64,000 bases of DNA, from NCBI GenBank assembly GCA_013115135.1, contig JABANP010000247.1, positions 1-64,000 of the forward strand, read 5' to 3'. Below, piece after piece: positions 1 to 64,000 of the stretch. Within the stretch, counting starts at the first letter, position 1. The number at the start of each line of letters is the position of its first letter. A program made the translations under genes and the position numbers. Origin of the DNA: Perkinsus olseni. Lineage: Eukaryota; Perkinsozoa; Perkinsida; Perkinsidae. The notes beneath the pieces were generated by a model. The model worked only from the letters and a program-made list of their open reading frames with translations. It was not told the DNA's origin and did no database searches.

Positions 1-44
1 TTCTCACCTTCCGGTCCGCACTCAGCCAGGCGGGCTCCAGACCA

Positions 45-127
45 GACAGCGTGTCCGAGTGGTTGAGGAGGTGGACTCAGAAGTCCACTAGGCTCAGCCT
101 GCGCAGGTTCGAATCCTTCCGCTGTCG
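45..127 (+). tRNA. tRNA-Ser-like, expanded anticodon loop
   Basis: Acceptor, T and variable arms match the array, but the anticodon loop has one extra base (8 nt), so the anticodon is unclear. The T stem also carries the CCTTC mismatch. Possibly a pseudogene. Confidence 0.5.
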
Positions 128-195
128 GGTTATCCTACGGAAGGAAATTCATTTCTCACCTTCCGGTCCCTATTAGCCAGGCGCGCTCCTAACCA

Positions 196-277
196 GACAG
201 CGTGTCCGAGTGGTTAAGGAGGTGGACTAGAAATCCACTGGGCTCTGCCCGCGCAGGTTCGAATCCTGCCGCTGTCG
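196..277 (+). tRNA. tRNA-Ser (AGA)
   Basis: Complete cloverleaf, anticodon AGA at residues 34–36, GGGC/GCCC variable stem. Confidence 0.88.
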
Positions 278-345
278 GGCTGTCCTTTGGAGGGAAATTC
301 ATTTCTCACCTTCCGGTCCGCACTAGCCAGGCGGACTCCAAACCA

Positions 346-427
346 GACAGCGTGTCCGAGTGGTTAAGGAGGTGGACTTGAAATCCATTAGGCTCAGCCT
401 GCGCAGGTTCGAATCCTGCCGCTGTCG
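346..427 (+). tRNA. tRNA-Ser (TGA)
   Basis: Anticodon TGA; the anticodon stem closes with a G·U pair (TCCAT), typical of TGA copies here. Confidence 0.88.
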
Positions 428-495
428 GGTTATCCTATGGAAGGAAATTCATTTCTCACCTTCCGGTCCCTATTAGCCAGGCGCGCTCCAAACCA

Positions 496-577
496 GACAG
501 CGTGTCCGAGTGGTTAAGGAGGTGGACTAGAAATCCACTGGGCTCTGCCCGCGCAGGTTCGAATCCTGCCGCTGTCG
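496..577 (+). tRNA. tRNA-Ser (AGA)
   Basis: Complete cloverleaf with anticodon AGA. Confidence 0.88.
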
Positions 578-645
578 GGTTGTCCTCTGGAGGAAAATTC
601 ATTTCTCACCTTCCGGTCCGCACTAGCCAGGCGGACTCCAAACCA

Positions 646-727
646 GACAGCGTGTCCGAGTGGTTAAGGAGGTGGACTCGAAATCCACTAGGCTCAGCCT
701 GCGCAGGTCCGAATCCTGCCGCTGTCG
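646..727 (+). tRNA. tRNA-Ser (CGA), T55C variant
   Basis: Anticodon CGA; T loop reads TCCGAAT, i.e. T55 replaced by C in the B box. Confidence 0.75.
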
Positions 728-795
728 GGTTATCCTATGAAAGGAAATTCATTTCTCACCTTACGGTCCGTATTAGCCAGGCGCGCTCCAAACCA

Positions 796-877
796 GACAG
801 CGTGTCCGAGTGGTTAAGGAGGTGGACTTGAAATCCACTAGGCTCAGCCTGCGCAGGTCCGAATCCTTCCGCTGTCG
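796..877 (+). tRNA. tRNA-Ser (TGA), variant T arm
   Basis: Anticodon TGA with the CGA-type TCCAC stem; carries both T55C and the CCTTC T-stem mismatch, so function is doubtful. Confidence 0.65.
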
Positions 878-945
878 GGTTATCCTATGGAAGGAAATTC
901 ATTTCTCACCTTACGGTCCGCACCAGCCAGGCGGGCTCCAAACTG

Positions 946-1027
946 GACAGCGTGTCCGAGTGGTTAAGGAGGTGGACTCGAAATCCACTAGGCTCAGCCT
1001 GCGCAGGTTCGAATCCTGCCGCTGTCG
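946..1027 (+). tRNA. tRNA-Ser (CGA)
   Basis: Complete cloverleaf with anticodon CGA. Confidence 0.88.
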
Positions 1028-1095
1028 GGTTATCCTATGGAAGGAAATTCATTTCTCACCATCCGGTCCGCACTAGCCAGGCGGACTCCGAACCA

Positions 1096-1177
1096 GACAG
1101 CGTGTCCGAGTGGTTAAGGAGGTGGACTTGAAATCCATTAGGCTCAGCCTGCGCAGGTTCGAATCCTGCCGCTGTCG
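1096..1177 (+). tRNA. tRNA-Ser (TGA)
   Basis: Anticodon TGA; the downstream spacer has the GAGAGTGATTC variant shared only with the copy 300 bp later. Confidence 0.88.
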
Positions 1178-1245
1178 GGTTATCCTATGGAGAGTGATTC
1201 ATTTCTCACCTTCCGGTCCGCACTAGCCAGGCGGGCTCCAGACCA

Positions 1246-1327
1246 GACAGCGTGTCCGAGTGGTTAAGGAGGTGGACTCGAAGTCCACTAGGCTCAGCCT
1301 GCGCAGGTTCGAATCCTGCCGCTGTCG
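1246..1327 (+). tRNA. tRNA-Ser (CGA)
   Basis: Anticodon CGA; base 38 of the loop is G instead of A. Confidence 0.82.
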
Positions 1328-1395
1328 GGTTATCCTATGGAAGGAAATTCATTTCTCACCATCCGGTCCGCACTAGCCAGGCGGACTCCGAACCA

Positions 1396-1477
1396 GACAG
1401 CGTGTCCGAGTGGTTAAGGAGGTGGACTTGAAATCCATTAGGCTCAGCCTGCGCAGGTTCGAATCCTGCCGCTGTCG
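1396..1477 (+). tRNA. tRNA-Ser (TGA)
   Basis: Anticodon TGA; second member of a 300-bp two-unit duplication. Confidence 0.88.
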
Positions 1478-1545
1478 GGTTATCCTATGGAGAGTGATTC
1501 ATTTCTCACCTTCCGGTCCGCACTAGCCAGGCGGGCTCCAGACCA

Positions 1546-1627
1546 GACAGCGTGTCCGAGTGGTTAAGGAGGTGGACTCGAAGTCCACTAGGCTCAGCCT
1601 GCGCAGGTTCGAATCCTTCCGCTGTCG
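1546..1627 (+). tRNA. tRNA-Ser (CGA), T-stem mismatch
   Basis: Anticodon CGA with G38 and the CCTTC T-stem mismatch; closest relative of the copy at 45. Confidence 0.72.
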
Positions 1628-1695
1628 GGTTATCCTACGGAAGGAAATTCATTTCTCACCTTCCGGTCCCTATTAGCCAGGCGCGCTCCTAACCA

Positions 1696-1777
1696 GACAG
1701 CGTGTCCGAGTGGTTAAGGAGGTGGACTAGAAATCCACTGGGCTCTGCCCGCGCAGGTTCGAATCCTGCCGCTGTCG
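1696..1777 (+). tRNA. tRNA-Ser (AGA)
   Basis: Complete cloverleaf with anticodon AGA. Confidence 0.88.
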
Positions 1778-1845
1778 GGCTGTCCTTTGGAGGGAAATTC
1801 ATTTCTCACCTTCCGGTCCGCACTAGCCAGGCGGACTCCAAACCA

Positions 1846-1927
1846 GACAGCGTGTCCGAGTGGTTAAGGAGGTGGACTTGAAATCCATTAGGCTCAGCCT
1901 GCGCAGGTTCGAATCCTGCCGCTGTCG
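1846..1927 (+). tRNA. tRNA-Ser (TGA)
   Basis: Complete cloverleaf with anticodon TGA. Confidence 0.88.
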
Positions 1928-1995
1928 GGTTATCCTATGGAAGGAAATTCATTTCTCACCTTCCGGTCCCTATTAGCCAGGCGCGCTCCAAACCA

Positions 1996-2077
1996 GACAG
2001 CGTGTCCGAGTGGTTAAGGAGGTGGACTAGAAATCCACTGGGCTCTGCCCGCGCAGGTTCGAATCCTGCCGCTGTCG
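1996..2077 (+). tRNA. tRNA-Ser (AGA)
   Basis: Complete cloverleaf with anticodon AGA. Confidence 0.88.
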
Positions 2078-2145
2078 GGTTGTCCTATGGAGGAAAATTC
2101 ATTTCTCACCTTCCGGTCCGCACTAGCCAGGCGGACTCCAAACCA

Positions 2146-2227
2146 GACAGCGTGTCCGAGTGGTTAAGGAGGTGGACTCGAAATCCACTAGGCTCAGCCT
2201 GCGCAGGTCCGAATCCTGCCGCTGTCG
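2146..2227 (+). tRNA. tRNA-Ser (CGA), T55C variant
   Basis: Anticodon CGA; C at position 55 of the T loop. Confidence 0.75.
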
Positions 2228-2295
2228 GGTTATCCTATGAAAGGAAATTCATTTCTCACCTTACGGTCCGTATTAGCCAGGCGCGCTCCAAACCA

Positions 2296-2377
2296 GACAG
2301 CGTGTCCGAGTGGTTAAGGAGGTGGACTAGAAATCCACTGGGCTCTGCCCGCGCAGGTTCGAATCCTGCCGTTGTCG
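2296..2377 (+). tRNA. tRNA-Ser (AGA)
   Basis: Anticodon AGA; one acceptor pair becomes G·U (CGTTGTC). Confidence 0.82.
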
Positions 2378-2445
2378 GGTTGTCCTTTGGAGGAAAATTC
2401 AGTTCTCACCTTCCGGTCCGCACTAGCCAGGCGGACTCCAAACCA

Positions 2446-2527
2446 GACAGCGTGTCCGAGTGGTTAAGGAGGTGGACTTGAAATCCATTAGGCTCAGCCT
2501 GCGCAGGTTCGAATCCTGCCGCTGTCG
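2446..2527 (+). tRNA. tRNA-Ser (TGA)
   Basis: Complete cloverleaf with anticodon TGA. Confidence 0.88.
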
Positions 2528-2595
2528 GGTTATCCTATGGAGAGAAATTCATTTCTCACCTTCCGGTCCGCACTAGCCAGGCGGACTCCAAACCA

Positions 2596-2677
2596 GACAG
2601 CGTGTCCGAGTGGTTAAGGAGGTGGACTTGAAATCCACTGGGCTCTGCCCGCGCAGGTTCGAATCCTGCCGCTGTCG
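2596..2677 (+). tRNA. tRNA-Ser (TGA), hybrid
   Basis: Anticodon TGA joined to the AGA-type variable arm (GGGC/GCCC): a mosaic gene. Confidence 0.82.
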
Positions 2678-2745
2678 AGTTGTCCTTTGGAGGAAAATTC
2701 ATTTCTCACCTTCCGGTCCGCACTAGCCAGGCGGACTCCAAACCA

Positions 2746-2827
2746 GACAGCGTGTCCGAGTGGTTAAGGAGGTGGACTCGAAATCCACTAGGCTCAGCCT
2801 GCGCAGGTCCGAATCCTGCCGCTGTCG
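2746..2827 (+). tRNA. tRNA-Ser (CGA), T55C variant
   Basis: Anticodon CGA; C at position 55. Confidence 0.75.
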
Positions 2828-2895
2828 GGTTATCCTATGGAAGGAAATTCATTTCTCACCTTACGGTCCGCACCAGCCAGGCGGGCTCCAAACTA

Positions 2896-2977
2896 GACAG
2901 CGTGTCCGAGTGGTTAAGGAGGTGGACTCGAAATCCACTAGGCTCAGCCTGCGCAGGTTCGAATCCTGCCGCTGTCG
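2896..2977 (+). tRNA. tRNA-Ser (CGA)
   Basis: Complete cloverleaf with anticodon CGA. Confidence 0.88.
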
Positions 2978-3045
2978 GGTTATCCTATGGAAGGAAATTC
3001 ATTTCTCACCTTCCGGTCCGCACTAGCCAGGCGGACTCCAAACCA

Positions 3046-3127
3046 GACAGCGTGTCCGAGTGGTTAAGGAGGTGGACTAGAAATCCACTGGGCTCTGCCC
3101 GCGCAGGGTCGAATCCTGCCGCTGTCG
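3046..3127 (+). tRNA. tRNA-Ser (AGA), T54G variant
   Basis: Anticodon AGA; B box reads GGGTCGAATCC (T54 to G). Confidence 0.75.
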
Positions 3128-3195
3128 GGTTGTCCTTTGGAGGAAAATTCATTTCTCACCTTCCGGTCCGCACTAGCCAGGCAAACTCCGAACCA

Positions 3196-3277
3196 GACAG
3201 CGTGTCCGAGTGGTTAAGGAGGTGGACTCGAAATCCACTAGGCTCAGCCTGCGCAGGTTCGAATCCTGCCGCTGTCG
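3196..3277 (+). tRNA. tRNA-Ser (CGA)
   Basis: Complete cloverleaf with anticodon CGA. Confidence 0.88.
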
Positions 3278-3345
3278 GGTTATCCTATGGAAGGAAATTC
3301 ATTTCTCACCTTCCGGTCCCTATTAGCCAGGCGCGCTCCAAACCA

Positions 3346-3427
3346 GACAGCGTGTCCGAGTGGTTAAGGAGGTGGACTAGAAATCCACTGGGCTCTGCCC
3401 GCGCAGGTTCGAATCCTGCCGCTGTCG
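3346..3427 (+). tRNA. tRNA-Ser (AGA)
   Basis: Complete cloverleaf with anticodon AGA. Confidence 0.88.
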
Positions 3428-3495
3428 GGTTGTCCTTTGGAGGAAAATTCATTTCTCACCTTCCGGTCCGCACTAGCCAGGCGGACTCCAAACCA

Positions 3496-3577
3496 GACAG
3501 CGTGTCCGAGTGGTTAAGGAGGTGGACTAGAAATCCACTGGGCTCTGCCCGCGCAGGGTCGAATCCTGCCGCTGTCG
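3496..3577 (+). tRNA. tRNA-Ser (AGA), T54G variant
   Basis: Anticodon AGA; B box GGGTCGAATCC. Confidence 0.75.
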
Positions 3578-3645
3578 GGTTGTCCTTTGGAGGAAAATTC
3601 ATTTCTCACCTTCCGGTCCGCACTAGCCAGGCAGACTCCGAACCA

Positions 3646-3727
3646 GACAGCGTGTCCGAGTGGTTAAGGAGGTGGACTCGAAATCCACTAGGCTCAGCCT
3701 GCGCAGGTTCGAATCCTGCCGCTGTCG
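3646..3727 (+). tRNA. tRNA-Ser (CGA)
   Basis: Complete cloverleaf with anticodon CGA. Confidence 0.88.
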
Positions 3728-3795
3728 GGTTATCCTATAGAAGGAAATTCATTTCTCACCTTCCGGTCCCTATTAGCCAGGCGCGCTCCAAACCA

Positions 3796-3877
3796 GACAG
3801 CGTGTCCGAGTGGTTAAGGAGGTGGACTAGAAATCCACTGGGCTCTGCCCGCGCAGGTTCGAATCCTGCCGCTGTCG
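3796..3877 (+). tRNA. tRNA-Ser (AGA)
   Basis: Complete cloverleaf with anticodon AGA. Confidence 0.88.
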
Positions 3878-3945
3878 GGTTGTCCTTTGGAGGAAAATTC
3901 ATTTCTCACCTTCCGGTCCGCACTAGCCAGGCGGACTCCAAACCA

Positions 3946-4027
3946 GACAGCGTGTCCGAGTGGTTAAGGAGGTGGACTTGAAATCCATTAGGCTCAGCCT
4001 GCGCAGGTTCGAATCCTGCCGCTGTCG
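3946..4027 (+). tRNA. tRNA-Ser (TGA)
   Basis: Complete cloverleaf with anticodon TGA. Confidence 0.88.
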
Positions 4028-4095
4028 GGTTATCCTATGGAAGGAAATTCATTTCTCACCTTCCGGTCCGCACTAGCCAGTCGGGCTCCAGACCA

Positions 4096-4177
4096 GACAG
4101 CGTGTCCGAGTGGTTAAGGAGGTGGACTCGAAATCCACTAGGCTCAGCCTGCGCAGGTTCGAATCCTGCCGCTGTCG
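4096..4177 (+). tRNA. tRNA-Ser (CGA)
   Basis: Complete cloverleaf with anticodon CGA. Confidence 0.88.
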
Positions 4178-4245
4178 GGTTATCCTATGGAAGGAAATTC
4201 ATTTCTCACCTTCCGGTCCGCACTAGCCAGGCGCGCTCCAAACCA

Positions 4246-4327
4246 GACAGCGTGTCCGAGTGGTTAAGGAGGTGGACTTGAAATCCATTAGGCTCAGCCT
4301 GCGCAGGTTCGAATCCTGCCGCTGTCG
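4246..4327 (+). tRNA. tRNA-Ser (TGA)
   Basis: First of three consecutive TGA copies. Confidence 0.88.
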
Positions 4328-4395
4328 GGTTATCCTATGGAGAGAAATTCATTTCTCACCTTCCGGTCCGCACTAGCCAGGCGGGCTCCAAACCA

Positions 4396-4477
4396 GACAG
4401 CGTGTCCGAGTGGTTAAGGAGGTGGACTTGAAATCCATTAGGCTCAGCCTGCGCAGGTTCGAATCCTGCCGCTGTCG
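4396..4477 (+). tRNA. tRNA-Ser (TGA)
   Basis: Second of three consecutive TGA copies. Confidence 0.88.
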
Positions 4478-4545
4478 GGTTATCCTATGGAGAGAAATTC
4501 ATTTCTCACCTTCCGGTCCGCACTAGCCAGGCGGCCTCCAAACCA

Positions 4546-4627
4546 GACAGCGTGTCCGAGTGGTTAAGGAGGTGGACTTGAAATCCATTAGGCTCAGCCT
4601 GCGCAGGTTCGAATCCTGCCGCTGTCG
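4546..4627 (+). tRNA. tRNA-Ser (TGA)
   Basis: Third of three consecutive TGA copies. Confidence 0.88.
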
Positions 4628-4695
4628 GGCTATCCTATGGAGAGAAATTCATTTCTCACCTTCCGGTCCGCACTAGCCAGGCGGACTCCAAACCA

Positions 4696-4777
4696 GACAG
4701 CGTGTCCGAGTGGTTAAGGAGGTGGACTAGAAATCCACTGGGCTCTGCCCGCGCAGGTTCGAATCCTGCCGCTGTCG
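4696..4777 (+). tRNA. tRNA-Ser (AGA)
   Basis: Complete cloverleaf with anticodon AGA. Confidence 0.88.
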
Positions 4778-4845
4778 GGTTATCCTATGGAAGGAAATTC
4801 ATTTCTCACCTTCCCGTCCGCACTAGCCAGTCGGACTCCAGACCA

Positions 4846-4927
4846 GACAGCGTGTCCGAGTGGTTAAGGAGGTGGACTAGAAATCCACTAGGCTCAGCCT
4901 GCGCAGGTTCGAATCCTGCCGCTGTCG
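4846..4927 (+). tRNA. tRNA-Ser (AGA), hybrid
   Basis: Anticodon AGA joined to the CGA-type variable arm (AGGC/GCCT); the reciprocal mosaic to the copy at 2596. Confidence 0.82.
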
Positions 4928-4995
4928 GATTGTCCTTCGGAGGAAAATTCATTTCTCACCTTCCGGTCCGCACTAGCCAGTCGGGCTCCAGACCA

Positions 4996-5077
4996 GACAG
5001 CGTGTCCGAGTGGTTAAGGAGGTGGACTCGAAATCCACTAGGCTCAGCCTGCGCAGGTCCGAATCCTTCCGCTGTCG
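4996..5077 (+). tRNA. tRNA-Ser (CGA), variant T arm
   Basis: Anticodon CGA with T55C and the CCTTC T-stem mismatch. Confidence 0.65.
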
Positions 5078-5145
5078 GGTTATCCTATGGAAGGAAATTC
5101 ATTTCTCACCTTACGGTCCGCACCAGCCAGGCGGGCTCCAAACCA

Positions 5146-5227
5146 GACAGCGTGTCCGAGTGGTTAAGGAGGTGGACTCGAAATCCACTAGGCTCAGCCT
5201 GCGCAGGTTCGAATCCTGCCGCTGTCG
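5146..5227 (+). tRNA. tRNA-Ser (CGA)
   Basis: Complete cloverleaf; the downstream spacer is 2 nt short. Confidence 0.88.
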
Positions 5228-5293
5228 GGTTATCCTATGGAAGGAAATTCATTTCTCACCTTCCGGTCCGCACTAGCCAGGCGCTCCAAACCA

Positions 5294-5375
5294 GACAGCG
5301 TGTCCGAGTGGTTAAGGAGGTGGACTAGAAATCCACTGGGCTCTGCCTGCGCAGGTTCGAATCCTGCCGCTGTCG
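5294..5375 (+). tRNA. tRNA-Ser (AGA)
   Basis: Anticodon AGA; one variable-stem pair is G·U (GGGC/GCCT). Confidence 0.85.
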
Positions 5376-5443
5376 GGTTATCCTATGAAAGGAAATTCAT
5401 TTCTCACCTTCCGGTCCGCACTAGCCAGTCGGACTCCAGACCA

Positions 5444-5525
5444 GACAGCGTGTCCGAGTGGTTAAGGAGGTGGACTAGAAATCCACTGGGCTCTGCCCGC
5501 GCAGGTTCGAATCCTGCCGCTGTCG
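5444..5525 (+). tRNA. tRNA-Ser (AGA)
   Basis: Complete cloverleaf with anticodon AGA. Confidence 0.88.
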
Positions 5526-5593
5526 GGTTGTCCTTTGGAGGAAAATTCAGTTCTCACCTTCCGGTCCGCACTAGCCAGGCGGACTCCAAACCA

Positions 5594-5675
5594 GACAGCG
5601 TGTCCGAGTGGTTAAGGAGGTGGACTTGAAATCCATTAGGCTCAGCCTGCGCAGGTTCGAATCCTGCCGCTGTCG
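5594..5675 (+). tRNA. tRNA-Ser (TGA)
   Basis: Complete cloverleaf with anticodon TGA. Confidence 0.88.
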
Positions 5676-5743
5676 GGTTATCCTATGGAGAGAAATTCAT
5701 TTCTCACCTTCCGGTCCGCACTAGCCAGGCGGACTCCAAACCA

Positions 5744-5825
5744 GACAGCGTGTCCGAGTGGTTAAGGAGGTGGACTTGAAATCCACTGGGCTCTGCCCGC
5801 GCAGGTTCGAATCCTGCCGCTGTCG
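5744..5825 (+). tRNA. tRNA-Ser (TGA), hybrid
   Basis: TGA anticodon with AGA-type variable arm, as at 2596. Confidence 0.82.
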
Positions 5826-5893
5826 GGTTATCCTTTGGAGTAAAATTCATTTCTCACCTTCCGGTCCGCACTAGCCAGGCGGACTCCAAACCA

Positions 5894-5975
5894 GACAGCG
5901 TGTCCGAGTGGTTAAGGAGGTGGACTCGAAATCCACTAGGCTCAGCCTGCGCAGGTCCGAATCCTGCCGCTGTCG
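5894..5975 (+). tRNA. tRNA-Ser (CGA), T55C variant
   Basis: Anticodon CGA; C at position 55. Confidence 0.75.
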
Positions 5976-6043
5976 GGTTATCCTATGGAAGGAAATTCAT
6001 TTCTCACCTTACGGTCCGCACCAGCCAGGCGGGCTCCAAACTA

Positions 6044-6125
6044 GACAGCGTGTCCGAGTGGCTAAGGAGGTGGACTCGAAATCCACTAGGCTCAGCCTGC
6101 GCAGGTTCGAATCCTGCCGCTGTCG
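6044..6125 (+). tRNA. tRNA-Ser (CGA)
   Basis: Anticodon CGA; one T-to-C change in the D loop. Confidence 0.85.
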
Positions 6126-6193
6126 GGTTATCCTATGGAAGGAAATTCATTTCTCACCTTCCGGTCCGCACTAGCCAGGCGGACTCCAAACCA

Positions 6194-6275
6194 GACAGCG
6201 TGTCCGAGTGGTTAAGGAGGTGGACTAGAAATCCACTGGGCTCTGCCCGCGCAGGGTCGAATCCTGCCGCTGTCG
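6194..6275 (+). tRNA. tRNA-Ser (AGA), T54G variant
   Basis: Anticodon AGA; B box GGGTCGAATCC. Confidence 0.75.
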
Positions 6276-6343
6276 GGTTGTCCTTTGGAGGAAAATTCAT
6301 TTCTCACCTTCCGGTCCGCACTAGCCAGGCAGACTCCGAACCA

Positions 6344-6425
6344 GACAGCGTGTCCGAGTGGTTAAGGAGGTGGACTCGAAATCCACTAGGCTCAGCCTGC
6401 GCAGGTTCGAATCCTGCCGCTGTCG
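6344..6425 (+). tRNA. tRNA-Ser (CGA)
   Basis: Complete cloverleaf with anticodon CGA. Confidence 0.88.
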
Positions 6426-6493
6426 GGTTATCCTATGGAAGGAAATTCATTTCTCACCTTCCGGTCCCTATTAGCCAGGCGCGCTCCAAACCA

Positions 6494-6575
6494 GACAGCG
6501 TGTCCGAGTGGTTAAGGAGGTGGACTAGAAATCCACTGGGCTCTGCCCGCGCAGGTTCGAATCCTGCCGCTGTCG
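6494..6575 (+). tRNA. tRNA-Ser (AGA)
   Basis: Complete cloverleaf with anticodon AGA. Confidence 0.88.
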
Positions 6576-6643
6576 GGTTGTCCTTTGGAGGAAAATTCAT
6601 TTCTCACCTTCCGGTCCGCACTAGCCAGGCGGACTCCAAACCA

Positions 6644-6725
6644 GACAGCGTGTCCGAGTGGTTAAGGAGGTGGACTAGAAATCCACTGGGCTCTGCCCGC
6701 GCAGGGTCGAATCCTGCCGCTGTCG
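6644..6725 (+). tRNA. tRNA-Ser (AGA), T54G variant
   Basis: Anticodon AGA; B box GGGTCGAATCC. Confidence 0.75.
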
Positions 6726-6793
6726 GGTTGTCCTTTGGAGGAAAATTCATTTCTCACCTTCCGGTCCGCACTAGCCAGGCAGACTCCGAACCA

Positions 6794-6879
6794 GACAGCG
6801 TGTCCGAGTGGTTAAGGAGGTGGACTTGAAATCCATTAATTAGGCTCAGCCTGCGCAGGTTCGAATCCTTCCGCTGTCG
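6794..6879 (+). tRNA. tRNA-Ser (TGA), 4-nt insertion
   Basis: Anticodon TGA; ATTA is duplicated at the start of the variable arm (86 nt in total) and the T stem has the CCTTC mismatch. Likely impaired. Confidence 0.55.
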
Positions 6880-6947
6880 GGTTATCCTATAGAGAGAGAT
6901 TCATTTCTCACCTTCCGGTCCGCACTAGCCAGGCGGGCTCCAGACCA

Positions 6948-7029
6948 GACAGCGTGTCCGAGTGGTTAAGGAGGTGGACTCGAAATCCACTAGGTTCAGC
7001 CTGCGCAGGTTCGAATCCTGCCGCTGTCG
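6948..7029 (+). tRNA. tRNA-Ser (CGA)
   Basis: Anticodon CGA; one variable-arm substitution (AGGT/GCCT) leaves a wobble pair. Confidence 0.82.
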
Positions 7030-7097
7030 GGTTATCCTATGGAAGGAAATTCATTTCTCACCTTCCGGTCCCTATTAGCCAGGCGCGCTCCAAACCA

Positions 7098-7179
7098 GAC
7101 AGCGTGTCCGAGTGGTTAAGGAGGTGGACTAGAAATCCACTGGGCTCTGCCCGCGCAGGTTCGAATCCTGCCGCTGTCG
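7098..7179 (+). tRNA. tRNA-Ser (AGA)
   Basis: Complete cloverleaf with anticodon AGA. Confidence 0.88.
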
Positions 7180-7247
7180 GGCTGTCCTTTGGAGGAAAAT
7201 TCATTTCTCACCTTCCGGTCCGCACTAGCCAGGCGGACTCCAAACCA

Positions 7248-7329
7248 GACAGCGTGTCCGAGTGGTTAAGGAGGTGGACTTGAAATCCATTAGGCTCAGC
7301 CTGCGCAGGTTCGAATCCTGCCGCTGTCG
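7248..7329 (+). tRNA. tRNA-Ser (TGA)
   Basis: Complete cloverleaf with anticodon TGA. Confidence 0.88.
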
Positions 7330-7397
7330 GGTTATCCTATGGAGAGAAATTCATTTCTCACCTTCCGGTCCGCACTAGCCAGGCGGGCTCCAAACCA

Positions 7398-7479
7398 GAC
7401 AGCGTGTCCGAGTGGTTAAGGAGGTGGACTTGAAATCCATTAGGCTCAGCCTGCGCAGGTTCGAATCCTGCCGCTGTCG
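7398..7479 (+). tRNA. tRNA-Ser (TGA)
   Basis: Complete cloverleaf with anticodon TGA. Confidence 0.88.
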
Positions 7480-7547
7480 GGTTATCCTATGGAGAGAAAT
7501 TCATTTCTCACCTTCCGGTCCGCACTAGCCAGGCGGGCTCCAAACCA

Positions 7548-7629
7548 GACAGCGTGTCTGAGTGGTTAAGGAGGTGGACTTGAAATCCATTAGGCTCAGC
7601 CTGCGCAGGTTCGAATCCTGCCGCTGTCG
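7548..7629 (+). tRNA. tRNA-Ser (TGA)
   Basis: Anticodon TGA; one C-to-T change within the A box region. Confidence 0.8.
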
Positions 7630-7697
7630 GGCTATCCTATGGAGAGAAATTCATTTCTCACCATCCGGTCCGCACTAGCCAGGCGGACTCCGAACCA

Positions 7698-7779
7698 GAC
7701 AGCGTGTCCGAGTGGTTAAGGAGGTGGACTAGAAATCCACTGGGCTCTGCCCGCGCAGGTTCGAATCCTGCCGCTGTCG
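7698..7779 (+). tRNA. tRNA-Ser (AGA)
   Basis: Complete cloverleaf with anticodon AGA. Confidence 0.88.
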
Positions 7780-7847
7780 GGCTATCCTATGGAGAGAAAT
7801 TCATTTCTCACCCTCCGGTCCGCACTAGCCAGGCGGACTCCGAACCA

Positions 7848-7929
7848 GACAGCGTGTCCGAGTGGTTAAGGAGGCGGACTAGAAATCCACTGGGCTCTGC
7901 CCGCGCAGGTTCGAATCCTGCCGTTGTCG
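7848..7929 (+). tRNA. tRNA-Ser (AGA), stem mismatch
   Basis: Anticodon AGA; a C–A mismatch in the anticodon stem (GCGGA/TCCAC) and one acceptor G·U pair. Confidence 0.7.
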
Positions 7930-7997
7930 GGTTGTCCTTCGGAGGAAAATTCATTTCTCACCTTCCGGTCCGCACTAGCCAGTCGGGCTCCAGATCA

Positions 7998-8079
7998 GAC
8001 AGCGTGTCCGAGTGGTTAAGGAGGTGGACTCGAAATCCACTAGGCTCAGCCTGCGCAGGTCCGAATCCTTCCGCTGTCG
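7998..8079 (+). tRNA. tRNA-Ser (CGA), variant T arm
   Basis: Anticodon CGA with T55C and the CCTTC T-stem mismatch. Confidence 0.65.
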
Positions 8080-8147
8080 GGTTATCCTATGGAAGGAAAT
8101 TCATTTCTCACCTTACGGTCCGCACCAGCCAGGCGGGCTCAAAACTG

Positions 8148-8229
8148 GACAGCGTGTCCGAGTGGTTAAGGAGGTGGACTCGAAATCCACTAGGCTCAGC
8201 CTGCGCAGGTTCGAATCCTGCCGCTGTCG
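8148..8229 (+). tRNA. tRNA-Ser (CGA)
   Basis: Complete cloverleaf with anticodon CGA. Confidence 0.88.
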
Positions 8230-8297
8230 GGTTATCCTATGGAAGGAAATTCATTTCTCACCTTCCGGTCCCTATTAGCCAGGCGCGCTCCAAACCA

Positions 8298-8379
8298 GAC
8301 AGCGTGTCCGAGTGGTTAAGGAGGTGGACTAGAAATCCACTGGGCTCTGCCTGCGCAGGTTCGAATCCTGCCGCTGTCG
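8298..8379 (+). tRNA. tRNA-Ser (AGA)
   Basis: Anticodon AGA; one G·U pair in the variable stem. Confidence 0.85.
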
Positions 8380-8446
8380 GGTTATCCTATGGAGAGAAAT
8401 TCATTTCTCACCTTCCGGTCCGCACTAGCCAGGCGGGTCCAAACCA

Positions 8447-8528
8447 GACAGCGTGTCCGAGTGGTTAAGGAGGTGGACTTGAAATCCATTAGGCTCAGCC
8501 TGCGCAGGTTCGAACCCTGCCGCTGTCG
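8447..8528 (+). tRNA. tRNA-Ser (TGA)
   Basis: Anticodon TGA; one substitution in the 3' part of the T loop (GGTTCGAACCC). Confidence 0.8.
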
Positions 8529-8596
8529 GGCTATCCTATGGAAGGAAATTCATTTCTCACCCTCCGGTCCGCACTAGCCAGGCGGACTCCGAACCA

Positions 8597-8678
8597 GACA
8601 GCGTGTCCGAGTGGTTAAGGAGGTGGACTTGAAATCCACTGGGCTCTGCCCGCGCAGGTTCGAATCCTGCCGCTGTCG
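8597..8678 (+). tRNA. tRNA-Ser (TGA), hybrid
   Basis: TGA anticodon with AGA-type variable arm. Confidence 0.82.
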
Positions 8679-8746
8679 AGTTGTCCTTTGGAGGAAAATT
8701 CATTTCTCACCTTCCGGTCCGCACTAGCCAGGCGGACTCCAAACCA

Positions 8747-8828
8747 GACAGCGTGTCCGAGTGGTTAAGGAGGTGGACTCGAAATCCACTAGGCTCAGCC
8801 TGCGCAGGTCCGAATCCTGCCGCTGTCG
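8747..8828 (+). tRNA. tRNA-Ser (CGA), T55C variant
   Basis: Anticodon CGA; C at position 55. Confidence 0.75.
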
Positions 8829-8896
8829 GGTTATCCTATGGAAGGAAATTCATTTCTCACCTTACGGTCCGCACCAGCCAGGAGGGCTCCAAACTA

Positions 8897-8978
8897 GACA
8901 GCGTGTCCGAGTGGTTGAGGAAGTGGACTGGAAATCCATTAGGCTCAGCCTGCACAGGGTCGAATCCTGCCGCTATCG
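8897..8978 (+). tRNA. tRNA-Ser-like (GGA), decayed edge copy
   Basis: Last unit of the array. The loop reads CTGGAAA, giving anticodon GGA. The acceptor has a C–A mismatch (CGCTATC), the T stem is broken and the B box has T54G, so I read it as a decaying pseudogene rather than a functional GGA isoacceptor. Confidence 0.5.
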
Positions 8979-9093
8979 GGCTATACCTTAAAGGGAAGTT
9001 TATTCTTCACTGGCCTTGACCTGGCCTGCCTCTTATCGGGCTATACTTTGAAGGGAAGTTTATTCTCCACTGGCCTTGACCTGGCCTGTCTCT
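8974..9093 (+). repeat. 60-bp direct duplication at array edge
   Basis: Two adjacent 60-bp copies (8974–9033 and 9034–9093), each beginning TATCGGGCTATAC and ending TGTCTCT or TGCCTCT, differing at a few bases. The first overlaps the acceptor end of the last tRNA copy, so the duplicated segment includes a tRNA 3' end. Confidence 0.85.
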
Positions 9094-9768
9094 AGACTCA
9101 TGACCCGTGAACACGCTGTCACAGACGAAGCCTCAGGTTACTCATTTCTTCCCGCGATCGGAAAAATAGCTGCCATGCTCCCACTCTATCTCACACCCGC
9201 CTCGTCGTGCTTTGTTTCGTCCCGCCGATCATCACCTGTCGAAGACCTGAAGTAGCATGGATAGATCAAACGGGGGGTGAGGTACGCAGTCTACAACAGC
9301 CCGCTCAGCACTCCACAGCGAGAAGCGCTCGATGCGAGCTGAACGGGCATACTGAAAGAGTGGAAACGGTCGATGCCCTGCGGGGAGCCATGTGAACTAA
9401 TATCCTACTGACGACAAAGTAAATCAGCGCTGACAATTTGCGGAAATCGAGAATTCAGCAGCGCCGACAAATATTCCTGTCGAGTATATAACAAACACAA
9501 GACAGCTGTAGCGTTAGAAATGTCGACTTTGGCTCCTCCTGTGCTCCATTCTTGGACTCACAATAGAATCCTTCCTAAACGCTCTGCTGCCAGTGGACGG
9601 ATCTGATGCAACTTCAATCACCACCGACTCGGCTGACTACCCTCGGCTCACTTCCGACGGAGAATATCGAGAGTGGACTTGTAATCTTATTCCCACTTGC
9701 GTTTCCCCAAATCGTACTGGGAGGGTCATAACCTCCTCGCCCCAGACCTGCGTACTCTTCCTTTCTAC
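9094..9768. other. No confident gene
   Basis: Sequence between the tRNA array and the next gene. It may hold 3' exons of the membrane-protein gene at 9769–10740, but I cannot define them. Confidence 0.3.
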
Positions 9769-10740
9769 CAACGTTCTGAGCCCCCACGTAAGTGCCGTAC
9801 GACAGGGGACCATCTAACAGCAAAACACGAGTCTGCATGATCGAGAGTGTAAACCCTCTTACCGGATGGTAGAACCACATTGCGTTTCCTCGGCCACACC
9901 TCGAGCTCGAGGATGTCGAAGCCCCCAACAGCAAAGGTTACGAAGGCATAGGTGGCACAGATAGTGAGCACTGTCCAAAACACGAAGGTCGGCACTCGGA
10001 AGACGAGGACTCCGATCTGAGTGAGGATGGTTACCATCATGTTAGAGCTAAGAGGTTGCCTACCAACAGATGGACTATCAAGGCCACCACGAAGCACAGC
10101 ATGTAGCTGGTGTAAGCATATTGAACAAACCTGAGATGATGATGATACACTACCGCGCGCCACGAAATTGCTATTGCAGTATTTCCAGCTAAAGATACTT
10201 TGTCCTCATGAGCAATGCCAGCATTGCGAGCTCATACACCAACGGCATCGTGAATCCTTTCATATTCACAGCCCTGGCCACTGCCGAGTCGTGAGGTACA
10301 CACAGTATCTTCTCGTCTCACACGAATAGAGCGATGAGAGGGATTTCGATGAATCCACGATCAGTCGCGATGACTGCCACACAGCTCGGCCCCAGTCGTA
10401 CTTCATTTCCTTAGATAAGACCTCCTCCAATGGTGGCTCTCCAGGACCCTCCGAAAACCACATTGCAGGGTCTAGCTGGTCTACCACTGAACCTGATATC
10501 TAAACTACAGATCAGCGTGACGAGGCAAGGCTAGCTACTCGTATTGCTGGTGATGCTGACAGCTTCCTCACCATCCCAACCGTCCATCAGCGATGATGAT
10601 GATTCAACACGACTAGGCTGCTGCTCGTCGTTTGTGGATGACTGTTGCTCTTGGGGCGGAGGTGAGGTGAGTAACACTTGGAGAGGCGAATAGAATCTGA
10701 ACACCACCAAGATCAGCAGTAGAGGGAGCAGGATCTTCAT
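9769..10740 (-). CDS. Multi-exon membrane protein, unidentified
   Basis: I do not recognise the family. Six exons join with consistent phase: 10740–10539, 10492–10322, 10280–10199, 10130–10064, 10016–9900 and 9832–9769; the 3' end is unresolved. The start ATG at 10740 opens a hydrophobic segment (MKILLPLLLILVV), a signal peptide or anchor, followed by a Ser/Gln/Glu-rich stretch and an amphipathic region. Exons 3–5 encode further hydrophobic segments (MPLVYELAMLALLM, YMLCFVVALIVHLL, FVFWTVLTICATYAF), so a multi-pass membrane protein is likely. The 68-nt intron at 10131–10198 contains a 19-nt motif shared with a kinase intron. Exon phases are seen; the membrane role is inference. Confidence 0.5.
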
Positions 10741-11029
10741 CAACGACAACAACGCGTGGCCCCGACTTCTGTGATGAAGGACTCGGAAGTGATGCAGAAA
10801 ACGGAGAGAACTTCATAGCAGAACATTTTCCGTCTGACCAGTATACATCAAATCCTTATAAACCAGCGGGACCTGATACGCTGTCAAGGCCGCAGGGTTC
10901 GTTGCTCCCTGGCTACACTGACGATGCTGTCCGCGGAAACTGTATGGGCGCACATGCCGAGGCTACCTCTGTAGCATATCTTCTTTACACTCAAACCGAT
11001 CACCAATCCACTCCCTCACGTGCTCACGT

Positions 11030-11597
11030 CTACTGGGCACCTCCGACCAATGGTATCTTGCCACGTACATGTGCACCTGATGTAGACGAGTACAGCAGGA
11101 GGAGCAGGTAAGGACGGTTAGCCACCTCTCTAGGGAACCTTCCTCGCCACATGCTGTCGAGAGTAGCACGCTCGAATGGCTGAAGGATAAAAGATGATAG
11201 TTACCGATCGGTGAGGTAGCTGGTACTTGGAAGTCCACCGTGCCAGTGGTGACGTCCAGACAGCAGTCGATGGCACTGAATGTTCGTAGAGCGTCGATGG
11301 CCGTGGTGAGCAGAGCACTCCATGGTCTAGAAGTATACCTAACCATCCACAAAGGGGGTAGAAAGGAGAGTTGCATCCAGTCTGTGGACGCTGTGAGCAT
11401 GGAGCTCAGAGTTACGTGGGTTCCATGAGAATAGGTGAGGAGACGGTAGGAGATGTAAACGAAAATACCTGAGCTGGCTGCTGCTGCTGCTGCTGTTGGT
11501 TGTCCCTCGTTGCTCATCATCACCATCCTCGTCCCTGTCCACGTATGCCTCAGGATACACCGCCAGTGTTATACCCTCATTGTCGTTGAAGGCCGCC
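11030..11597 (-). CDS. Unidentified protein, at least 4 exons
   Basis: No family recognised. The last four exons join in phase: an exon ending at 11469 with an acidic stretch and a run of Ser, then 11381–11344, 11275–11205 and 11179–11030 (stop TAG). The intron at 11180–11204 is only 25 nt; without removing it the frame stops. The C-terminal exon includes the hydrophobic run YLLLLLY. An upstream open segment at 11806–11606 starts with a signal-peptide-like sequence (MNTHDISIPVLIFPLVF) and may be the first exon, but I could not join it in phase. Confidence 0.42.
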
Positions 11598-12185
11598 AGG
11601 TACCTTCATAACACAGCTAGAAAGTAAGAATATACCAACGGCAATACACCGTTACACGGCCTAGAGGCAATGCACTTCGCGCTGTTTGAATGGCACGGTG
11701 ACCACGAACCGCTGTGTAACGATGGAGGCTCAGACTGTGCCGTTAGCTCCGTGATGAAGACGAGTGGAAATATCAACACAGGAATGCTTATATCATGTGT
11801 ATTCATATTTTGATAATGATATTATCAATTCATACCAAATTTTACGATCAAGCAAATGAATACAGGGTGCCGACTGAAAAGATTCGACTTGTAGATCCCT
11901 AGAGCCGGCAAGGTGACTCTAAGGTGACTCAATACGTATGCATTTCTGCAGAAATCGAGTTGAGCATTGGTACATGTACCAATCGAAAGTCGCATCAGGC
12001 TCTGCATAATTCCGTCTTCCACCGCAACCCCGGACTACAAATCAGCGCGCCACAAAATGGTAAGAGTTGGCTAGCGGAATTAGATAGCGAAAAAATTTGC
12101 CCACGTCAGAATGATTCGGGATCGGAATCATGCGGTGTGGGCTCTCGTTGGCATGAAGGAATCGGATAATAGCATGGCAACTCAC

Positions 12186-13010
12186 TCTATATGGTGTCTT
12201 AAAGAGCTTCTGTCCTTCCTCTGTGAACTCTGATCAGCCCCATCAACATGCACGAAGGGGAAGAGCATCATCTGCATAGCCCATCCTATAACAGGTACTC
12301 GACGCCAGCTGTCATCCACGATGAACTTCAGCGTTGACAGTCGTCGTAGACGTAGACACAGGCATATCATACTGAGCGCATCCAATCTGAAAAGCGGGCT
12401 TGCGTTCCACAGAGCTTTAAGTTGAGCCTGACGAAGGCGATTTCTTAATAACCAGCTTCGAACCACAGGAGGGTGGAGGCGACCACGGTCGTTCATCATC
12501 GAGCTGGAACTGCCGAGACTAGGACAACTGTACCGAAAGGCGAAGAAGGAATTTCAACTAAAACGATAACCCGACAGCGGCAGGATTCGAACCTGCGCCA
12601 ACAGGATCAGCGTTGTAGCGCTGAGGCCATATCCACGCTGATCATCCTAGAGGACAACGCCAACGCCGAAATCCGTTGAAGGCATTTCAAACTGCACGCT
12701 GCGAAATCCTCGCTCGAGAATCAGTTGTAAACCTACCCGTTGCTCATATTGGAGATGACCAATGGTCTCTCGAGGTAGCCATCTCTTAACTCCTCGCTGC
12801 CGGTGATAACGAGACGGATGCCACAGAAGAGCTCAACCAGACCACCGACGAAACCGAAATAAAGCAGCTGGACCTGTGGTGATTGTGAGAGTACTGAGCG
12901 GAGCGAAGCTCCGGACTCACCGTCATTATCCATCTACGATAGAGTTCTCGGATTCTGGTCGTCGGCAGTGGTAATAAAGGCCACGCCAGTGGCAGGAGAA
13001 ATATAGTATA
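12186..13010 (-). CDS. LPLAT/PlsC-like acyltransferase
   Basis: Resembles the lysophospholipid/lysocardiolipin acyltransferase group, which acylates lysophospholipids at the ER. The first visible exon (to 12921) has a hydrophobic start and the family-like RIRELYRRWIM. Exon 12873–12737 has LVELFCGIRLVITG and RPLVISN. A later exon ending at 12186 has FIVDDSWRRVPVIGWAMQ, which matches the conserved 'K…D…W/L…P…GW.mQ' region. The 47-nt intron 12874–12920 carries the motif GCTTCGCTCCGC. The exon between 12737 and about 12370 is unresolved and that interval contains a tRNA-Ser array fragment. Where the family has catalytic NH(X4)D, I read N-M-S-N, so the His may be missing. The first and last exons are also missing from the model. 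Confidence 0.5.
12565..12598 (-). pseudogene. tRNA-Ser array fragment (3' half)
   Basis: On the minus strand these 34 nt are identical to the T arm, acceptor 3' strand and first spacer bases of the tRNA-Ser array. A TTTT run follows within 3 nt. The sequence upstream does not fold into a normal D or anticodon arm, although GATCAGCG and CGCTGATC form an inverted repeat there. Confidence 0.75.
12898..12909 (-). repeat. Intronic 12-mer GCTTCGCTCCGC
   Basis: Lies inside the 47-nt intron of the acyltransferase-like gene, sense orientation. Other copies are at 19938, 22034, 22180, 49372 and 54822. Confidence 0.7.
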
Positions 13011-13021
13011 CGATATTGCCA

Positions 13022-15560
13022 CAATACTGGCCTACAAATCGATTCCGTCAAGTGCCAGCATCGACCTTGGATACTCAATGATTCCCGGTATGTAGCGTAC
13101 ACGTACCAATAAACAAGTTAGGATGCCTTTGAAACGACGAGGCCTGTTCCTTCGGGATGGATGCCGCCAAGCGATATCGACACCTCTAACGCTTGCAGGG
13201 CTACTCATCATCAACACTACAGGAGGCTCATCAAACACAAAACTGCCAAGATGAGCTCGAAGGCTATGAGTCTTACCCGCTACAGTGGCCGAATCCTCAA
13301 GCGATAGCTCTGTTGCATAACCTAACCTCGACCTATCTCAGGTTGAGCTCTCCAGCGTCCTGAGGTATATGAGTGCGCGGTGAACTGTTGTCCCAACTAG
13401 GATCACTAGGTTCGTGCAATTCGTTGATTCACCAGCTTTCCTTCTTCTATAGGCAACGCTTTCGGGACCACTGAACCCAACACTGGAGCAGAGGCGAGAG
13501 ATTAATTCTGGTGAGAGCACCGAGGGCTCTACATGCATCGTGCTGAGTCCCTCAGCTGAGACGGCAACCAGGGAGGAGGTCACGCTAGAAAGGTCGCGCG
13601 GCACACGACCAAGTCAAGAAACCGCCAATATACTCGTTCGACCGAGCACAACCTGAGTAATGACAAAACCTCAGACTCTCCGAGGGCTTAATGAGCCTGA
13701 AACTACACCTACTCCTGTGGAATAGTAAAGTAATTTCAAACTTACACGGAAACCACGATTCTCGTGCACTGCATAACGAATCGGTTCGCTTATACGTCGC
13801 ACAAAATGCCTTTACAAGACCTACTAAAAGCTGTGGATTGAAGCCGCAGCAATGGAGCAATGATACGAAGCGTGACATAGCAAAGGGTGGATACTGTTCA
13901 TGTTGCATCTGGCGCTACGCCAGCAATGCTCGGCCACTCTGAATTACCCCAGAAGCAAACCTGAAACGGCGTAGCTACCCGACACTCTGATAGGGGCCAC
14001 AGCACCGAGGCATCGTCGCATGCGCTGGCCAAGAGAATCGTCTTGCGGTCGGCTAACACAGAGGTGGACGCCCATGCAAGGCCGCTAACGACCTCTGAAT
14101 GCGCCCTCGGCAGCGTCCGTATCAGTGCTGGAGGGCCAGCAGGGTCCGTGGAGTAGAGGAAAACCTAGAGAGAGCAAGATTGCAAGAATACACCCTGAGT
14201 ATGCTTACATTTCCCGCTTCGCACCCCGCTGCAAGGAACTGGCCACAGATCGAGGAGGAGAGAAAGAGGTAGTACGGAGACGCCTGACAGCACAGAAACA
14301 GATGACCGATTCTTGCGATCAATTTCCCAAAACTAAAACCGTGATGGAGCGCAGAAAGCGCGAAGTCGATCATTACCAGAAATAAGAGAATAATGGAACA
14401 GAAATAACTTGGGGGTTATGAATCTACAGGAAAATCCTCGTCGCTAATAGTGTCGATTTTCCCCGACCGTTTGAAGCACTCATTTTATCGCAAAAGAATC
14501 TGTCACCTGCGCAGAGGGGGGATGCTCGGCGATGACCTAGCGAGTCAGCTCGCACTGAGACGCGATTCTCACCTAGATTGCATTCACTGGAACATCGAGG
14601 CCAGAGGTTTCATGAAGGATGATGGATAACCAGAGAAATCGGGGAATATTGATTTAATATTTTGTAAGGGGGTTTAAATCCTCGTGACTCAGTATAGTGA
14701 GCACTAATGCTGCTCCAATAAATTGCAAAGCAATAAACTGCAATTATGATGAGGCATTTGGTTGCATTCCATTGCAACGTACATTACGTTGCATTAGAGT
14801 TGCAATAAGCCAGGAGTCGGATGGTCGGGTGGAAATGCAGGACTTCAACGAGGTCGCGAGGGCGATGAAGGGCGTATTCTCCGATAAACACAGAGTATAG
14901 TTTTGAGAGCTTCACACCAAAAGCATCAGCCATCCGTGTAGAGTGATGGTTTAAACAGCTTACCCTTCTCGAGTATGCATTGCCACCAGGAAGGTCCGCT
15001 TCGACGCACCAACCGACAGCCTGCCGGTGGGAGAGAATCTTCACTCGAAGCTTGCGCAGGGTGGAATCACGAGCCTGCCGAAGATCAGACACTCGCCGCT
15101 TTTTCTGAGCTGATGCCGACCCTATCCTACTCTCCCTCAACACTCACATGGTCCCTAATATGGACTGCAATGCGGGAAGCTGATAACCACTCTAGGCCTA
15201 CGATGGCACCACCACCGCAGGACTTGACTACATCGCCGTCGGCTGGCACTTCAACGATACGGACTCTGGCAACACAATGGAGTTCGAGCCATCACGCCGA
15301 TGGCTCCATTTCATGCCCGTCACGTGCAAAACGCGAAAAGTGTACTACGCAACGGTAGCCACTACGCGCACTCACTACCAGAGGCTCTCCTTCCGACGAG
15401 TAGAAGTGGCTTTCATCACGACCTCTGAGGTCGGACCTCGTGAAGGGTCATATCAAAATCTTTCTACATACTGTTCTCCCCGTAAAATTAATTTTTTTGT
15501 ATCCTAATTTAGTGTTCTATAGTGAGAATGTAGAGCGTTGGGTGGTCATGTAATGGACTT
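13022..15560. other. Genic-looking but unresolved
   Basis: Several short open stretches on both strands, none of which I could link into a gene or assign to a family. One near-palindrome occurs near 14777 (TGCAACGTA / TACGTTGCA, 3-nt spacer). Confidence 0.25.
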
Positions 15561-15567
15561 GCTATAA

Positions 15568-15617
15568 AATGTACATGCTGGGAATCGAACCTGCGCCTCC
15601 CAATCTGCGCAGTATTT
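15568..15617 (+). other. Possible 50-nt intron with antisense tRNA T arm
   Basis: Starts GTACATG and ends ATTTCAG. It contains GGGAATCGAACCTGCGCC, the reverse complement of a tRNA T-loop/B-box. The flanking exons are not established. Confidence 0.35.
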
Positions 15618-15619
15618 CA

Positions 15620-18000
15620 GCGCTGAAATTGAAGTGTCGATCTTTCTTGTTTCTAGTGACTACTAACGCATGGACTTACTCAGTGCAGTATGAGGAACAC
15701 GATGGTGATGCCAAATTTTGTATGCATCAAATCCCCTCCAGCCCCACCTACGGCAAGCCGTGCCACACTAATTCGAGAAGCCCACGCCATAATAATGCCC
15801 GGAGAAAACATCGACTTCGCGACTTCCTACATTCGGCTCTTCCTGGTGATTCGAGTATCGAACTCGACAATCCGGAGATGGTCGGCTGATGAAGATGCAT
15901 GGCCCGAGGAGCAGCTCAGTGCTAGTTTGCATGTCCTGATAAGGGGTATGTGGAGAGACCACAGCAGAAGAGCTTCCCAACCCGTCCTCCGCCGTGAACA
16001 CTTTCATGAGATGAGCCATGCCACTGTTGGCTAAGTCAAGGCGAATCGTAACTGACGAAAAGCCCCGGCAGGGAATCGAACCAAGGACCTTCGGCTCCAA
16101 CGATAAGCACTCGCCCAGATGGACTACTAGTATATACCTCTAGGGACTGCCTCCGGTGCTTCATCACCCTTAGGGACAGCCCATACGCACAAAGCCTGGT
16201 ACGGACCAGCCGCAGCTAGCGCGACCCTCTGATATCACACAGGTCATCGTAGTGCTGCTCACGTCCCGCCCATCCCACCTCGCCACAGACGAAGAGGCGA
16301 TGCCCGTCGGGCGATGTTCCCCCGATCCACTCCGCACCCAAATCGAAGGGAGCGTTATTCCGTTCACAGACAAGCTCGGGCGACGCCTTAGCTGATGTTA
16401 AGTGGACTACACAGGAGAAATCACGGCGGTTCAAATCCGCAACGGTCACCTTGGAAACAGTAAGTTTTCGAGCGCTCGTCCCAGATGCTGCCGTGCCTGG
16501 CCTCTGTACAAAGCAGGAGGTAGCAGCCATCTGCCAATACACGCCGGACTGGACTAGGTCATCAGTCTACCCTCACAGTCCAAGCTCATTCTACAGAACG
16601 GACAAGGGAAAGATGATTCATACAAAGATTGAATATCCTTCGTCAAAGCTACGAACAGCGTGACATCAAGGCTACCTTCACTGAATGATACTCGGCAAGG
16701 GACCTCCTCGAACTGATGCGACCACGTTAGTTCAGATTGGAGATTCCCGTTGTGTGGTGCGACGGAGAGAGAGAATAGTCGGAGGTGTTTGTCCCTGAGG
16801 GCGGCGGGAATCCATCCCCAGTCGTTTAGTGAGGTTCACTGCTCTGTTACAGGGTGTTCTAATTCGATATGAAAATCACTAAAACTAGCAGACCCCAGCG
16901 GGGTGAGTCACAGCGCCGACTACTTACGTGAATTTACATGAATGATCTACCAGAATACTGACAGAAGACATCCAAAATGCAGCAGCGGCTTGAGCCTACT
17001 ACCTACATACTGTGGCCAGCATAGTGCATCCCTTCGTAGCATTCAACGCCACACACAGCACTTCATCTCCATGCACACCCGGGGGTATCCGCCCGATCAA
17101 CCTTGTTGGGGCATTGGTTAATACTAAAGTCACAGACACTCCCCATTCTTGGCATCACACCAAGACACAGACTACCCAACTGAGGGACAGTAACAGCGGA
17201 AGTGCTGCCACCTTGACTTCGAGTTTCGATATCGCCGAGTAGACCCGAATGGCGTTACTCAAAAATGTACTTGAAAGATTCTGGATTTTATGATAGTTTT
17301 CATCTGTACACCATGATTTTTCCTCCCTTTTCGCGCCACCCGAGCAGCTCCGGAATTCCCGCCAGTATTACCCTTGCGGCACTTCTCTTTCCAGTGATGT
17401 CCATCAATCAACGGCAACCGATGTCGCTTCACAGGATTCTAATACAGGCACGCGGGAAGGACGTTGGGATGACTATCGCGTAGTAAAACCCCGCTATTCC
17501 AGATGTCTAAAGGCTCATCTCATAAATGAGAAGTTCAACTTAAACATCAAATTCATAAACTTTGTAACGAAATTTTCGTTTTGCGATTTCGTATCAGAAC
17601 GCTGATATTAGGCACCGTACTGATATCGTTCGGTACCTCACTTCCAGTACCTCTCACGGATTTGATAATCAAATTGACCACACCTTTAAAAAGTACGGTC
17701 AAATTAGACGTCAGAAGCGAGCGCACGGCACCGCGGCAGTGGCAGTGCATGCAGGCTACCAACCGCGCCAGAGTCCAGGTTCGGTCACTCTCCCTCGACC
17801 CCTTCCAGCCCTACCTCACCACCACAATCAGCCATCCCTGTACAGACTATGCTCCTATAGGTGTCCTCGGTCCACACGAAGGCCACCAGATGGGAGCAGA
17901 GATTGTTCAAGGCTTGACTGGTCAACGGCAGTACCCATCCCAGTTCTCTCACGGAGAGGTACTGGAATATCTAGCACGAAGGAACACCGTCTCTCATCCG
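15620..18000. other. No confident gene
   Basis: Short open stretches only. A tRNA-like T-arm remnant (antisense on the + strand) lies at about 16060–16092, next to AAAA, which would be a terminator in the tRNA sense. Confidence 0.25.
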
Positions 18001-18269
18001 TCTTCTCAAGTGCCGACTTTCTCTACTCAAAGTCTCGCTAGTCTCCTATCGATTCATCCACGATTCATGTGAGTCACTTGAAGTGGCAATTTTTTCAACC
18101 CACATTGTTTCCAGTCAATCCACGGTAACAGCGTTTACCCTAAGCATGTGAGAAACAACCTCCGACCGCGTGATGGGGGCTCGCCACTGGGGCGGAGGCC
18201 CGACCGGGAGAAATTGACTAACTTGAACCGAAACTTCCGTACGATCAAACCGTATCGCAATCATCATGG

Positions 18270-18400
18270 AATGGACTCAAAAGTGGAACTGCAGGGTGGC
18301 CTGAGTGATTCCGAATTAAATCCCAGGTTCGAGTCCCACCACGTGCCTTTTTTCTGCTTTTTCCGAGAGGCGTGAAGACTACTTTACCCCTATCGTGCAT
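18270..18400 (-). other. Probable intron with antisense tRNA T arm
   Basis: On the minus strand a segment bounded by GTAAAG and CACTCAG interrupts an open frame near 18400. It contains GGTGGGACTCGAACCTGGGA, the reverse complement of a tRNA 3' half. AAAAAA precedes it, equivalent to a Pol III terminator in tRNA sense. Confidence 0.4.
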
Positions 18401-18980
18401 CAACAGAGCTCCGAGAGTATCGATCCATCTCAGCTGCGCATTTCGTCCCCCCGAGTGCTGCACCATATTCTACACCCGACCTATTTGCTGCATCGAAGCC
18501 TTCTTGAGGATACTCGTGCAGTGTGAACCAAACCGCTATCGATTATCCTCTTTTTCGGGAACCCCGTTCAAGTCGAAGGATAACAATGGAAATTAATTAA
18601 CGGAGTCTCAGTAAACCGTTTCATAATTTAACGTCACGTTATGGGTGAGCAAAAATTTTGAGGACCTGCAGTTGATAGTCGTCTCATAGTCATTCACAGT
18701 CCACGCACAGAGCTGACAAGATTAGTTTGAGCCAAATCCACCCCACTTGAGGAGAGCTGGTAAGACCGTGTCCAGCGCCACGAGCGCATCACCCCATCCC
18801 ATCATTACCACAGCCAGCACATCCCATGGCATGCATTCGTTGAGCCAACAGGGAGTACTCCTAGGCTGTCGCTCACTGCTCGCAGCGAGGGTCCGCATGT
18901 CGAACCTTATCAAATGAATTAGAAATGAACTGCCGACCCACGACAATACATCAGCACCACCCAGACGGCAAAGTCGAGGA

Positions 18981-19280
18981 TGAAGAATCCTGCCTCATCT
19001 CTAGCTGATAGCTGCTGTGACTATTGGACTAGGAGGCAACAACAACAACCCACAAAGCGAGTGCTGTTCCGCTGTGGTTGCGGCCGCTGTTTTATCAACG
19101 TTTCACTTGCTTTTCGTTGCTTGCAGGCAGGAAGAATCCTGCCTCGTCTCATCTCGCACGCCTCGCCTAGCAGCTGTGACTATTGTACTACTAAGCAAAG
19201 ACAGTATGCGAGTGCTGCTCTGCTGTGCTTGCAGACGCTTTTTGTTCGTCTGTTTGAGGTTTATAAACGTTTCATTTGTC
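18981..19280 (+). repeat. Degenerate tandem duplication, ~150 bp × 2
   Basis: Two adjacent related segments both contain AAGAATCCTGCCTC, GCTGTGACTATTG and GCGAGTGCTG in the same order with similar spacing. They differ by substitutions and small indels. Confidence 0.6.
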
Positions 19281-20640
19281 ACTCGTACAATCTACCACGG
19301 CCGTGTATAATTCAGTTTCCACTAAAAAACGAGTTACTCCACTACCGTACAAATCCCCACCAAAGCCCTCTATCATCGGGGCTCTCCCTCTCCCACCGTC
19401 CACAACACGACGACCAGCCTCATCCTCGTGATGACGATGTGATCAAATCATTGACATTATATTAATACCGTCCACCTTCTACCACCAATTGAGCTCACGG
19501 TCTACCACAGAGACCGTACTTATTACAGGGAAGGACATTCAGAAAACGGATATTGTCACCCAACTAAACCATATCGATCACCAAGGCGAGCGCTACTTGA
19601 CCTATATACTATGCAGTGAGGTGTACTGCGGGCCTCGTCGTGGCGAGAATGACTCGGTACCGATGACAATGGTTCCTTAGACGACAGGCTAAGCCCGTCT
19701 GAGAGGTAATACCTATGCATTTTACAGTACTAGTAACATGAATGTTAATCATACTCCATATCATTATCAGTACAAAAATGGTAAAAACGGAGTGAATGAA
19801 CGACGGAGCGACGCAGCATCAACGACCCTAGAGAATACAGTGAGAATCGACGGCAGTCCAACCGTCAGGAGAATGCAACGATATTTTACATACCATCCTC
19901 GACAACCCGAAGGACTAATCGGCAGCCAGAAGGCCCTGCTTCGCTCCGCCATTTTTCAGCGATAATAGAGAATTGTCATTATCAGTGATTTGATCCAGCG
20001 CAGGGCCAGCCGCTAGATCCCCACAGGAGTGCAGTAAGGAGCTCAATGCCGGACCGTTGGGGTAACTAAGATTCACAAACAATGGAAACAAAAACGGGAG
20101 AAATCCTCTCCTCGTCGATGCAGATGAAATCCATCATAATTTTGTGCGATATCAATATCAAGCGGACTACCAAGGCTGAAGTAGGTAAGGTAACACTGGA
20201 TATCTGTCAAGCTTCTACGCGGCAAAACACGCCACATCACAGCGAGCCGCGTCCCTTCGATTGGTTTGCCCGGGCCGCGCCGACCCAGCCCAATTTCCCT
20301 CATGTATACGCGAAATTTTGCTGGAATAATGCACTAGGCCTTCATAACGAAAAAAGCGGAGCTCGGGACGAAGTCTCGGGTTCGAACCCCAGCCCGGGCT
20401 TTTGTCCGTATTTTTTCGGGTTCATCTACAACAGTCCACGACGGTTTTGCTCGGTAGAACAGGGGTGAGAGCGATTTCGTATTTTTTATAGAATACACAA
20501 ACCGCGTGCTTTCAAATGGTATGTGTCTCGCGAGTTGAATCGACATAGTCGTGGAGAAATAATTTGAACGAACGAACGAACGCACAAAAAGAGAGGAGAA
20601 GTGACAGTATATGCTCCGCTCGCTCCGCAACTATCAATCA
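19281..20640. other. No confident gene
   Basis: Contains one copy of the intron motif (19938–19949) just before a TTTTTCAG acceptor-like site. A tRNA-like T-arm remnant is at about 20375–20400, flanked by GCCCGGGC and TTTT. Confidence 0.25.
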
Positions 20641-20699
20641 TCTTCAGAGACACTCTATGCGACAATAGAACAAAGCGCGCGCCCAAACGATCGATTGCA

Positions 20700-23500
20700 C
20701 TAATACCGTGCTTTCGTTCGGGGACTCGGTGCAACTTGCCAATCCATGAGATTCAAATCGATGCCCTCCGCTGCCGCTTCCGCAGGGTGCCAGAAATCCA
20801 AATCGAGATCCGCACCAATCCCCTCCGGCTGACCAGGGAAGGCGTTGAGAAATTGCAAGTTTGTCCAAGTCGAGCAAGTGGTGATACACTACTCACCAGT
20901 GGGGTGGTCAAGTCCAGCCACGGGTGTCTAATAGCCTCATCAGCAGAAAGCCTCTGGACGGGGTCTAACTTGAGACACCTGAGAAGGCACTTCCTTTAGA
21001 TTCAATCACTGCTACGCTCCGCTAGGCTTCGCTCGTCCCAGCTTCACGTACAATGATAAGCCACAGAAGCTCTGCCTCATTCGCTCTGTGACAACTAGGT
21101 TTCATGAGATCAAATAGCTCCGAGTCTAGACATTGTTTCGTACGTAAACGACTTCCGAACTTCATCCCCCCATCCGTTAGCGCCCCAATGGTCGATAGTC
21201 GCCATAATAAATCTTCCCGAGAGAATTTTCTGAGGAATCTTCCAAATTCACCTTCGTATTCTACCGAGAAAATCCTCGGAAAAACACAGAGGTCGAGGTG
21301 TCTACCACCAAAAGGCCCTATACAGCTATCAGGACATATGACCATAACGAAAAATTCAAAACGGATTTTCGAGGATTTTCTGGATTTTTCAACTCCCATC
21401 AGCCGGTCAGGATTCCGAGAGATTTACAAGCGTTTCTCTTTCGGGAAATGCAGTGACCGTCACCAGAAGCTGGGACGAGGTAGGCCAGTGGTACATCACT
21501 CGCAAAAGATATCATACCAACTTTTCGCCAACTCGCGAGTTGATACAATCCCCCTCCCAAACATCTCTGATGCGCAGGAATCGGGAGTAATTTCGCTGAA
21601 GTCTGACTCGTAATACGTGAAGCACAGATACGAAAATCGCTCTGTCAAATATGCTTTAACTAGTGTTTTTCATATCGCGAGTGGAACTCCACTGTACACA
21701 AGTTCGGGCGAGTCCAGTAACTAAAACTTAACCGTTGTTTTCAATGATACACTAGAAGACTGCTGCGAAGTGCGTGCGCTGACACGATTCGCTCAGTCCC
21801 CATCGCCACACGCTGAGCCAGTAAAAATAAAGGCCGAGAACGGCACGATTGCAAGTTCATGTTTGACCCCTCCCCATACACCAGTCCCACCGATATCCCA
21901 ATACTACCTCATAATAAAATCCTTAGCGTGATCACTGATTCCACCCCAGCACTCATCATGAAACTCTATTGGCTCGTGGAACACATTCAGAGGATAGAAA
22001 GGCTCATAGCCCTGAGAAAAACACACATTTTGAGCGGAGCGAAGCAGCAGTCTTCTTACACACAGCATAGTGAACGCTGTGATTCCTAGGGCAAACATAT
22101 CGACTAGACCGTCGTAATTTCTCTTTGCCAGTTGCTCGGGGGCGAAATATCCAGAAGTGCCTAAACGCCGAATCTTACAGCGGAGCGAAGCACTAATTAG
22201 CACGCACCGCGAAGGGAAGTGAAGGTGATCTTGCGCGTATCCTCTCTGACCGGTTCCGTGAATCCAAAATCACATAACTGGATAATCAGTCGATCCTTGC
22301 GCTCATACACGAGAACGTTGTGCTGAAAGGAGCCAATGCTGTTGGACGAGGAAATCAATTTCGTGGCGCGCGGTCAGGCTGCCAGTACCGGTTTGATATC
22401 TCCATGCACGAGACCCTTTCGGTGTAGATAGTCAATTGCACTGACCAACTGACAAGGAGAGAAAAGTCGCGAGTTCGATTCCCGGCGACGTCGTTTCTCA
22501 CCTGACTGACACAGTTCCTCACAGCTCGTTCAGGAAGAGTGGCGCATTTTGTCAAATGATACAGATCCCCCATGGGAGCTGAGAATCCATACCACTCCTC
22601 GCCGAAATAGCATTACTTCTTACCATAAGGAGTGATGAGTACTAAGCTCTTATCAGTCTCTTCAGTCTCGAGTACTGGTAATATGTACGGATGCGATAGT
22701 TGAGAGTGCCAAGATACTTCCGCTCTGAAGCAAGCCATTACACCATCACCGCGAGCCCCTACGATATCACCTAGCCCTCTCCAGCTCAGCTTCACTGTAC
22801 AACTTGGACTTCAATATCGCCTTCACTGCCACTTCCTGCCAACAACAGAACCATCACTCAGCAGGGTGCCGTCTGCTGGGCAAGCCCATCACCGCGGAAA
22901 AATTGAGATTTCTGACACCGAAATAGACGATAGTGGAATCAGTTTCGGCAGACCAGAGGCCAAGAGTGATGCTACCCGTGGTTTTGAATAATCGATAAGA
23001 TTAGATCTGCAATAACGATCAATTGCAAAGAGGAAGTTGATGTTGCAAGGACTAAGAAAAACCATGCCATCATGGCGACTCCTATAGGTGTCCAAAAAAT
23101 CTTAAAATATTTCCAAAAATTCAATTTCTCTGTAACGATCACGAGTTAGGGTCCGTTTCTCGAATATGTTATCTGTAATAGTAGTACGACGAAGACAGTA
23201 TACAGTAGTATTTTACGGACATGAAAGTGAAGAGCGAGGATTGGAAACATGAGGAAATCTTGTAAGATTCTTCGGAGCACTGTATACTAGATACTAGATT
23301 TATACTATTAATATTTCTAGTACTAGGAAATATCCTGAGGTTGATTCATGATCGTTACAGGCCACGCCCTGACTGAGAGAAAATGGTCCAGTAAGATTAG
23401 TATTACCTTATCAGTGCGACGATCCTTAGCAAGAGTGACGACACAGGTGAACCCTTGGCCGTAGATCACCTCACCCGTCTCCTCGTACCTGCCATCGCCA
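20700..23500 (-). CDS. Serine/threonine protein kinase
   Basis: A eukaryotic protein kinase with every core element visible. There is a Gly-rich loop (IYGQGFTCVV), VAVK lysine, an αC Glu (AEVSW), HGDIKPHN catalytic loop, DFG, activation segment GTSGYFAPE and subdomain XI RLSADEAIRHPWL. HGD in place of HRD is a tolerated variant; all catalytic residues are kept. Exons in phase end at 23407, then 22835–22771, 22724–22624, 22578–22502, 22448–22389, 22322–22208, 22160–22060, 22011–21908, 20993–20897 and 20828–20700 (stop TAG). Most introns are 46–110 nt; the one after the Gly-loop exon is about 570 nt and the penultimate is 914 nt. The 5' end is not settled. The acidic C-terminal tail is about 43 residues. 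CAMK/AGC-like by feel; the subfamily is uncertain. Confidence 0.85.
20994..21907 (-). other. 914-nt intron of the kinase gene
   Basis: It separates kinase subdomains X and XI and is far longer than most neighbouring introns. It holds long open stretches on both strands (for example + 21104–21613), but I see no domain in them. It may contain an old insertion. Confidence 0.55.
22034..22045 (-). repeat. Intronic 12-mer GCTTCGCTCCGC
   Basis: Within the 48-nt kinase intron 22012–22059, sense orientation relative to the gene. Confidence 0.75.
22180..22191 (-). repeat. Intronic 12-mer GCTTCGCTCCGC
   Basis: Within the 47-nt kinase intron 22161–22207, sense orientation; the second copy in the same gene. 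Confidence 0.75.
22356..22374 (-). repeat. 19-mer shared with intron at 10152
   Basis: accgcgcgccacgaaattg on the minus strand, inside the 66-nt kinase intron 22323–22388. It is identical to 10152–10170 on the plus strand, and 17 of its bases recur at 55550–55566. Confidence 0.8.
22449..22501 (-). other. 53-nt kinase intron with antisense tRNA T arm
   Basis: The intron begins GTGAGAAACG and ends CTTGTCAG. Its body includes GCCGGGAATCGAACTCGCGAC, read antisense; the plus strand therefore shows AGTTCGATTCCC, a B-box-like T arm. The splice sites are fixed by the kinase frame on both sides. Confidence 0.75.
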
Positions 23501-23785
23501 TCAAACACCCAGCTCGAGGAAGAGCGCAAATGGAAAAGGCATCACCTTTGACTGAGCCCCTTCGTTCCCTCGAGGGCCGACTGTTTTCGACGACACATTC
23601 AAACGACGACAATAGCAACAGCGAGAGTTGCGCTGTGACGGAAGAAGACAGCCACCAGGACAAAACACCTAATTGCAAGAAATGCATGAAAACATTAGCA
23701 TGAATGGCGCCCGCCCGAAAAGTCGCTTCGGGCGGCCGTGAGCGATGCAGGCCGCCATGGGGCCACCCCCTGTCCAATTAGCTCC

Positions 23786-23994
23786 GGGTATTCAATAGAC
23801 TCGATAGTGTTCAGCGCGATCCTGACTCAGGATTCCTGAGCCCTTCCAAGATCGTTTTTCGCACGTCAAATTCTGTCCTGGAAGCGATGGTGGAATTGTA
23901 AAACTCAGAATCGAGTGTGGAATTGACTTTTACACGTAAAATGATGCGGTTCCAGGATCAATTCTGCGGTTCAGAATTGATTTACTGAATACCC
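23786..23994. mobile_element. MITE-like element, ~209 bp
   Basis: Ends are imperfect inverted repeats (GGGTATTCAATAG and, reversed, GGGTATTCAGTAA). The interior carries ACACGTAAAATG followed by GCGGTTCCAGGATC, a core found again near 39084, 48012, 53520 and 63532. No coding capacity. The target duplication is unclear (perhaps CC). Confidence 0.55.
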
Positions 23995-24220
23995 CCGGAA
24001 GCTGTATCGACGGCACGCTGATCTTGCGTCTTGACAAGACGGTCTTGTGCAGGATTGGATATGAGATATTTTCAATGCATCGTCGACTGTTATTAGTAGC
24101 AACACCATCCGAAGACAGGCGTGCATCGAAGGCAGCTCAACGGCAAACCATCAGAGCTCGACTCAACAGAGGTCCTCCCTTCTCACCGAAACAGCGATTT
24201 TACGGTTTTTCCATCAGAAT

Positions 24221-24560
24221 TTACCGGCGACAGTACCACGAGTAGCATTGAGTCCTCGAAGTAAGTGCTGTTACCTCTTGTGAGTCGGACAAGTCCTTAT
24301 GGCCAGGTCCATGCCCTACTTGTGGAACAACCGTTTGACTAGACTTTATTCCAACCACAATCCAGAGCTTTGCACTCACATCAGATCCTACTTCGACAGG
24401 TCTGTCGGGGAGGTCGTCCATCAGCGTACGGTCTGTGAAGAGACTGTCTGATTGAGAGCACAACACCCGGATGTTGCCATCTGGAATCCAATCTTTCATC
24501 TGCTGCTTAGCTTTAGCGAGGGGATCAGCGATATGAACATTGGAGCTTCTTCAGGCCGCT
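24221..24560 (-). CDS. Exon of an unidentified protein
   Basis: An open minus-strand exon from a segment reading HIADPLAKAKQQMKDWIP to a GTAACAG donor-like site near 24268. Composition looks coding. No family recognised; neighbouring exons are not established. Confidence 0.35.
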
Positions 24561-25159
24561 TTATATAGATGATGAGAGCGAGGAGATGTATGACAAGAGC
24601 CTCTACCGGGAGTAGTCCACTTGCACCTGCACGGTGGCTGTCATGGTGTCATCTCAGGACGTCTCTGTACAGCACTATGTCAAGCACTAAGAGAAGTAAG
24701 ACCTTTCGGTTATGTAGTCGTCGCGCATGGACTTGGGAAGCTCCTGTGCTGGTGGAGGTGATGAACAACTCAACACCCTCTGATACAATTGAATCAACGG
24801 CTTGATGCACCCCTTATCGGGTTACGCTCGATCCAACAATCATTAATTCCGCCGGCAGCAACGCAAGCATCCATCACCTGGTCGTTATACTCGAAGAACA
24901 GAGGCTCTTCGTGTGATATATTCCGCCGAGGTTGTAGTACATGCGGCACACATGCCGTATGTTACCACATCTCACGTTCATCTGGCTGAAGAGTATCTGA
25001 GGTTGATCCACGTGTTTCACAAGTACTCGTCAGGCACGATGAGCAGCTTCGCTTCGAGCACTCACACATCGGATGCCCGAGCTTCCGCCGCCTGGACGGC
25101 ACCGAATGGACTGGTGACCAGCGACTCATTTAAGCTCAAGGAGCGTCGTTCCGGGGGAT

Positions 25160-25185
25160 GCCATCACCGGGATTCGAACCCGGGT
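25160..25185 (-). other. tRNA-like T arm, perfect 5-bp stem
   Basis: On the minus strand CCGGG-TTCGAAT-CCCGG forms a perfect T arm, followed by TGATGGC. I find no complementary 5' acceptor (GCCATCA), so this is a fragment and not a tRNA gene. Confidence 0.5.
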
Positions 25186-25359
25186 CCTTGGCCAGATGAT
25201 CGGTGGATGAAAAGATTCCAAGTGTTGCCGTCGAAGGACAATGAGTGAGTCGCTCCGATAATTGTTGTCTTTCGATCCCGCGGATCAGTTCCTGAATTGA
25301 TGCGTCGTCGATCGCAGGTTTTACCACCCTTATCTGCGCTACTACTTTGAAGCACACAG

Positions 25360-26250
25360 ACCTGTTGGGAAGCGAAAGTCTAATGTGAATGTATGCCGGG
25401 GTGCCTTCAGTCGGCTTTGAATTTCAGTTGCCTTCAGCTGACTAGTACTCTTCTTGTTAACCAGCGTCATTGTGTGCGGGCAGCATCAGATTCTTTACCT
25501 AGTAGACTATCGTCTATATTGGGAAGTCTGTTAGAGCTCCCTTAGACTTGTCGCCTCATGAGACCATCAGATCGCCGTTATGGTAACTGCTTCGCACGCA
25601 GTAGACTTTGGCAGGTTACTGATAAATCGCCAGCGATATGTCCTAGGCGTCCAAGCCTTGGCGAGAGACTACTACGAAGTACTGTCTTTGATGGTGGCTC
25701 GTAGTTGTCCTAAATCGTGTTAAGTTTGTGCAAAGAAGGGCAGCTTGCTTTGAGACATGCTATCGATGACGTGTCCCTATGGTGAAGGGTTCCAGTGGGA
25801 CTTGATCATTTTGGCAATGCTTCCTCCCACCATACCATGAATTATAGAGGCGACTTTGCAGGACAACAAGGAGAGAATCATGAAGATGTGGAAGCCTTGC
25901 TGAGGTATGGCCTCTGCTAGACGAGGTCTCGTCAAAGGGTATCGATCGTCTTCGACTGCCGTACGCTGTAGGGACTCTAGGTGAGCCAGCACCGGTGAAA
26001 GACATTCAGCATGAATGTGCACTAGTTGGTTGTAGTACAATGCAACATGGGTAGATCGAGCTGAAAGTGAACGATTCAGGGCAGGTAGAGTGAGTAGTAG
26101 ATAGAATCGGGGTTAATGACGGGACGCTAGCATGATATATGTAGACCCGTGTCTCACTTTCTCCTGCACAGTCAGCTCACGATAAAATGTGGTGGTTCAA
26201 CATACGACTAAGACAGCCGCAGTTCGATAGCATCGCTTCTTCAGGGCATC
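25360..26250. other. No confident gene
   Basis: Only short open stretches on either strand; nothing assigned. Confidence 0.25.
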
Positions 26251-26260
26251 ATCATCATCT

Positions 26261-26460
26261 TTGGCCATTACCCGCCACCAATTGACGAAGCCTGCTCGAG
26301 CAGTGGCAGCGGACTCGCTGAGTGGCCTGCGGGAGGCTCGAGTAGGGGGTCTGTATGGTACGCTAGCAATGCTGATCGATCAGATAGAACACGTCACATT
26401 GGATGAGTACAGACTTCTCATGAACCTGCTTGGCAAGGACGCCATCGCCCTCCCGTCACC
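26261..26460 (+). CDS. Exon of an unidentified protein
   Basis: An open plus-strand exon ending precisely at a GTAAGT donor (26461). Its sequence (…LAMLIDQIEHVTLDEYRLLM…) looks like an amphipathic helical protein. A possible following exon runs from about 26491 to a stop near 26600. No family recognised. Confidence 0.4.
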
Positions 26461-27377
26461 GTAAGTTCTAACGTCTCTCCGCGACTGCAGTCCAGCAGAA
26501 ACGTTCTTCACCATTTCCCAAATGATCCCTCCTTTTGTCTTAGCGGTTTCATATTTTTCCATTTCAACTTTGGGTCATCGATGTTTCTCCAAGTTTTATA
26601 AGTGTCCACATAATAAATTTGAATCATTTCCAAGTAGATGTGTCTTGGTTGGTGTGCTCGATGAATCGGGCCGAGCGGACCCCGTCGGGAGCTGAGGGCC
26701 AACGTTTGACCGAGGCTGAAGATCTCCAACACTCTGTAAACTCAAAGGGAGGATCCATGGAAATACGAGAAAGTCTAATTTTCCTATGGATCTTACAGCC
26801 TCTGCACTTCGTGGCCTACCTGACTCTTGAGTACCGCTCTGGCAGGGTACCCCCCCTGAACGAGGAAGTGCGACGGGCCAAGGCGTTGGCGAGGCAATGC
26901 AGTAGCGGAAGGGAATGTATCAATCAGAAGCTAGAGTAACGCTGATGCGACCTGCAGTGGGTCATGAGTATGATATCCCCTCAGACGCTTGAATAGTATG
27001 CGTCGACACTATCGAGGAGTGCTCGACGCTAAGGCTTGCATTGATACCGGTCTGGGGAGTCCAAGAGGAGGAGGCGCAGTTCACAAGCCCACATGCAGGT
27101 GATAAAGTAGCACGGGTTTCCGAATGATGATCATGGTCACTCAGGCGAGCCCGGAGCGTCCCCGATGGGAAGCTCCAGCGGCATCGCTGGCGTCTGGGTA
27201 GTCTCGCTCCGGCAGCCGCCGACTTGTCCCCTCATGCTTCCGCGTGATAGCCATCATTACTCCCCCTTGTGGATCGTTGACGCTAAGACTATCGAGTTCG
27301 GGCGCTTCTGCCTGACAGAGGCATTCACTTCTTCCGACAGGCTGTCACGCCATTCCAGCTCGCCTGTTGTTTGAATC

Positions 27378-30150
27378 ATGCCACCCTCACTTCTCCAAGG
27401 CCTGCCGCCACCCTCATCACAACAACAGCAGCAAGCCTTGGATCTCTTCTCGGCTCTGAACCCCCGAAACAGCAGGTGGGTCTACAAGGACCATCGCTGT
27501 CGTGCTAACACTCTTGCCATGGCAGGAGAGTATCACTGGTGAATGTGGAGCGCCTGGTCGACACTTTGTCTAACAACCAGGCAGAGCTTCTCAGGAAGTC
27601 CCTGACGAACATCGTAGGTTCAACTGCGCTCATCGCTAGCACAGTCCTTGGGGGCTGTCCAGGAGTGAATTGGGGTCCTTCAGAATGTCGAATCGATTGT
27701 TCAGGTTGACCACGTGGACGTGCGTGGGGAGATAGACCGGAATACCTTCGTCCGAGCTGTCGAGAAGAGTACCGTGAGGAAACAGCAAGCCCTGGGACGT
27801 GAAGGGAACAGTGGAGGGCGAAAGTCTCGGCAATCACTGACAAGTGAGCCGCTCTGTCGCGTCCGCAGTTCGTTGCTCCAATTTTGAGAAGACGACCATG
27901 CTTGGAATTGGGCATGTCTGCCAGACAGCGAGTATCGTACATGATCTATGATCCGTGCATGCTGTATACTAAACTCGAGGATTGCCGCTCGACTCGAGGA
28001 CGACGATATTTTCATCCGGCGAGGCTGTACACCGCTGGTTACACCTGTCTTAGATGTCGATACTTCGAACCCCTTCTATCGGAGCCGGGCAGACATCGCT
28101 GACGCTGGGGACGTTGTGGTGACCGCCCCCTCAATGGCCCAGCCGTCCGACCTCCCTACTGAGAAGGAAGAGGATGCAGGAACCACTCAGGTGGGAAATT
28201 GATCCGAGTGGCGGAATTATAATCCTCATACAGTAGAGCAATTCTCCCAATTCAAATATCTTCGTCGCCTCTCCACTGGTCGTGATTTAGATAACCTCTC
28301 CAATGGTCGATCAAGACTACACCAAAGGACAGCGAACGACGCAGCCATCAGCAGAGCTCCACACAGCGCCGGTGAATCTCCGTGTTATGGCGGAGGAAGC
28401 AGGACAGACAGCAGCAACTGGCCGACCCACTGCTAGTAGGCTTTCCGTCGACGGACTTGCAGGGGCGGCCGGACTTTTTCCGTCCGATTTTTTCATTGAC
28501 TCGTTCGATCTCTGAGTGGTGGATGCGCTCGGATTTTCCGCTCGTTATATTATAATTGATATAATAATATTATTAGAATATGTATAGTCAGTAACTTCAC
28601 TACTAACGGTAACTTCAGTCACTTATCACTACTTGAATATTACTTATTAGACTACTGAGTAAAATACCTGTTGGTATCCGCGACGAGTATCTTAGGTTGA
28701 ACCATGGCATTGACGGGGCGCTCTTGTGTTAGTTTCGAATTTCCATTTGAGGTTGGAAGTCCAACTCCAACAGCGGGAGGAGAACAGGATAAAAGCTGTT
28801 GAGAAGCGTCAGAAGGAAATTGAGCAGATCGAGCGTAGGGAATGCACCTTCAAGTAAGAGAGAATCTCGCTGATCGTGTGAACTGCCGAAACGCAGTGGA
28901 GCCGACGTCAGTGGCATCAGAATGATACTCGGTTTGGTACTATTGTCCCCGACCTAATTTCGCTCCCCTGGGAAAGTCGTAGTTCACCATGTGAAATTTA
29001 TCGATGATTTGTCGTCTGTACTCAGCCGTTTCATGTCCGTCCTCTCATTCGTTGCGGGTCTTGTGATGCTCTTCTCGCTATCTGATCAGGCCCAGGATAA
29101 ACAGATGGAAAGGCCTCCCTCCCCAACCCTCCAACTATAAAAGAGGCATGCGGGAGCGAGGGATGGAACATGGGGTCAGGGACGGTGCTCACGGGAACAG
29201 CTGCTCTGCTGCTGCCGCCGAGATCTCTCCCGGGTGAGCTTCTCTCGACAGTTGAGGAAATATCTGCTCACAACGCGTTTATTATTTTATCCAGTATATC
29301 GTACCACCCTCCGAGTTGACGCTCTGCCGTTTGAAATATTTCCGATGCATCGATGTCGTCTTGCCCTGTACTCAGAGCCCATCCTCCTTTATCCCCTGGT
29401 CATTCCAAGTGCATTCTGAACACGTCCTTCGAGGACAGAGAGCGAAACCAAGAGCAATCGGAGTTGGAGCAAGAGTGCACATTCCAGCCCAATCTCAATA
29501 AGTGAGCATTTTCTTCGCCTACCACTCCCTCACCAACTTTGTGATGTGCAGATTCCTAGACCGTTCGAACAAAGTGACACCTGTAAGATACTCATGGGAA
29601 GGCACTGCAGAGGGGCCGCGGTAGGTAACGAGGGCAACTCCCGTCGGGTCATCGAGAATCCCCAGGTACCGTGAGCGGAGGCAACGCCGAAGGTTCGCCC
29701 CGGCCCCTCGTAGTCCTACACGCAGTGGGAAGATGACGGTAAGTGACCTCCCCCAGGCCTTCGCTTCTCTCCTGGATTCTCGCGCACGGAGAATGCTACG
29801 TTCGTTTTCAGACAGCATTCTGGGCTGAACAGCTCAGATTCTCCCCGGGTGAATCACCAGTCTGTACGGTGCCGACTTCGGCCCAGAATTTCACCGAGCA
29901 TCCGTAAGCGTTGGCATCTGTCTGATCGGGTGAGGGTCGTTCCATTAGGCACTACGACCCCTCGTCGAAGTGTATTCATCACATCGTGAATGCTCGAGAA
30001 CTTCGGTTCAATCAACAAGATTGGGGCAAGTACATTAGAGCTGAGAGAGTATGATCTCACGCTTTCCAGGGTTCGCTACAAAGCACTGTGTCCTCAGATA
30101 ATCGTGACCAACGCTGGCATGGGTGACGATGCGACGGCAAGAGCGGCCGA
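27378..30150 (+). CDS. EF-hand-like / coiled-coil protein with CTF(K/Q)P motifs
   Basis: Starts ATG at 27378 with a Gln-rich leader. Exons 27378–27475, 27526–27613 and an exon from 27682 give a helical region ending in GEIDRNTFVRAVE, reminiscent of a degenerate EF-hand pair. After less certain exons, about 28751–28853 encodes a charged coiled coil ending RRECTFK. Exon 29376–29501 ends ECTFQPNLN. Then 29552–29620, 29666–29738, 29812–29903 and about 29949–30046 follow in phase. CTFKP-type repeats occur in coiled-coil, often cytoskeletal, proteins of protists; that link is from memory and the function is unknown. A 21-nt intron may follow 30046. It could be two genes, because a stop is reachable at 28202. 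Confidence 0.5.
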
Positions 30151-30349
30151 GCAACTGCGTCACAGAGAGGTAGGCCACTGTAAGCCTCGTGATGATGCCG
30201 AATTGATTTACGTGGCGCATTGGCACATACCGTCTAGGTCTGCTGTCTGTGTGTCAGGGTGGAACAGAAGGTGCCTTCCCAGCTTCTCCAGGGGTACGGC
30301 ATCTCCTGAAGGGATCTATTATCGCCTTATCTACGATTCATGAGGATCC

Positions 30350-31640
30350 CCATATGTCTGCCTGAAGGCGGTCCTCTGCCGAGTATCTTTTATTTCGTCG
30401 TTAATGACGAGTAGTCTTCGCGGCTATAGTTGTGCGACAGCATGTAGTCTTCCCTTCATAATGGTTGTGATTATGTGTTGCTGTTGTGTTCATACACCAG
30501 TCGTAATCTTAACGTCATGGCGAGATAGGCGGCCATCAACTCCGTCTTGCTTCGGGCTCATCTCTGAATTATAGTCCACCAGGAGGATTTGCGGGCAACT
30601 GCTCACGTGAGGAGCCGTCTGGGTAATACTTAGATACCCTCTTGAATACCAGCGAACTCATCTCATCCAGCTTGGACTTCTGAGTGGTTCGTAGATTGAG
30701 CGAGCGGCGCACGCTTCGTGACCTCACTTTCTGACAGTATATGACGAACTACGGCTCAAGCACTCGTTCAAGATATGCAACGGAGCTCGACAGGCTGTCG
30801 ATGACAACCGATACTAGCGGTATCGGCCCAGTGGGACTGGTGCGACTCGCTCCAAGTGAGCTCCCGGGGCTGCCTTATATCGGAGTCATTGTTTTAGCCT
30901 GGTCTTATACGGCTTTCATCAACGAGTAGCCAACACTCTCAAATTAAGAGTCTCAACTGACTCCCTTGTACTGAATTTGTCGCGACTTCTCACGCGCTTC
31001 CGGTTGTTCCCAAGCTCGGCTTCGATAAACTCGCGACTAGAAACAACAGAGCAACAACAGTTGCACTGGGATCGCAAGTCATCGGCCCGATGACATCACG
31101 TTATTATCTTGCTATCTCTCATTCTTCTATTGGACAGTCGTGCAATTTGCGCGAGGCACGCCCACTGTGTGGGCGGATATCTTCAACGTCGTGATCGAAT
31201 CGTCGATTGATACTTTAGGTAGTCGATGTCAGTGACTCTGGTAACACAATCCGAAAGGCAATACAGATATCAGATAATACTTGAGCTGCTGTCGACGAGT
31301 TGGCAGTCGGGCCGATGACAATCCACAAAAGAATCCACGAAAGAGTCTAGATGCAATCGATCCTAAGGATCCGATCATCGGATCCTTCGACGCATACACA
31401 TACAAGCTGCGCTTAACACTCTCGCGCCCCGCCAATACTGTCTCCTTCGCACGTACGGGCCGCACAGTCAAAAAGTTAAAAGCAGCAAGGCCGAACGGAG
31501 CCGATTTACAAATAGCGAACAATTGATATCTCGCAGCTAGCACACTGGCCAACAGGAGAGGGCAGATCCTCCTACCACAACTGTGGGCGGCCTGCATTCC
31601 GTCTGGCCATCACACAGTACGCTGCTGGAATGCAGCGGCT
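30350..31640. other. No confident gene; two odd palindromes
   Basis: Intergenic-looking. Perfect palindromes with a 1-nt centre occur at 31078–31094 (17 nt) and 31365–31387 (23 nt). Confidence 0.35.
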
Positions 31641-31657
31641 GCAGCTGTTGCAGGTGA

Positions 31658-31914
31658 TCGTGCAGCACGATTCGTGCCTGTGACAGCAGTGCTACTTCTA
31701 AGAACGACTGGTGCTTGCCATATTACTAATATGATAGACAGTGGCTCGAAAATAGCGAAGTGCTTGAGAATCTCAAGCACTTCGCTATTTTCGATACGTT
31801 CGACGCTATCTCAAGTTAAGATAGCGTCGAAGGCATCGATGCAGAAGAGCCACGACGTCGCGCAAGAACTGAGCATTGCTCAGTGAGCAAAAAGCTTATA
31901 GCCATTTAATGGCT
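31658..31914. repeat. Cluster of single-base-centre palindromes
   Basis: In 260 bp I find perfect palindromes at 31658–31672 (15 nt), 31719–31733 (15), 31746–31794 (49, arms of 24), 31868–31884 (17) and 31900–31914 (15). There is also one with a single mismatch at 31799–31831 (33). Every one has exactly one unpaired central base. Confidence 0.85.
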
Positions 31915-32694
31915 GTCACTGTCGGTTAACTATTTGCGAGTCACAACGTGTGACCAACAACGATATCGAACTGGCAGCACAAGAGGCCATCCGAGATGCG
32001 TGAAGCTCCTGCGGCCGGCACGTCTGGGAGTTCGAATGGGGTCGGGGAAAGTTACTTCCCGCTCTGAATCAAATCGAATAATTCCATCAAATCATTTGGT
32101 GGGAAAGAGCACTGAACGGTGAGCAGATCATACCGACTACATGCATCAAGTTGCCAAGTATCAAGTGCCATCTTCTAACACTCCTATAGCTCTGTCTCTG
32201 ATGAAGCAAGTGGCTCTCTTGGATATAAGTCTCCTTCATAGCTTTTCTCTTCTCTCCTTCAGAAGGAGTCCTTCTCCGCTCTCTCGTTCTTTGCTCTCTT
32301 GGTCTGTCGCTGTAATCCAGGGAACACAATACCCAGATCTAGGAGAAGTGAATCTCAATAACGTATGAACAGATCAATGCTAAATCACTTTGAGCCTAGC
32401 AGAAGACAATCTCACAAACAATGGCGTGCGCGCCTGCGACCACGACAACAGTCGCTCTCCTCGGCCGTCGTTTTTGTCACAGGAGCCTGGCTATTGCAGC
32501 CTCACTAACTTCAATGCATACGCCGATTGAGCCAAGCTCCACCGACTTGTCTCACAGATACAGGGTAACGAAACTTGCGCTATAGAAGCAAGCAAGTAGA
32601 CGCAGCCACAGTGATGAGCAATTCGAGTTTTACGCTGGTTGCACTACCGGCATCGACGCTGCCGACAGTAGCAGCCCCCTGCATCCCCAGGTGA

Positions 32695-32715
32695 GGAATC
32701 CTCACTGAGGATTCC
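32695..32715. repeat. 21-nt palindrome, 1-nt centre
   Basis: GGAATCCTCA-c-TGAGGATTCC, perfect. Confidence 0.8.
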
Positions 32716-33054
32716 GGCCCAGAATTTCGGGGTGAGAAAAATCCCTCTTTCTAGGCATTCAAAGACTGACATTTCATACAAGCAGTGCTTGTACTTTACG
32801 AAACTTCGGCGGCTTGCATCTGACCAGAATCTGCTGCCGCCGGAGTCTTGTGGAATGGAAGTCGCCTCCCGGGTAGGGAACAATATCCGGACAACGATAT
32901 CAGGGCGTTAAATGGAAACATGCAAATGGTCACCAACTGCTGATTTCTCGGACAGATTATTATGCTCGAAAACTGTAGAAAATTCATCGGCGGGCCCCAC
33001 TCAGCGAGCACTGGCTTCGGTAAGTGAAGTTCAGTTGCTGACTTCAACACGGAA

Positions 33055-33075
33055 GTGACACGTTTAACGTGTCAC
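33055..33075. repeat. 21-nt palindrome, 1-nt centre
   Basis: GTGACACGTT-t-AACGTGTCAC, perfect. Confidence 0.8.
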
Positions 33076-33125
33076 GTTAACATCATTGACAGCATCGTGT
33101 AAACATCCACAACATCGCGTGAACA

Positions 33126-33890
33126 TCAAAAATCAAACGCTGAGGACGGATCATCATCGAGGTACAAACTCTCTGCCCGGGGGCTCCGCTTCAGGGCCTT
33201 CAAAGCTCTACCTTTCTTATCCTTAACGAACTTATACAGCCAACGCCTGTCCGACGCCTCGTATCCGGCAGGAGGAGTGTTTTCAATGTGGTCGAATAGG
33301 GATAAGCATTTGGACTTGTTCATATCGTAGTTCAGTTTTTCCGTGATTGCATCCATGAGGTGAGCGAACGGATTGTATTTGAAGAACTCCTTTTGGATCT
33401 CGTCATACGGCCCCTCGACGCTCGTTCCGACCATGTATTCCTGGCCTTCCGGGGCCTTCTTGCCTGTCATGTACTTGAGCGTCGCGTTCTTTTCCGGAGT
33501 CACACTGGAAACGACATCATAGCACACCGGAATCGTGTCACTGCCCGAGCGCGGTAGCAGACCATGAATAATATTCATCGAATATTACAAATAGTCCACC
33601 GTCGTATGGTGTCTACGGCTGTCAGCCGTGAGCGAAACGGAGTAACCTCCGTTATAAACCCTGTCTAAGGAGAGCGTGCCGCCATCATATTCCTTGTAGC
33701 AGCTCTTCTTGTCGAAGCTCATCTGGAAGCCCATCTGGAAAGACATAATATTGATGATAATGTGCCTTATTGCAATGCCATCGTTGCAAGTTATGCTCAT
33801 GATTACCTCAGGGTTCTTCTTAGACTTTCTGAACCACGAAGAGGCTATCCCAGGGGCAACCAACTGAACAGTGTAAGCGAATGGAGTCAT
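33126..33890 (-). CDS. Secreted-family paralogue A
   Basis: Three exons: 33890–33807 (28 codons, hydrophobic leader MTPFAYTVQLVAPG), 33734 or 33722–33589, and 33504–33126. The model gives about 202 residues (198 with the shorter exon 2). The exon layout (leader, ~45–65-residue middle exon, ~110–125-residue last exon, phases 0 and 2) is shared by all complete members of this cluster. Last-exon signature: EGP..EI, FF/KY.PFAH, PAGYE, RWL..FV. No known domain recognised. It is the most divergent member and lies outside the duplicated segment. Confidence 0.6.
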
Positions 33891-34511
33891 ACCGCAGGAG
33901 AGATCGTGCGGGGTCAACCTCATTTGGCCGGGGAAAGTGTGTTCGAGCGCGCATCATTCGCCCGTCCTCGTGATTGACCTCTTTAATCCTTCTGCGACCC
34001 TGATTTCATATTCGCTGTCCTCGCGAAGACAAAGCGAAGCCTCAGCTGTTGAGCTCGGCCTGATGTGCAGAGACTAACTGTAACATCTGCGTGCCTCTAC
34101 AGTATCACTCGATGTTATGTCGAGCCTTTGGAAAGCGAGTGAGCGGTTCCTCTCGTCGAATCGACGACGTCGATCTAACTCAAGTTCAGCTCTCGAACCC
34201 AGGTCCACCATTCGACTGCCAACCTTATTTCAGCCAAGGGTGCGATCGTGCATAGCGAATTGTCACGAGGGACATCCGTAATCGAGTGGGACTGCAGCTG
34301 TTAATGTCGCCACCGACTTTCTGAGTGTATTCGAGGCTTCGGAGAAGGCAGCGATTTTGAGAGTTCTCAGATGGACTCCGACCGGAGTACCACGATACCA
34401 CGTTTCCTGGGTAGCCTTCTTCGAGCTTTTCTCCGCTCGCTCCATTACTTTCCCCGGTCACTATTACCACTTGATCGACAACACGACTCCAGACAAACAC
34501 CACAACACACC

Positions 34512-34558
34512 CACGTTGTGAACACTGTGTCAGAGTCTGACACAGTGTTCACAACGTG
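34512..34558. repeat. 47-nt palindrome, 1-nt centre
   Basis: Perfect 23-bp arms (start CACGTTGTGAACACTG) around a single G at 34535. Confidence 0.9.
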
Positions 34559-34561
34559 ACA

Positions 34562-34584
34562 CTATGTCTGACAGTCAGACATAG
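34562..34584. repeat. 23-nt palindrome, 1-nt centre
   Basis: CTATGTCTGAC-a-GTCAGACATAG, perfect; 3 nt after the 47-nt palindrome. The pairing extends four more bases after one mismatch. Confidence 0.88.
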
Positions 34585-35569
34585 CGTCATCGACCTCGCA
34601 TCGAAATTTGGTGAATTAGTGACACACCAATTTGGTGTCACCAAATTTGGGTATCATGTAGCAGAGGCAGTCTCCGAGAGGCGGTGACCTCCATTGTTCA
34701 GCAGAACATGGGAGAGCTGCTCTACTCTATACGTTGATCTGGGCGAAGTCGGTAGTCCCCAGCATTCTACCTCCACTCCGCGAATGTTTCTGGGGGGGAT
34801 GCGCGATGTGGCGGAGGCAGCTCGCCACCAGCTCCGAGCAATGAGCTGCGTTGAGCCCGCGTCCGCCATTCACAACCATTACGTCTCATGGATGATAACC
34901 TCAGTGTCTGTTGCTAATGCTTTACTAGCTAGAACACCGAACACCGATGAAATACTGTAACCTCGATGATCCAGGCAATCACTTATAAACTTGTATGTGC
35001 GAGCATAGTCATTGCGAGATATGTTCGCCTGGGGCTATCCTCCTCCGTAGCATTGCTACCACTGCATCTTGGTTCGACGACCGTGCAAACCATTCTTCAT
35101 CAGGTAGACATAGAGGCTCGTCCCAGTTGAGAATAGGGCAATTGAAGTGCCGGAACTGCGGCGAATCCCGACAATTCAATTGTCACAATTGCGCGCGACG
35201 CGTGTTTGCTTTCTCTCTGGGAATGTAATCTGTTCGACGGGAATATCAAGTCAAATCTCCTTATTCGACCAAATGTAGTAATCATTCATTCTGAACACGA
35301 AGTAGCATTTGATTTGTTATTCCTGAGCCCGTCGAGAATTGCACATCTTTTCGCTTGTCTAGCTACACATGAGTTCCTCCAGGGAGCTAAGTGAGTAGGA
35401 GTTGCCGTGTACAACCACTTTCGAGCTGCTCCGACCGATCATGACGAGAAGCCGTCTGAGATCGAGTAACGCATTGAGTATCGAAGTATCACATCCCGTT
35501 TACTATCATATTGGATTGTGGCCCTTAGCATCCTTCGCGACAAGGTGCAACCGTTTGATATGTTCCCTG

Positions 35570-35592
35570 AGCTGAGCCCAGTGGGCTCAGCT
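35570..35592. repeat. 23-nt palindrome, 1-nt centre, absent in copy 2
   Basis: AGCTGAGCCCA-g-TGGGCTCAGCT. The paralogous site near 44688 lacks 14 nt and has no palindrome. Confidence 0.88.
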
Positions 35593-35675
35593 GTTCAACT
35601 CCAACAACACGACACTCATCAATGAACATCACAGCACATCAGCACCACATGAACATGATAAAGATGATAGTCCAC

Positions 35676-36427
35676 TCACGATGGATCTACCTCATCAAAA
35701 TACACAACTTCTCCTTCTTTGCCTAACTTCTGCCAAGCTTCCTTTTCATTGTCCTTCATGAACTTCTTCAACCAACCTCTACCCAAATTCTTATAGCCGG
35801 CGGGCTCGTTAGTTTCAACGAGATTGACCAGCCATGAGCATTGAGATCTATCCATACCGGCTTCAAATTTTTCTACTATTGTGTCTCCCACATGAGCGAA
35901 CGGGATGAGCTTAGAGTATTTCCTTTTGATTTCTTCAGCCGACCCCTCGACCCTCGCTCCCTTGATGTCACGCGAATACTGTAGCTGAACCGTTCCTTCG
36001 GGCTTCATCCTGAGAAAGAGCTGATGAGGAAAACCGCAGTGCGGCAAGCTTGCGGGCGATGAGTATCACCAATATGACATGGCCGTATATGAATGGCCCT
36101 TTTGGATAATGTATTGGACTGCATAGCCACCGATAGCCATACGGATCATGTGAAGCGACCCGTCAGAGGCCTCGCTTGAGCAACGATCCGCGTCAGCGTC
36201 GATCTGAGATATCACACTCCGATCGGTGATACTGTCCAGCTGCTACCTTCGAGCCGAAGTCTGCGGTGAGCCCCTGAGAATTCTTATGGTCAACCTGAAA
36301 ACCAAGTAGGTTGGATTGCACAAAATCTACACATTATAAAGAGTACCTCCGTCCTACTAGAATGGATGGCCGTCACCACCGAGACCAGGCTTGATGTGAA
36401 TAAAAAAACGTAAGCGAAGGCGGTCAT
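35676..36427 (-). CDS. Secreted-family paralogue C
   Basis: Exons 36427–36347 (27 codons, leader MTAFAYVFLFTSSLVSVVTA, a good signal peptide), 36239–36070 and 36009–35676 (stop). Introns are 107 and 60 nt, GT–AG, phases 0 and 2; predicted 194 residues. The last exon has the family signature: IKRKYSK, PFAHV, SQC.WLV, PAGY, GWLKKFMKDNE. Function unknown; secretion is inferred from the leader. Its duplicate is paralogue F at 44771–45538. Confidence 0.68.
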
Positions 36428-36693
36428 AGGGACGGCTCCGAAAAAACGAGTCTGCGACCGATAATGGCGGCCCCGCTGCCGAGAGGCAGTCGGATAATTC
36501 GCACGAACGCCGCAACGAGTACTAGCACTACTGTTAAAGCTGACGAGACAAGACGGAATTTCTGTAACGAGCAAATGGTTTCCTGGAAATTGAAGTCGAG
36601 CAAGTAGGGATCGCTTAGTTGGCAAGGGCGCAAGAATCCACGTGCAGGAGGACTCGCATGATACAGGACACATAGCTGTGCTAGCAAGGGCAC

Positions 36694-36968
36694 CACTGTC
36701 AGCCGTGAGTGAAACCGAATAACTTCCGTTATAAACTCTATTTGAGGAGAGCGTGCCGCCTGTATGACGTTTGTACCAGCTCTCATTATCGAAGTACATC
36801 TGGGAAGACATGATGATGATCATGATGCGTATTATTGCAATCATCCCAATGCAATGCCATGATTGCACATCAAGCTACCTCAGGGTGCCTTCCAGACTGC
36901 ATCCACGTTGTAGAGGCTAGCCCAGGCCCTGGGACAACCAACAGAACAGAGTGAGCGAATGGAGCCAT
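36694..36968 (-). pseudogene. Secreted-family paralogue B, truncated
   Basis: Leader exon 36968–36879 (MAPFAHSVLLVVPG…) and a middle exon 36799–36694 (…GGTLSSNRVYNGSYSVSLTADS) related to paralogue A. No matching last exon follows before paralogue C begins 270 bp further on, and the exon-2 phase differs from the family. Probably a gene remnant; a fused transcript with C is possible. Confidence 0.5.
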
Positions 36969-37472
36969 AACGCAGGAGAGATTGTGCGGGATCAACCTCT
37001 TTCGGGCGGGGGAAGTGTGTTCGAGCGCACATCATTCGCCCGTCCTCGTGAACGACGTCTTCCAGCCTTCCGCGATACAGATTCCTCATTCACTGACCTT
37101 CCGGAGACGAAGTGGAGGCTGTTCAGCTTGGCCTGTTCAGCAAAGACCAACTATGGCGCTCACGTGTTACTCCAGCCTGTGCTTGCTGGCAGCGAGCAGT
37201 TGGTGGCCACCATCGTTCAGCAGGACATGGGAAACTGCCCCTCTGGGTGGAGTCGGCGGTCTTCAGCGTCCTGACCCATCTCCCTGGAAGTAGAGGTGGG
37301 ATACGCGAGTCTTTCCCAGGATGGAGAAGACTGCATACGGGCAAGTCATGAACCATCCGCCTCGTCTCTTGCTTCTAGGCTAGAAGTTCTAGCGCACGCC
37401 GAATCCTAAGTGCGCGTTGTACTGAGGCACGTAGGGCGTGACGGCGTCGTAAAAAGACGGGGACCGAGCAAG

Positions 37473-37712
37473 AGGCGCATACAGGCTGTACACACCGCTA
37501 GAGAGCTACACAGCTACAGTAGCTAAAGGCTCATACAGGCTGTACACACCGCTAGAGGGCTACACAGCTAAAGTAGCTAAAGGCTCATACTAGGCTGTAT
37601 ACACCGCTAGAGGGCTACACAGCTACAGTAGCTAAAGGCTCATACTAGGCTGTATACACCGTTAGAGGGCTACACAGCTACAGTAGCTAAAGGCTCATAC
37701 TAGGCTGTATAT
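37473..37712. repeat. Minisatellite, 54–55-bp unit, ~4.4 copies
   Basis: Units start AGGCKCATAC at 37473, 37527, 37581 and 37636, with a partial unit at 37691. The duplicated segment has the same array with about 3.4 copies at 46474–46657. Confidence 0.85.
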
Positions 37713-37741
37713 ATAGCGGAGAGGGGGTCATAACTTATGAC

Positions 37742-37794
37742 CGTATGGGAGTACTTGTGACTCATAACTTATGAGTCATAAGTACTTCCATACG
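37742..37794. repeat. 53-nt near-perfect palindrome, 1-nt centre
   Basis: Arms of 26 with only two G·T mismatches around C37768. It is preceded directly by a perfect 15-nt palindrome GTCATAA-c-TTATGAC (37727–37741). The duplicate near 46687 is 14 nt shorter and lacks the palindrome tip. Confidence 0.85.
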
Positions 37795-38096
37795 CGTCGG
37801 TAATCATCTCACTGTGAAGTTTCACTGTGACAATCGAGCGAGGGGACGAAGAATGCGCTGCAAGATTGCCATAGAACTAGAAGGTAAATATTGCACTCTT
37901 CCCCGACAGGAAGTTCCCGCCTCGCGTTGACTATGAAAGGGGGAGAAACAACTGGCATCATCCCTTTCGCTGCTGCTTCTGTTATCTCATCTTATTGCCC
38001 AACTCCAACACCACACCATCGTTAATAAACATCACAACACATCGTCATCAGCACCACATGAACATGATAAAGATAACACTTAATCCATGATCAACC

Positions 38097-38874
38097 TCAG
38101 TCATCATAATACACTTTCTTTCCCTCTTTGCGCAGTTTTTCCATAGCTTCCTCCCTATTATTCTCCACGAACTGCTTCAGCCAACCTCTCCCCCATTCCT
38201 CGTAACCGGCGTCGGGCTTTGTCTCAATGTGATTGACCAACTCCAAGCATTGAGACTTATTCATACCGGCTTTGAATTTCTGTACGACTATATCTTCCAC
38301 ATGATCGAACGGGATGAACTTGGAGTATTTCCTTTTGATGTCTTCAATCGGCCCCTCGACCTCGTACCCCGACAGGGAAACCTTGTCTTCATGCCAATAC
38401 TCTAGCTCAGCCGTCCCCTCACGAGGTCCGCGCTCCATCCTAAGTTAAGATTCGGTGAGAGTTCTCAGGAACGCTCATCTCCCTCATCACTGAGTTACCA
38501 ATGATATTGCACGGACGATCCGGTGCCGTCTCCACGGAGAACGTACCGGATTGAATAATCACCCCCTCTCAAGGAGTACATGACTAGCGAGCCGTTGGCG
38601 CCATCGCTCGTGCAGGTATTCGATGCAGCGTAGATCTGAGAGATGACAATTCCATCGGCGATGTCGCCGCGTTGGCACCGTCGTAGTGGACTCTACCCCG
38701 GGGTCCGACATCTCGACAGACCCTTCAGAGCTTGGAGTGTCGGTCTGCAGAAAATTCGATGTGGACAGTCCACAATCAACACGTTATTGAAAGTACCTTG
38801 GCCCTACTAGAATGAATGGCCGCCACCGAGATGAGGCTTGATGTGAACAAAAAGACGTAAGCGAGGGGGTTCAT
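38097..38874 (-). CDS. Secreted-family paralogue D
   Basis: Exons 38874–38797 (26 codons, leader MNPLAYVFLFTSSLISVAA), 38692–38499 and 38439–38097; introns 104 and 59 nt; predicted 204 residues. The middle exon has NGSLVMY…GGDYSIRYVL; the last exon has EGPIEDIKRKYSKF, HVEDIVV, AGYEEWGRGWLKQFV. Phases agree throughout. Duplicate of paralogue G. Confidence 0.68.
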
Positions 38875-39297
38875 AGCAACGGCTCCGAGAAAACGAGTCT
38901 GCGACCGATAACGGCTTCCCTGATGTGCAGTGGCGGTCTAATAAATTGCACAACACTGCTGGGCTGATCTTATCTGACGTGCTAAAGCAACAAGTACTAG
39001 CAGTACTGTTATAGCTCACGAGATTTGCTCTCCGTTCAATAAACTAATTCTGAAACTCACGACCAACACCAGAATCGTTTATCACACGTAAAATGCTGGT
39101 CCAGAATCGTTCCTGAGTCTCTGAGTTTTTGCTTTGTCGAACACGCCCAAGACGGAAACTCGCGAAATGAGGAAATGCAGGTCGAGCAGGTAAGGCTCAC
39201 AGTGGACCGCCCACTCAGTTTAGGCAAGGGCGCAAGAGTCCACGTGCAAGACTTCATCTGTAGCTTACAAGAGCTCGAAGACTATTTCCACACCTCG

Positions 39298-39302
39298 ACT
39301 CT
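39298..39302 (+). other. Target-site duplication ACTCT (left)
   Basis: Repeated at 44030–44034. The unoccupied duplicate at about 48226–48240 reads GACTCTCGCAGG, confirming the insertion point. Confidence 0.9.
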
Positions 39303-39573
39303 AGTGGAGTGCAAAGTCTAGGCTAGTGAAGTATGTTCCACTTAAGCCATTTGGCCGCGTGGTTAACTTGTATACTTGCGAACCGAAAGACCCCGGGTTC
39401 AATCCCCAGGTCTGACTGATGCGCTATACTGTCTCCGGCTACAGCTGATAAAGCCAGTAATCGATCAAGCTAAATTAGCTGTAACACCATTGATTGTACT
39501 ACTGAAAGGGTTAACTCAGTAATCTAGAGATTTCTTATATTTCCTTATGTCCTCTCCCGCTTTGCGTTCAATT
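39303..39573 (+). repeat. 5' LTR, 271 bp
   Basis: Begins AGTGGAGTGC and ends GCGTTCAATT; the usual TG…CA ends are absent. Contains a tRNA-like segment and, unusually, the gag ATG (39547). Confidence 0.9.
39345..39417 (+). promoter_or_regulatory. tRNA-like segment with A and B boxes in LTR
   Basis: TGGCCGCGTGG (39352–39362) fits an A box and GGTTCAATCCC (39396–39406) a B box, at tRNA-like spacing. The acceptor stem is missing and only 4 of 5 T-stem pairs form, so it is not a tRNA gene. The 3' LTR copy is at 43801–43873 and differs by one base. Confidence 0.55.
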
Positions 39574-41085
39574 GGTGCCCAGACTCCTAGCTCTTCGAGT
39601 GAGAGTTCTGGTAGCGCGAGTGCACCTCGCGCACACCAACTTCGCCCTCTCTCTGATTTCTACAGTGAAGACGAAGATGACGTCAGAGACGTCAGCATTG
39701 ACCTCGATCACGATGATGACGAGGCATTGCTTCCACTGGACGATGAGTTCGCTCATCGCAGTGATAGTGAGTTGGATGATAGAGATCCTTCTCAACACAA
39801 GGTTGGTGATACCCCTCACCAAGAGGGTGGTACTCCTCCTCAGAAAGGTAAAGCGCCTGAAAAGCGTAAGGTGGTTTTGGATGATACCAAGCCATCGCCT
39901 CTAGCCGGGACTTCCAAAACTCGGCGGATGATCGAACTTCGTAAGAACGCCGTCAAGTTCAGCGGTGGTGCCGACGAAGATGTTGAAGAATGGTTGGACA
40001 AGCTGGATATGATTGCCGGTCCCGAAGGTTTTAACCTTGACTACTATGATCAGGCTGTGCTCCTTAAGTTATCGGTGTCTGGTCCGGCGTATCAGGCTGC
40101 CAAGATGGTCCCGTGTGAGCAGAAGTCCATCGATCCTTCCAGGAAGCGGTACTTGGCCCGGCTACGATCCGAACTACGAAAGCGGTTTGGTTCGAGCCCT
40201 GACAAGGCTGTTGCCAGCTTGAGAAGTGTCAGCTTCAACGACTACACATCGGTTGATGAGTATGCTACTGCCGTGAGTCGCCTAGTGCGACAGAGCTTCA
40301 GCAATATTCACAACAGATGCCAGGGTGAGATCATGAAGCTGTTCTTCTACAGTGGTCTACCACACGATCATCCAGCAAGCTCTGCCATCAAGCCGTTCTG
40401 CCTTGACCCTACCAAGTCTTATGAGCAAATCATTACTCGCGCGAGGCTGTCATTTGATAACCTCAGTCAACCGCGAGTAGCCGCACCTGGTGTGCGAAGA
40501 TTTGACTTTAAGTCTGGCAAGGGTGAGGGTGGTAAAGGCGGTAAAGGCAAGGGAAAGAGAAGCCGTGAAGGAGGCCAATCGGTGAAACGCTGTGAGTTTT
40601 GCAATAAGACCAATCACACGATTGAAACGTGTAGATTCCTTGCTAAAGCAAGAATGGCCTTGAAGGTAAGCAACCTCGGGAAGCGGTTTCATGTATTAAA
40701 TTCTCCGATGCCGCTGTTGCTTCAGACTGAGTATAATCTCATTTGCCTTGTCGATTCAGGATCAAGTGACTCAATCATAACTCGATCGGCATTAAGCAAG
40801 GTTGGTAGAGGTTGTAGTTCAGTTGAAGGTCACCAGGTTGCATTATCGACCATTAAAGGTCCTCAGTTGTGTACCAACGCAAAGATCCCTGCTACTGTGT
40901 TGAGTTGTAACAATGATATACGGAATACTATGCCTGTGTTAGTCGTTGATGCAGATCACATAGTACTCGTAGGTAACTATAGAGTTGATGTAATTCTAGG
41001 ATGCGATTGGATAGCGATGCACTCTCCTGTAGTATTCGAGAGCACGCATTACACTGAGCCCATAATAGCCGCTTCACCGGCATAA
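39547..41085 (+). CDS. Retrotransposon Gag + aspartic protease ORF
   Basis: 512 codons. Acidic, Ser-rich N-terminus, a gag-like helical middle, a basic Gly/Lys linker and a zinc knuckle CEFCNKTNHTIETC (CX2CX4HX4C), then the protease motif LVDSGSSDS. Ends at TAA, but the same frame stays open beyond it into reverse transcriptase. The first nine codons overlap the 5' LTR. Confidence 0.85.
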   Translation: MSSPALRSIGAQTPSSSSESSGSASAPRAHQLRPLSDFYSEDEDDVRDVSIDLDHDDDEALLPLDDEFAHRSDSELDDRDPSQHKVGDTPHQEGGTPPQKGKAPEKRKVVLDDTKPSPLAGTSKTRRMIELRKNAVKFSGGADEDVEEWLDKLDMIAGPEGFNLDYYDQAVLLKLSVSGPAYQAAKMVPCEQKSIDPSRKRYLARLRSELRKRFGSSPDKAVASLRSVSFNDYTSVDEYATAVSRLVRQSFSNIHNRCQGEIMKLFFYSGLPHDHPASSAIKPFCLDPTKSYEQIITRARLSFDNLSQPRVAAPGVRRFDFKSGKGEGGKGGKGKGKRSREGGQSVKRCEFCNKTNHTIETCRFLAKARMALKVSNLGKRFHVLNSPMPLLLQTEYNLICLVDSGSSDSIITRSALSKVGRGCSSVEGHQVALSTIKGPQLCTNAKIPATVLSCNNDIRNTMPVLVVDADHIVLVGNYRVDVILGCDWIAMHSPVVFESTHYTEPIIAASPA

Positions 41086-42519
41086 GCCTCTGGCGCAAAT
41101 TCTCAGATTAGAATAGATGAACAAACTGGGAATAGAATCACAGCTACTATTGATGAACCTGATTTCATTGCTCGTAGACTAACTGATGGTGATGGTAAAT
41201 CTGTTTGGCAAGTGGAATGGAAGTGGATTGATAATAAAGCTCCTCCAGGGGTATTCCGTCCTCCCACTTATGAAAAGCAGATGGAATCACTGAGTCAATC
41301 ACAGTTAGATACATGGCAGACGGAAATCAAGAAATGGGAATCCCAGGGCTTCATACAAGAAGTCAAAAGATCTGATTTGAAGGGAACGTTGACTTTAATG
41401 GGAGTCGCACAAGAACACAAAATCACAACTCCTTGCCGCCCTGTTATAGACTTCAAGCCTCTAAATAATCAGATCCATTCATATCCCAATTCGGATGACC
41501 ATGTTACCGTCGACGATACATTACGCCGATGGAGAGCGAACTATACACGTGATGGTAAATCGATAGATAGCTGGGTATTGATAGATATAAAGAAAGCATA
41601 CCTTTGCGTACGCATGAGCCCTAAATGCGCGGCATATCAAGGCCTCATCATAAAAGATGAGAAAGGATCAACAAGATACATGCGATTGGATCGCTTAGGA
41701 TTTGGCATTAATATTGCTCCAAAAGTACTGAGAAGTATCATAAGATATATTCTCTGCGAGGAAGGTCTCGAAAGCCGGATAGATATGTTCGTAGATGATA
41801 TGCGAGTACCAACTGAGCATGTAGATCAGTTGCGCGAAGCATTACATAGAAACGGGTTCCCAACGAAAGACCCAGAGAGCAGTAGCTCAGCACGGATTTT
41901 AGGATTACAAATGACTGGTGCGAATAGATGGAAACGACGAAGTGACATCCAGCCCATTGCTGGCTTCACCTATCGTGATCTTCGTTCGTGGGTGGCCACG
42001 ATAGCATCATCTCATTATCCTGTCCTAGGATGGCTCTCGCCAGCAGCCAGAGCGCTGGAGAGACTGAGTATTATTGCCAATCCGAGCGCAACTTCGCCCG
42101 ATCCTTTGCCTGATGATATTGTGACGAAAGCACATAAATTGTACTCAGACATTGTACTACGAGGAGATCCAGCTACTGGATTCTTCCGAGTAGATCCCTC
42201 GCAGCCATGGTTTTTGTACACAGATGCTTCGGCGGACGCAATCGGTGCATGCTTATATTTTGGGTCGCAATTAGTCGAAGATAAATCTTGGCTACGAGCC
42301 ACGAAAGACATTCGGCCTATCGATACAGTAGAGCTAGAAGCAGGCTTGAGAGGTCTGAACGACCTAACGGTTCCTTGGATAAGAGCCTTAGGAATTAAAA
42401 CTGGTCTTGCACTTACAGTGTATGTCGATAACAAGCCAGTCCTAGGCCAACTTTCTAGGGAAGAAACTCAGCCATTGGGTTGCATCCAAGGGTCTTGCAT
42501 CAGGTGCAGCGGAGGTTAG
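41086..42519 (+). CDS. Reverse transcriptase + RNase H ORF
   Basis: In frame with the gag/protease ORF after the TAA; first ATG at 41212. RT features include DIKKAYL, LGFGINIAPK and the catalytic box FVDDM. RNase H features are YTDASADAIGA, VELEAGL and VYVDNK. The frame runs out at 42519, a few dozen codons after RNase H, where the integrase frame (+1) takes over. Confidence 0.85.
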   Translation, partial: ASGANSQIRIDEQTGNRITATIDEPDFIARRLTDGDGKSVWQVEWKWIDNKAPPGVFRPPTYEKQMESLSQSQLDTWQTEIKKWESQGFIQEVKRSDLKGTLTLMGVAQEHKITTPCRPVIDFKPLNNQIHSYPNSDDHVTVDDTLRRWRANYTRDGKSIDSWVLIDIKKAYLCVRMSPKCAAYQGLIIKDEKGSTRYMRLDRLGFGINIAPKVLRSIIRYILCEEGLESRIDMFVDDMRVPTEHVDQLREALHRNGFPTKDPESSSSARILGLQMTGANRWKRRSDIQPIAGFTYRDLRSWVATIASSHYPVLGWLSPAARALERLSIIANPSATSPDPLPDDIVTKAHKLYSDIVLRGDPATGFFRVDPSQPWFLYTDASADAIGACLYFGSQLVEDKSWLRATKDIRPIDTVELEAGLRGLNDLTVPWIRALGIKTGLALTVYVDNKPVLGQLSREETQPLGCIQGSCIRCSGG

Positions 42520-42526
42520 GCTACAA

Positions 42527-43741
42527 ATGATAGACGACCTCGTACAGCTGTATAAAATAGACGTAACGTTCAGATACATAGCCAGTGGTGAGAACCCTGC
42601 GGATGAACGATCACGAATACCTGATTATCTAAAATGGCCCAAACCATCAAGGCGTGAGTTGAAAGCGAAGCCGGAGTCTCATACTTTAGCAGCAGCTACT
42701 CGTTCCCATGAATGGCAGGACGTGAGTACGTGTGAGAATGGCTATCTGATTATCCCACCTGGTCACGTGAAACAATTTGTAGAAGATAATCACGACCATG
42801 AAGGTGCAGAAGCTCTCTATCAAAGACTTCGCAAATGGGTAAAATCAGAACCAGGTTTCCGAGCAATATGCCGAGAGGTTGTTGCTCAGTGTGACGTTTG
42901 TAAACGTGCCAAGGCACATCCGAACCAGAACACGGATGGACTAGATCCTGAGACAGAAAAGAAGAGGAAACGTGATGACGTTGAAAAACGTGCAACACGC
43001 AAGTCTTTCATTCCATTCAATAAAGTCCATATTGATGTAGTCGGAAACTACAGAGTTGTTTCTGGTAAGAAGTCATTCTTCGTCGTCACACTAGTGGATA
43101 GTGCCACTGGATATGCTCTGGGCAAGGCCACGAAATCGGTGCCCGTGGGTGAAGACATAGAGGTTCTATTGAGCCATATGTTAGAGACCTTTCACACAAC
43201 CCCTTTGGTTGTCTGGTCTGACTCCGGTGCGAATCTGGTTTCGAAACGAGTTGAGGCATTTCTGTTGAAACATGATATTTTACATTACACGACTGCGAAG
43301 AATACTTCTCTGAGTAATGGAAAAGTAGAAAGGTTTCATAGAACACTCAACGTGTACCTCCGTACTCATGCCTCCCACGATGAAATTGGCTGGCCTGAAT
43401 TCACCAGACTAGTCAAAAAGGGAGTGACGAAGTATAATACAACCCCTTACCATGGCGTGTCTGCGCATGAGAAGGTATTTAGGTTTTCACCTAACTGTGA
43501 ACCTTACCGTCCAGTGCAGTCACGCGACGAGTGGGATGAACTTTGTCATGAAAACAAAGAAGAATGGGGACGAGGACTGGAACCCGGTACTTGTGTATTT
43601 TACCGGAATCCCAGACCGTCGAATAAACTCTCCGATCGCTGGTTGGATGCAGTGATTGAAGAACGAGTTGGCCCCAAGGCGTACAAGCTAGAAGGCCTGC
43701 CCGGCAAGTTCGACTTGAAGGATATTAAGCTGCTTAAGTGA
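42527..43741 (+). CDS. Integrase ORF
   Basis: 404 codons from the first ATG; the frame is open from about 42480. It has an HHCC-like zinc-binding region ending CDVCKRAK, then the DDE core (HIDVVG, VWSDSGANLVS, NGKVERFHR) and a C-terminal DRWLDAVIEERVGPKAYKL segment. Stop at 43739–43741, just before the purine tract. Confidence 0.88.
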   Translation: MIDDLVQLYKIDVTFRYIASGENPADERSRIPDYLKWPKPSRRELKAKPESHTLAAATRSHEWQDVSTCENGYLIIPPGHVKQFVEDNHDHEGAEALYQRLRKWVKSEPGFRAICREVVAQCDVCKRAKAHPNQNTDGLDPETEKKRKRDDVEKRATRKSFIPFNKVHIDVVGNYRVVSGKKSFFVVTLVDSATGYALGKATKSVPVGEDIEVLLSHMLETFHTTPLVVWSDSGANLVSKRVEAFLLKHDILHYTTAKNTSLSNGKVERFHRTLNVYLRTHASHDEIGWPEFTRLVKKGVTKYNTTPYHGVSAHEKVFRFSPNCEPYRPVQSRDEWDELCHENKEEWGRGLEPGTCVFYRNPRPSNKLSDRWLDAVIEERVGPKAYKLEGLPGKFDLKDIKLLK

Positions 43742-43758
43742 AGAGAGAGAAGGGGACG
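43741..43758 (+). promoter_or_regulatory. Polypurine tract
   Basis: AAGAGAGAGAAGGGGACG, immediately upstream of the 3' LTR. Confidence 0.75.
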
Positions 43759-44029
43759 AGTGGAGTGCAAAGTCTAGGCTAGTGAAGTATGTTCCACTTA
43801 AGCCATTTGGCCGCGTGGTTAACTTGTATACTTACGAACCGAAAGACCCCGGGTTCAATCCCCAGGTCTGACTGATGCGCTATACTGTCTCCGGCTACAG
43901 CTGATAAAGCCAGTAATCGATCAAGCTAAATTAGCTGTAACACCATTGATTGTACTACTGAAAGGGTTAACTCAGTAATCTAGAGATTTCTTATATTTCC
44001 TTATGTTCTCTCCCGCTTTGCGTTCAATT
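43759..44029 (+). repeat. 3' LTR, 271 bp
   Basis: Two differences from the 5' LTR, one in the tRNA-like segment (TTGCG versus TTACG) and one in the second codon after the ATG. Followed by ACTCT. Confidence 0.9.
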
Positions 44030-44034
44030 ACTCT

Positions 44035-44327
44035 TGTAGGTTTGGGTTTTGTAGGTTAAACCTCGGGTTTCGACGAAAGACCCGCGATACTGGGGTTGGG
44101 AGTGCGAAGTTCACATTGTGAACAGTTGTGACTTGTCCCGGTCAAGAATAGGGCGGTTCCTGGATCAGACTGAATTCCAGGATTCCGAATCAGGGATCGG
44201 AATCCTAGAATTCTGACAATTGGCCATTCCTCTGATGTGTGCGACGCGCTCCCCTCTTCGCATGTACACCGTACACTGTAGTACAATTATTGTACAGTAC
44301 ATTCTAATGATTACATTATGTACCCTG
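44035..44327. other. Spacer between duplicated segments
   Basis: Starts with the displaced end of copy 1, then an imperfect hairpin (about 44174–44216, arms GAATTC.AGGATTCCGA) and a 15-nt odd palindrome (44281–44295). No gene seen. Confidence 0.5.
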
Positions 44328-44770
44328 GTCGACGGGAACATCAAGTGAAATCTCCCCTAAATGAGCGGCCCTTATTTTCACTCATCCCACCAATTGTAGG
44401 AAACATTCATTCTGAAAAGAAAGTGGCATTCGATTTGTTATTCCCGTCGAGAATTGAACTTCTCTTCACTCGTATAGCTACACCTGAGTTCCTTCAAGGA
44501 GCTAAGTTAGTAGAAGTTGCCGCGTACAACCACTTTCGAGCTGCTCCGACGGGGCATGACGAGAAGCCATCGAGTGATGGTATTGAGTATCGAAGTATCA
44601 CATTCCGCCTACTATCAAATTGGATTGTGGTCATGATCACCCCTCACGACAAGGTGCAACCGTTTGATATGTTCTCTGAGGTCAGCTGTTCAACTCCAAC
44701 AACACGACATTCGTCAATGAACATCACAGCACATCAGCACCACATGAACTTGATAAAGATAATACGCAAC

Positions 44771-45538
44771 TCATTTCGGATCTACCTCATCAAAATACAC
44801 AATTTCTCCTTCTTTGCCTAACTTCTCCCAAGCTTCCTTTTCATTGTCCTTCAGAAACTTCTTCAACCAAGCTCGGCCCAAATTCTCGTAACCGGCGGGA
44901 CCGTGAGTCTCAATGTGATTGACCAGCCATGAGCATTGAGCTTCATTCATACCGGCTTCGAACTTTTCTACGATCAAGTCTGCCACGTGAGCAAACGGGT
45001 TGAACTTGGAGTATTTGCTTTCAATATGTGCAGCCCGTCCTTCGACTCTCGCTCCCTGGATGCCACGCGAATACTGTAGCTCAACCTTCCCTCTGGGATA
45101 CATCCTAAAGAGAGAGCCGGTGAGAGTAACAGCGGCAAGTGGGAAGCTGCCGCATGGCGCGTGCAGGCGGTAAGTATCACCAATATCTCATGGCCGTATG
45201 TGAATGGCCTTCACCAATCATGTATTGGACTCCATAGTCATCGATACCCGAATGGATCATGTGAAGCGACCCGTCAGAGGCCTCGCTCGAGCAACGGTCC
45301 GCGTCAGCGTCGATCTGAGAGATCACACTTCGATCGGTGATACTGTCCAGCTGCTACCTTCGAGCCGGGGTCTGCGGTCGGCCCTTCGGAATTCTTATGG
45401 TCAGTCTGAAAACCAGTTGATGTGGATTGCACGCAATCAACAAACTATCATGAGTACCTCCGTCCTACTAGAATGGATGGCCGTCACCGCCAAGACCAGG
45501 CTTGATGCGAATAAAAAAACGTAAGCGAAGGCGGTCAT
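44771..45538 (-). CDS. Secreted-family paralogue F
   Basis: Duplicate of paralogue C. Exons 45538–45458, 45350–45181 and 45104–44771; same phases, predicted 194 residues, leader MTAFAYVFLF…. The last exon ends KEGEIVYFDEVDPK. No stops or splice-site losses, so both copies appear intact. Function unknown. Confidence 0.68.
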
Positions 45539-45804
45539 ACGGACGGCTCCGAAAAAACGAGTCTGCGACCGTTAACGGCGGCCCAGCTGTCGAGAGGCAG
45601 TCGAATAATTCGCACGAACGCCGCAACGAGTACTAGCACTACTGTTAAAGCTGACGAGACAAGACGGAATTTCTGTAATGAGGAAATACGCTCCTGGAAA
45701 TTCGAGTCGAGCAAGTAAGGATCGCTTAGTTGGCAAGGGCGCAAGAATCCACGTGCAGGAGGACTCGCATGATACAGGACACATAGCATTGCTAGCAAGG
45801 GTAC

Positions 45805-46079
45805 CACTGTCGGCCGTGAGTGAAAGCGAATAACCTCCGTTATGAACTCTATCCAAGGAGAGCGTGCCGCCTGTATGACGTTTGTACCAACTCTTATTAT
45901 CGAAGTACATCTGGGAAGACATGATGATGATCATAATGCGTATTATTGCAATCATTCCAATGCAATGCCATGATTACACATCAAGCTACTTCAGGGTGCC
46001 TTCTAGACTGCATCCACGTTGTAGAGGCTAGCCCAGGCCCTGGGACAACCAACAGAACAGAGTGAGCGAATGGAGCCAT
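45805..46079 (-). pseudogene. Secreted-family paralogue E, truncated
   Basis: Duplicate of remnant B: leader exon 46079–45990 and a middle exon ending near 45805. Again no last exon. Confidence 0.5.
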
Positions 46080-46473
46080 AACGCAGGAGAGATTGTGCGG
46101 GATCAACCTCTTTCGGGCGGGGGAAGTGTGTTCGAGCGCGCATCATTCGCCCGTCCTCGTGATCGACGTCTTCCAGCCTTCCGCGATACAGATTCCTCAT
46201 TCACTGACCTTCCGGAGACGAACTGGAGGCTGTTCAGCTTGGCCTGTTCAGCAAAGACGAACTATGGCGCTCACGTGTTACTCCAGCCTGTGCTTGCTGG
46301 CAGCGAGCAGTTGGTGGCCACCATCGTTCAGCAGGACATGGGAAACTGCCCCGCTGGGTGGAGTCGGCGGTCTTCAGCGTCCTGACCCATCTCCCTGGAA
46401 GTGGAGGCGAGATACGCGAGTACTGAGACACGTAGGGCGTGACGGCGTCATAAAAAGACGGGGACCGAGCCAG

Positions 46474-46657
46474 AGGCTCATACAGGCTGTATACACAGCT
46501 AGAGGGCTACACAGCTACAGTAGCTAAAGGCTCATACAGGCTGTATACACAGCTAGAGGGCTACACAGCTACAGTAGCTAAAGGCTCATACAGGCTGTAT
46601 ACACCGCTAGAGGGCTACACCTCTACAGTAGCTAGAGACTCATACTAGGCTGTATAT
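46474..46657. repeat. Minisatellite, 54-bp unit, ~3.4 copies
   Basis: Paralogous to 37473–37712, one unit shorter. Confidence 0.85.
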
Positions 46658-47024
46658 ATAGCGGAGAGGGGGTCATAACTTATGACCGTATGGGAGTACT
46701 TGTGACTCATAAGTACTTCCATACGCGTCGGTAATCATCTCACTGTGAAGTTTGACTGTGACAATCGAGAGAGGGGACGAAGAATGCGCTGTAAGATTGC
46801 CATAGAACTAGAAGGTAAATATTGCACTCTTCCCCGACAGGAAGTTCCCGCCTCGCGTTGACTATGAAAGAGGGAGAAACAACTGGCATCATCCCTTTCG
46901 CTGCTGCTTCTGTTATCTCATCTTATTGTTCAACTCCAACACCACACCATAATCGATGAACATCACAACACATCATCAGCACCTCATGAACATGATAAAG
47001 ATAACACTTAAGTCATGATCAACC

Positions 47025-47802
47025 TCAGTCATCATAATACACTTTCTTTCCCTCTTTGCGCAGTTTTTCCATAGCTTCCTCCCTATTATCCTCCACGAAC
47101 TGCTTCAGCCAACCTCTCCCCCATTCCTCGTAACCGGCGGCGGGCTTTGTCTCAATGTGATTGACCAACTCCAAGCATCGAGATTTATTCATACCGGCTT
47201 TGAATTTCTGTACGACTATATCTTCCACATGATCGAACGGGTTGAACTTGGAGTATTTCCTTTTGATGTCTTCAATCGGACCCTCGACCTCGTACCCCGA
47301 CAGGGAAACCTTGTCTTCATGCCAATACTCTAGCTCAGCCGTCCCCTCACGAGGTCCGCGCTCCATCCTAAGTTAAGATTCGGTGAGAGTTCTCAGGAAC
47401 GCTCATCTCCCTCATCACTGAGTTACCAATGATATTGCACAGACGATCCCGTGCCGTCTCCACGGAGAACGTACCGGACTGAATAATCACCCCCTCTCAA
47501 GGAGTACATGACTAGCGAGCCGTTGGCGCCATCGCTCGTGCAGGTATTCGATGCAGCGTAGATCTGAGAGATGACAATTCCATCGGCGATGTCGCCGCGT
47601 TGGCACCTCCGTAGTGGACTCTACCCCGGGGTCCGACATCTCGACAGACCCTTCAGAGCTTGGAGTGTCGGTCTGCAGAAGATTCGATGTGAACAGTCCA
47701 CAATCAACACGTTATTGAAAGTACCTTGGCCCTACTAGAATGAATGGCCGTCACCGAGATGAGGCTCGATGTGAACAAAAAGACGTAAGCGAGGGGGTTC
47801 AT
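47025..47802 (-). CDS. Secreted-family paralogue G
   Basis: Duplicate of paralogue D. Exons 47802–47725, 47620–47427 and 47367–47025; predicted 204 residues with the same leader type. A handful of substitutions and no disabling change seen. Confidence 0.68.
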
Positions 47803-49033
47803 AGCAACGGCTCCGAGAAAACGAGTCTGCGACCGATAACGGCTTCCCTGATGTGCAGTGGCGGTCTAATAAATTGCACACCACTGCTGGGCTGATCTTA
47901 TCTGACGTGCTAAAGCAACAAGTACTAGCAGTACTGTTATAGCTCACGAGACTTGCCCTCCGTTCAATAAACTAATTCTGAAACTCACGACCAACACCAG
48001 AATCGTTTATCACACGTAAAATGCTGGTCCAGAATCGTTCGTGAGCCTCTGAGTTTTTGCTTTGTCGAACACGCTCAGGACGGAAACTCCCGAAATGAGG
48101 AAATGCAGGTCGAGCAGGTAAGGCCCACAGTGGACCGCCCACTCAGTCTAGGCAAGGGCGCAAGAGTCCACGTGCAAGACTTCATCTGTAGCTTACAAGA
48201 GCTCGAAGACGATTTCCGCACTTTGACTCTCGCAGGTTTGGGGTTTGTAAGTTGAACCTCGCGACTCTTGAGGTCTGACAGGCCCGGCTTCGGGTTCGGG
48301 CTGCAGGCCGAAGGGAGTCGGCGCTTCCCATTGTTCCCTGCGGTCCGAAGCGGTACGCTAGGGGTGCGTTTTAGTTGTCGTGTCAGCTGTCACTCTCGCC
48401 ACGCGAAACAGTGTGATATTGTGTACTGCTAGGCATGAGTGACCCATTATTGAAGTGTTGTTGTGTGATTGTGAAGAGTAGTTGAAATTTTACTCACTGA
48501 GCCCACGAATTGTACTGTTAAACCCAAACACGACACTACTGTATCTTTAACAAACACCACATCACATTAGGCTGATGCACACATCACATGAAGACGATGA
48601 AGAGCTTACAAGCGTCCTGAACTCAGGATCAACCTTCCTCATCACGTAGCACAGCTTCGCCATGTTTGCGCAACTTCTTCACTGCTTTCTTCACGAACTT
48701 CTCCTTCACAAACATCCGAAGCCAGTTTCTGCCGAATTTCTCGTATCCCGCGGGATGCGTCTCAATGTGGTCGTTCAACCATGAGCATTGAGTATCATTC
48801 ATACCAGATTCGAAGCCCTGTATGATTCTGTCGGCAACGTGAGCGAAGGGAATGAACTCAGAGAATTTGCTTCTGATCTCCTGAGAGGGTCCCTCGATTT
48901 TCGCTCCCTTCTTGCCACGCAAGTACTCAAGCTCAACCATCTTCTTGGATTTCATCCCAAGGAAGAGACGCAATAGACGTAGGAGGCGCAGTTTGCGGAT
49001 ACCACCAGTATATGACGGATGTGGGTTTTGCTC

Positions 49034-49036
49034 CAG
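49034..49036. other. Target duplication CAG (left)
   Basis: Matches CAG at 51632–51634. Three-base CWG/TWA target duplications are typical of PIF/Harbinger elements. Confidence 0.75.
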
Positions 49037-49371
49037 GGGCCTATTTCAAAAGTCTCCTTAAAGAGGATTTCTTGAAGTTCTTAAGCGCGAAACGGCTGGA
49101 TTTTTGTTAATCCGAGTTCAAAAGGCCGCCTTAATAACCTAAAGAAGGCTTACTTCATCCATCTGCTTCCTACGGGCTAAGAAGCACTCCTTTAAGAATG
49201 CTTCATGAGGCAAAAATCACCCGAAAAACCCCTCAAGAAGCTCAAGAAGCTTTAACTCGTTTCAAAAGACGATCTTTCTCGAGCCTTGCAGCTCAAGAAG
49301 CTTAACCTCCTCGAGAGGAGGTTATGGGGGGATTTTCCGGCCTTCGCGGCGAAATTTAGACATCGCGACGC

Positions 49372-49383
49372 GCTTCGCTCCGC
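49372..49383 (-). repeat. 12-mer GCTTCGCTCCGC, plus-strand sense
   Basis: GCTTCGCTCCGC on the plus strand, inside the Harbinger-like element; no intron is defined here. Confidence 0.6.
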
Positions 49384-49577
49384 TCCCGACTTAGCGAAAA
49401 TCCACTATCTAGCTTGAAATTGAAGTCTTCACTTCTTCGTGATACTCCCATGATTTGATTTTCCCTACGATCTTCAATGTCCTCTTTCCAGTTGCTTTGA
49501 TTACCACTGTTGTACCCTGTTATACATTATGCCACTGCGTACTTTCGAACCTGAGCACGACAGCGCTTTGATTAACC

Positions 49578-49823
49578 TCATATCCGACAGAAGAGATGCC
49601 CTTTTTGCTCGTGTTGGCGGGTCTGTGACCGTACAATGCTTCTTGCAGATTGTGGAGTATACCATGGAATCCATTTGCTAACGACGCTGTCCGTGGTGAG
49701 TGCTTTTATACCAGATCTAACATACCTCCAGCAGCTGGACTTGGAGATTCCGAATCCCTGCCCGACACACCAATAGAAGTTTCCTGTTCCCAAATACTCC
49801 AAAGTTACTAGCAATCTGAGGAA
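49578..49823 (-). pseudogene. Harbinger transposase, part 2
   Basis: LVTLEYLGTGNFYWCVGQ…FGISKSS matches the conserved '(L)tLryLAtG…GiSkst' region of Harbinger transposases. It continues, in frame across the nested insertion, from the N-terminal part at 51113–51332. The frame ends soon afterwards without the catalytic DDE region. Confidence 0.75.
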
Positions 49824-49828
49824 AGGTG

Positions 49829-49961
49829 TGTGCCATGACTGAGGTTCAACAAGGGATGAGGGTGTTGTAACAGCTCACACAAGAGCGTAATCCATGGTGG
49901 AATCGCACAAGAGGGTTAGAGGATCGAGTAAGAGAGCAAGTGACCAAGGTATTGGTCAACA
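49829..49961 (-). repeat. 3' LTR of the mini-element, 133 bp
   Basis: On the minus strand begins TGTTGACCAATACC and ends TCATGGCACA. Confidence 0.88.
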
Positions 49962-49979
49962 TCCTCCCCCCCTTTTTTT
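49962..49979 (-). promoter_or_regulatory. Polypurine tract of the mini-element
   Basis: AAAAAAAGGGGGGGAGGA on the minus strand, abutting the 3' LTR. Confidence 0.85.
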
Positions 49980-50181
49980 AAAAAGTGTGTGTTCATCGGT
50001 CAAGACATGTGAAGCGCAATTAATCATCAAAATGGAGTGGGATGCAAAATGTGTATACATAGCAGGTAATTGATAAGAAGGTTTACAATATATCGTATAA
50101 GAATAAATAGCGGATCATCACAAACGGTTTGTTGTGTTGAAGTAAATAACACGTAGAGTGAAAGTATACAACGGATACTAA

Positions 50182-50982
50182 TCATCGATGAGGGGTTAGC
50201 GATAGGCAGGTGTTAGTCCGTGTCGTAATCGTCGTGAATGGGCACAGGAAGAGTGTCATAAGCGTTGTCGTCACAGTAGCCATAGGGGTCATGGGTTGGG
50301 TGGGAAGGGTCGTAGTGGGACAAGGCGAGAGACCGGCATATCGGCTGCAGGGAGTAGCAACGGGGTCAAGTGCCAGAGTAGTAGAGCGGTTGCCGATATG
50401 ACGTTGAAGATGGAGCGCGGCATCGTGAGAAAGGAGAGAGTGGGAGCAACCAGTGTCAATCACAAGGCGAGAGGAACCGAAGGCTGGAGACCGTACGGTG
50501 CAATCAGCAGGTGAGGGGGCGGCATGGGCGGAGTCGGCAACGCAAACCATAGTGGTAGGGGAAGGCGAAGTAGAAGGTTGTGGGGTGGAGCTGGCAGGAT
50601 TGTGCTTGTGGAGATAGGGCGGCCGGTCATCAGTGCGGCCACAGTAAGCGGCAAGGAACGTTGTGGGAGTGTTGGCAGGGACGTGGTCAGTGCCAGAGAG
50701 GCTGAGGTCGTAGGTCACGAGGAGACTCGGATTCTGTGCACCCACAGAGGCAGGTAAGGGTGCCTGGGAGGGGCGGGAGAGAGAAGTAGTACTTGAGGTT
50801 GAAGTACAAAAGGGCTTGCAGTGAAGCTGAAAAAGTCGGCGCATCGCCGCTTTCGTAGCAGGCGAGGCGTCTTGAGCTCGGAGGTGCTCGTCCAAGTCAA
50901 CAGGGGTCAAGTAGTGTAGAGCTTCGACGGAGTCAAGGCCGAGGAACTCGAGAAGAGGCCCGGGTTCTCCACCATGTGCCAT
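50182..50982 (-). CDS. Mini-element Gag/protease-like ORF
   Basis: 266 codons. The Met codon lies in the last 8 nt of the 5' LTR. The N-terminal part is helical; the middle is Pro/Ser/Thr-rich. The segment LVIDTGCSHSLLS is a retropepsin active-site motif. The tail after it is Thr/Pro-rich and low-complexity. No RT, RNase H or integrase. Confidence 0.7.
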   Translation of the reverse strand: MAHGGEPGPLLEFLGLDSVEALHYLTPVDLDEHLRAQDASPATKAAMRRLFQLHCKPFCTSTSSTTSLSRPSQAPLPASVGAQNPSLLVTYDLSLSGTDHVPANTPTTFLAAYCGRTDDRPPYLHKHNPASSTPQPSTSPSPTTMVCVADSAHAAPSPADCTVRSPAFGSSRLVIDTGCSHSLLSHDAALHLQRHIGNRSTTLALDPVATPCSRYAGLSPCPTTTLPTQPMTPMATVTTTLMTLFLCPFTTITTRTNTCLSLTPHR

Positions 50983-51107
50983 GACGGAGGCTCAACAAGG
51001 GATGAGGGTGTTGTAACAGCTCACACAAGAGCGTAATCCATGGTGGAATCGCACAAGAGGGTTAGAGGATCGAGTAAGAGAGCAAGTGACCAAGGTATTG
51101 GTCAACA
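50975..51107 (-). repeat. 5' LTR of the mini-element, 133 bp
   Basis: Paired with 49829–49961; 116 of the bases form an identical block. Confidence 0.88.
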
Positions 51108-51112
51108 AGGTG

Positions 51113-51332
51113 GCGCGCCAGGCCTCCCTCCAGGTGCAGGGCCTTCCAAATAAGGACCAAGTTCCTCCAATATAGCAAGACAACCGCGTTTTGTGAACCG
51201 AAATCTCTCATAAAAACTTGCGTCCGTCAGCGTTTCAAAGGGATTCAACCCATCTGCAATAGGATACCTGGCCCGCTCCAAGACCTCCTCGACCTCTGGC
51301 ATGTCTTCGAAGTCACTGTCCACGAATGCCAT
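51113..51332 (-). pseudogene. Harbinger transposase, part 1
   Basis: Starts MAFVDSDFEDMPEVEEV. FYERFRFTKRGCLAILEELG fits the N-terminal helical region of Harbinger transposases. Interrupted after GAPP by the mini-element; the reading frame continues on the other side at 49823. Confidence 0.72.
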
Positions 51333-51403
51333 AGTGATAGTGGTTTAGTAGTGTCTATGGATGTGCGGTTTTTCGCGCGATATGCATCACTATGAGTGCC
51401 TCA

Positions 51404-51461
51404 AGAAAGTGGACCGGTTTCCATCACCCACGCGGGTTCGACTCCCAGCCCCGGCACTTTT
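51404..51461 (+). other. tRNA-like T arm with T6
   Basis: CGGGTTCGACTCCC followed by AGCCCCGGCA and TTTTTT. No D arm or matching 5' acceptor, so a tRNA fragment at most. Confidence 0.4.
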
Positions 51462-52473
51462 TTCAAGGATCTATTCCGCTTAAGAAGCTCAGGAAGGCTT
51501 CTTGAGGTATAAGAAGTTCGCTTCTAAGAAGGAAAAACTTTTGAGACAGGCTATGCATCTTAAACAAGTTATTGTAAGAAGTTCTTATACTTCAAGAAGT
51601 GCTTCCTTAAGGAGACTTTTGAAATAGGCCCCAGGAGCTGTGTATTGAACTGAGTAACCACCACCATAATTTCGCTGACGCATCTTGAGCGTGCTGGAAT
51701 CGGAGGAAGTCACCAAGCAATTGTCGGCATTAGTAATCATCATAAGTACACGATTCTCATTCTGAGGTCGCGACTTCGAGGCGAGGAAAGGCATCAGCTT
51801 TTTAGTAGCCATCTCGAGTCCTTCAGGATGAATGTCGCCTGCTGGACGCGTCATCTGAAGGGAGCCGTCACGATGGATCATCCGCGATGAACTCATTATG
51901 GCGAGTACCTTGGCCCAGCCAGATTGCAAGGCCGTCACCGCCGAGATGAGGTTCGCGAGTAATAGTAGAACGACGTGAGGGAAGAGACCCATAGTGACTG
52001 CTTTGCAAGAGCGAAGCTGCGATCGATCGCAGCTTCTGTGTATTGGCATCTTACGCGTTCGACTCGTCGGTCGCTTCAGAGACGTTCGCCCTTGGCTGTC
52101 TCCAAGGAATACTGGGGACAAGGAACACAGCAGAGAGGGTCCTTGTCGCGGACTGCGATTTCTGCAAAATCAGGAATCATTTCGCCCACACCCTCAAGGC
52201 AGTTCTCGATCCGAGCTGCTCTGTAAAAGCTGACTCTAGCAATGCTGTCAAAAGTGACGAGGAGTTTCGGCGTAGAAAGGGACGTATACCCGAGCCGCGT
52301 GGCACGGCTGGCAAAGTAGCTCCTGATAGTAATAATTTCTCAGGTAGTACCGGCCAGTGGCTGGCAGCTAGTACGACCCGCACCGACTGGGACAAGCTAC
52401 TCATAAAATTCACAATTGCCCGGCTGGCACAGGACCGGTCGGACGTAATAAACTCCTAGAGTAGCAATGATAC

Positions 52474-52567
52474 GTTTGTCACGTCTAACTTAGACGTGAT
52501 AAACCTCCCATTGCCTATGCTTAGACCGTCTAAGGGCAGGCGAGCATAAGCGACGCTTATTAAGCGT
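52474..52567. repeat. Cluster of odd palindromes
   Basis: 31 nt at 52474–52504 (one G·T mismatch), 15 nt at 52520–52534, and two overlapping 15-nt palindromes at 52546–52560 and 52553–52567. All have a single central base. Confidence 0.8.
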
Positions 52568-53055
52568 GTGTGACGGCGATCGATCGTAGCGTTCAGGATC
52601 CTTGTCTACCTCAATTGAAGTGTAAAACAGGTACTAAAAATACATCACGTAATGGTTGTTGCAGATTTGAAAGAACGAACGGGTATTGACGCTAACAGAG
52701 TGTAGCCAGCGACGATGCCTAGTTCGCCACGCTCATCGACATGCCTAATGAGCACCGTTGGCCAACAGCGGTACGCGGGATACCGGAATGTCGACAAACG
52801 GCGCGAATGAGGGGTGAGTGCATCTTCTAACGAAGAATTCTAAGAAAAAGCATCTTTCGATACCTGCGGCCGTTGAGGAAACTCAAGTTGAGCAAGATCT
52901 CAAGTGCGAGCCTTCATGACGATGACGACGCAGGATACCTTAAGCTGGTCTATCGGTACTTGAGCGCTTCTCTTCTCAGTTGTTGTCGTTTCGTTTTTGT
53001 GATTATCATCCGGTACCGCTGCATACGGACCGTATAAGTGTTAACACTACCAAGA
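52568..53055. other. No confident gene
   Basis: Nothing recognised; probably the upstream region of the exon at 53063. Confidence 0.3.
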
Positions 53056-53062
53056 ACGATAA

Positions 53063-53272
53063 ATGGGCTGTGCTTCCTCTAAGGAGTGGGCAGACAGCAG
53101 CGCCATGATGCCTGCCCTCAGTCACCAACTACAACAACGGGACAACAAAATTCGGCGGCCCTCTGATGCAGGGAGACTGGCAACGCCAGCTTCGACCAGG
53201 GATGCTCGGTCGCCCGATAATGGAGCTCACCAGCCTCGTGGACGAACAGAAGGCCAGGACGCAAGGAGAGGG
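53063..53272 (+). CDS. Putative N-myristoylated protein, first exon
   Basis: ATG opens MGCASSK, a textbook dual acylation start (myristoyl Gly2, palmitoyl Cys3), used by membrane-attached kinases, G-protein subunits and calcium sensors. The exon appears to end at GTAGTATCC near 53273. Downstream exons are not established, so the protein class is unknown. Confidence 0.5.
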
Positions 53273-53497
53273 TAGTATCCGGGTTGTTGCATGATCTGCG
53301 TTGATTCGGGATTAACAAGATCTTAGAGCGGTCGTTCTATGTGTGTGTGAATTAATAGTCCAACGGGTACGGTTCCGGCTTAGACTCGAAGCCGATGTGC
53401 TCAGTTGAGGACTTTCTGTAGCGTAGGCATGCGGTGCAATCAGACAGATTGTCGAGAAGCTCTCCTAAGGGGTCGTTCTATGACCCACTTGTGAAAC

Positions 53498-53610
53498 TCA
53501 CCAGATTCGATTCTGGAACCGCATCGTAAATTTACGCGTCAAAATCAATTTGGGCATCGATTCTGAGGTTCAGAATTACAGAATGCAGAATTTATTATAT
53601 CCTGTTCAAG
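53498..53610 (-). mobile_element. MITE-family relative (degenerate)
   Basis: The minus strand shows GATGCGGTTCCAGAATCGA and CTCAGAATCGATG in the same order as the element at 23786–23994. Confidence 0.4.
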
Positions 53611-54063
53611 CTGAATCTGATGCAATCGTCGTCGTTGCACCAGACTCGGTCCCTACATCGGTGGACTTCCTCTCACGGTGGAATATGGTCGCCACGGAGC
53701 AATTATGGCAATTACTCTCGTGTCGAAGTCCAATCGCAGTAGGAGTGAATTTGCATGGTCATCGTGGGGTGCCCTGTAGTTATGGGGTAATGGTGGCAAC
53801 TGTAGCATCTTGGACCATACCGAAGAGCTACCGTACTGTTCTTGTGTGAAACTGTGAAACCATTGTGTGTGTTCGACTTGGTTGCCGAATGACGCGATTT
53901 CCGTTCCTTCTCCTGGAAGGCCTATCGTCGCACTGGCGTCTCTGTTCACAAGATCGTTACAGTTACAGTAGTTACTCACTCAACTGGACAATCTGTGTAC
54001 GCTGTCAAGAGCGAGAACAGCATCTCGTAACTCTTTAATGTCTTTCCCATCGCAATTCACGAT

Positions 54064-54453
54064 TTGTTAAGTCGATTTCGGCGTTTGGGAAAAACTCCTG
54101 AGACGTTCGTACAGCGCCGTTGCCATCATCGGGAACTGCACTCTCTCATCAGGAGCAGATCTCCCCCTGCTTTCGAGTCCATGACTGAAGATGAGCTCAT
54201 TCACAAAGGGATTGCCTGTGTAGGGACCTGGTCATCGGTAATGTGCGGTACAGTGGTGTACCAGGTGCAAGAAGCATCTGTTACTAAGGAGAAGTTCCGA
54301 CGGGAGAGGCAGTTAAAGAAGGCTAAAGCGATGTTAATGGAAGCTTTACAACGTCAACGGCAACGAATGGTAGTACTGGTGGTGATAGCAGCAGGGGCTC
54401 CCGTGAAAATCGCAATGATGATTCACCACGACGTCGATGAGCATGTAACTTGA
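54064..54453 (+). CDS. Probable exons, unidentified
   Basis: An open segment including MTEDELIHKGIACVGTW, followed by a GTAATG donor-like site near 54239 and a Lys/Arg/Glu/Gln-rich stretch. Possibly upstream exons of the gene that continues at 54622. Confidence 0.3.
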   Translation: MLSRFRRLGKTPETFVQRRCHHRELHSLIRSRSPPAFESMTEDELIHKGIACVGTWSSVMCGTVVYQVQEASVTKEKFRRERQLKKAKAMLMEALQRQRQRMVVLVVIAAGAPVKIAMMIHHDVDEHVT

Positions 54454-54642
54454 ATGATATGTCTTGGCTCCGATTTCATTCTCTATCAGAAATTAGAAAA
54501 GAAAAAATTACAGAACTGTCAATTACGAAAAGTTAAATTGGAAATTATTTTCCATTTTTCAATGGGAGAATTCTCTAGGTAAGGCGAGGCGGCCTGGTCG
54601 CCCCGTCCAATTTTCCATACTATGATGTCTTCGTCCGAAGAC

Positions 54643-54931
54643 GACCGCAACACCCTGGTCTTCTTCCTTCGGGGTCATAGTAGTCTGGAGTTCTCGATTG
54701 TTGGTTCTCAGGCTACCGACAATGGTGATCATGTCGCGACACCTCGGGAGGGCGATGCAGTTACTGTCCACTTGGCTGCAGTATTACTGTCATTGGGAGA
54801 AGATCCTGATGATGTAATCTTGCTTCGCTCCGCTGTCTTGAGTACAATCTTTTCAGGTGAGGAAAATGCTGGGGATGAGTACTCCCAGGAAGGGGACTGC
54901 TGCGAATGCCCTCCAAACGATGAGTACGGTT
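54643..54931 (+). CDS. Probable two-exon segment, unidentified
   Basis: MSSSEDDRNTLVFFLRG… runs to GEDPDD. It then splices over a 43-nt intron (GTAATC…TTTTCAG, 54815–54857) to an acidic segment (EENAGDEYSQEGD). The intron contains GCTTCGCTCCGC (54822–54833), sense orientation. Confidence 0.4.
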
Positions 54932-55537
54932 GACAGCTCTACGGGCACCATTCTACCGGTAAGCAACAACAACTCAGCCGAACGCCTCGCCGTGACTGTT
55001 CCTTTTGAATCACAAAATTCGTTTTTTCGGCGCGCGCTTATCAGTCCGGAGGGGCTGAACTCACATGATGAGGCGAATTGAAAGTGAACTGCGAGGCCTT
55101 GGCGCTGCTCAGCTCAGTACCATGGCGACAGAACTGAGCCGGGTTAGTTCACCGCCCTTCTCGTAAAAGTAAAATGCTGAGTAGCGACTGTAGATATACC
55201 CTGGTCATCTTTTAGTCTTGCATCATACACGTGTATAAACTTAGATTGAGAAGAAATGTAGTTTCGAGGCTTTGGAATCTGCTGCCAAAATCTGCCTTTC
55301 AGAGTCCCGAGTGTTGTTGCCCTACCCCGGCCACAACAGCGACAGCATCTCCCAATGGAGGGAAGAGAGATGAGCATTCAAGACGAGTGGTGAGTCGCCG
55401 TCCTTGCCGATGCTGTTACTCAGGCCACTGTGTAGGTGTCAGTGAAGTTACTCGAGGATGAGGAGCAGCTGGAATCGGAAAAGCGGGACATCCTGCATAC
55501 TCAGAGTGTAGTACTCCTCGGTGTGAATGATGGTTGG

Positions 55538-55792
55538 CTATTGCTTGAACAATTTCGTGGCGCGCGAAATTTCCATTATAGCGACCTTCTTTTTCAAGCA
55601 TTCGGTACAGAACCCGACACCAGAGGAGTTGAAGTGTACAGCGGGATGGTTAGTAGGAGTGTAGAACATCGACGGTTTGGGGATCTTCAACTCCTCCACC
55701 AACTGGTTGAGGGCGTTCATGACACTCTCTTCGTTAACTGTCTTCATCATATCAATCGTACGGGACGTGTCATCGCCAAGTAGATTGTCCAT
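55538..55792 (-). pseudogene. Zinc-ribbon-like gene fragment, 3'-truncated
   Basis: An open frame beginning MDNLLGDDTS and running to GFCTECLKKKVAIME, after which it departs from its duplicate at 58032–58324 at the 17-mer caatttcgtggcgcgcg. The missing end holds the second Cys pair. It lies antisense between exons of the plus-strand gene. Confidence 0.45.
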
Positions 55793-55820
55793 TGTAACCA
55801 CACCAAAGTTCTTCTCGCAG

Positions 55821-57357
55821 GTTGGACCCCCTCCTGCTGCTGGTGCCCCTATTCGGGCGGTCGGGAGCGAGGTGTCGTACGAACCACAGGAGTCGCCGCC
55901 AACCTCCCCACCTTTGCCGAACTGCGCTCCTGATGTGCTATTGAAGTATCATACGTTGATGCAGGTATTTCACGGATGCGTAAGATTCTTTCGAGATTTT
56001 TTTCTCAGTCGTGCCCATCACCGGCTGCATTTTCCCCTGTCCCTTCGCGACCGGGCAGCGAGAGCGATTCTTTGCAAATTTGGGTGAGAGCGGGGATCGA
56101 ACCTGTGCGGGGGAAGAGCATGTGGGTCTTCAGGTTGATCAACGACGAGGCTCCCATAGGAGCGAGAGTATCGATGAGACGCCGTGTGGTTGGTACGGCG
56201 AGGATGATGATTCCGGAATAGACCAGGACGACTCCGCCTCTGCGATCGAGTTCGATCCGGATAATGACGAGCCTCTCTCGGACGAGGTATCTGAGGGAGG
56301 CTGATGACGGTTTGTCATTTTTTCATCAGAAATGCGACGAGTTATTATCCGAGATCGTTAGTCAAGCAGGGAGCTCTATAGGCTACTCTCCGGCCTCATC
56401 CGTGGGTAAGAATGATTATTCCCATTTCCTCGTACCACTCCATCACCAACTCTCAGGCTCGGATTGGCAGAGTGCCGACTTCGACCCCTTACTGCTGGAC
56501 AACAGCGATAAGTCTCTCTCAGTCTTCCTTCACAGCGGTATCACCGGCGAGCTGATGTCAAAGTAAAAGGCCCTTCGCCTCATCACTCAGGGAGACCCTA
56601 CTGGCTCAGGTTCGACATTCCCTTGAGAAGTGAGAGTTCGATCGATCAACTTTACGATGACTTGGAAGACGCCCTGCAGCAAAACTGCGGCCTCGGACTC
56701 TCAGAGACGCATTGGGTCAGGGACAACCAGAAGATCCGATGCGATAAGAGAATGCTAGTGTCCGCTCTGTCACCGGTGAGTTGGGCAAGGTGTGGTATGA
56801 GCCTTTTCACATGCATTTTCTCAGACGGGTCAGTGCCAGTTGCGGATGTGTACGGTGCCTAAGACGCCGCCTGCCGAGATGGACGTCTACACGGGAGGCT
56901 CTCAGGGCGCTGGTATTCGGCTGAAGTCGCTGGCCCCTCACAGCGTGTCCCCCGGAAGACTCGCCACGCTGGTCTCAACGTAGGGCGTCAAGTTTCGAGC
57001 GCCTTGCTATTTCCATCGCTTCAGGCCACTACGACGGAGCCTCGACTATGCAGTGGTGTTGGTATCCCAGATGGACTCTGGGAATTCCTGCTGGCTGTCG
57101 GGGAAGGCGCTGTTCATTGATCATAAAGAAGGCGTCATTCAGTTCACTCTCACTGAGGCGCAAGTCAAGAGCTTGCTTCGACGGACACAGGACGGGTAAG
57201 GAAGATCTTGCGACTAGCATTTCCTCAACGCTCTCGCCCCAGGTTACCTCGACGCGTCTATCTGGTTGTTGATGGGTCACCTGCGCGCGAGAATCGCCGC
57301 ACGGCTTGTGGTGGATCGAGAACTCAGGTGTCGTCCCGCATAGCTCGGAGCCGGTGA
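55821..57357 (+). CDS. Nine-exon gene, unidentified product
   Basis: Exons 55821–55964, 56009–56083, 56134–56286, 56330–56405, 56457–56562, 56610–56775, 56825–56979, 57025–57195 and 57243–57357 join with consistent phase. All eight introns are 43–51 nt GT–AG. The protein starts with a Pro/Ser-rich region, has an acidic stretch (EDDDSGIDQDDS), then more ordered sequence (DYAVVLVSQMDS, ALFIDHKEGVIQFTLTEAQV). No domain recognised. Further 5' exons probably exist (for example around 55440–55550). The 50-nt intron 56084–56133 carries an antisense tRNA T arm (GGGGATCGAACC). Confidence 0.65.
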
Positions 57358-57453
57358 TGATGGCGTGACACTGGATAGCGGCTCGCGGTGACTCCTCCTG
57401 ATGTTGCCTCCTGGAGCAGAGTTCTGACCTCGATACCGTGAGACGAAGCTCTC

Positions 57454-57705
57454 TTATTTTTTCATAACGACTCGATCGGTCGTCACCCATTGACCGTCCT
57501 CGTGGCTTTGGAGACCGCGAGCTGGAGTCGGAGCAGCCGCGCCACGATCTTGTTTTTGCATATTGATGGCGTTGTTGCTATCGCCGTTATTGCGTCTAGT
57601 AACGATGGTGTCCCTCGGTACGTCCAGACGGCGGCCGTACATCTGTCGAGTAACTGTCATGCGTTGTAAACATTCCCTCGGTCGGATGGGGTCTCTTTCG
57701 TCCAA
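57454..57705 (-). CDS. Open segment, uncertain
   Basis: A minus-strand open stretch (MTVTRQMYGRRLDVPRDT… to a stop near 57460). It could be a terminal exon of another gene. No family recognised. Confidence 0.2.
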   Translation of the reverse strand: MDERDPIRPRECLQRMTVTRQMYGRRLDVPRDTIVTRRNNGDSNNAINMQKQDRGAAAPTPARGLQSHEDGQWVTTDRVVMKK

Positions 57706-58031
57706 CTGACTTAGTCGGTGCTGGATCTGCTGAGTTCCTGTTGAACCATTCGGAACATCATTCGTAATACCAACTAGTCACTCGTCGGAGCGTCTGTTGT
57801 TAGCAAATCTCCATCGAGTTAGTATTCTTATCGTTTCGAAAGACCCCCGTCGTTGTTGTGTTTGCGATAGTCCCGAACGGCTATACAGGGAACTAGTAAC
57901 AACGCAAAGCTCACAGTTACGCAGATTTATCGTTACAGGAAAATGAATGAAAAAGCATACCTACTATTGGGACAATCGACGGAGAAATAGATAATGATTA
58001 GTATTCAGTTTTTGAAAGGGGCCCGGTGTCA

Positions 58032-58324
58032 TCACGTTTTGCTGTAGCACTCTTCACACAAGTAAGCTTTGTCACCGTACTCGCTTGCCGCAGGAATCTC
58101 CATTATAGCGACCTTCTTTTTCAAGCATTCGGTACAGAACCCGACACCAGAGGAGTTGAAGTGTACAGCAGGATGGTTGGTAGAGGATCTATAGAACATC
58201 GACGGTTTTGGGGATCTTCAACTCCTCCACCAGCTGGTTGGGGGCGTTCACTGACACTCTCCTCGTTAACTGTCTTCATCATATCAATCGTACAGGACGT
58301 GTCATCACCAAGTAGGTTATCCAT
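58032..58324 (-). pseudogene. Zinc-ribbon-like gene copy, frameshifted
   Basis: Homologous to 55538–55792. At least three single-base indels in the middle break the frame, but the 3' end is intact and encodes FCTECLKKKVAIME…YLCEECYSKT before TGA, i.e. two CX2C pairs as in a zinc ribbon. Confidence 0.55.
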
Positions 58325-58389
58325 TGTAACCACACCAAAGTTCTTTTTGGTAGCAGCGAGATCGAGTAGAGGCAGAACGCGACAGTAGA

Positions 58390-59215
58390 TCTGCTGCGAC
58401 TATGAGATCAGCATGGGTACCGCCAACACTGTGAGTGCCACCTCGCGTAACTCTGGCGAGAACTCGGCAACCTCCTGGGTATTAGGAGGATCCATTTTGT
58501 CGTAGTGAACACCCTCGTAAGCGTGGTGGCCCACCGAAATACTCGCATTCGGTTGGGTGAGTTTCGATAGACGCCTGATTGAACTTGCAGGCGAGAGATG
58601 ATCAGCAGGACGTTTATTATTGAAATGCTAGCTTTAAAGGCCGGCTGGCTCTAGCGTAAACACAAAGCGCTAGCCTGTGCTCCATGATGTCTCGTCTGAA
58701 TCTTAGCCTCGAGGATGTACGACCTTTGAATCTGTCTACGGATTGGGACGGCGGTAGGTGTGATGGACAATACTTAGATTAGTAGTAGTCACTGGATTGG
58801 AAACCATGCGATGATTTCGTCCTACTATTTCTACTCTGTGAGATGATCAGAGAAATCGACGATTGATTTCGATCGAATGCTGCCGAGACCACTGCGAGGG
58901 AGCTAGTATGTGCGAGTGTCATAATTCAGCTGTAATTTCCAGCGTCTATTTAGAGTCAAAGTGAAGCAGTGACATACACGGAGGTTTTGTCACTAACGAT
59001 ATCAACTACGAAGTAACACTTCATGGAATGAAAAATTATCGATCGCACTCGGTTGAGACACTCGAGCTTCGAACCACTTCCATCGAGGTAGCGGCCAATG
59101 TCAAGGCCCTCCGAGCGTAGTATTCACGACGTTGAAAGAGGCGGTCAGTTGCTCGTAGTGTCGTTTCAGATCCTGAAAGCGAAAGTTCTAATGTGCTGCC
59201 AGAAAACACTTTCTC
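58390..59215. other. No confident gene
   Basis: Nothing recognised on either strand. Confidence 0.3.
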
Positions 59216-59221
59216 TCACAC

Positions 59222-60035
59222 TCAGCACTTCTTCTGGTAGGGGCCAAACTTTTTCCTTGTGACGGAATGTTCTGGCCCATCATCGAGATGGAACTCAACT
59301 TCAACCCATTTCCCCTCGAGTCGCTTTGCCGTTCGCGACAAAGGTAGGGGCATGTACATCGCAGAGATGAGCTTCAGAATCGGGGACACGATGATGATGA
59401 CGAATTTGTTGGGTGGAGCGGCAATGTACTGCACGGGGCAAAATCCAGCATTCTTCCGCGATACAAGAAAACATTATTTGTGGCGTTTTCTGCAGCGAAG
59501 GCGAGACCAAAGTGGCAGAGGCAGGGTTCCTCGCGGAGCGGTAGAAAAGGCTTCTTCAGTCTCACCTTCTTCACTGCGGGTGTATCCTATGGAGAGATTT
59601 CCAGTCAACATCGTCTCGAGGCCGCTCAAATCGTCATAGCAGAACCCAGCCGTATGCTATCAAGTGATGATTCAATCCAGTCTTGGTACGGTTCGGGAGA
59701 GGGCCCAACTCACCGGCATCGAAGTGATCCTGGATGAAGCGTCCAGCGGTGTGATCGAGCGACAATTGCGCAGGGGACGCCGAAAGAGCGCGAAAATCAG
59801 CACGTCGGGTGCGGCCAAAGGAGAAACGACACGCGTCACCTGGGCAAAAGTGTGGAGCGCTGCACTGGATAGTATGGCTACACGTTATCAGCCTCGGTAG
59901 CTCAGTCGGTAGAGGCGCGTGCCTTTTAAGCCCGTGGTCGTGGGTTCCGAGCTCGCCGAGGTGCTGTGAGAAGACCGCAGTTGTCAAACGCAAACAAATC
60001 TCCACAGTAAGCGATCGATTACTGAGTCCGAGCAA
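59222..60035 (-). CDS. Exons of an unidentified gene
   Basis: Minus-strand open segments include a hydrophobic stretch (FVIIIVSPILKLISAMY) with a C-terminal basic tail ending QKKC, and an exon ending at a GTGAGTTGG donor near 59720. Exon linkage is not established; probably a membrane protein. Confidence 0.3.
59891..59964 (+). pseudogene. tRNA-Lys (TTT)-like sequence
   Basis: GCCTCGG acceptor, a GCTCAGTCGGTAGAG D arm, a CTTTTAA anticodon loop and CCGAGGT at the 3' side. One extra base in the D region and one in the T loop (GGTTCCGAG) disturb the fold, so it is likely a decayed tRNA-Lys. Confidence 0.5.
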
Positions 60036-60354
60036 GCTGACTCACCGCTCCTGGCGCTTCATGTCAAAGAGCTCCAACGACCTCGCATGCATCACGTGCT
60101 GCCACAGCTTGGACCAGCCCTCCAGCACGTGCAAGCCCAGAGGTCGAGAGTCAACCTCATGCGTGCCTAGTGGGAACGACGAGCTGGTCGGGCTCGTAAT
60201 CCTGAAGGCTCCCATGTCCTCAACCGCGAGACCAAGCTTCTCGATAGCTCGGAACGATCATAGGTGATCAGCGCGAATCAGAAACCGTTGATGAACATCA
60301 GAATAGAATTTTCGCGGGCAACGAGCATACTGGTATAGACAACCGAATGAAATT

Positions 60355-60560
60355 TAATAACTGAGAGCCTCTCTAATGTCCTCGAAACACAACATGAATG
60401 GGTCGGGGAGAGTGTAAGAGTGTCGAATGAAAAACTGGAAGAGCTGTCGATGGAAGATGAGCTGTGGAAGACAGGGAGTTTCCTTGGACACTCGGGAGCC
60501 TGTCAGGCTCAGCCTGATTGCCGCCCACCAGTCGCGTTCTCGAAAGTAGGAGAATTGCAC
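60355..60560 (-). CDS. Terminal exon of an unidentified gene
   Basis: An open minus-strand segment (RDWWAAIRLSL…FFIRHSYTLPDPFMLCFEDIREALSY) ending at TAA. Composition looks coding. No domain recognised. Confidence 0.35.
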
Positions 60561-61814
60561 GAGATGAATCACATTCGGCCATCGTAGAATCATCTACTCA
60601 AACTCGGCTACTCTCTCTTATTCGACCCACAAGACGGTATCTTGATCTAGCTATGTGATCCGACTTGCTATACCGAGTTCATACCATTCCGGAAAGTACT
60701 AACATCTGATACCAGGTTAACTGATATCAGATAACAGTTTCTTCTATATCTACTTGCCGCATACTGGGCAGTAGTACAATTTGTTCCTCCATGTGATGAT
60801 CTTCGAGACTGCGGCTGGGGCGCTCTCCAAGTTCTACCCGTACAAAGCTAAGAAGCTCGCGATCCTTCCTTGGTAATAACATGGCGCTTGGCACGTGATA
60901 TTCCTCAGTCGAGCGTACATGAGCACCGAGCTCGGAGCACGGTGCCAAAATGGCATTCTCATGCAAGCTGTATGATCGTGATCATAGATCAACGGGCGCG
61001 TCGCCCGCCAGCATAACATCCTCAAGATAGCATCGTGACTGCCGCTCCTACAGCGTAGCCTCCCTCGGCAAACTTGATTCGAGTTCGCTCGGCGATCCCC
61101 GTTTCTGAGTCACTCGAAAGCAGGTACCGTCGACGGCGTCGAGCGTATCACTTTCTCCCGTCAGACTATTGAGCTGAGCCCACGCATTCGACAAACACGT
61201 GACATCTAACTGCATATGTTCAAAGTGCCATACATCGTGCGCGGTCCTCCGGGACAGTCCCTAGCCATCGGGTTGCCGCAATCCACGGCAACGTGACCTC
61301 GCACCACGTGGAGAAGCGTGACCACGTCATCACGTCGTATGCATGTTCGGCGAGTATAAGCTTGACCCAGTCAAGACAGCAACGTCCTTTCAGCATCCTC
61401 AAGCAAAGATATCTGCGGGCTTGAACCTTCTGCATGCCAGCCTTGCTAGCTGGGTAGAGGCTGTACGAGCTCTCAGGCTGCAGATACTGTATAGCAAAAT
61501 GGAAAAGAAGTGACCGGAGTTGATCGTAAATGGCAGCGCACGCAGATGTTGAGCTGCAAAGGCGGTAGGCTATCGAACTCAATGGAGTTTAGTTTCTTCG
61601 ACCGAGATTATTCTGGACCTTCTTACCTGCACGACCGCCTCTTCAGGGTAAAGGTGGTAGTTGTCTCTCAGACTAGCCCGTAGCGCAGTCCTCATTTCGC
61701 GCTGAGTAAGCAAGTCACCCGGCATAACCTGAGGGGAAATTCACAAACGCTATCATTGACCTACCGATACAGTTTAAATTAGACCCCACTCGAATAGAGT
61801 CATCCACGACTCGC

Positions 61815-62869
61815 TCACCAAGAGCATAGGTAATGTAAATTTTTCAAGTGGTCACAATTTTCAAAGTCCCCCGCATTTGTCGATAGAATTCTCATTTTCA
61901 CAGCCTCCCAACCTCCTCGGCCCACCTCTTTCAGAGTTCGGATCATCCTTGCGTAGGCCTGCTGGACACGCGGTGAGAAGAGCATTCGACCAACGGCCAT
62001 CACGATTGCCAAAACAATCCTTGAACATTCGCCAGCTGTCCATGCAACAAGAATGTGACGTAAAAACTCGACAAAACATAAATTATGCAGAAACGTTAAG
62101 TGAGTATTAAAGGAGACAACCAATTCAACCACTCATCAAGAAGAGTGGTGTCCTTCCGAGAGGCGCTACAGGACGGAGTCGTCAGCATCGTGGCCAGCTC
62201 AGGGTCGTAGGAATGGGCCAAACGGTCCAGCACACGGTGCCTGACACGATGAGAAACTGCAGTCCACGAGGACGGCTGGTTACTAGGTATAATAGACACC
62301 GCATACACGGGAACCAAGCCGAGCGGAGACGATTGAGTTACTCAATTGACTACTCAATTTGAGTAGTCAAGAGACACGTCTTATCTATTCAAATAGATAC
62401 AGTCAAATCTACGAGGCTTTTACAGTTAGAGCGGACTCAGCTCTTCACAGGTGAAAGTTACTCATAACCCATCGTACAGTCGGCAGAGGCGACCATTCAT
62501 GTTTTAGACAGGGGCAAAGACATTTACTCGGGCCTACTTCATCTCAGCTGCGGCCAGCTCTTCCAACGGCGACATCGGCTCTTCTATCAGCTTATGCAAA
62601 GGCTCGAGAGATATCGTCAACTGGATTGACTTTGGAAGGTGCACGAGATGGATCTGATATCATGGAGAGTTGGCAAACGGACGGGACAACAATGACGGTT
62701 CATCCCGCCAAGCCTTACGGCCGGTTTCAAAATTTTCAAATTGCATAACTTGCATAACTGAACTAAATAAAAATATCCTAGAAAGACCCGACAGGCCGCA
62801 GAACACGGCCGAGATCGCGACCAAGAACGCGCAGATACAAAGCGCCTTTCTTGCGAGAGTAGTAACCAT
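61815..62869 (-). CDS. Exons of a signal-anchored protein, unidentified
   Basis: First exon from ATG 62869: MVTTLARKALCICAFLVAISA, a signal anchor. A probable second exon about 62660–62532 encodes LHKLIEEPMSPLEELAAAEM before a GTAGGCC donor. Further open segments at 62317–62110 (LDRLAHSYDPEL) and 62050–61830 (VAWTAGECSRIVLA, AYARMIRTLKEVG) look like later exons. Not all junctions could be fixed; possibly a secretory-pathway enzyme, but no motif identifies it. Confidence 0.35.
62333..62370. repeat. Two abutting odd palindromes (13 and 25 nt)
   Basis: TTGAGT-t-ACTCAA at 62333–62345 directly followed by TTGACTACTCAA-t-TTGAGTAGTCAA at 62346–62370. Confidence 0.85.
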
Positions 62870-62871
62870 TC

Positions 62872-63440
62872 ATTGGATATAATAATACCCCACGGAACGC
62901 GCCTTGAACGTGTCGTTTTCGACAATTCCGCGCCATCGCGCGAGCCCTAGCCCTAGTGCGGCGAGGATGTCCGTATCACCCACCTGAGGTGTGGTCGAGC
63001 CACTAATATCAGGCTTGGAGTAGTGCGGTCGACTCTCATGCTGTCCCGAGCCCCATGCCCAGCCACTTGCTTGCACTGCCCGGTCGTTCATCATCCCCTC
63101 GAACGACACCCTAAAAACAGATAAAACGTGAATCTCACGCTATGAGAGACCGTTCCAGAGAATTGCAGTCGAACGTTCTCCTCCCTAGAAACGTGATCAC
63201 AGCCATTCCCATGCCCTTAGACATCACGCCAGCAATCATACCATACAGATTCCGTCGGCCGTTGAAACCCCACCCTACTGCGCTACATGGATATTATGGT
63301 TTTTTGTGCTTCCCTAAGGCACTCGTCAATCGCTGCTGCTCGCTCGGCACTCGACGGAACAACGGGAGGGACTTCCGCCTTCGGACGAGTCTGATCCACT
63401 GGCGCACCTGATAACATGAAACTCAGCATGACCATGACAC
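62872..63440 (-). CDS. Small predicted protein, unidentified
   Basis: A candidate first exon near 63440 (MVMLSFMLSGAPVDQ) is followed by GRRNLYGMIAGVMSKGMGM and, after a possible 28-nt intron (GTGAGATTC…TTTTTAG, near 63107–63134), VSFEGMMNDRAVQASGWAWG, running to a stop near 62872. The Gly/Met-rich segment could be a membrane helix. Junctions are tentative. Confidence 0.35.
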
Positions 63441-63489
63441 AAACTACTGCTCTGCGATAGCAAAGGATGGAAGGAAAGAGGGGAGCTGT

Positions 63490-63600
63490 CCAATACACCA
63501 ATTCTGAGACTCAGAATCGATTCTGATACCGCATTTTACGTGTAGTCATCAGTTCCAGAACTGACTCTGAGTTTCAGTATTGATTTATTCAGGACGGGGA
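63490..63600 (-). mobile_element. MITE-family relative
   Basis: The minus strand carries AACTCAG…TGGAACTGATGACTACACGTAAAATGCGG in several matching blocks with the element at 23786; the 12-mer ACACGTAAAATG is at 63532–63543. Confidence 0.5.
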
Positions 63601-64000
63601 GAGAGAACCCTGCTGTCTTAGCATTCCGCGATAAAGTCCGTCGGACTCAGTCAGCCGGTCCCAAACGGGAAGCGGTGAGGGGGGCATGTCGGGGTAACTG
63701 CGGTGCGCTTCTATCCGAAGCTGTGGTTAGTCATGAAAATGTGAGATAATCGATCGACCGTTTCACTCGCGTATACGTCAACAATCAGCATCCCAGCGTA
63801 TTACTCATACCACCTAGCTCAAGTAATAACCCTTCTACTACTAACAGCAGAAGATAAAATTATACAATCTCCGATGTAGGGGAATTTACGGTACTGCATC
63901 CGAAACACTCAGTGCGCGCAAAAATCTATTATCTGATACAACCCCTGATTACCATCATCCTGACCTCTCTTCCTCTTCCCCCGTTTAGTGGGCATCTCCC
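63601..64000. other. No confident gene
   Basis: Nothing recognised up to the window end. Confidence 0.3.

What the first reader, a model, noticed from the sequence alone, without database searches (positions are those of the whole stretch)
31078..62370. Excess of perfect palindromes with exactly one central base
Perfect odd palindromes with arms of at least 10 bp occur at 31365, 31746, 32695, 33055, 34512, 34562, 35570 and 62346; by chance about 0.06 are expected in 64 kb. Arms reach 23–24 bp. Many shorter or slightly mismatched ones lie beside them (31658, 31719, 31799, 31868, 31900, 37727, 37742, 52474–52567). I noticed no even-centred palindrome with arms of 10 or more. A process that copies back across one base (template switching at a nick, hairpin-primed synthesis, or a palindromic mobile element) would explain the fixed centre.
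Basis: partly seen in the sequence, partly recalled or inferred. Interest (0 to 1): 0.88.

Follow-up and report, generated by a model that had tools for sequence, protein, structure and literature searches.

The report
Thousands of stereotyped transposon-excision scars
The odd palindromes in this marine parasite's DNA look like repair scars left where cut-and-paste transposons jumped out, very often in the same 22-letter form, so the genome seems to keep a readable record of past jumps.

Summary
The window is Perkinsus olseni. The spacer-1 excess is real: 10 perfect palindromes with arms >=10 against a mean of 0.02 in 60 shuffles, and it recurs in 19 other stretches of the genome.

Most fit one larger motif: an 8-bp target x-T6-y becomes x-T6-[inverted 8-mer]-T6-y (22 bp, net +14). 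It occurs 76 times perfectly in 322 kb (about 0.001 expected), 0 times with a core of 5 or 7. The centre base obeys a complement rule in 146 of 227 palindromes; other base rules fit 5-15. The 8-mers favour nTnnnnAn. Homologous copies, and 16 of 16 LTR copies, lack particular insertions.

Best explanation: excision footprints of hAT transposons, whose flanks are closed into hairpins with a 1-nt offset, opened away from the tip and rejoined through the inverted 8-bp target duplication. hAT genes and an 8-bp-TSD MITE are present. No site with the element still in place was found.

The chemistry is known; the dominant +14 product and its extrapolated ~13,000 copies appear new.

The parts
31358..31387 (.). 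Scar inside a solo LTR, target CGATCCTT, 22-bp net insertion; holds the palindrome 31365-31387
   Evidence: 16 of 16 other LTR copies aligned lack the 22 bp; parse into target, left and right inverted bases done by eye
31657..31678 (.). 22-bp scar with one mismatch, target ATCGTGCC
31746..31831 (.). Long two-sided scar, target CTTGAGAT: left palindrome 31746-31794 (arms 24, centre 31770), right palindrome 31799-31831 (arms 16 with one mismatch, centre 31815), 4 bp between
   Evidence: homologous C374 has a single CTTGAGAT
31869..31890 (.). Perfect 22-bp scar, target CTGAGCAA
   Evidence: C374 reads CTAAGCAAAAAGC here without it (read by eye)
32254..32275 (.). Perfect 22-bp scar, target CTCCTTCT
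32691..32712 (.). Perfect 22-bp scar, target GTGAGGAT; holds the centre of palindrome 32695-32715
33055..33079 (.). Perfect 22-bp scar 33058-33079, target ACACGTTA; palindrome 33055-33075
34153..34174 (.). Perfect 22-bp scar, target TCGTCGAT
34512..34584 (.). Long two-sided scar, target TGTCAGAC: palindromes 34512-34558 (arms 23, centre 34535) and 34562-34584 (arms 11, centre 34573)
34624..34645 (.). Perfect 22-bp scar, target ACACCAAA
35170..35191 (.). Perfect 22-bp scar, target GACAATTG
35570..35592 (.). Odd palindrome, arms 11, private 14-bp insertion that does not parse exactly into the 8-bp structure
   Evidence: 14 bp absent from C374 and from the window's own copy at 44.7 kb; 2 mismatches to the structure; not explained by the exact rule
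37372..37393 (.). Perfect 22-bp scar, target CTTCTAGC, also perfect in C374 (L026:2534)
37727..37782 (.). Older two-sided scar (target GTCATAAG) shared with 46.7 kb and C374, carrying a newer perfect 22-bp scar 37761-37782 (target CTCATAAG) that only this copy has
52479..52534 (.). One-sided scar: palindrome 52479-52499 (centre 52489), second core copy at 52528-52533
52546..52567 (.). Perfect 22-bp scar, target ATAAGCGT
60496..60517 (.). Perfect 22-bp scar, target GAGCCTGA
62332..62370 (.). Two-sided scar, target ATTGAGTA, with longer right arm; holds palindrome 62346-62370 (arms 12, centre 62358)
23819..23840 (.).
24027..24048 (.).

Best explanation
The palindromes are repair footprints of cut-and-paste transposons of the hAT superfamily. 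A hAT element inserts with an 8-bp target duplication (x-T6-y). On excision each flank loses one nucleotide on one strand and is closed into a hairpin whose tip is the complement of the base that lay next to the element; this gives the one-base centre. A host nuclease opens each hairpin some nucleotides away from the tip, leaving 3' overhangs. The overhangs contain y'T6'x' and its exact complement, anneal over 8 nt and are joined, giving x-T6-[y'T6'x']-T6-y, net +14 bp. When the joint forms elsewhere, longer one- or two-sided palindromes remain. Shown here: the 8-bp structure, the centre rule, insertions private to one copy, hAT genes and an 8-bp-TSD MITE. Inferred: that a transposase made the breaks, on which strand the hairpins open, and that annealing is the joining step.
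For: 76 perfect 22-bp structures in 322,267 bases with a 6-bp core, 0 with core 5 or 7, 1 with core 8, 2 with core 4; none in 100 kb of E. coli or 322 kb of random sequence. Centre = complement of the base beyond the second core copy in 146 of 227 palindromes, other rules 11, 5 and 15; the same rule is described for Ac/Ds footprints (PMC5873905, passages). Target bias nTnnnnAn: 58 of 150 half-sites T at 2 or A at 7, P 5.5e-5; 14 of 75 full matches against 4.4 expected, as stated for Hermes (PMC10368747, passages). Private 14-bp insertions against two homologous copies at 37758 and 35570 and a private 22-bp insertion against 16 of 16 LTR copies. hAT dimerisation domain at 21 places, one 666-aa open frame with it, a 128-bp element with 8-bp TSD. 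1 of 77 scars lies in open frames of 200 aa or more, about 10 expected.
Against: No site was found with an element in one copy and a scar in another (limited search). In the sampled sequence one element with a convincing 8-bp TSD was found against 76 perfect scars. 11 of 26 spacer-1 palindromes with arms >=9 in the 19 stretches and 3 of 11 in the window fail the exact rule, among them the longest (L023, arms 31 and 20). 35570 does not parse. Short inverted joints, the usual hAT outcome in the papers seen, show no clear excess here: at gap 2, 10 of 186 core pairs against 2 of 86 in one shuffle, near the 1 in 16 expected. Arms of 24-31 exceed the 20 nt cited for yeast.
Confidence: 0.85

Rival explanations
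1. The scars come from another cut-and-paste superfamily with 8-bp duplications and a hairpin intermediate, such as Mutator-like, Merlin or P elements.
For: MULE domains match at 38 places, 32 over the cut-off. Merlin has 8- or 9-bp duplications and relatives in Perkinsus marinus (PMC8101967, passages).
Against: The centre rule and the nTnnnnAn bias are those reported for hAT. No 9-bp unit (core 7) was seen. Dada, known from P. marinus, has 6-7 bp duplications (PMC3706591, passages), which does not account for the outer complement bases.
Confidence: 0.09
2. Replication or break repair switched template to the opposite strand and back, without a transposon.
For: Such events give inverted copies beside their source, and a switch at one base pair would give a one-base centre. 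A few long palindromes here have no recognisable target duplication.
Against: Switching has no reason to use 8 bp each time (76 perfect at core 6, 0 at 5 and 7) or to prefer nTnnnnAn.
Confidence: 0.03
3. A domesticated hAT-like transposase cuts host DNA with an 8-bp stagger and closes the ends into hairpins without carrying an element, so the scars mark a host process.
For: Perfect scars far outnumber the 8-bp-TSD elements that I could find. A domesticated hAT that makes hairpins (Kat1) is named in a reference title seen.
Against: Duplication of the target normally needs an insertion. Targets are diverse and scars are scarce in long open frames (1 of 77, about 10 expected), as for scattered insertions under selection.
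Confidence: 0.03

Closest known systems
Ac/Ds (hAT) excision footprints with P-nucleotides in yeast, Candida and plants
   Same: Palindromic insertions centred on the complement of the base next to the element; 8-bp target duplication; microhomology at most joints in yeast and Arabidopsis (PMC5873905, passages).
   Different: There many different footprints with mostly short inverted parts (28 types among 128 in Candida). Here one product, the complete inverted 8-mer with net +14, stands out, and it is seen genome-wide as fossils.
Hermes and TcBuster target duplications
   Same: 8 bp; the nTnnnnAn bias of Hermes (PMC10368747, passages).
   Different: Not the nnnTAnnn of TcBuster (PMC3499496, passages): 4 of 75 here against 4.4 expected. 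The bias here is weak.
V(D)J hairpin opening with P-nucleotides
   Same: Hairpins on DNA ends opened off-centre leave short inverted copies (recalled, and likened to hAT in the literature; not tested).
   Different: No RAG-like element was looked for; the target duplication here points to transposon insertion.
Amoebophrya introner elements
   Same: Direct plus inverted repeats spread through the genome of a related alveolate parasite (PMC7789003, passages).
   Different: Those are introns with 3-5 nt direct repeats and 8-20 nt inverted repeats at their two ends; here there is no interior and the direct repeat is 6 bp of an 8-bp target.

Membership tests
hAT excision footprint | Target duplication of 8 bp | tested here: met
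   Core 6 plus one inverted base each side: 76 perfect; core 5 or 7: 0; core 8: 1
hAT excision footprint | Inverted flank copies centred on the complement of the base next to the element | tested here: met
   146 of 227 against 11, 5 and 15 for other base rules
hAT excision footprint | Target bias nTnnnnAn (Hermes type) | tested here: met
   58 of 150 half-sites, P 5.5e-5; other positions also vary, e.g. T 22 of 150 at position 1 and C 52 of 150 at position 3
hAT excision footprint | hAT transposase in the same genome | tested here: met
   21 matches to Dimer_Tnp_hAT; 666-aa open frame with DUF4371 and the hAT domain; activity not tested
hAT excision footprint | Element with the matching 8-bp duplication at the same site in another allele or copy | tested here: inconclusive
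   None seen in the copies aligned or by match coordinates; strains were not available
hAT excision footprint | Covalently closed hairpin intermediate | not testable with these tools
   Needs biochemistry
Template-switch mutation | Variable length and spacing of the inverted copy | tested here: not met
   Fixed 8-bp unit
Palindromic mobile element (one repeated palindrome) | Copies share sequence | tested here: not met
   The 76 target 8-mers listed are diverse; the 49-bp and 47-bp palindromes matched only their own other strand (40 of 140 candidates scored)

The most novel reading that the evidence does not exclude
P. olseni resolves hAT excision hairpins by one preferred route (opening at least 8 nt from the tip, then annealing of the inverted target duplication), which writes a fixed +14 scar. 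With an extrapolated ~13,000 perfect scars that outnumber the resident elements found, the genome is a countable and datable record of excisions by elements that are themselves largely gone.
Probability: 0.6. Interest if true: 0.75.

Novelty: new variant of a known kind. Interest (0 to 1): 0.62.

Why it matters
In the experimental papers seen, hAT scars are short and varied, so past excisions are hard to count. Here a strict 22-bp grammar lets scars be found without knowing the element. Excision rate, target preference, selection against frameshifts and hairpin repair in a relative of dinoflagellates then become measurable from assemblies alone. The dominant product also suggests that hairpin opening and joining in this lineage differ from those in yeast, plants and human cells.

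Tried and rejected
Template switching: set aside because of the fixed 8-bp unit. Palindromic element family: set aside because the targets are diverse. RNA family: nothing at gathering thresholds in window 9000-64000. Chain events, scar upon scar, looked likely at 37727-37782 and in C374, but spacing within loci shows no excess at <=50 bp (9 observed, 7.2 expected); at <=400 bp there is a mild one (67 against 47.4, maximum 61 in 300 simulations). Loss of non-homologous end joining as the reason for the single product: one short Ku match (E 4.7e-5) and one DRMBL (SNM1/Pso2-type) match (E 6e-16) were found, so no claim is made. The 415-bp repeat 31168-31583, called a MITE in my note, reads as a solo LTR: TG...CA ends and pairs about 9-10 kb apart on several contigs. 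Element-filled alleles sought by match coordinates with L018, L009 and L024: no clear case. Solved structures for the hAT open frame: no match. A MITE copy on C164 has an odd palindrome at its left end, but its right flank is hard to read, so it is not used as evidence.

Print status: the searches (open-licence PMC papers only; listings seen, passages read in six papers) showed no report of such scars in Perkinsus or of a genome-wide +14 class. Subscription journals could not be searched.
Full report
WHERE. The window lies in a 61.48-Mb genome, contig C165. A protein encoded at 33126-33578 matches four predicted Perkinsus olseni proteins at 80-99% identity over 82-83% of its length, so the source is P. 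olseni, a protist parasite of molluscs.

OBSERVATION. I counted perfect inverted repeats by spacer 0-20. With arms >=10 there are 10 at spacer 1, one at spacer 0 (52013-52036), one at spacer 2 (49303-49324) and one each at spacers 5, 7 and 8. In window 9101-64000, 60 dinucleotide shuffles give a mean of 0.02 and a maximum of 1 at spacer 1. Nineteen further 10-kb stretches, chosen only by contig number, give 26 at spacer 1 with arms >=9 and 0-3 at each other spacer from 0 to 10; 100 kb of E. coli gives 2 at spacer 1 and 0-3 elsewhere. The excess at exactly one central base is real and genome-wide. The remark that there are no even-centred palindromes is wrong, but those are rare.

WHAT THE PALINDROMES ARE PARTS OF. 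Contig C374 is a diverged homologue of much of window 26218-48932, and 35260-39302 is largely repeated at 44381-48230. Aligning these copies shows 37758 as an insertion of exactly 14 bp in one copy of three, and 35570 likewise. C374 has a 28-bp insertion, made of two adjoining units, that the window lacks. Read closely, a 14-bp insertion turns an 8-bp target x-T6-y into x-T6-[y'T6'x']-T6-y: the inverted 8-mer between two direct 6-mers. Scanning 322,267 bases for this structure gave 76 perfect cases with a 6-bp core, 0 with 5, 0 with 7, 1 with 8 and 2 with 4; the chance expectation for core 6 is about 0.001 (4 to the power -14 per position). With no or two inverted outer bases there were none at core 5 and above. 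With up to two mismatches core 6 gave 166, core 5 gave 32 and core 7 none; random sequence of the same length gave 3 at core 6. Neither E. coli (100 kb) nor random sequence gave a perfect case at core 6. The sample contains related copies, but 76 scars remain after removing repeats with the same flanks (one more locus included).

LONGER FORMS. Some sites keep longer inverted flanks on one or both sides. 31746-31831 has left arms of 24 and right arms of 16 (one mismatch) around target CTTGAGAT; 34512-34584 has 23 and 11 around TGTCAGAC; 62332-62370 has 8 and 13 matched inverted bases around ATTGAGTA; 37727-37782 holds an older two-sided scar shared with the copy at 46.7 kb and with C374, and a newer 14-bp scar on top of it. 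The palindrome at 31365 lies in a solo LTR; the 22-bp insertion that holds it is absent from 16 of 16 other LTR copies aligned, and by eye it reads as target CGATCCTT with partial inverted flanks. By the exact rule (same 6-bp core, next base the complement of the centre, within 150 bp) 8 of 11 window palindromes with arms >=9 are explained and 15 of 26 in the 19 stretches, against 452 of 20,000 random positions. Of the three window misses, 31746 has a later change in one core copy, 31365 parses with its relatives, and 35570 stays unexplained. The longest palindromes elsewhere, arms 31 and 20 in L023, are among the unexplained.

THE CENTRE BASE. For 227 spacer-1 palindromes with arms >=7 in the window and 20 loci, the base beyond the second copy of the 6-bp core is the complement of the centre in 146; the same base fits 11, the transition 5 and the other transversion 15. 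So the centre is not free: it is the flank's own base pair, turned over.

MECHANISM. hAT transposases close the flanking DNA into hairpins. [quoted passage not shown] That is the centre rule found here. hAT elements make 8-bp duplications, with nTnnnnAn for Hermes (PMC10368747, passages) and nnnTAnnn for TcBuster (PMC3499496, passages). The 8-mers of 75 scars favour T at 2 and A at 7 (58 of 150 half-sites, P 5.5e-5) and avoid G at 2 and C at 7 (17 of 150, P 7.6e-6); nTnnnnAn occurs 14 times against 4.4 expected and nnnTAnnn 4 times against 4.4; positions 1 and 3 show weaker biases. If both hairpins are opened on the strand that leaves 3' overhangs, at least 8 nt from the tip, the two overhangs carry y'T6'x' and its exact complement; annealing them yields the +14 product. 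This step is inference. Short inverted joints with both cores intact show no clear excess (gap 2: 10 of 186 core pairs; one shuffle 2 of 86; 1 in 16 expected), while gap 8 has 71. Scars with a deleted core would escape this test.

ELEMENTS. The hAT dimerisation domain matches at 21 places in the genome; one 666-aa open frame carries it together with DUF4371. A scan for exact 8-bp duplications with near-perfect 12-bp terminal repeats gave six hits, five of them inside one long inverted repeat with palindromic 8-mers; the sixth is a 128-bp element in C374 with ends CAGGGATCAATTCAGGC and duplication CGTCCATC. A longer relative in C396 is flanked by ATGATGAT, a low-complexity repeat. That end sequence has 15 matches with up to one mismatch in the genome. 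MULE domains match at 38 places, so another superfamily remains a rival. I found no site with an element in one copy and a scar in another.

NUMBERS. The 19 unselected stretches hold 40 perfect scars in 190 kb, about 210 per Mb, or roughly 13,000 in 61.48 Mb if they are typical; density runs from 0 to 9 per 10 kb. In 326,468 bases, 164 scars with up to two mismatches were kept after merging overlaps, 114 with at most one mismatch and 77 perfect, so ages are probably mixed. One of 77 lies in open frames of 200 aa or more, which cover 13.2% of that sequence, about 10 expected. A perfect scar in a dispersed repeat (L018:6977) is absent from the four fetched copies that cover the place (read by eye).

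JUDGEMENT. The chemistry of such scars is known. What appears new is the dominance of one product and the number. Four tested features of hAT footprints are met; the direct proof, an element-filled allele, is missing.

Noticed in passing
45-8978: Tandem array of 60 predicted tRNA genes (59 called tRNA-Ser) in 150-bp units; the anticodon alternates between AGA, TGA and CGA in roughly equal shares, with one GGA and one odd call.
   Followed up: no
39303-44029: Retrotransposon with reverse transcriptase and integrase frames between two 271-bp direct repeats that are 99% identical, so probably a recent LTR insertion.
   Followed up: no
31168-31583: Solo LTR with more than 30 relatives in the genome, absent from C374; short duplication ACTG at its ends.
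   Followed up: partly
35260-39302 and 44381-48230: Segmental duplication, 88-96% identical, also present on contig C374.
   Followed up: partly
37473-37711 and 46474-46656: Minisatellites with 55- and 54-bp units and different copy numbers in the duplicated segments.
   Followed up: no
33126-33578, 35676-36047, 38097-38438: Related minus-strand reading frames of a protein family; the first matches only P. olseni proteins of unknown function among 4 hits.
   Followed up: no
L009:7191-7744: 554-bp repeat with at least 39 copies at 91-100% identity, holding one of the 22-bp structures inside it, perhaps shared by its copies.
   Followed up: partly
L055 (C164): MITE copy with an odd palindrome directly at its left end, possibly a one-ended excision attempt.
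   Followed up: partly
52013-52036: Even-centred perfect palindrome with arms of 12, not explained by the scar structure.
   Followed up: no
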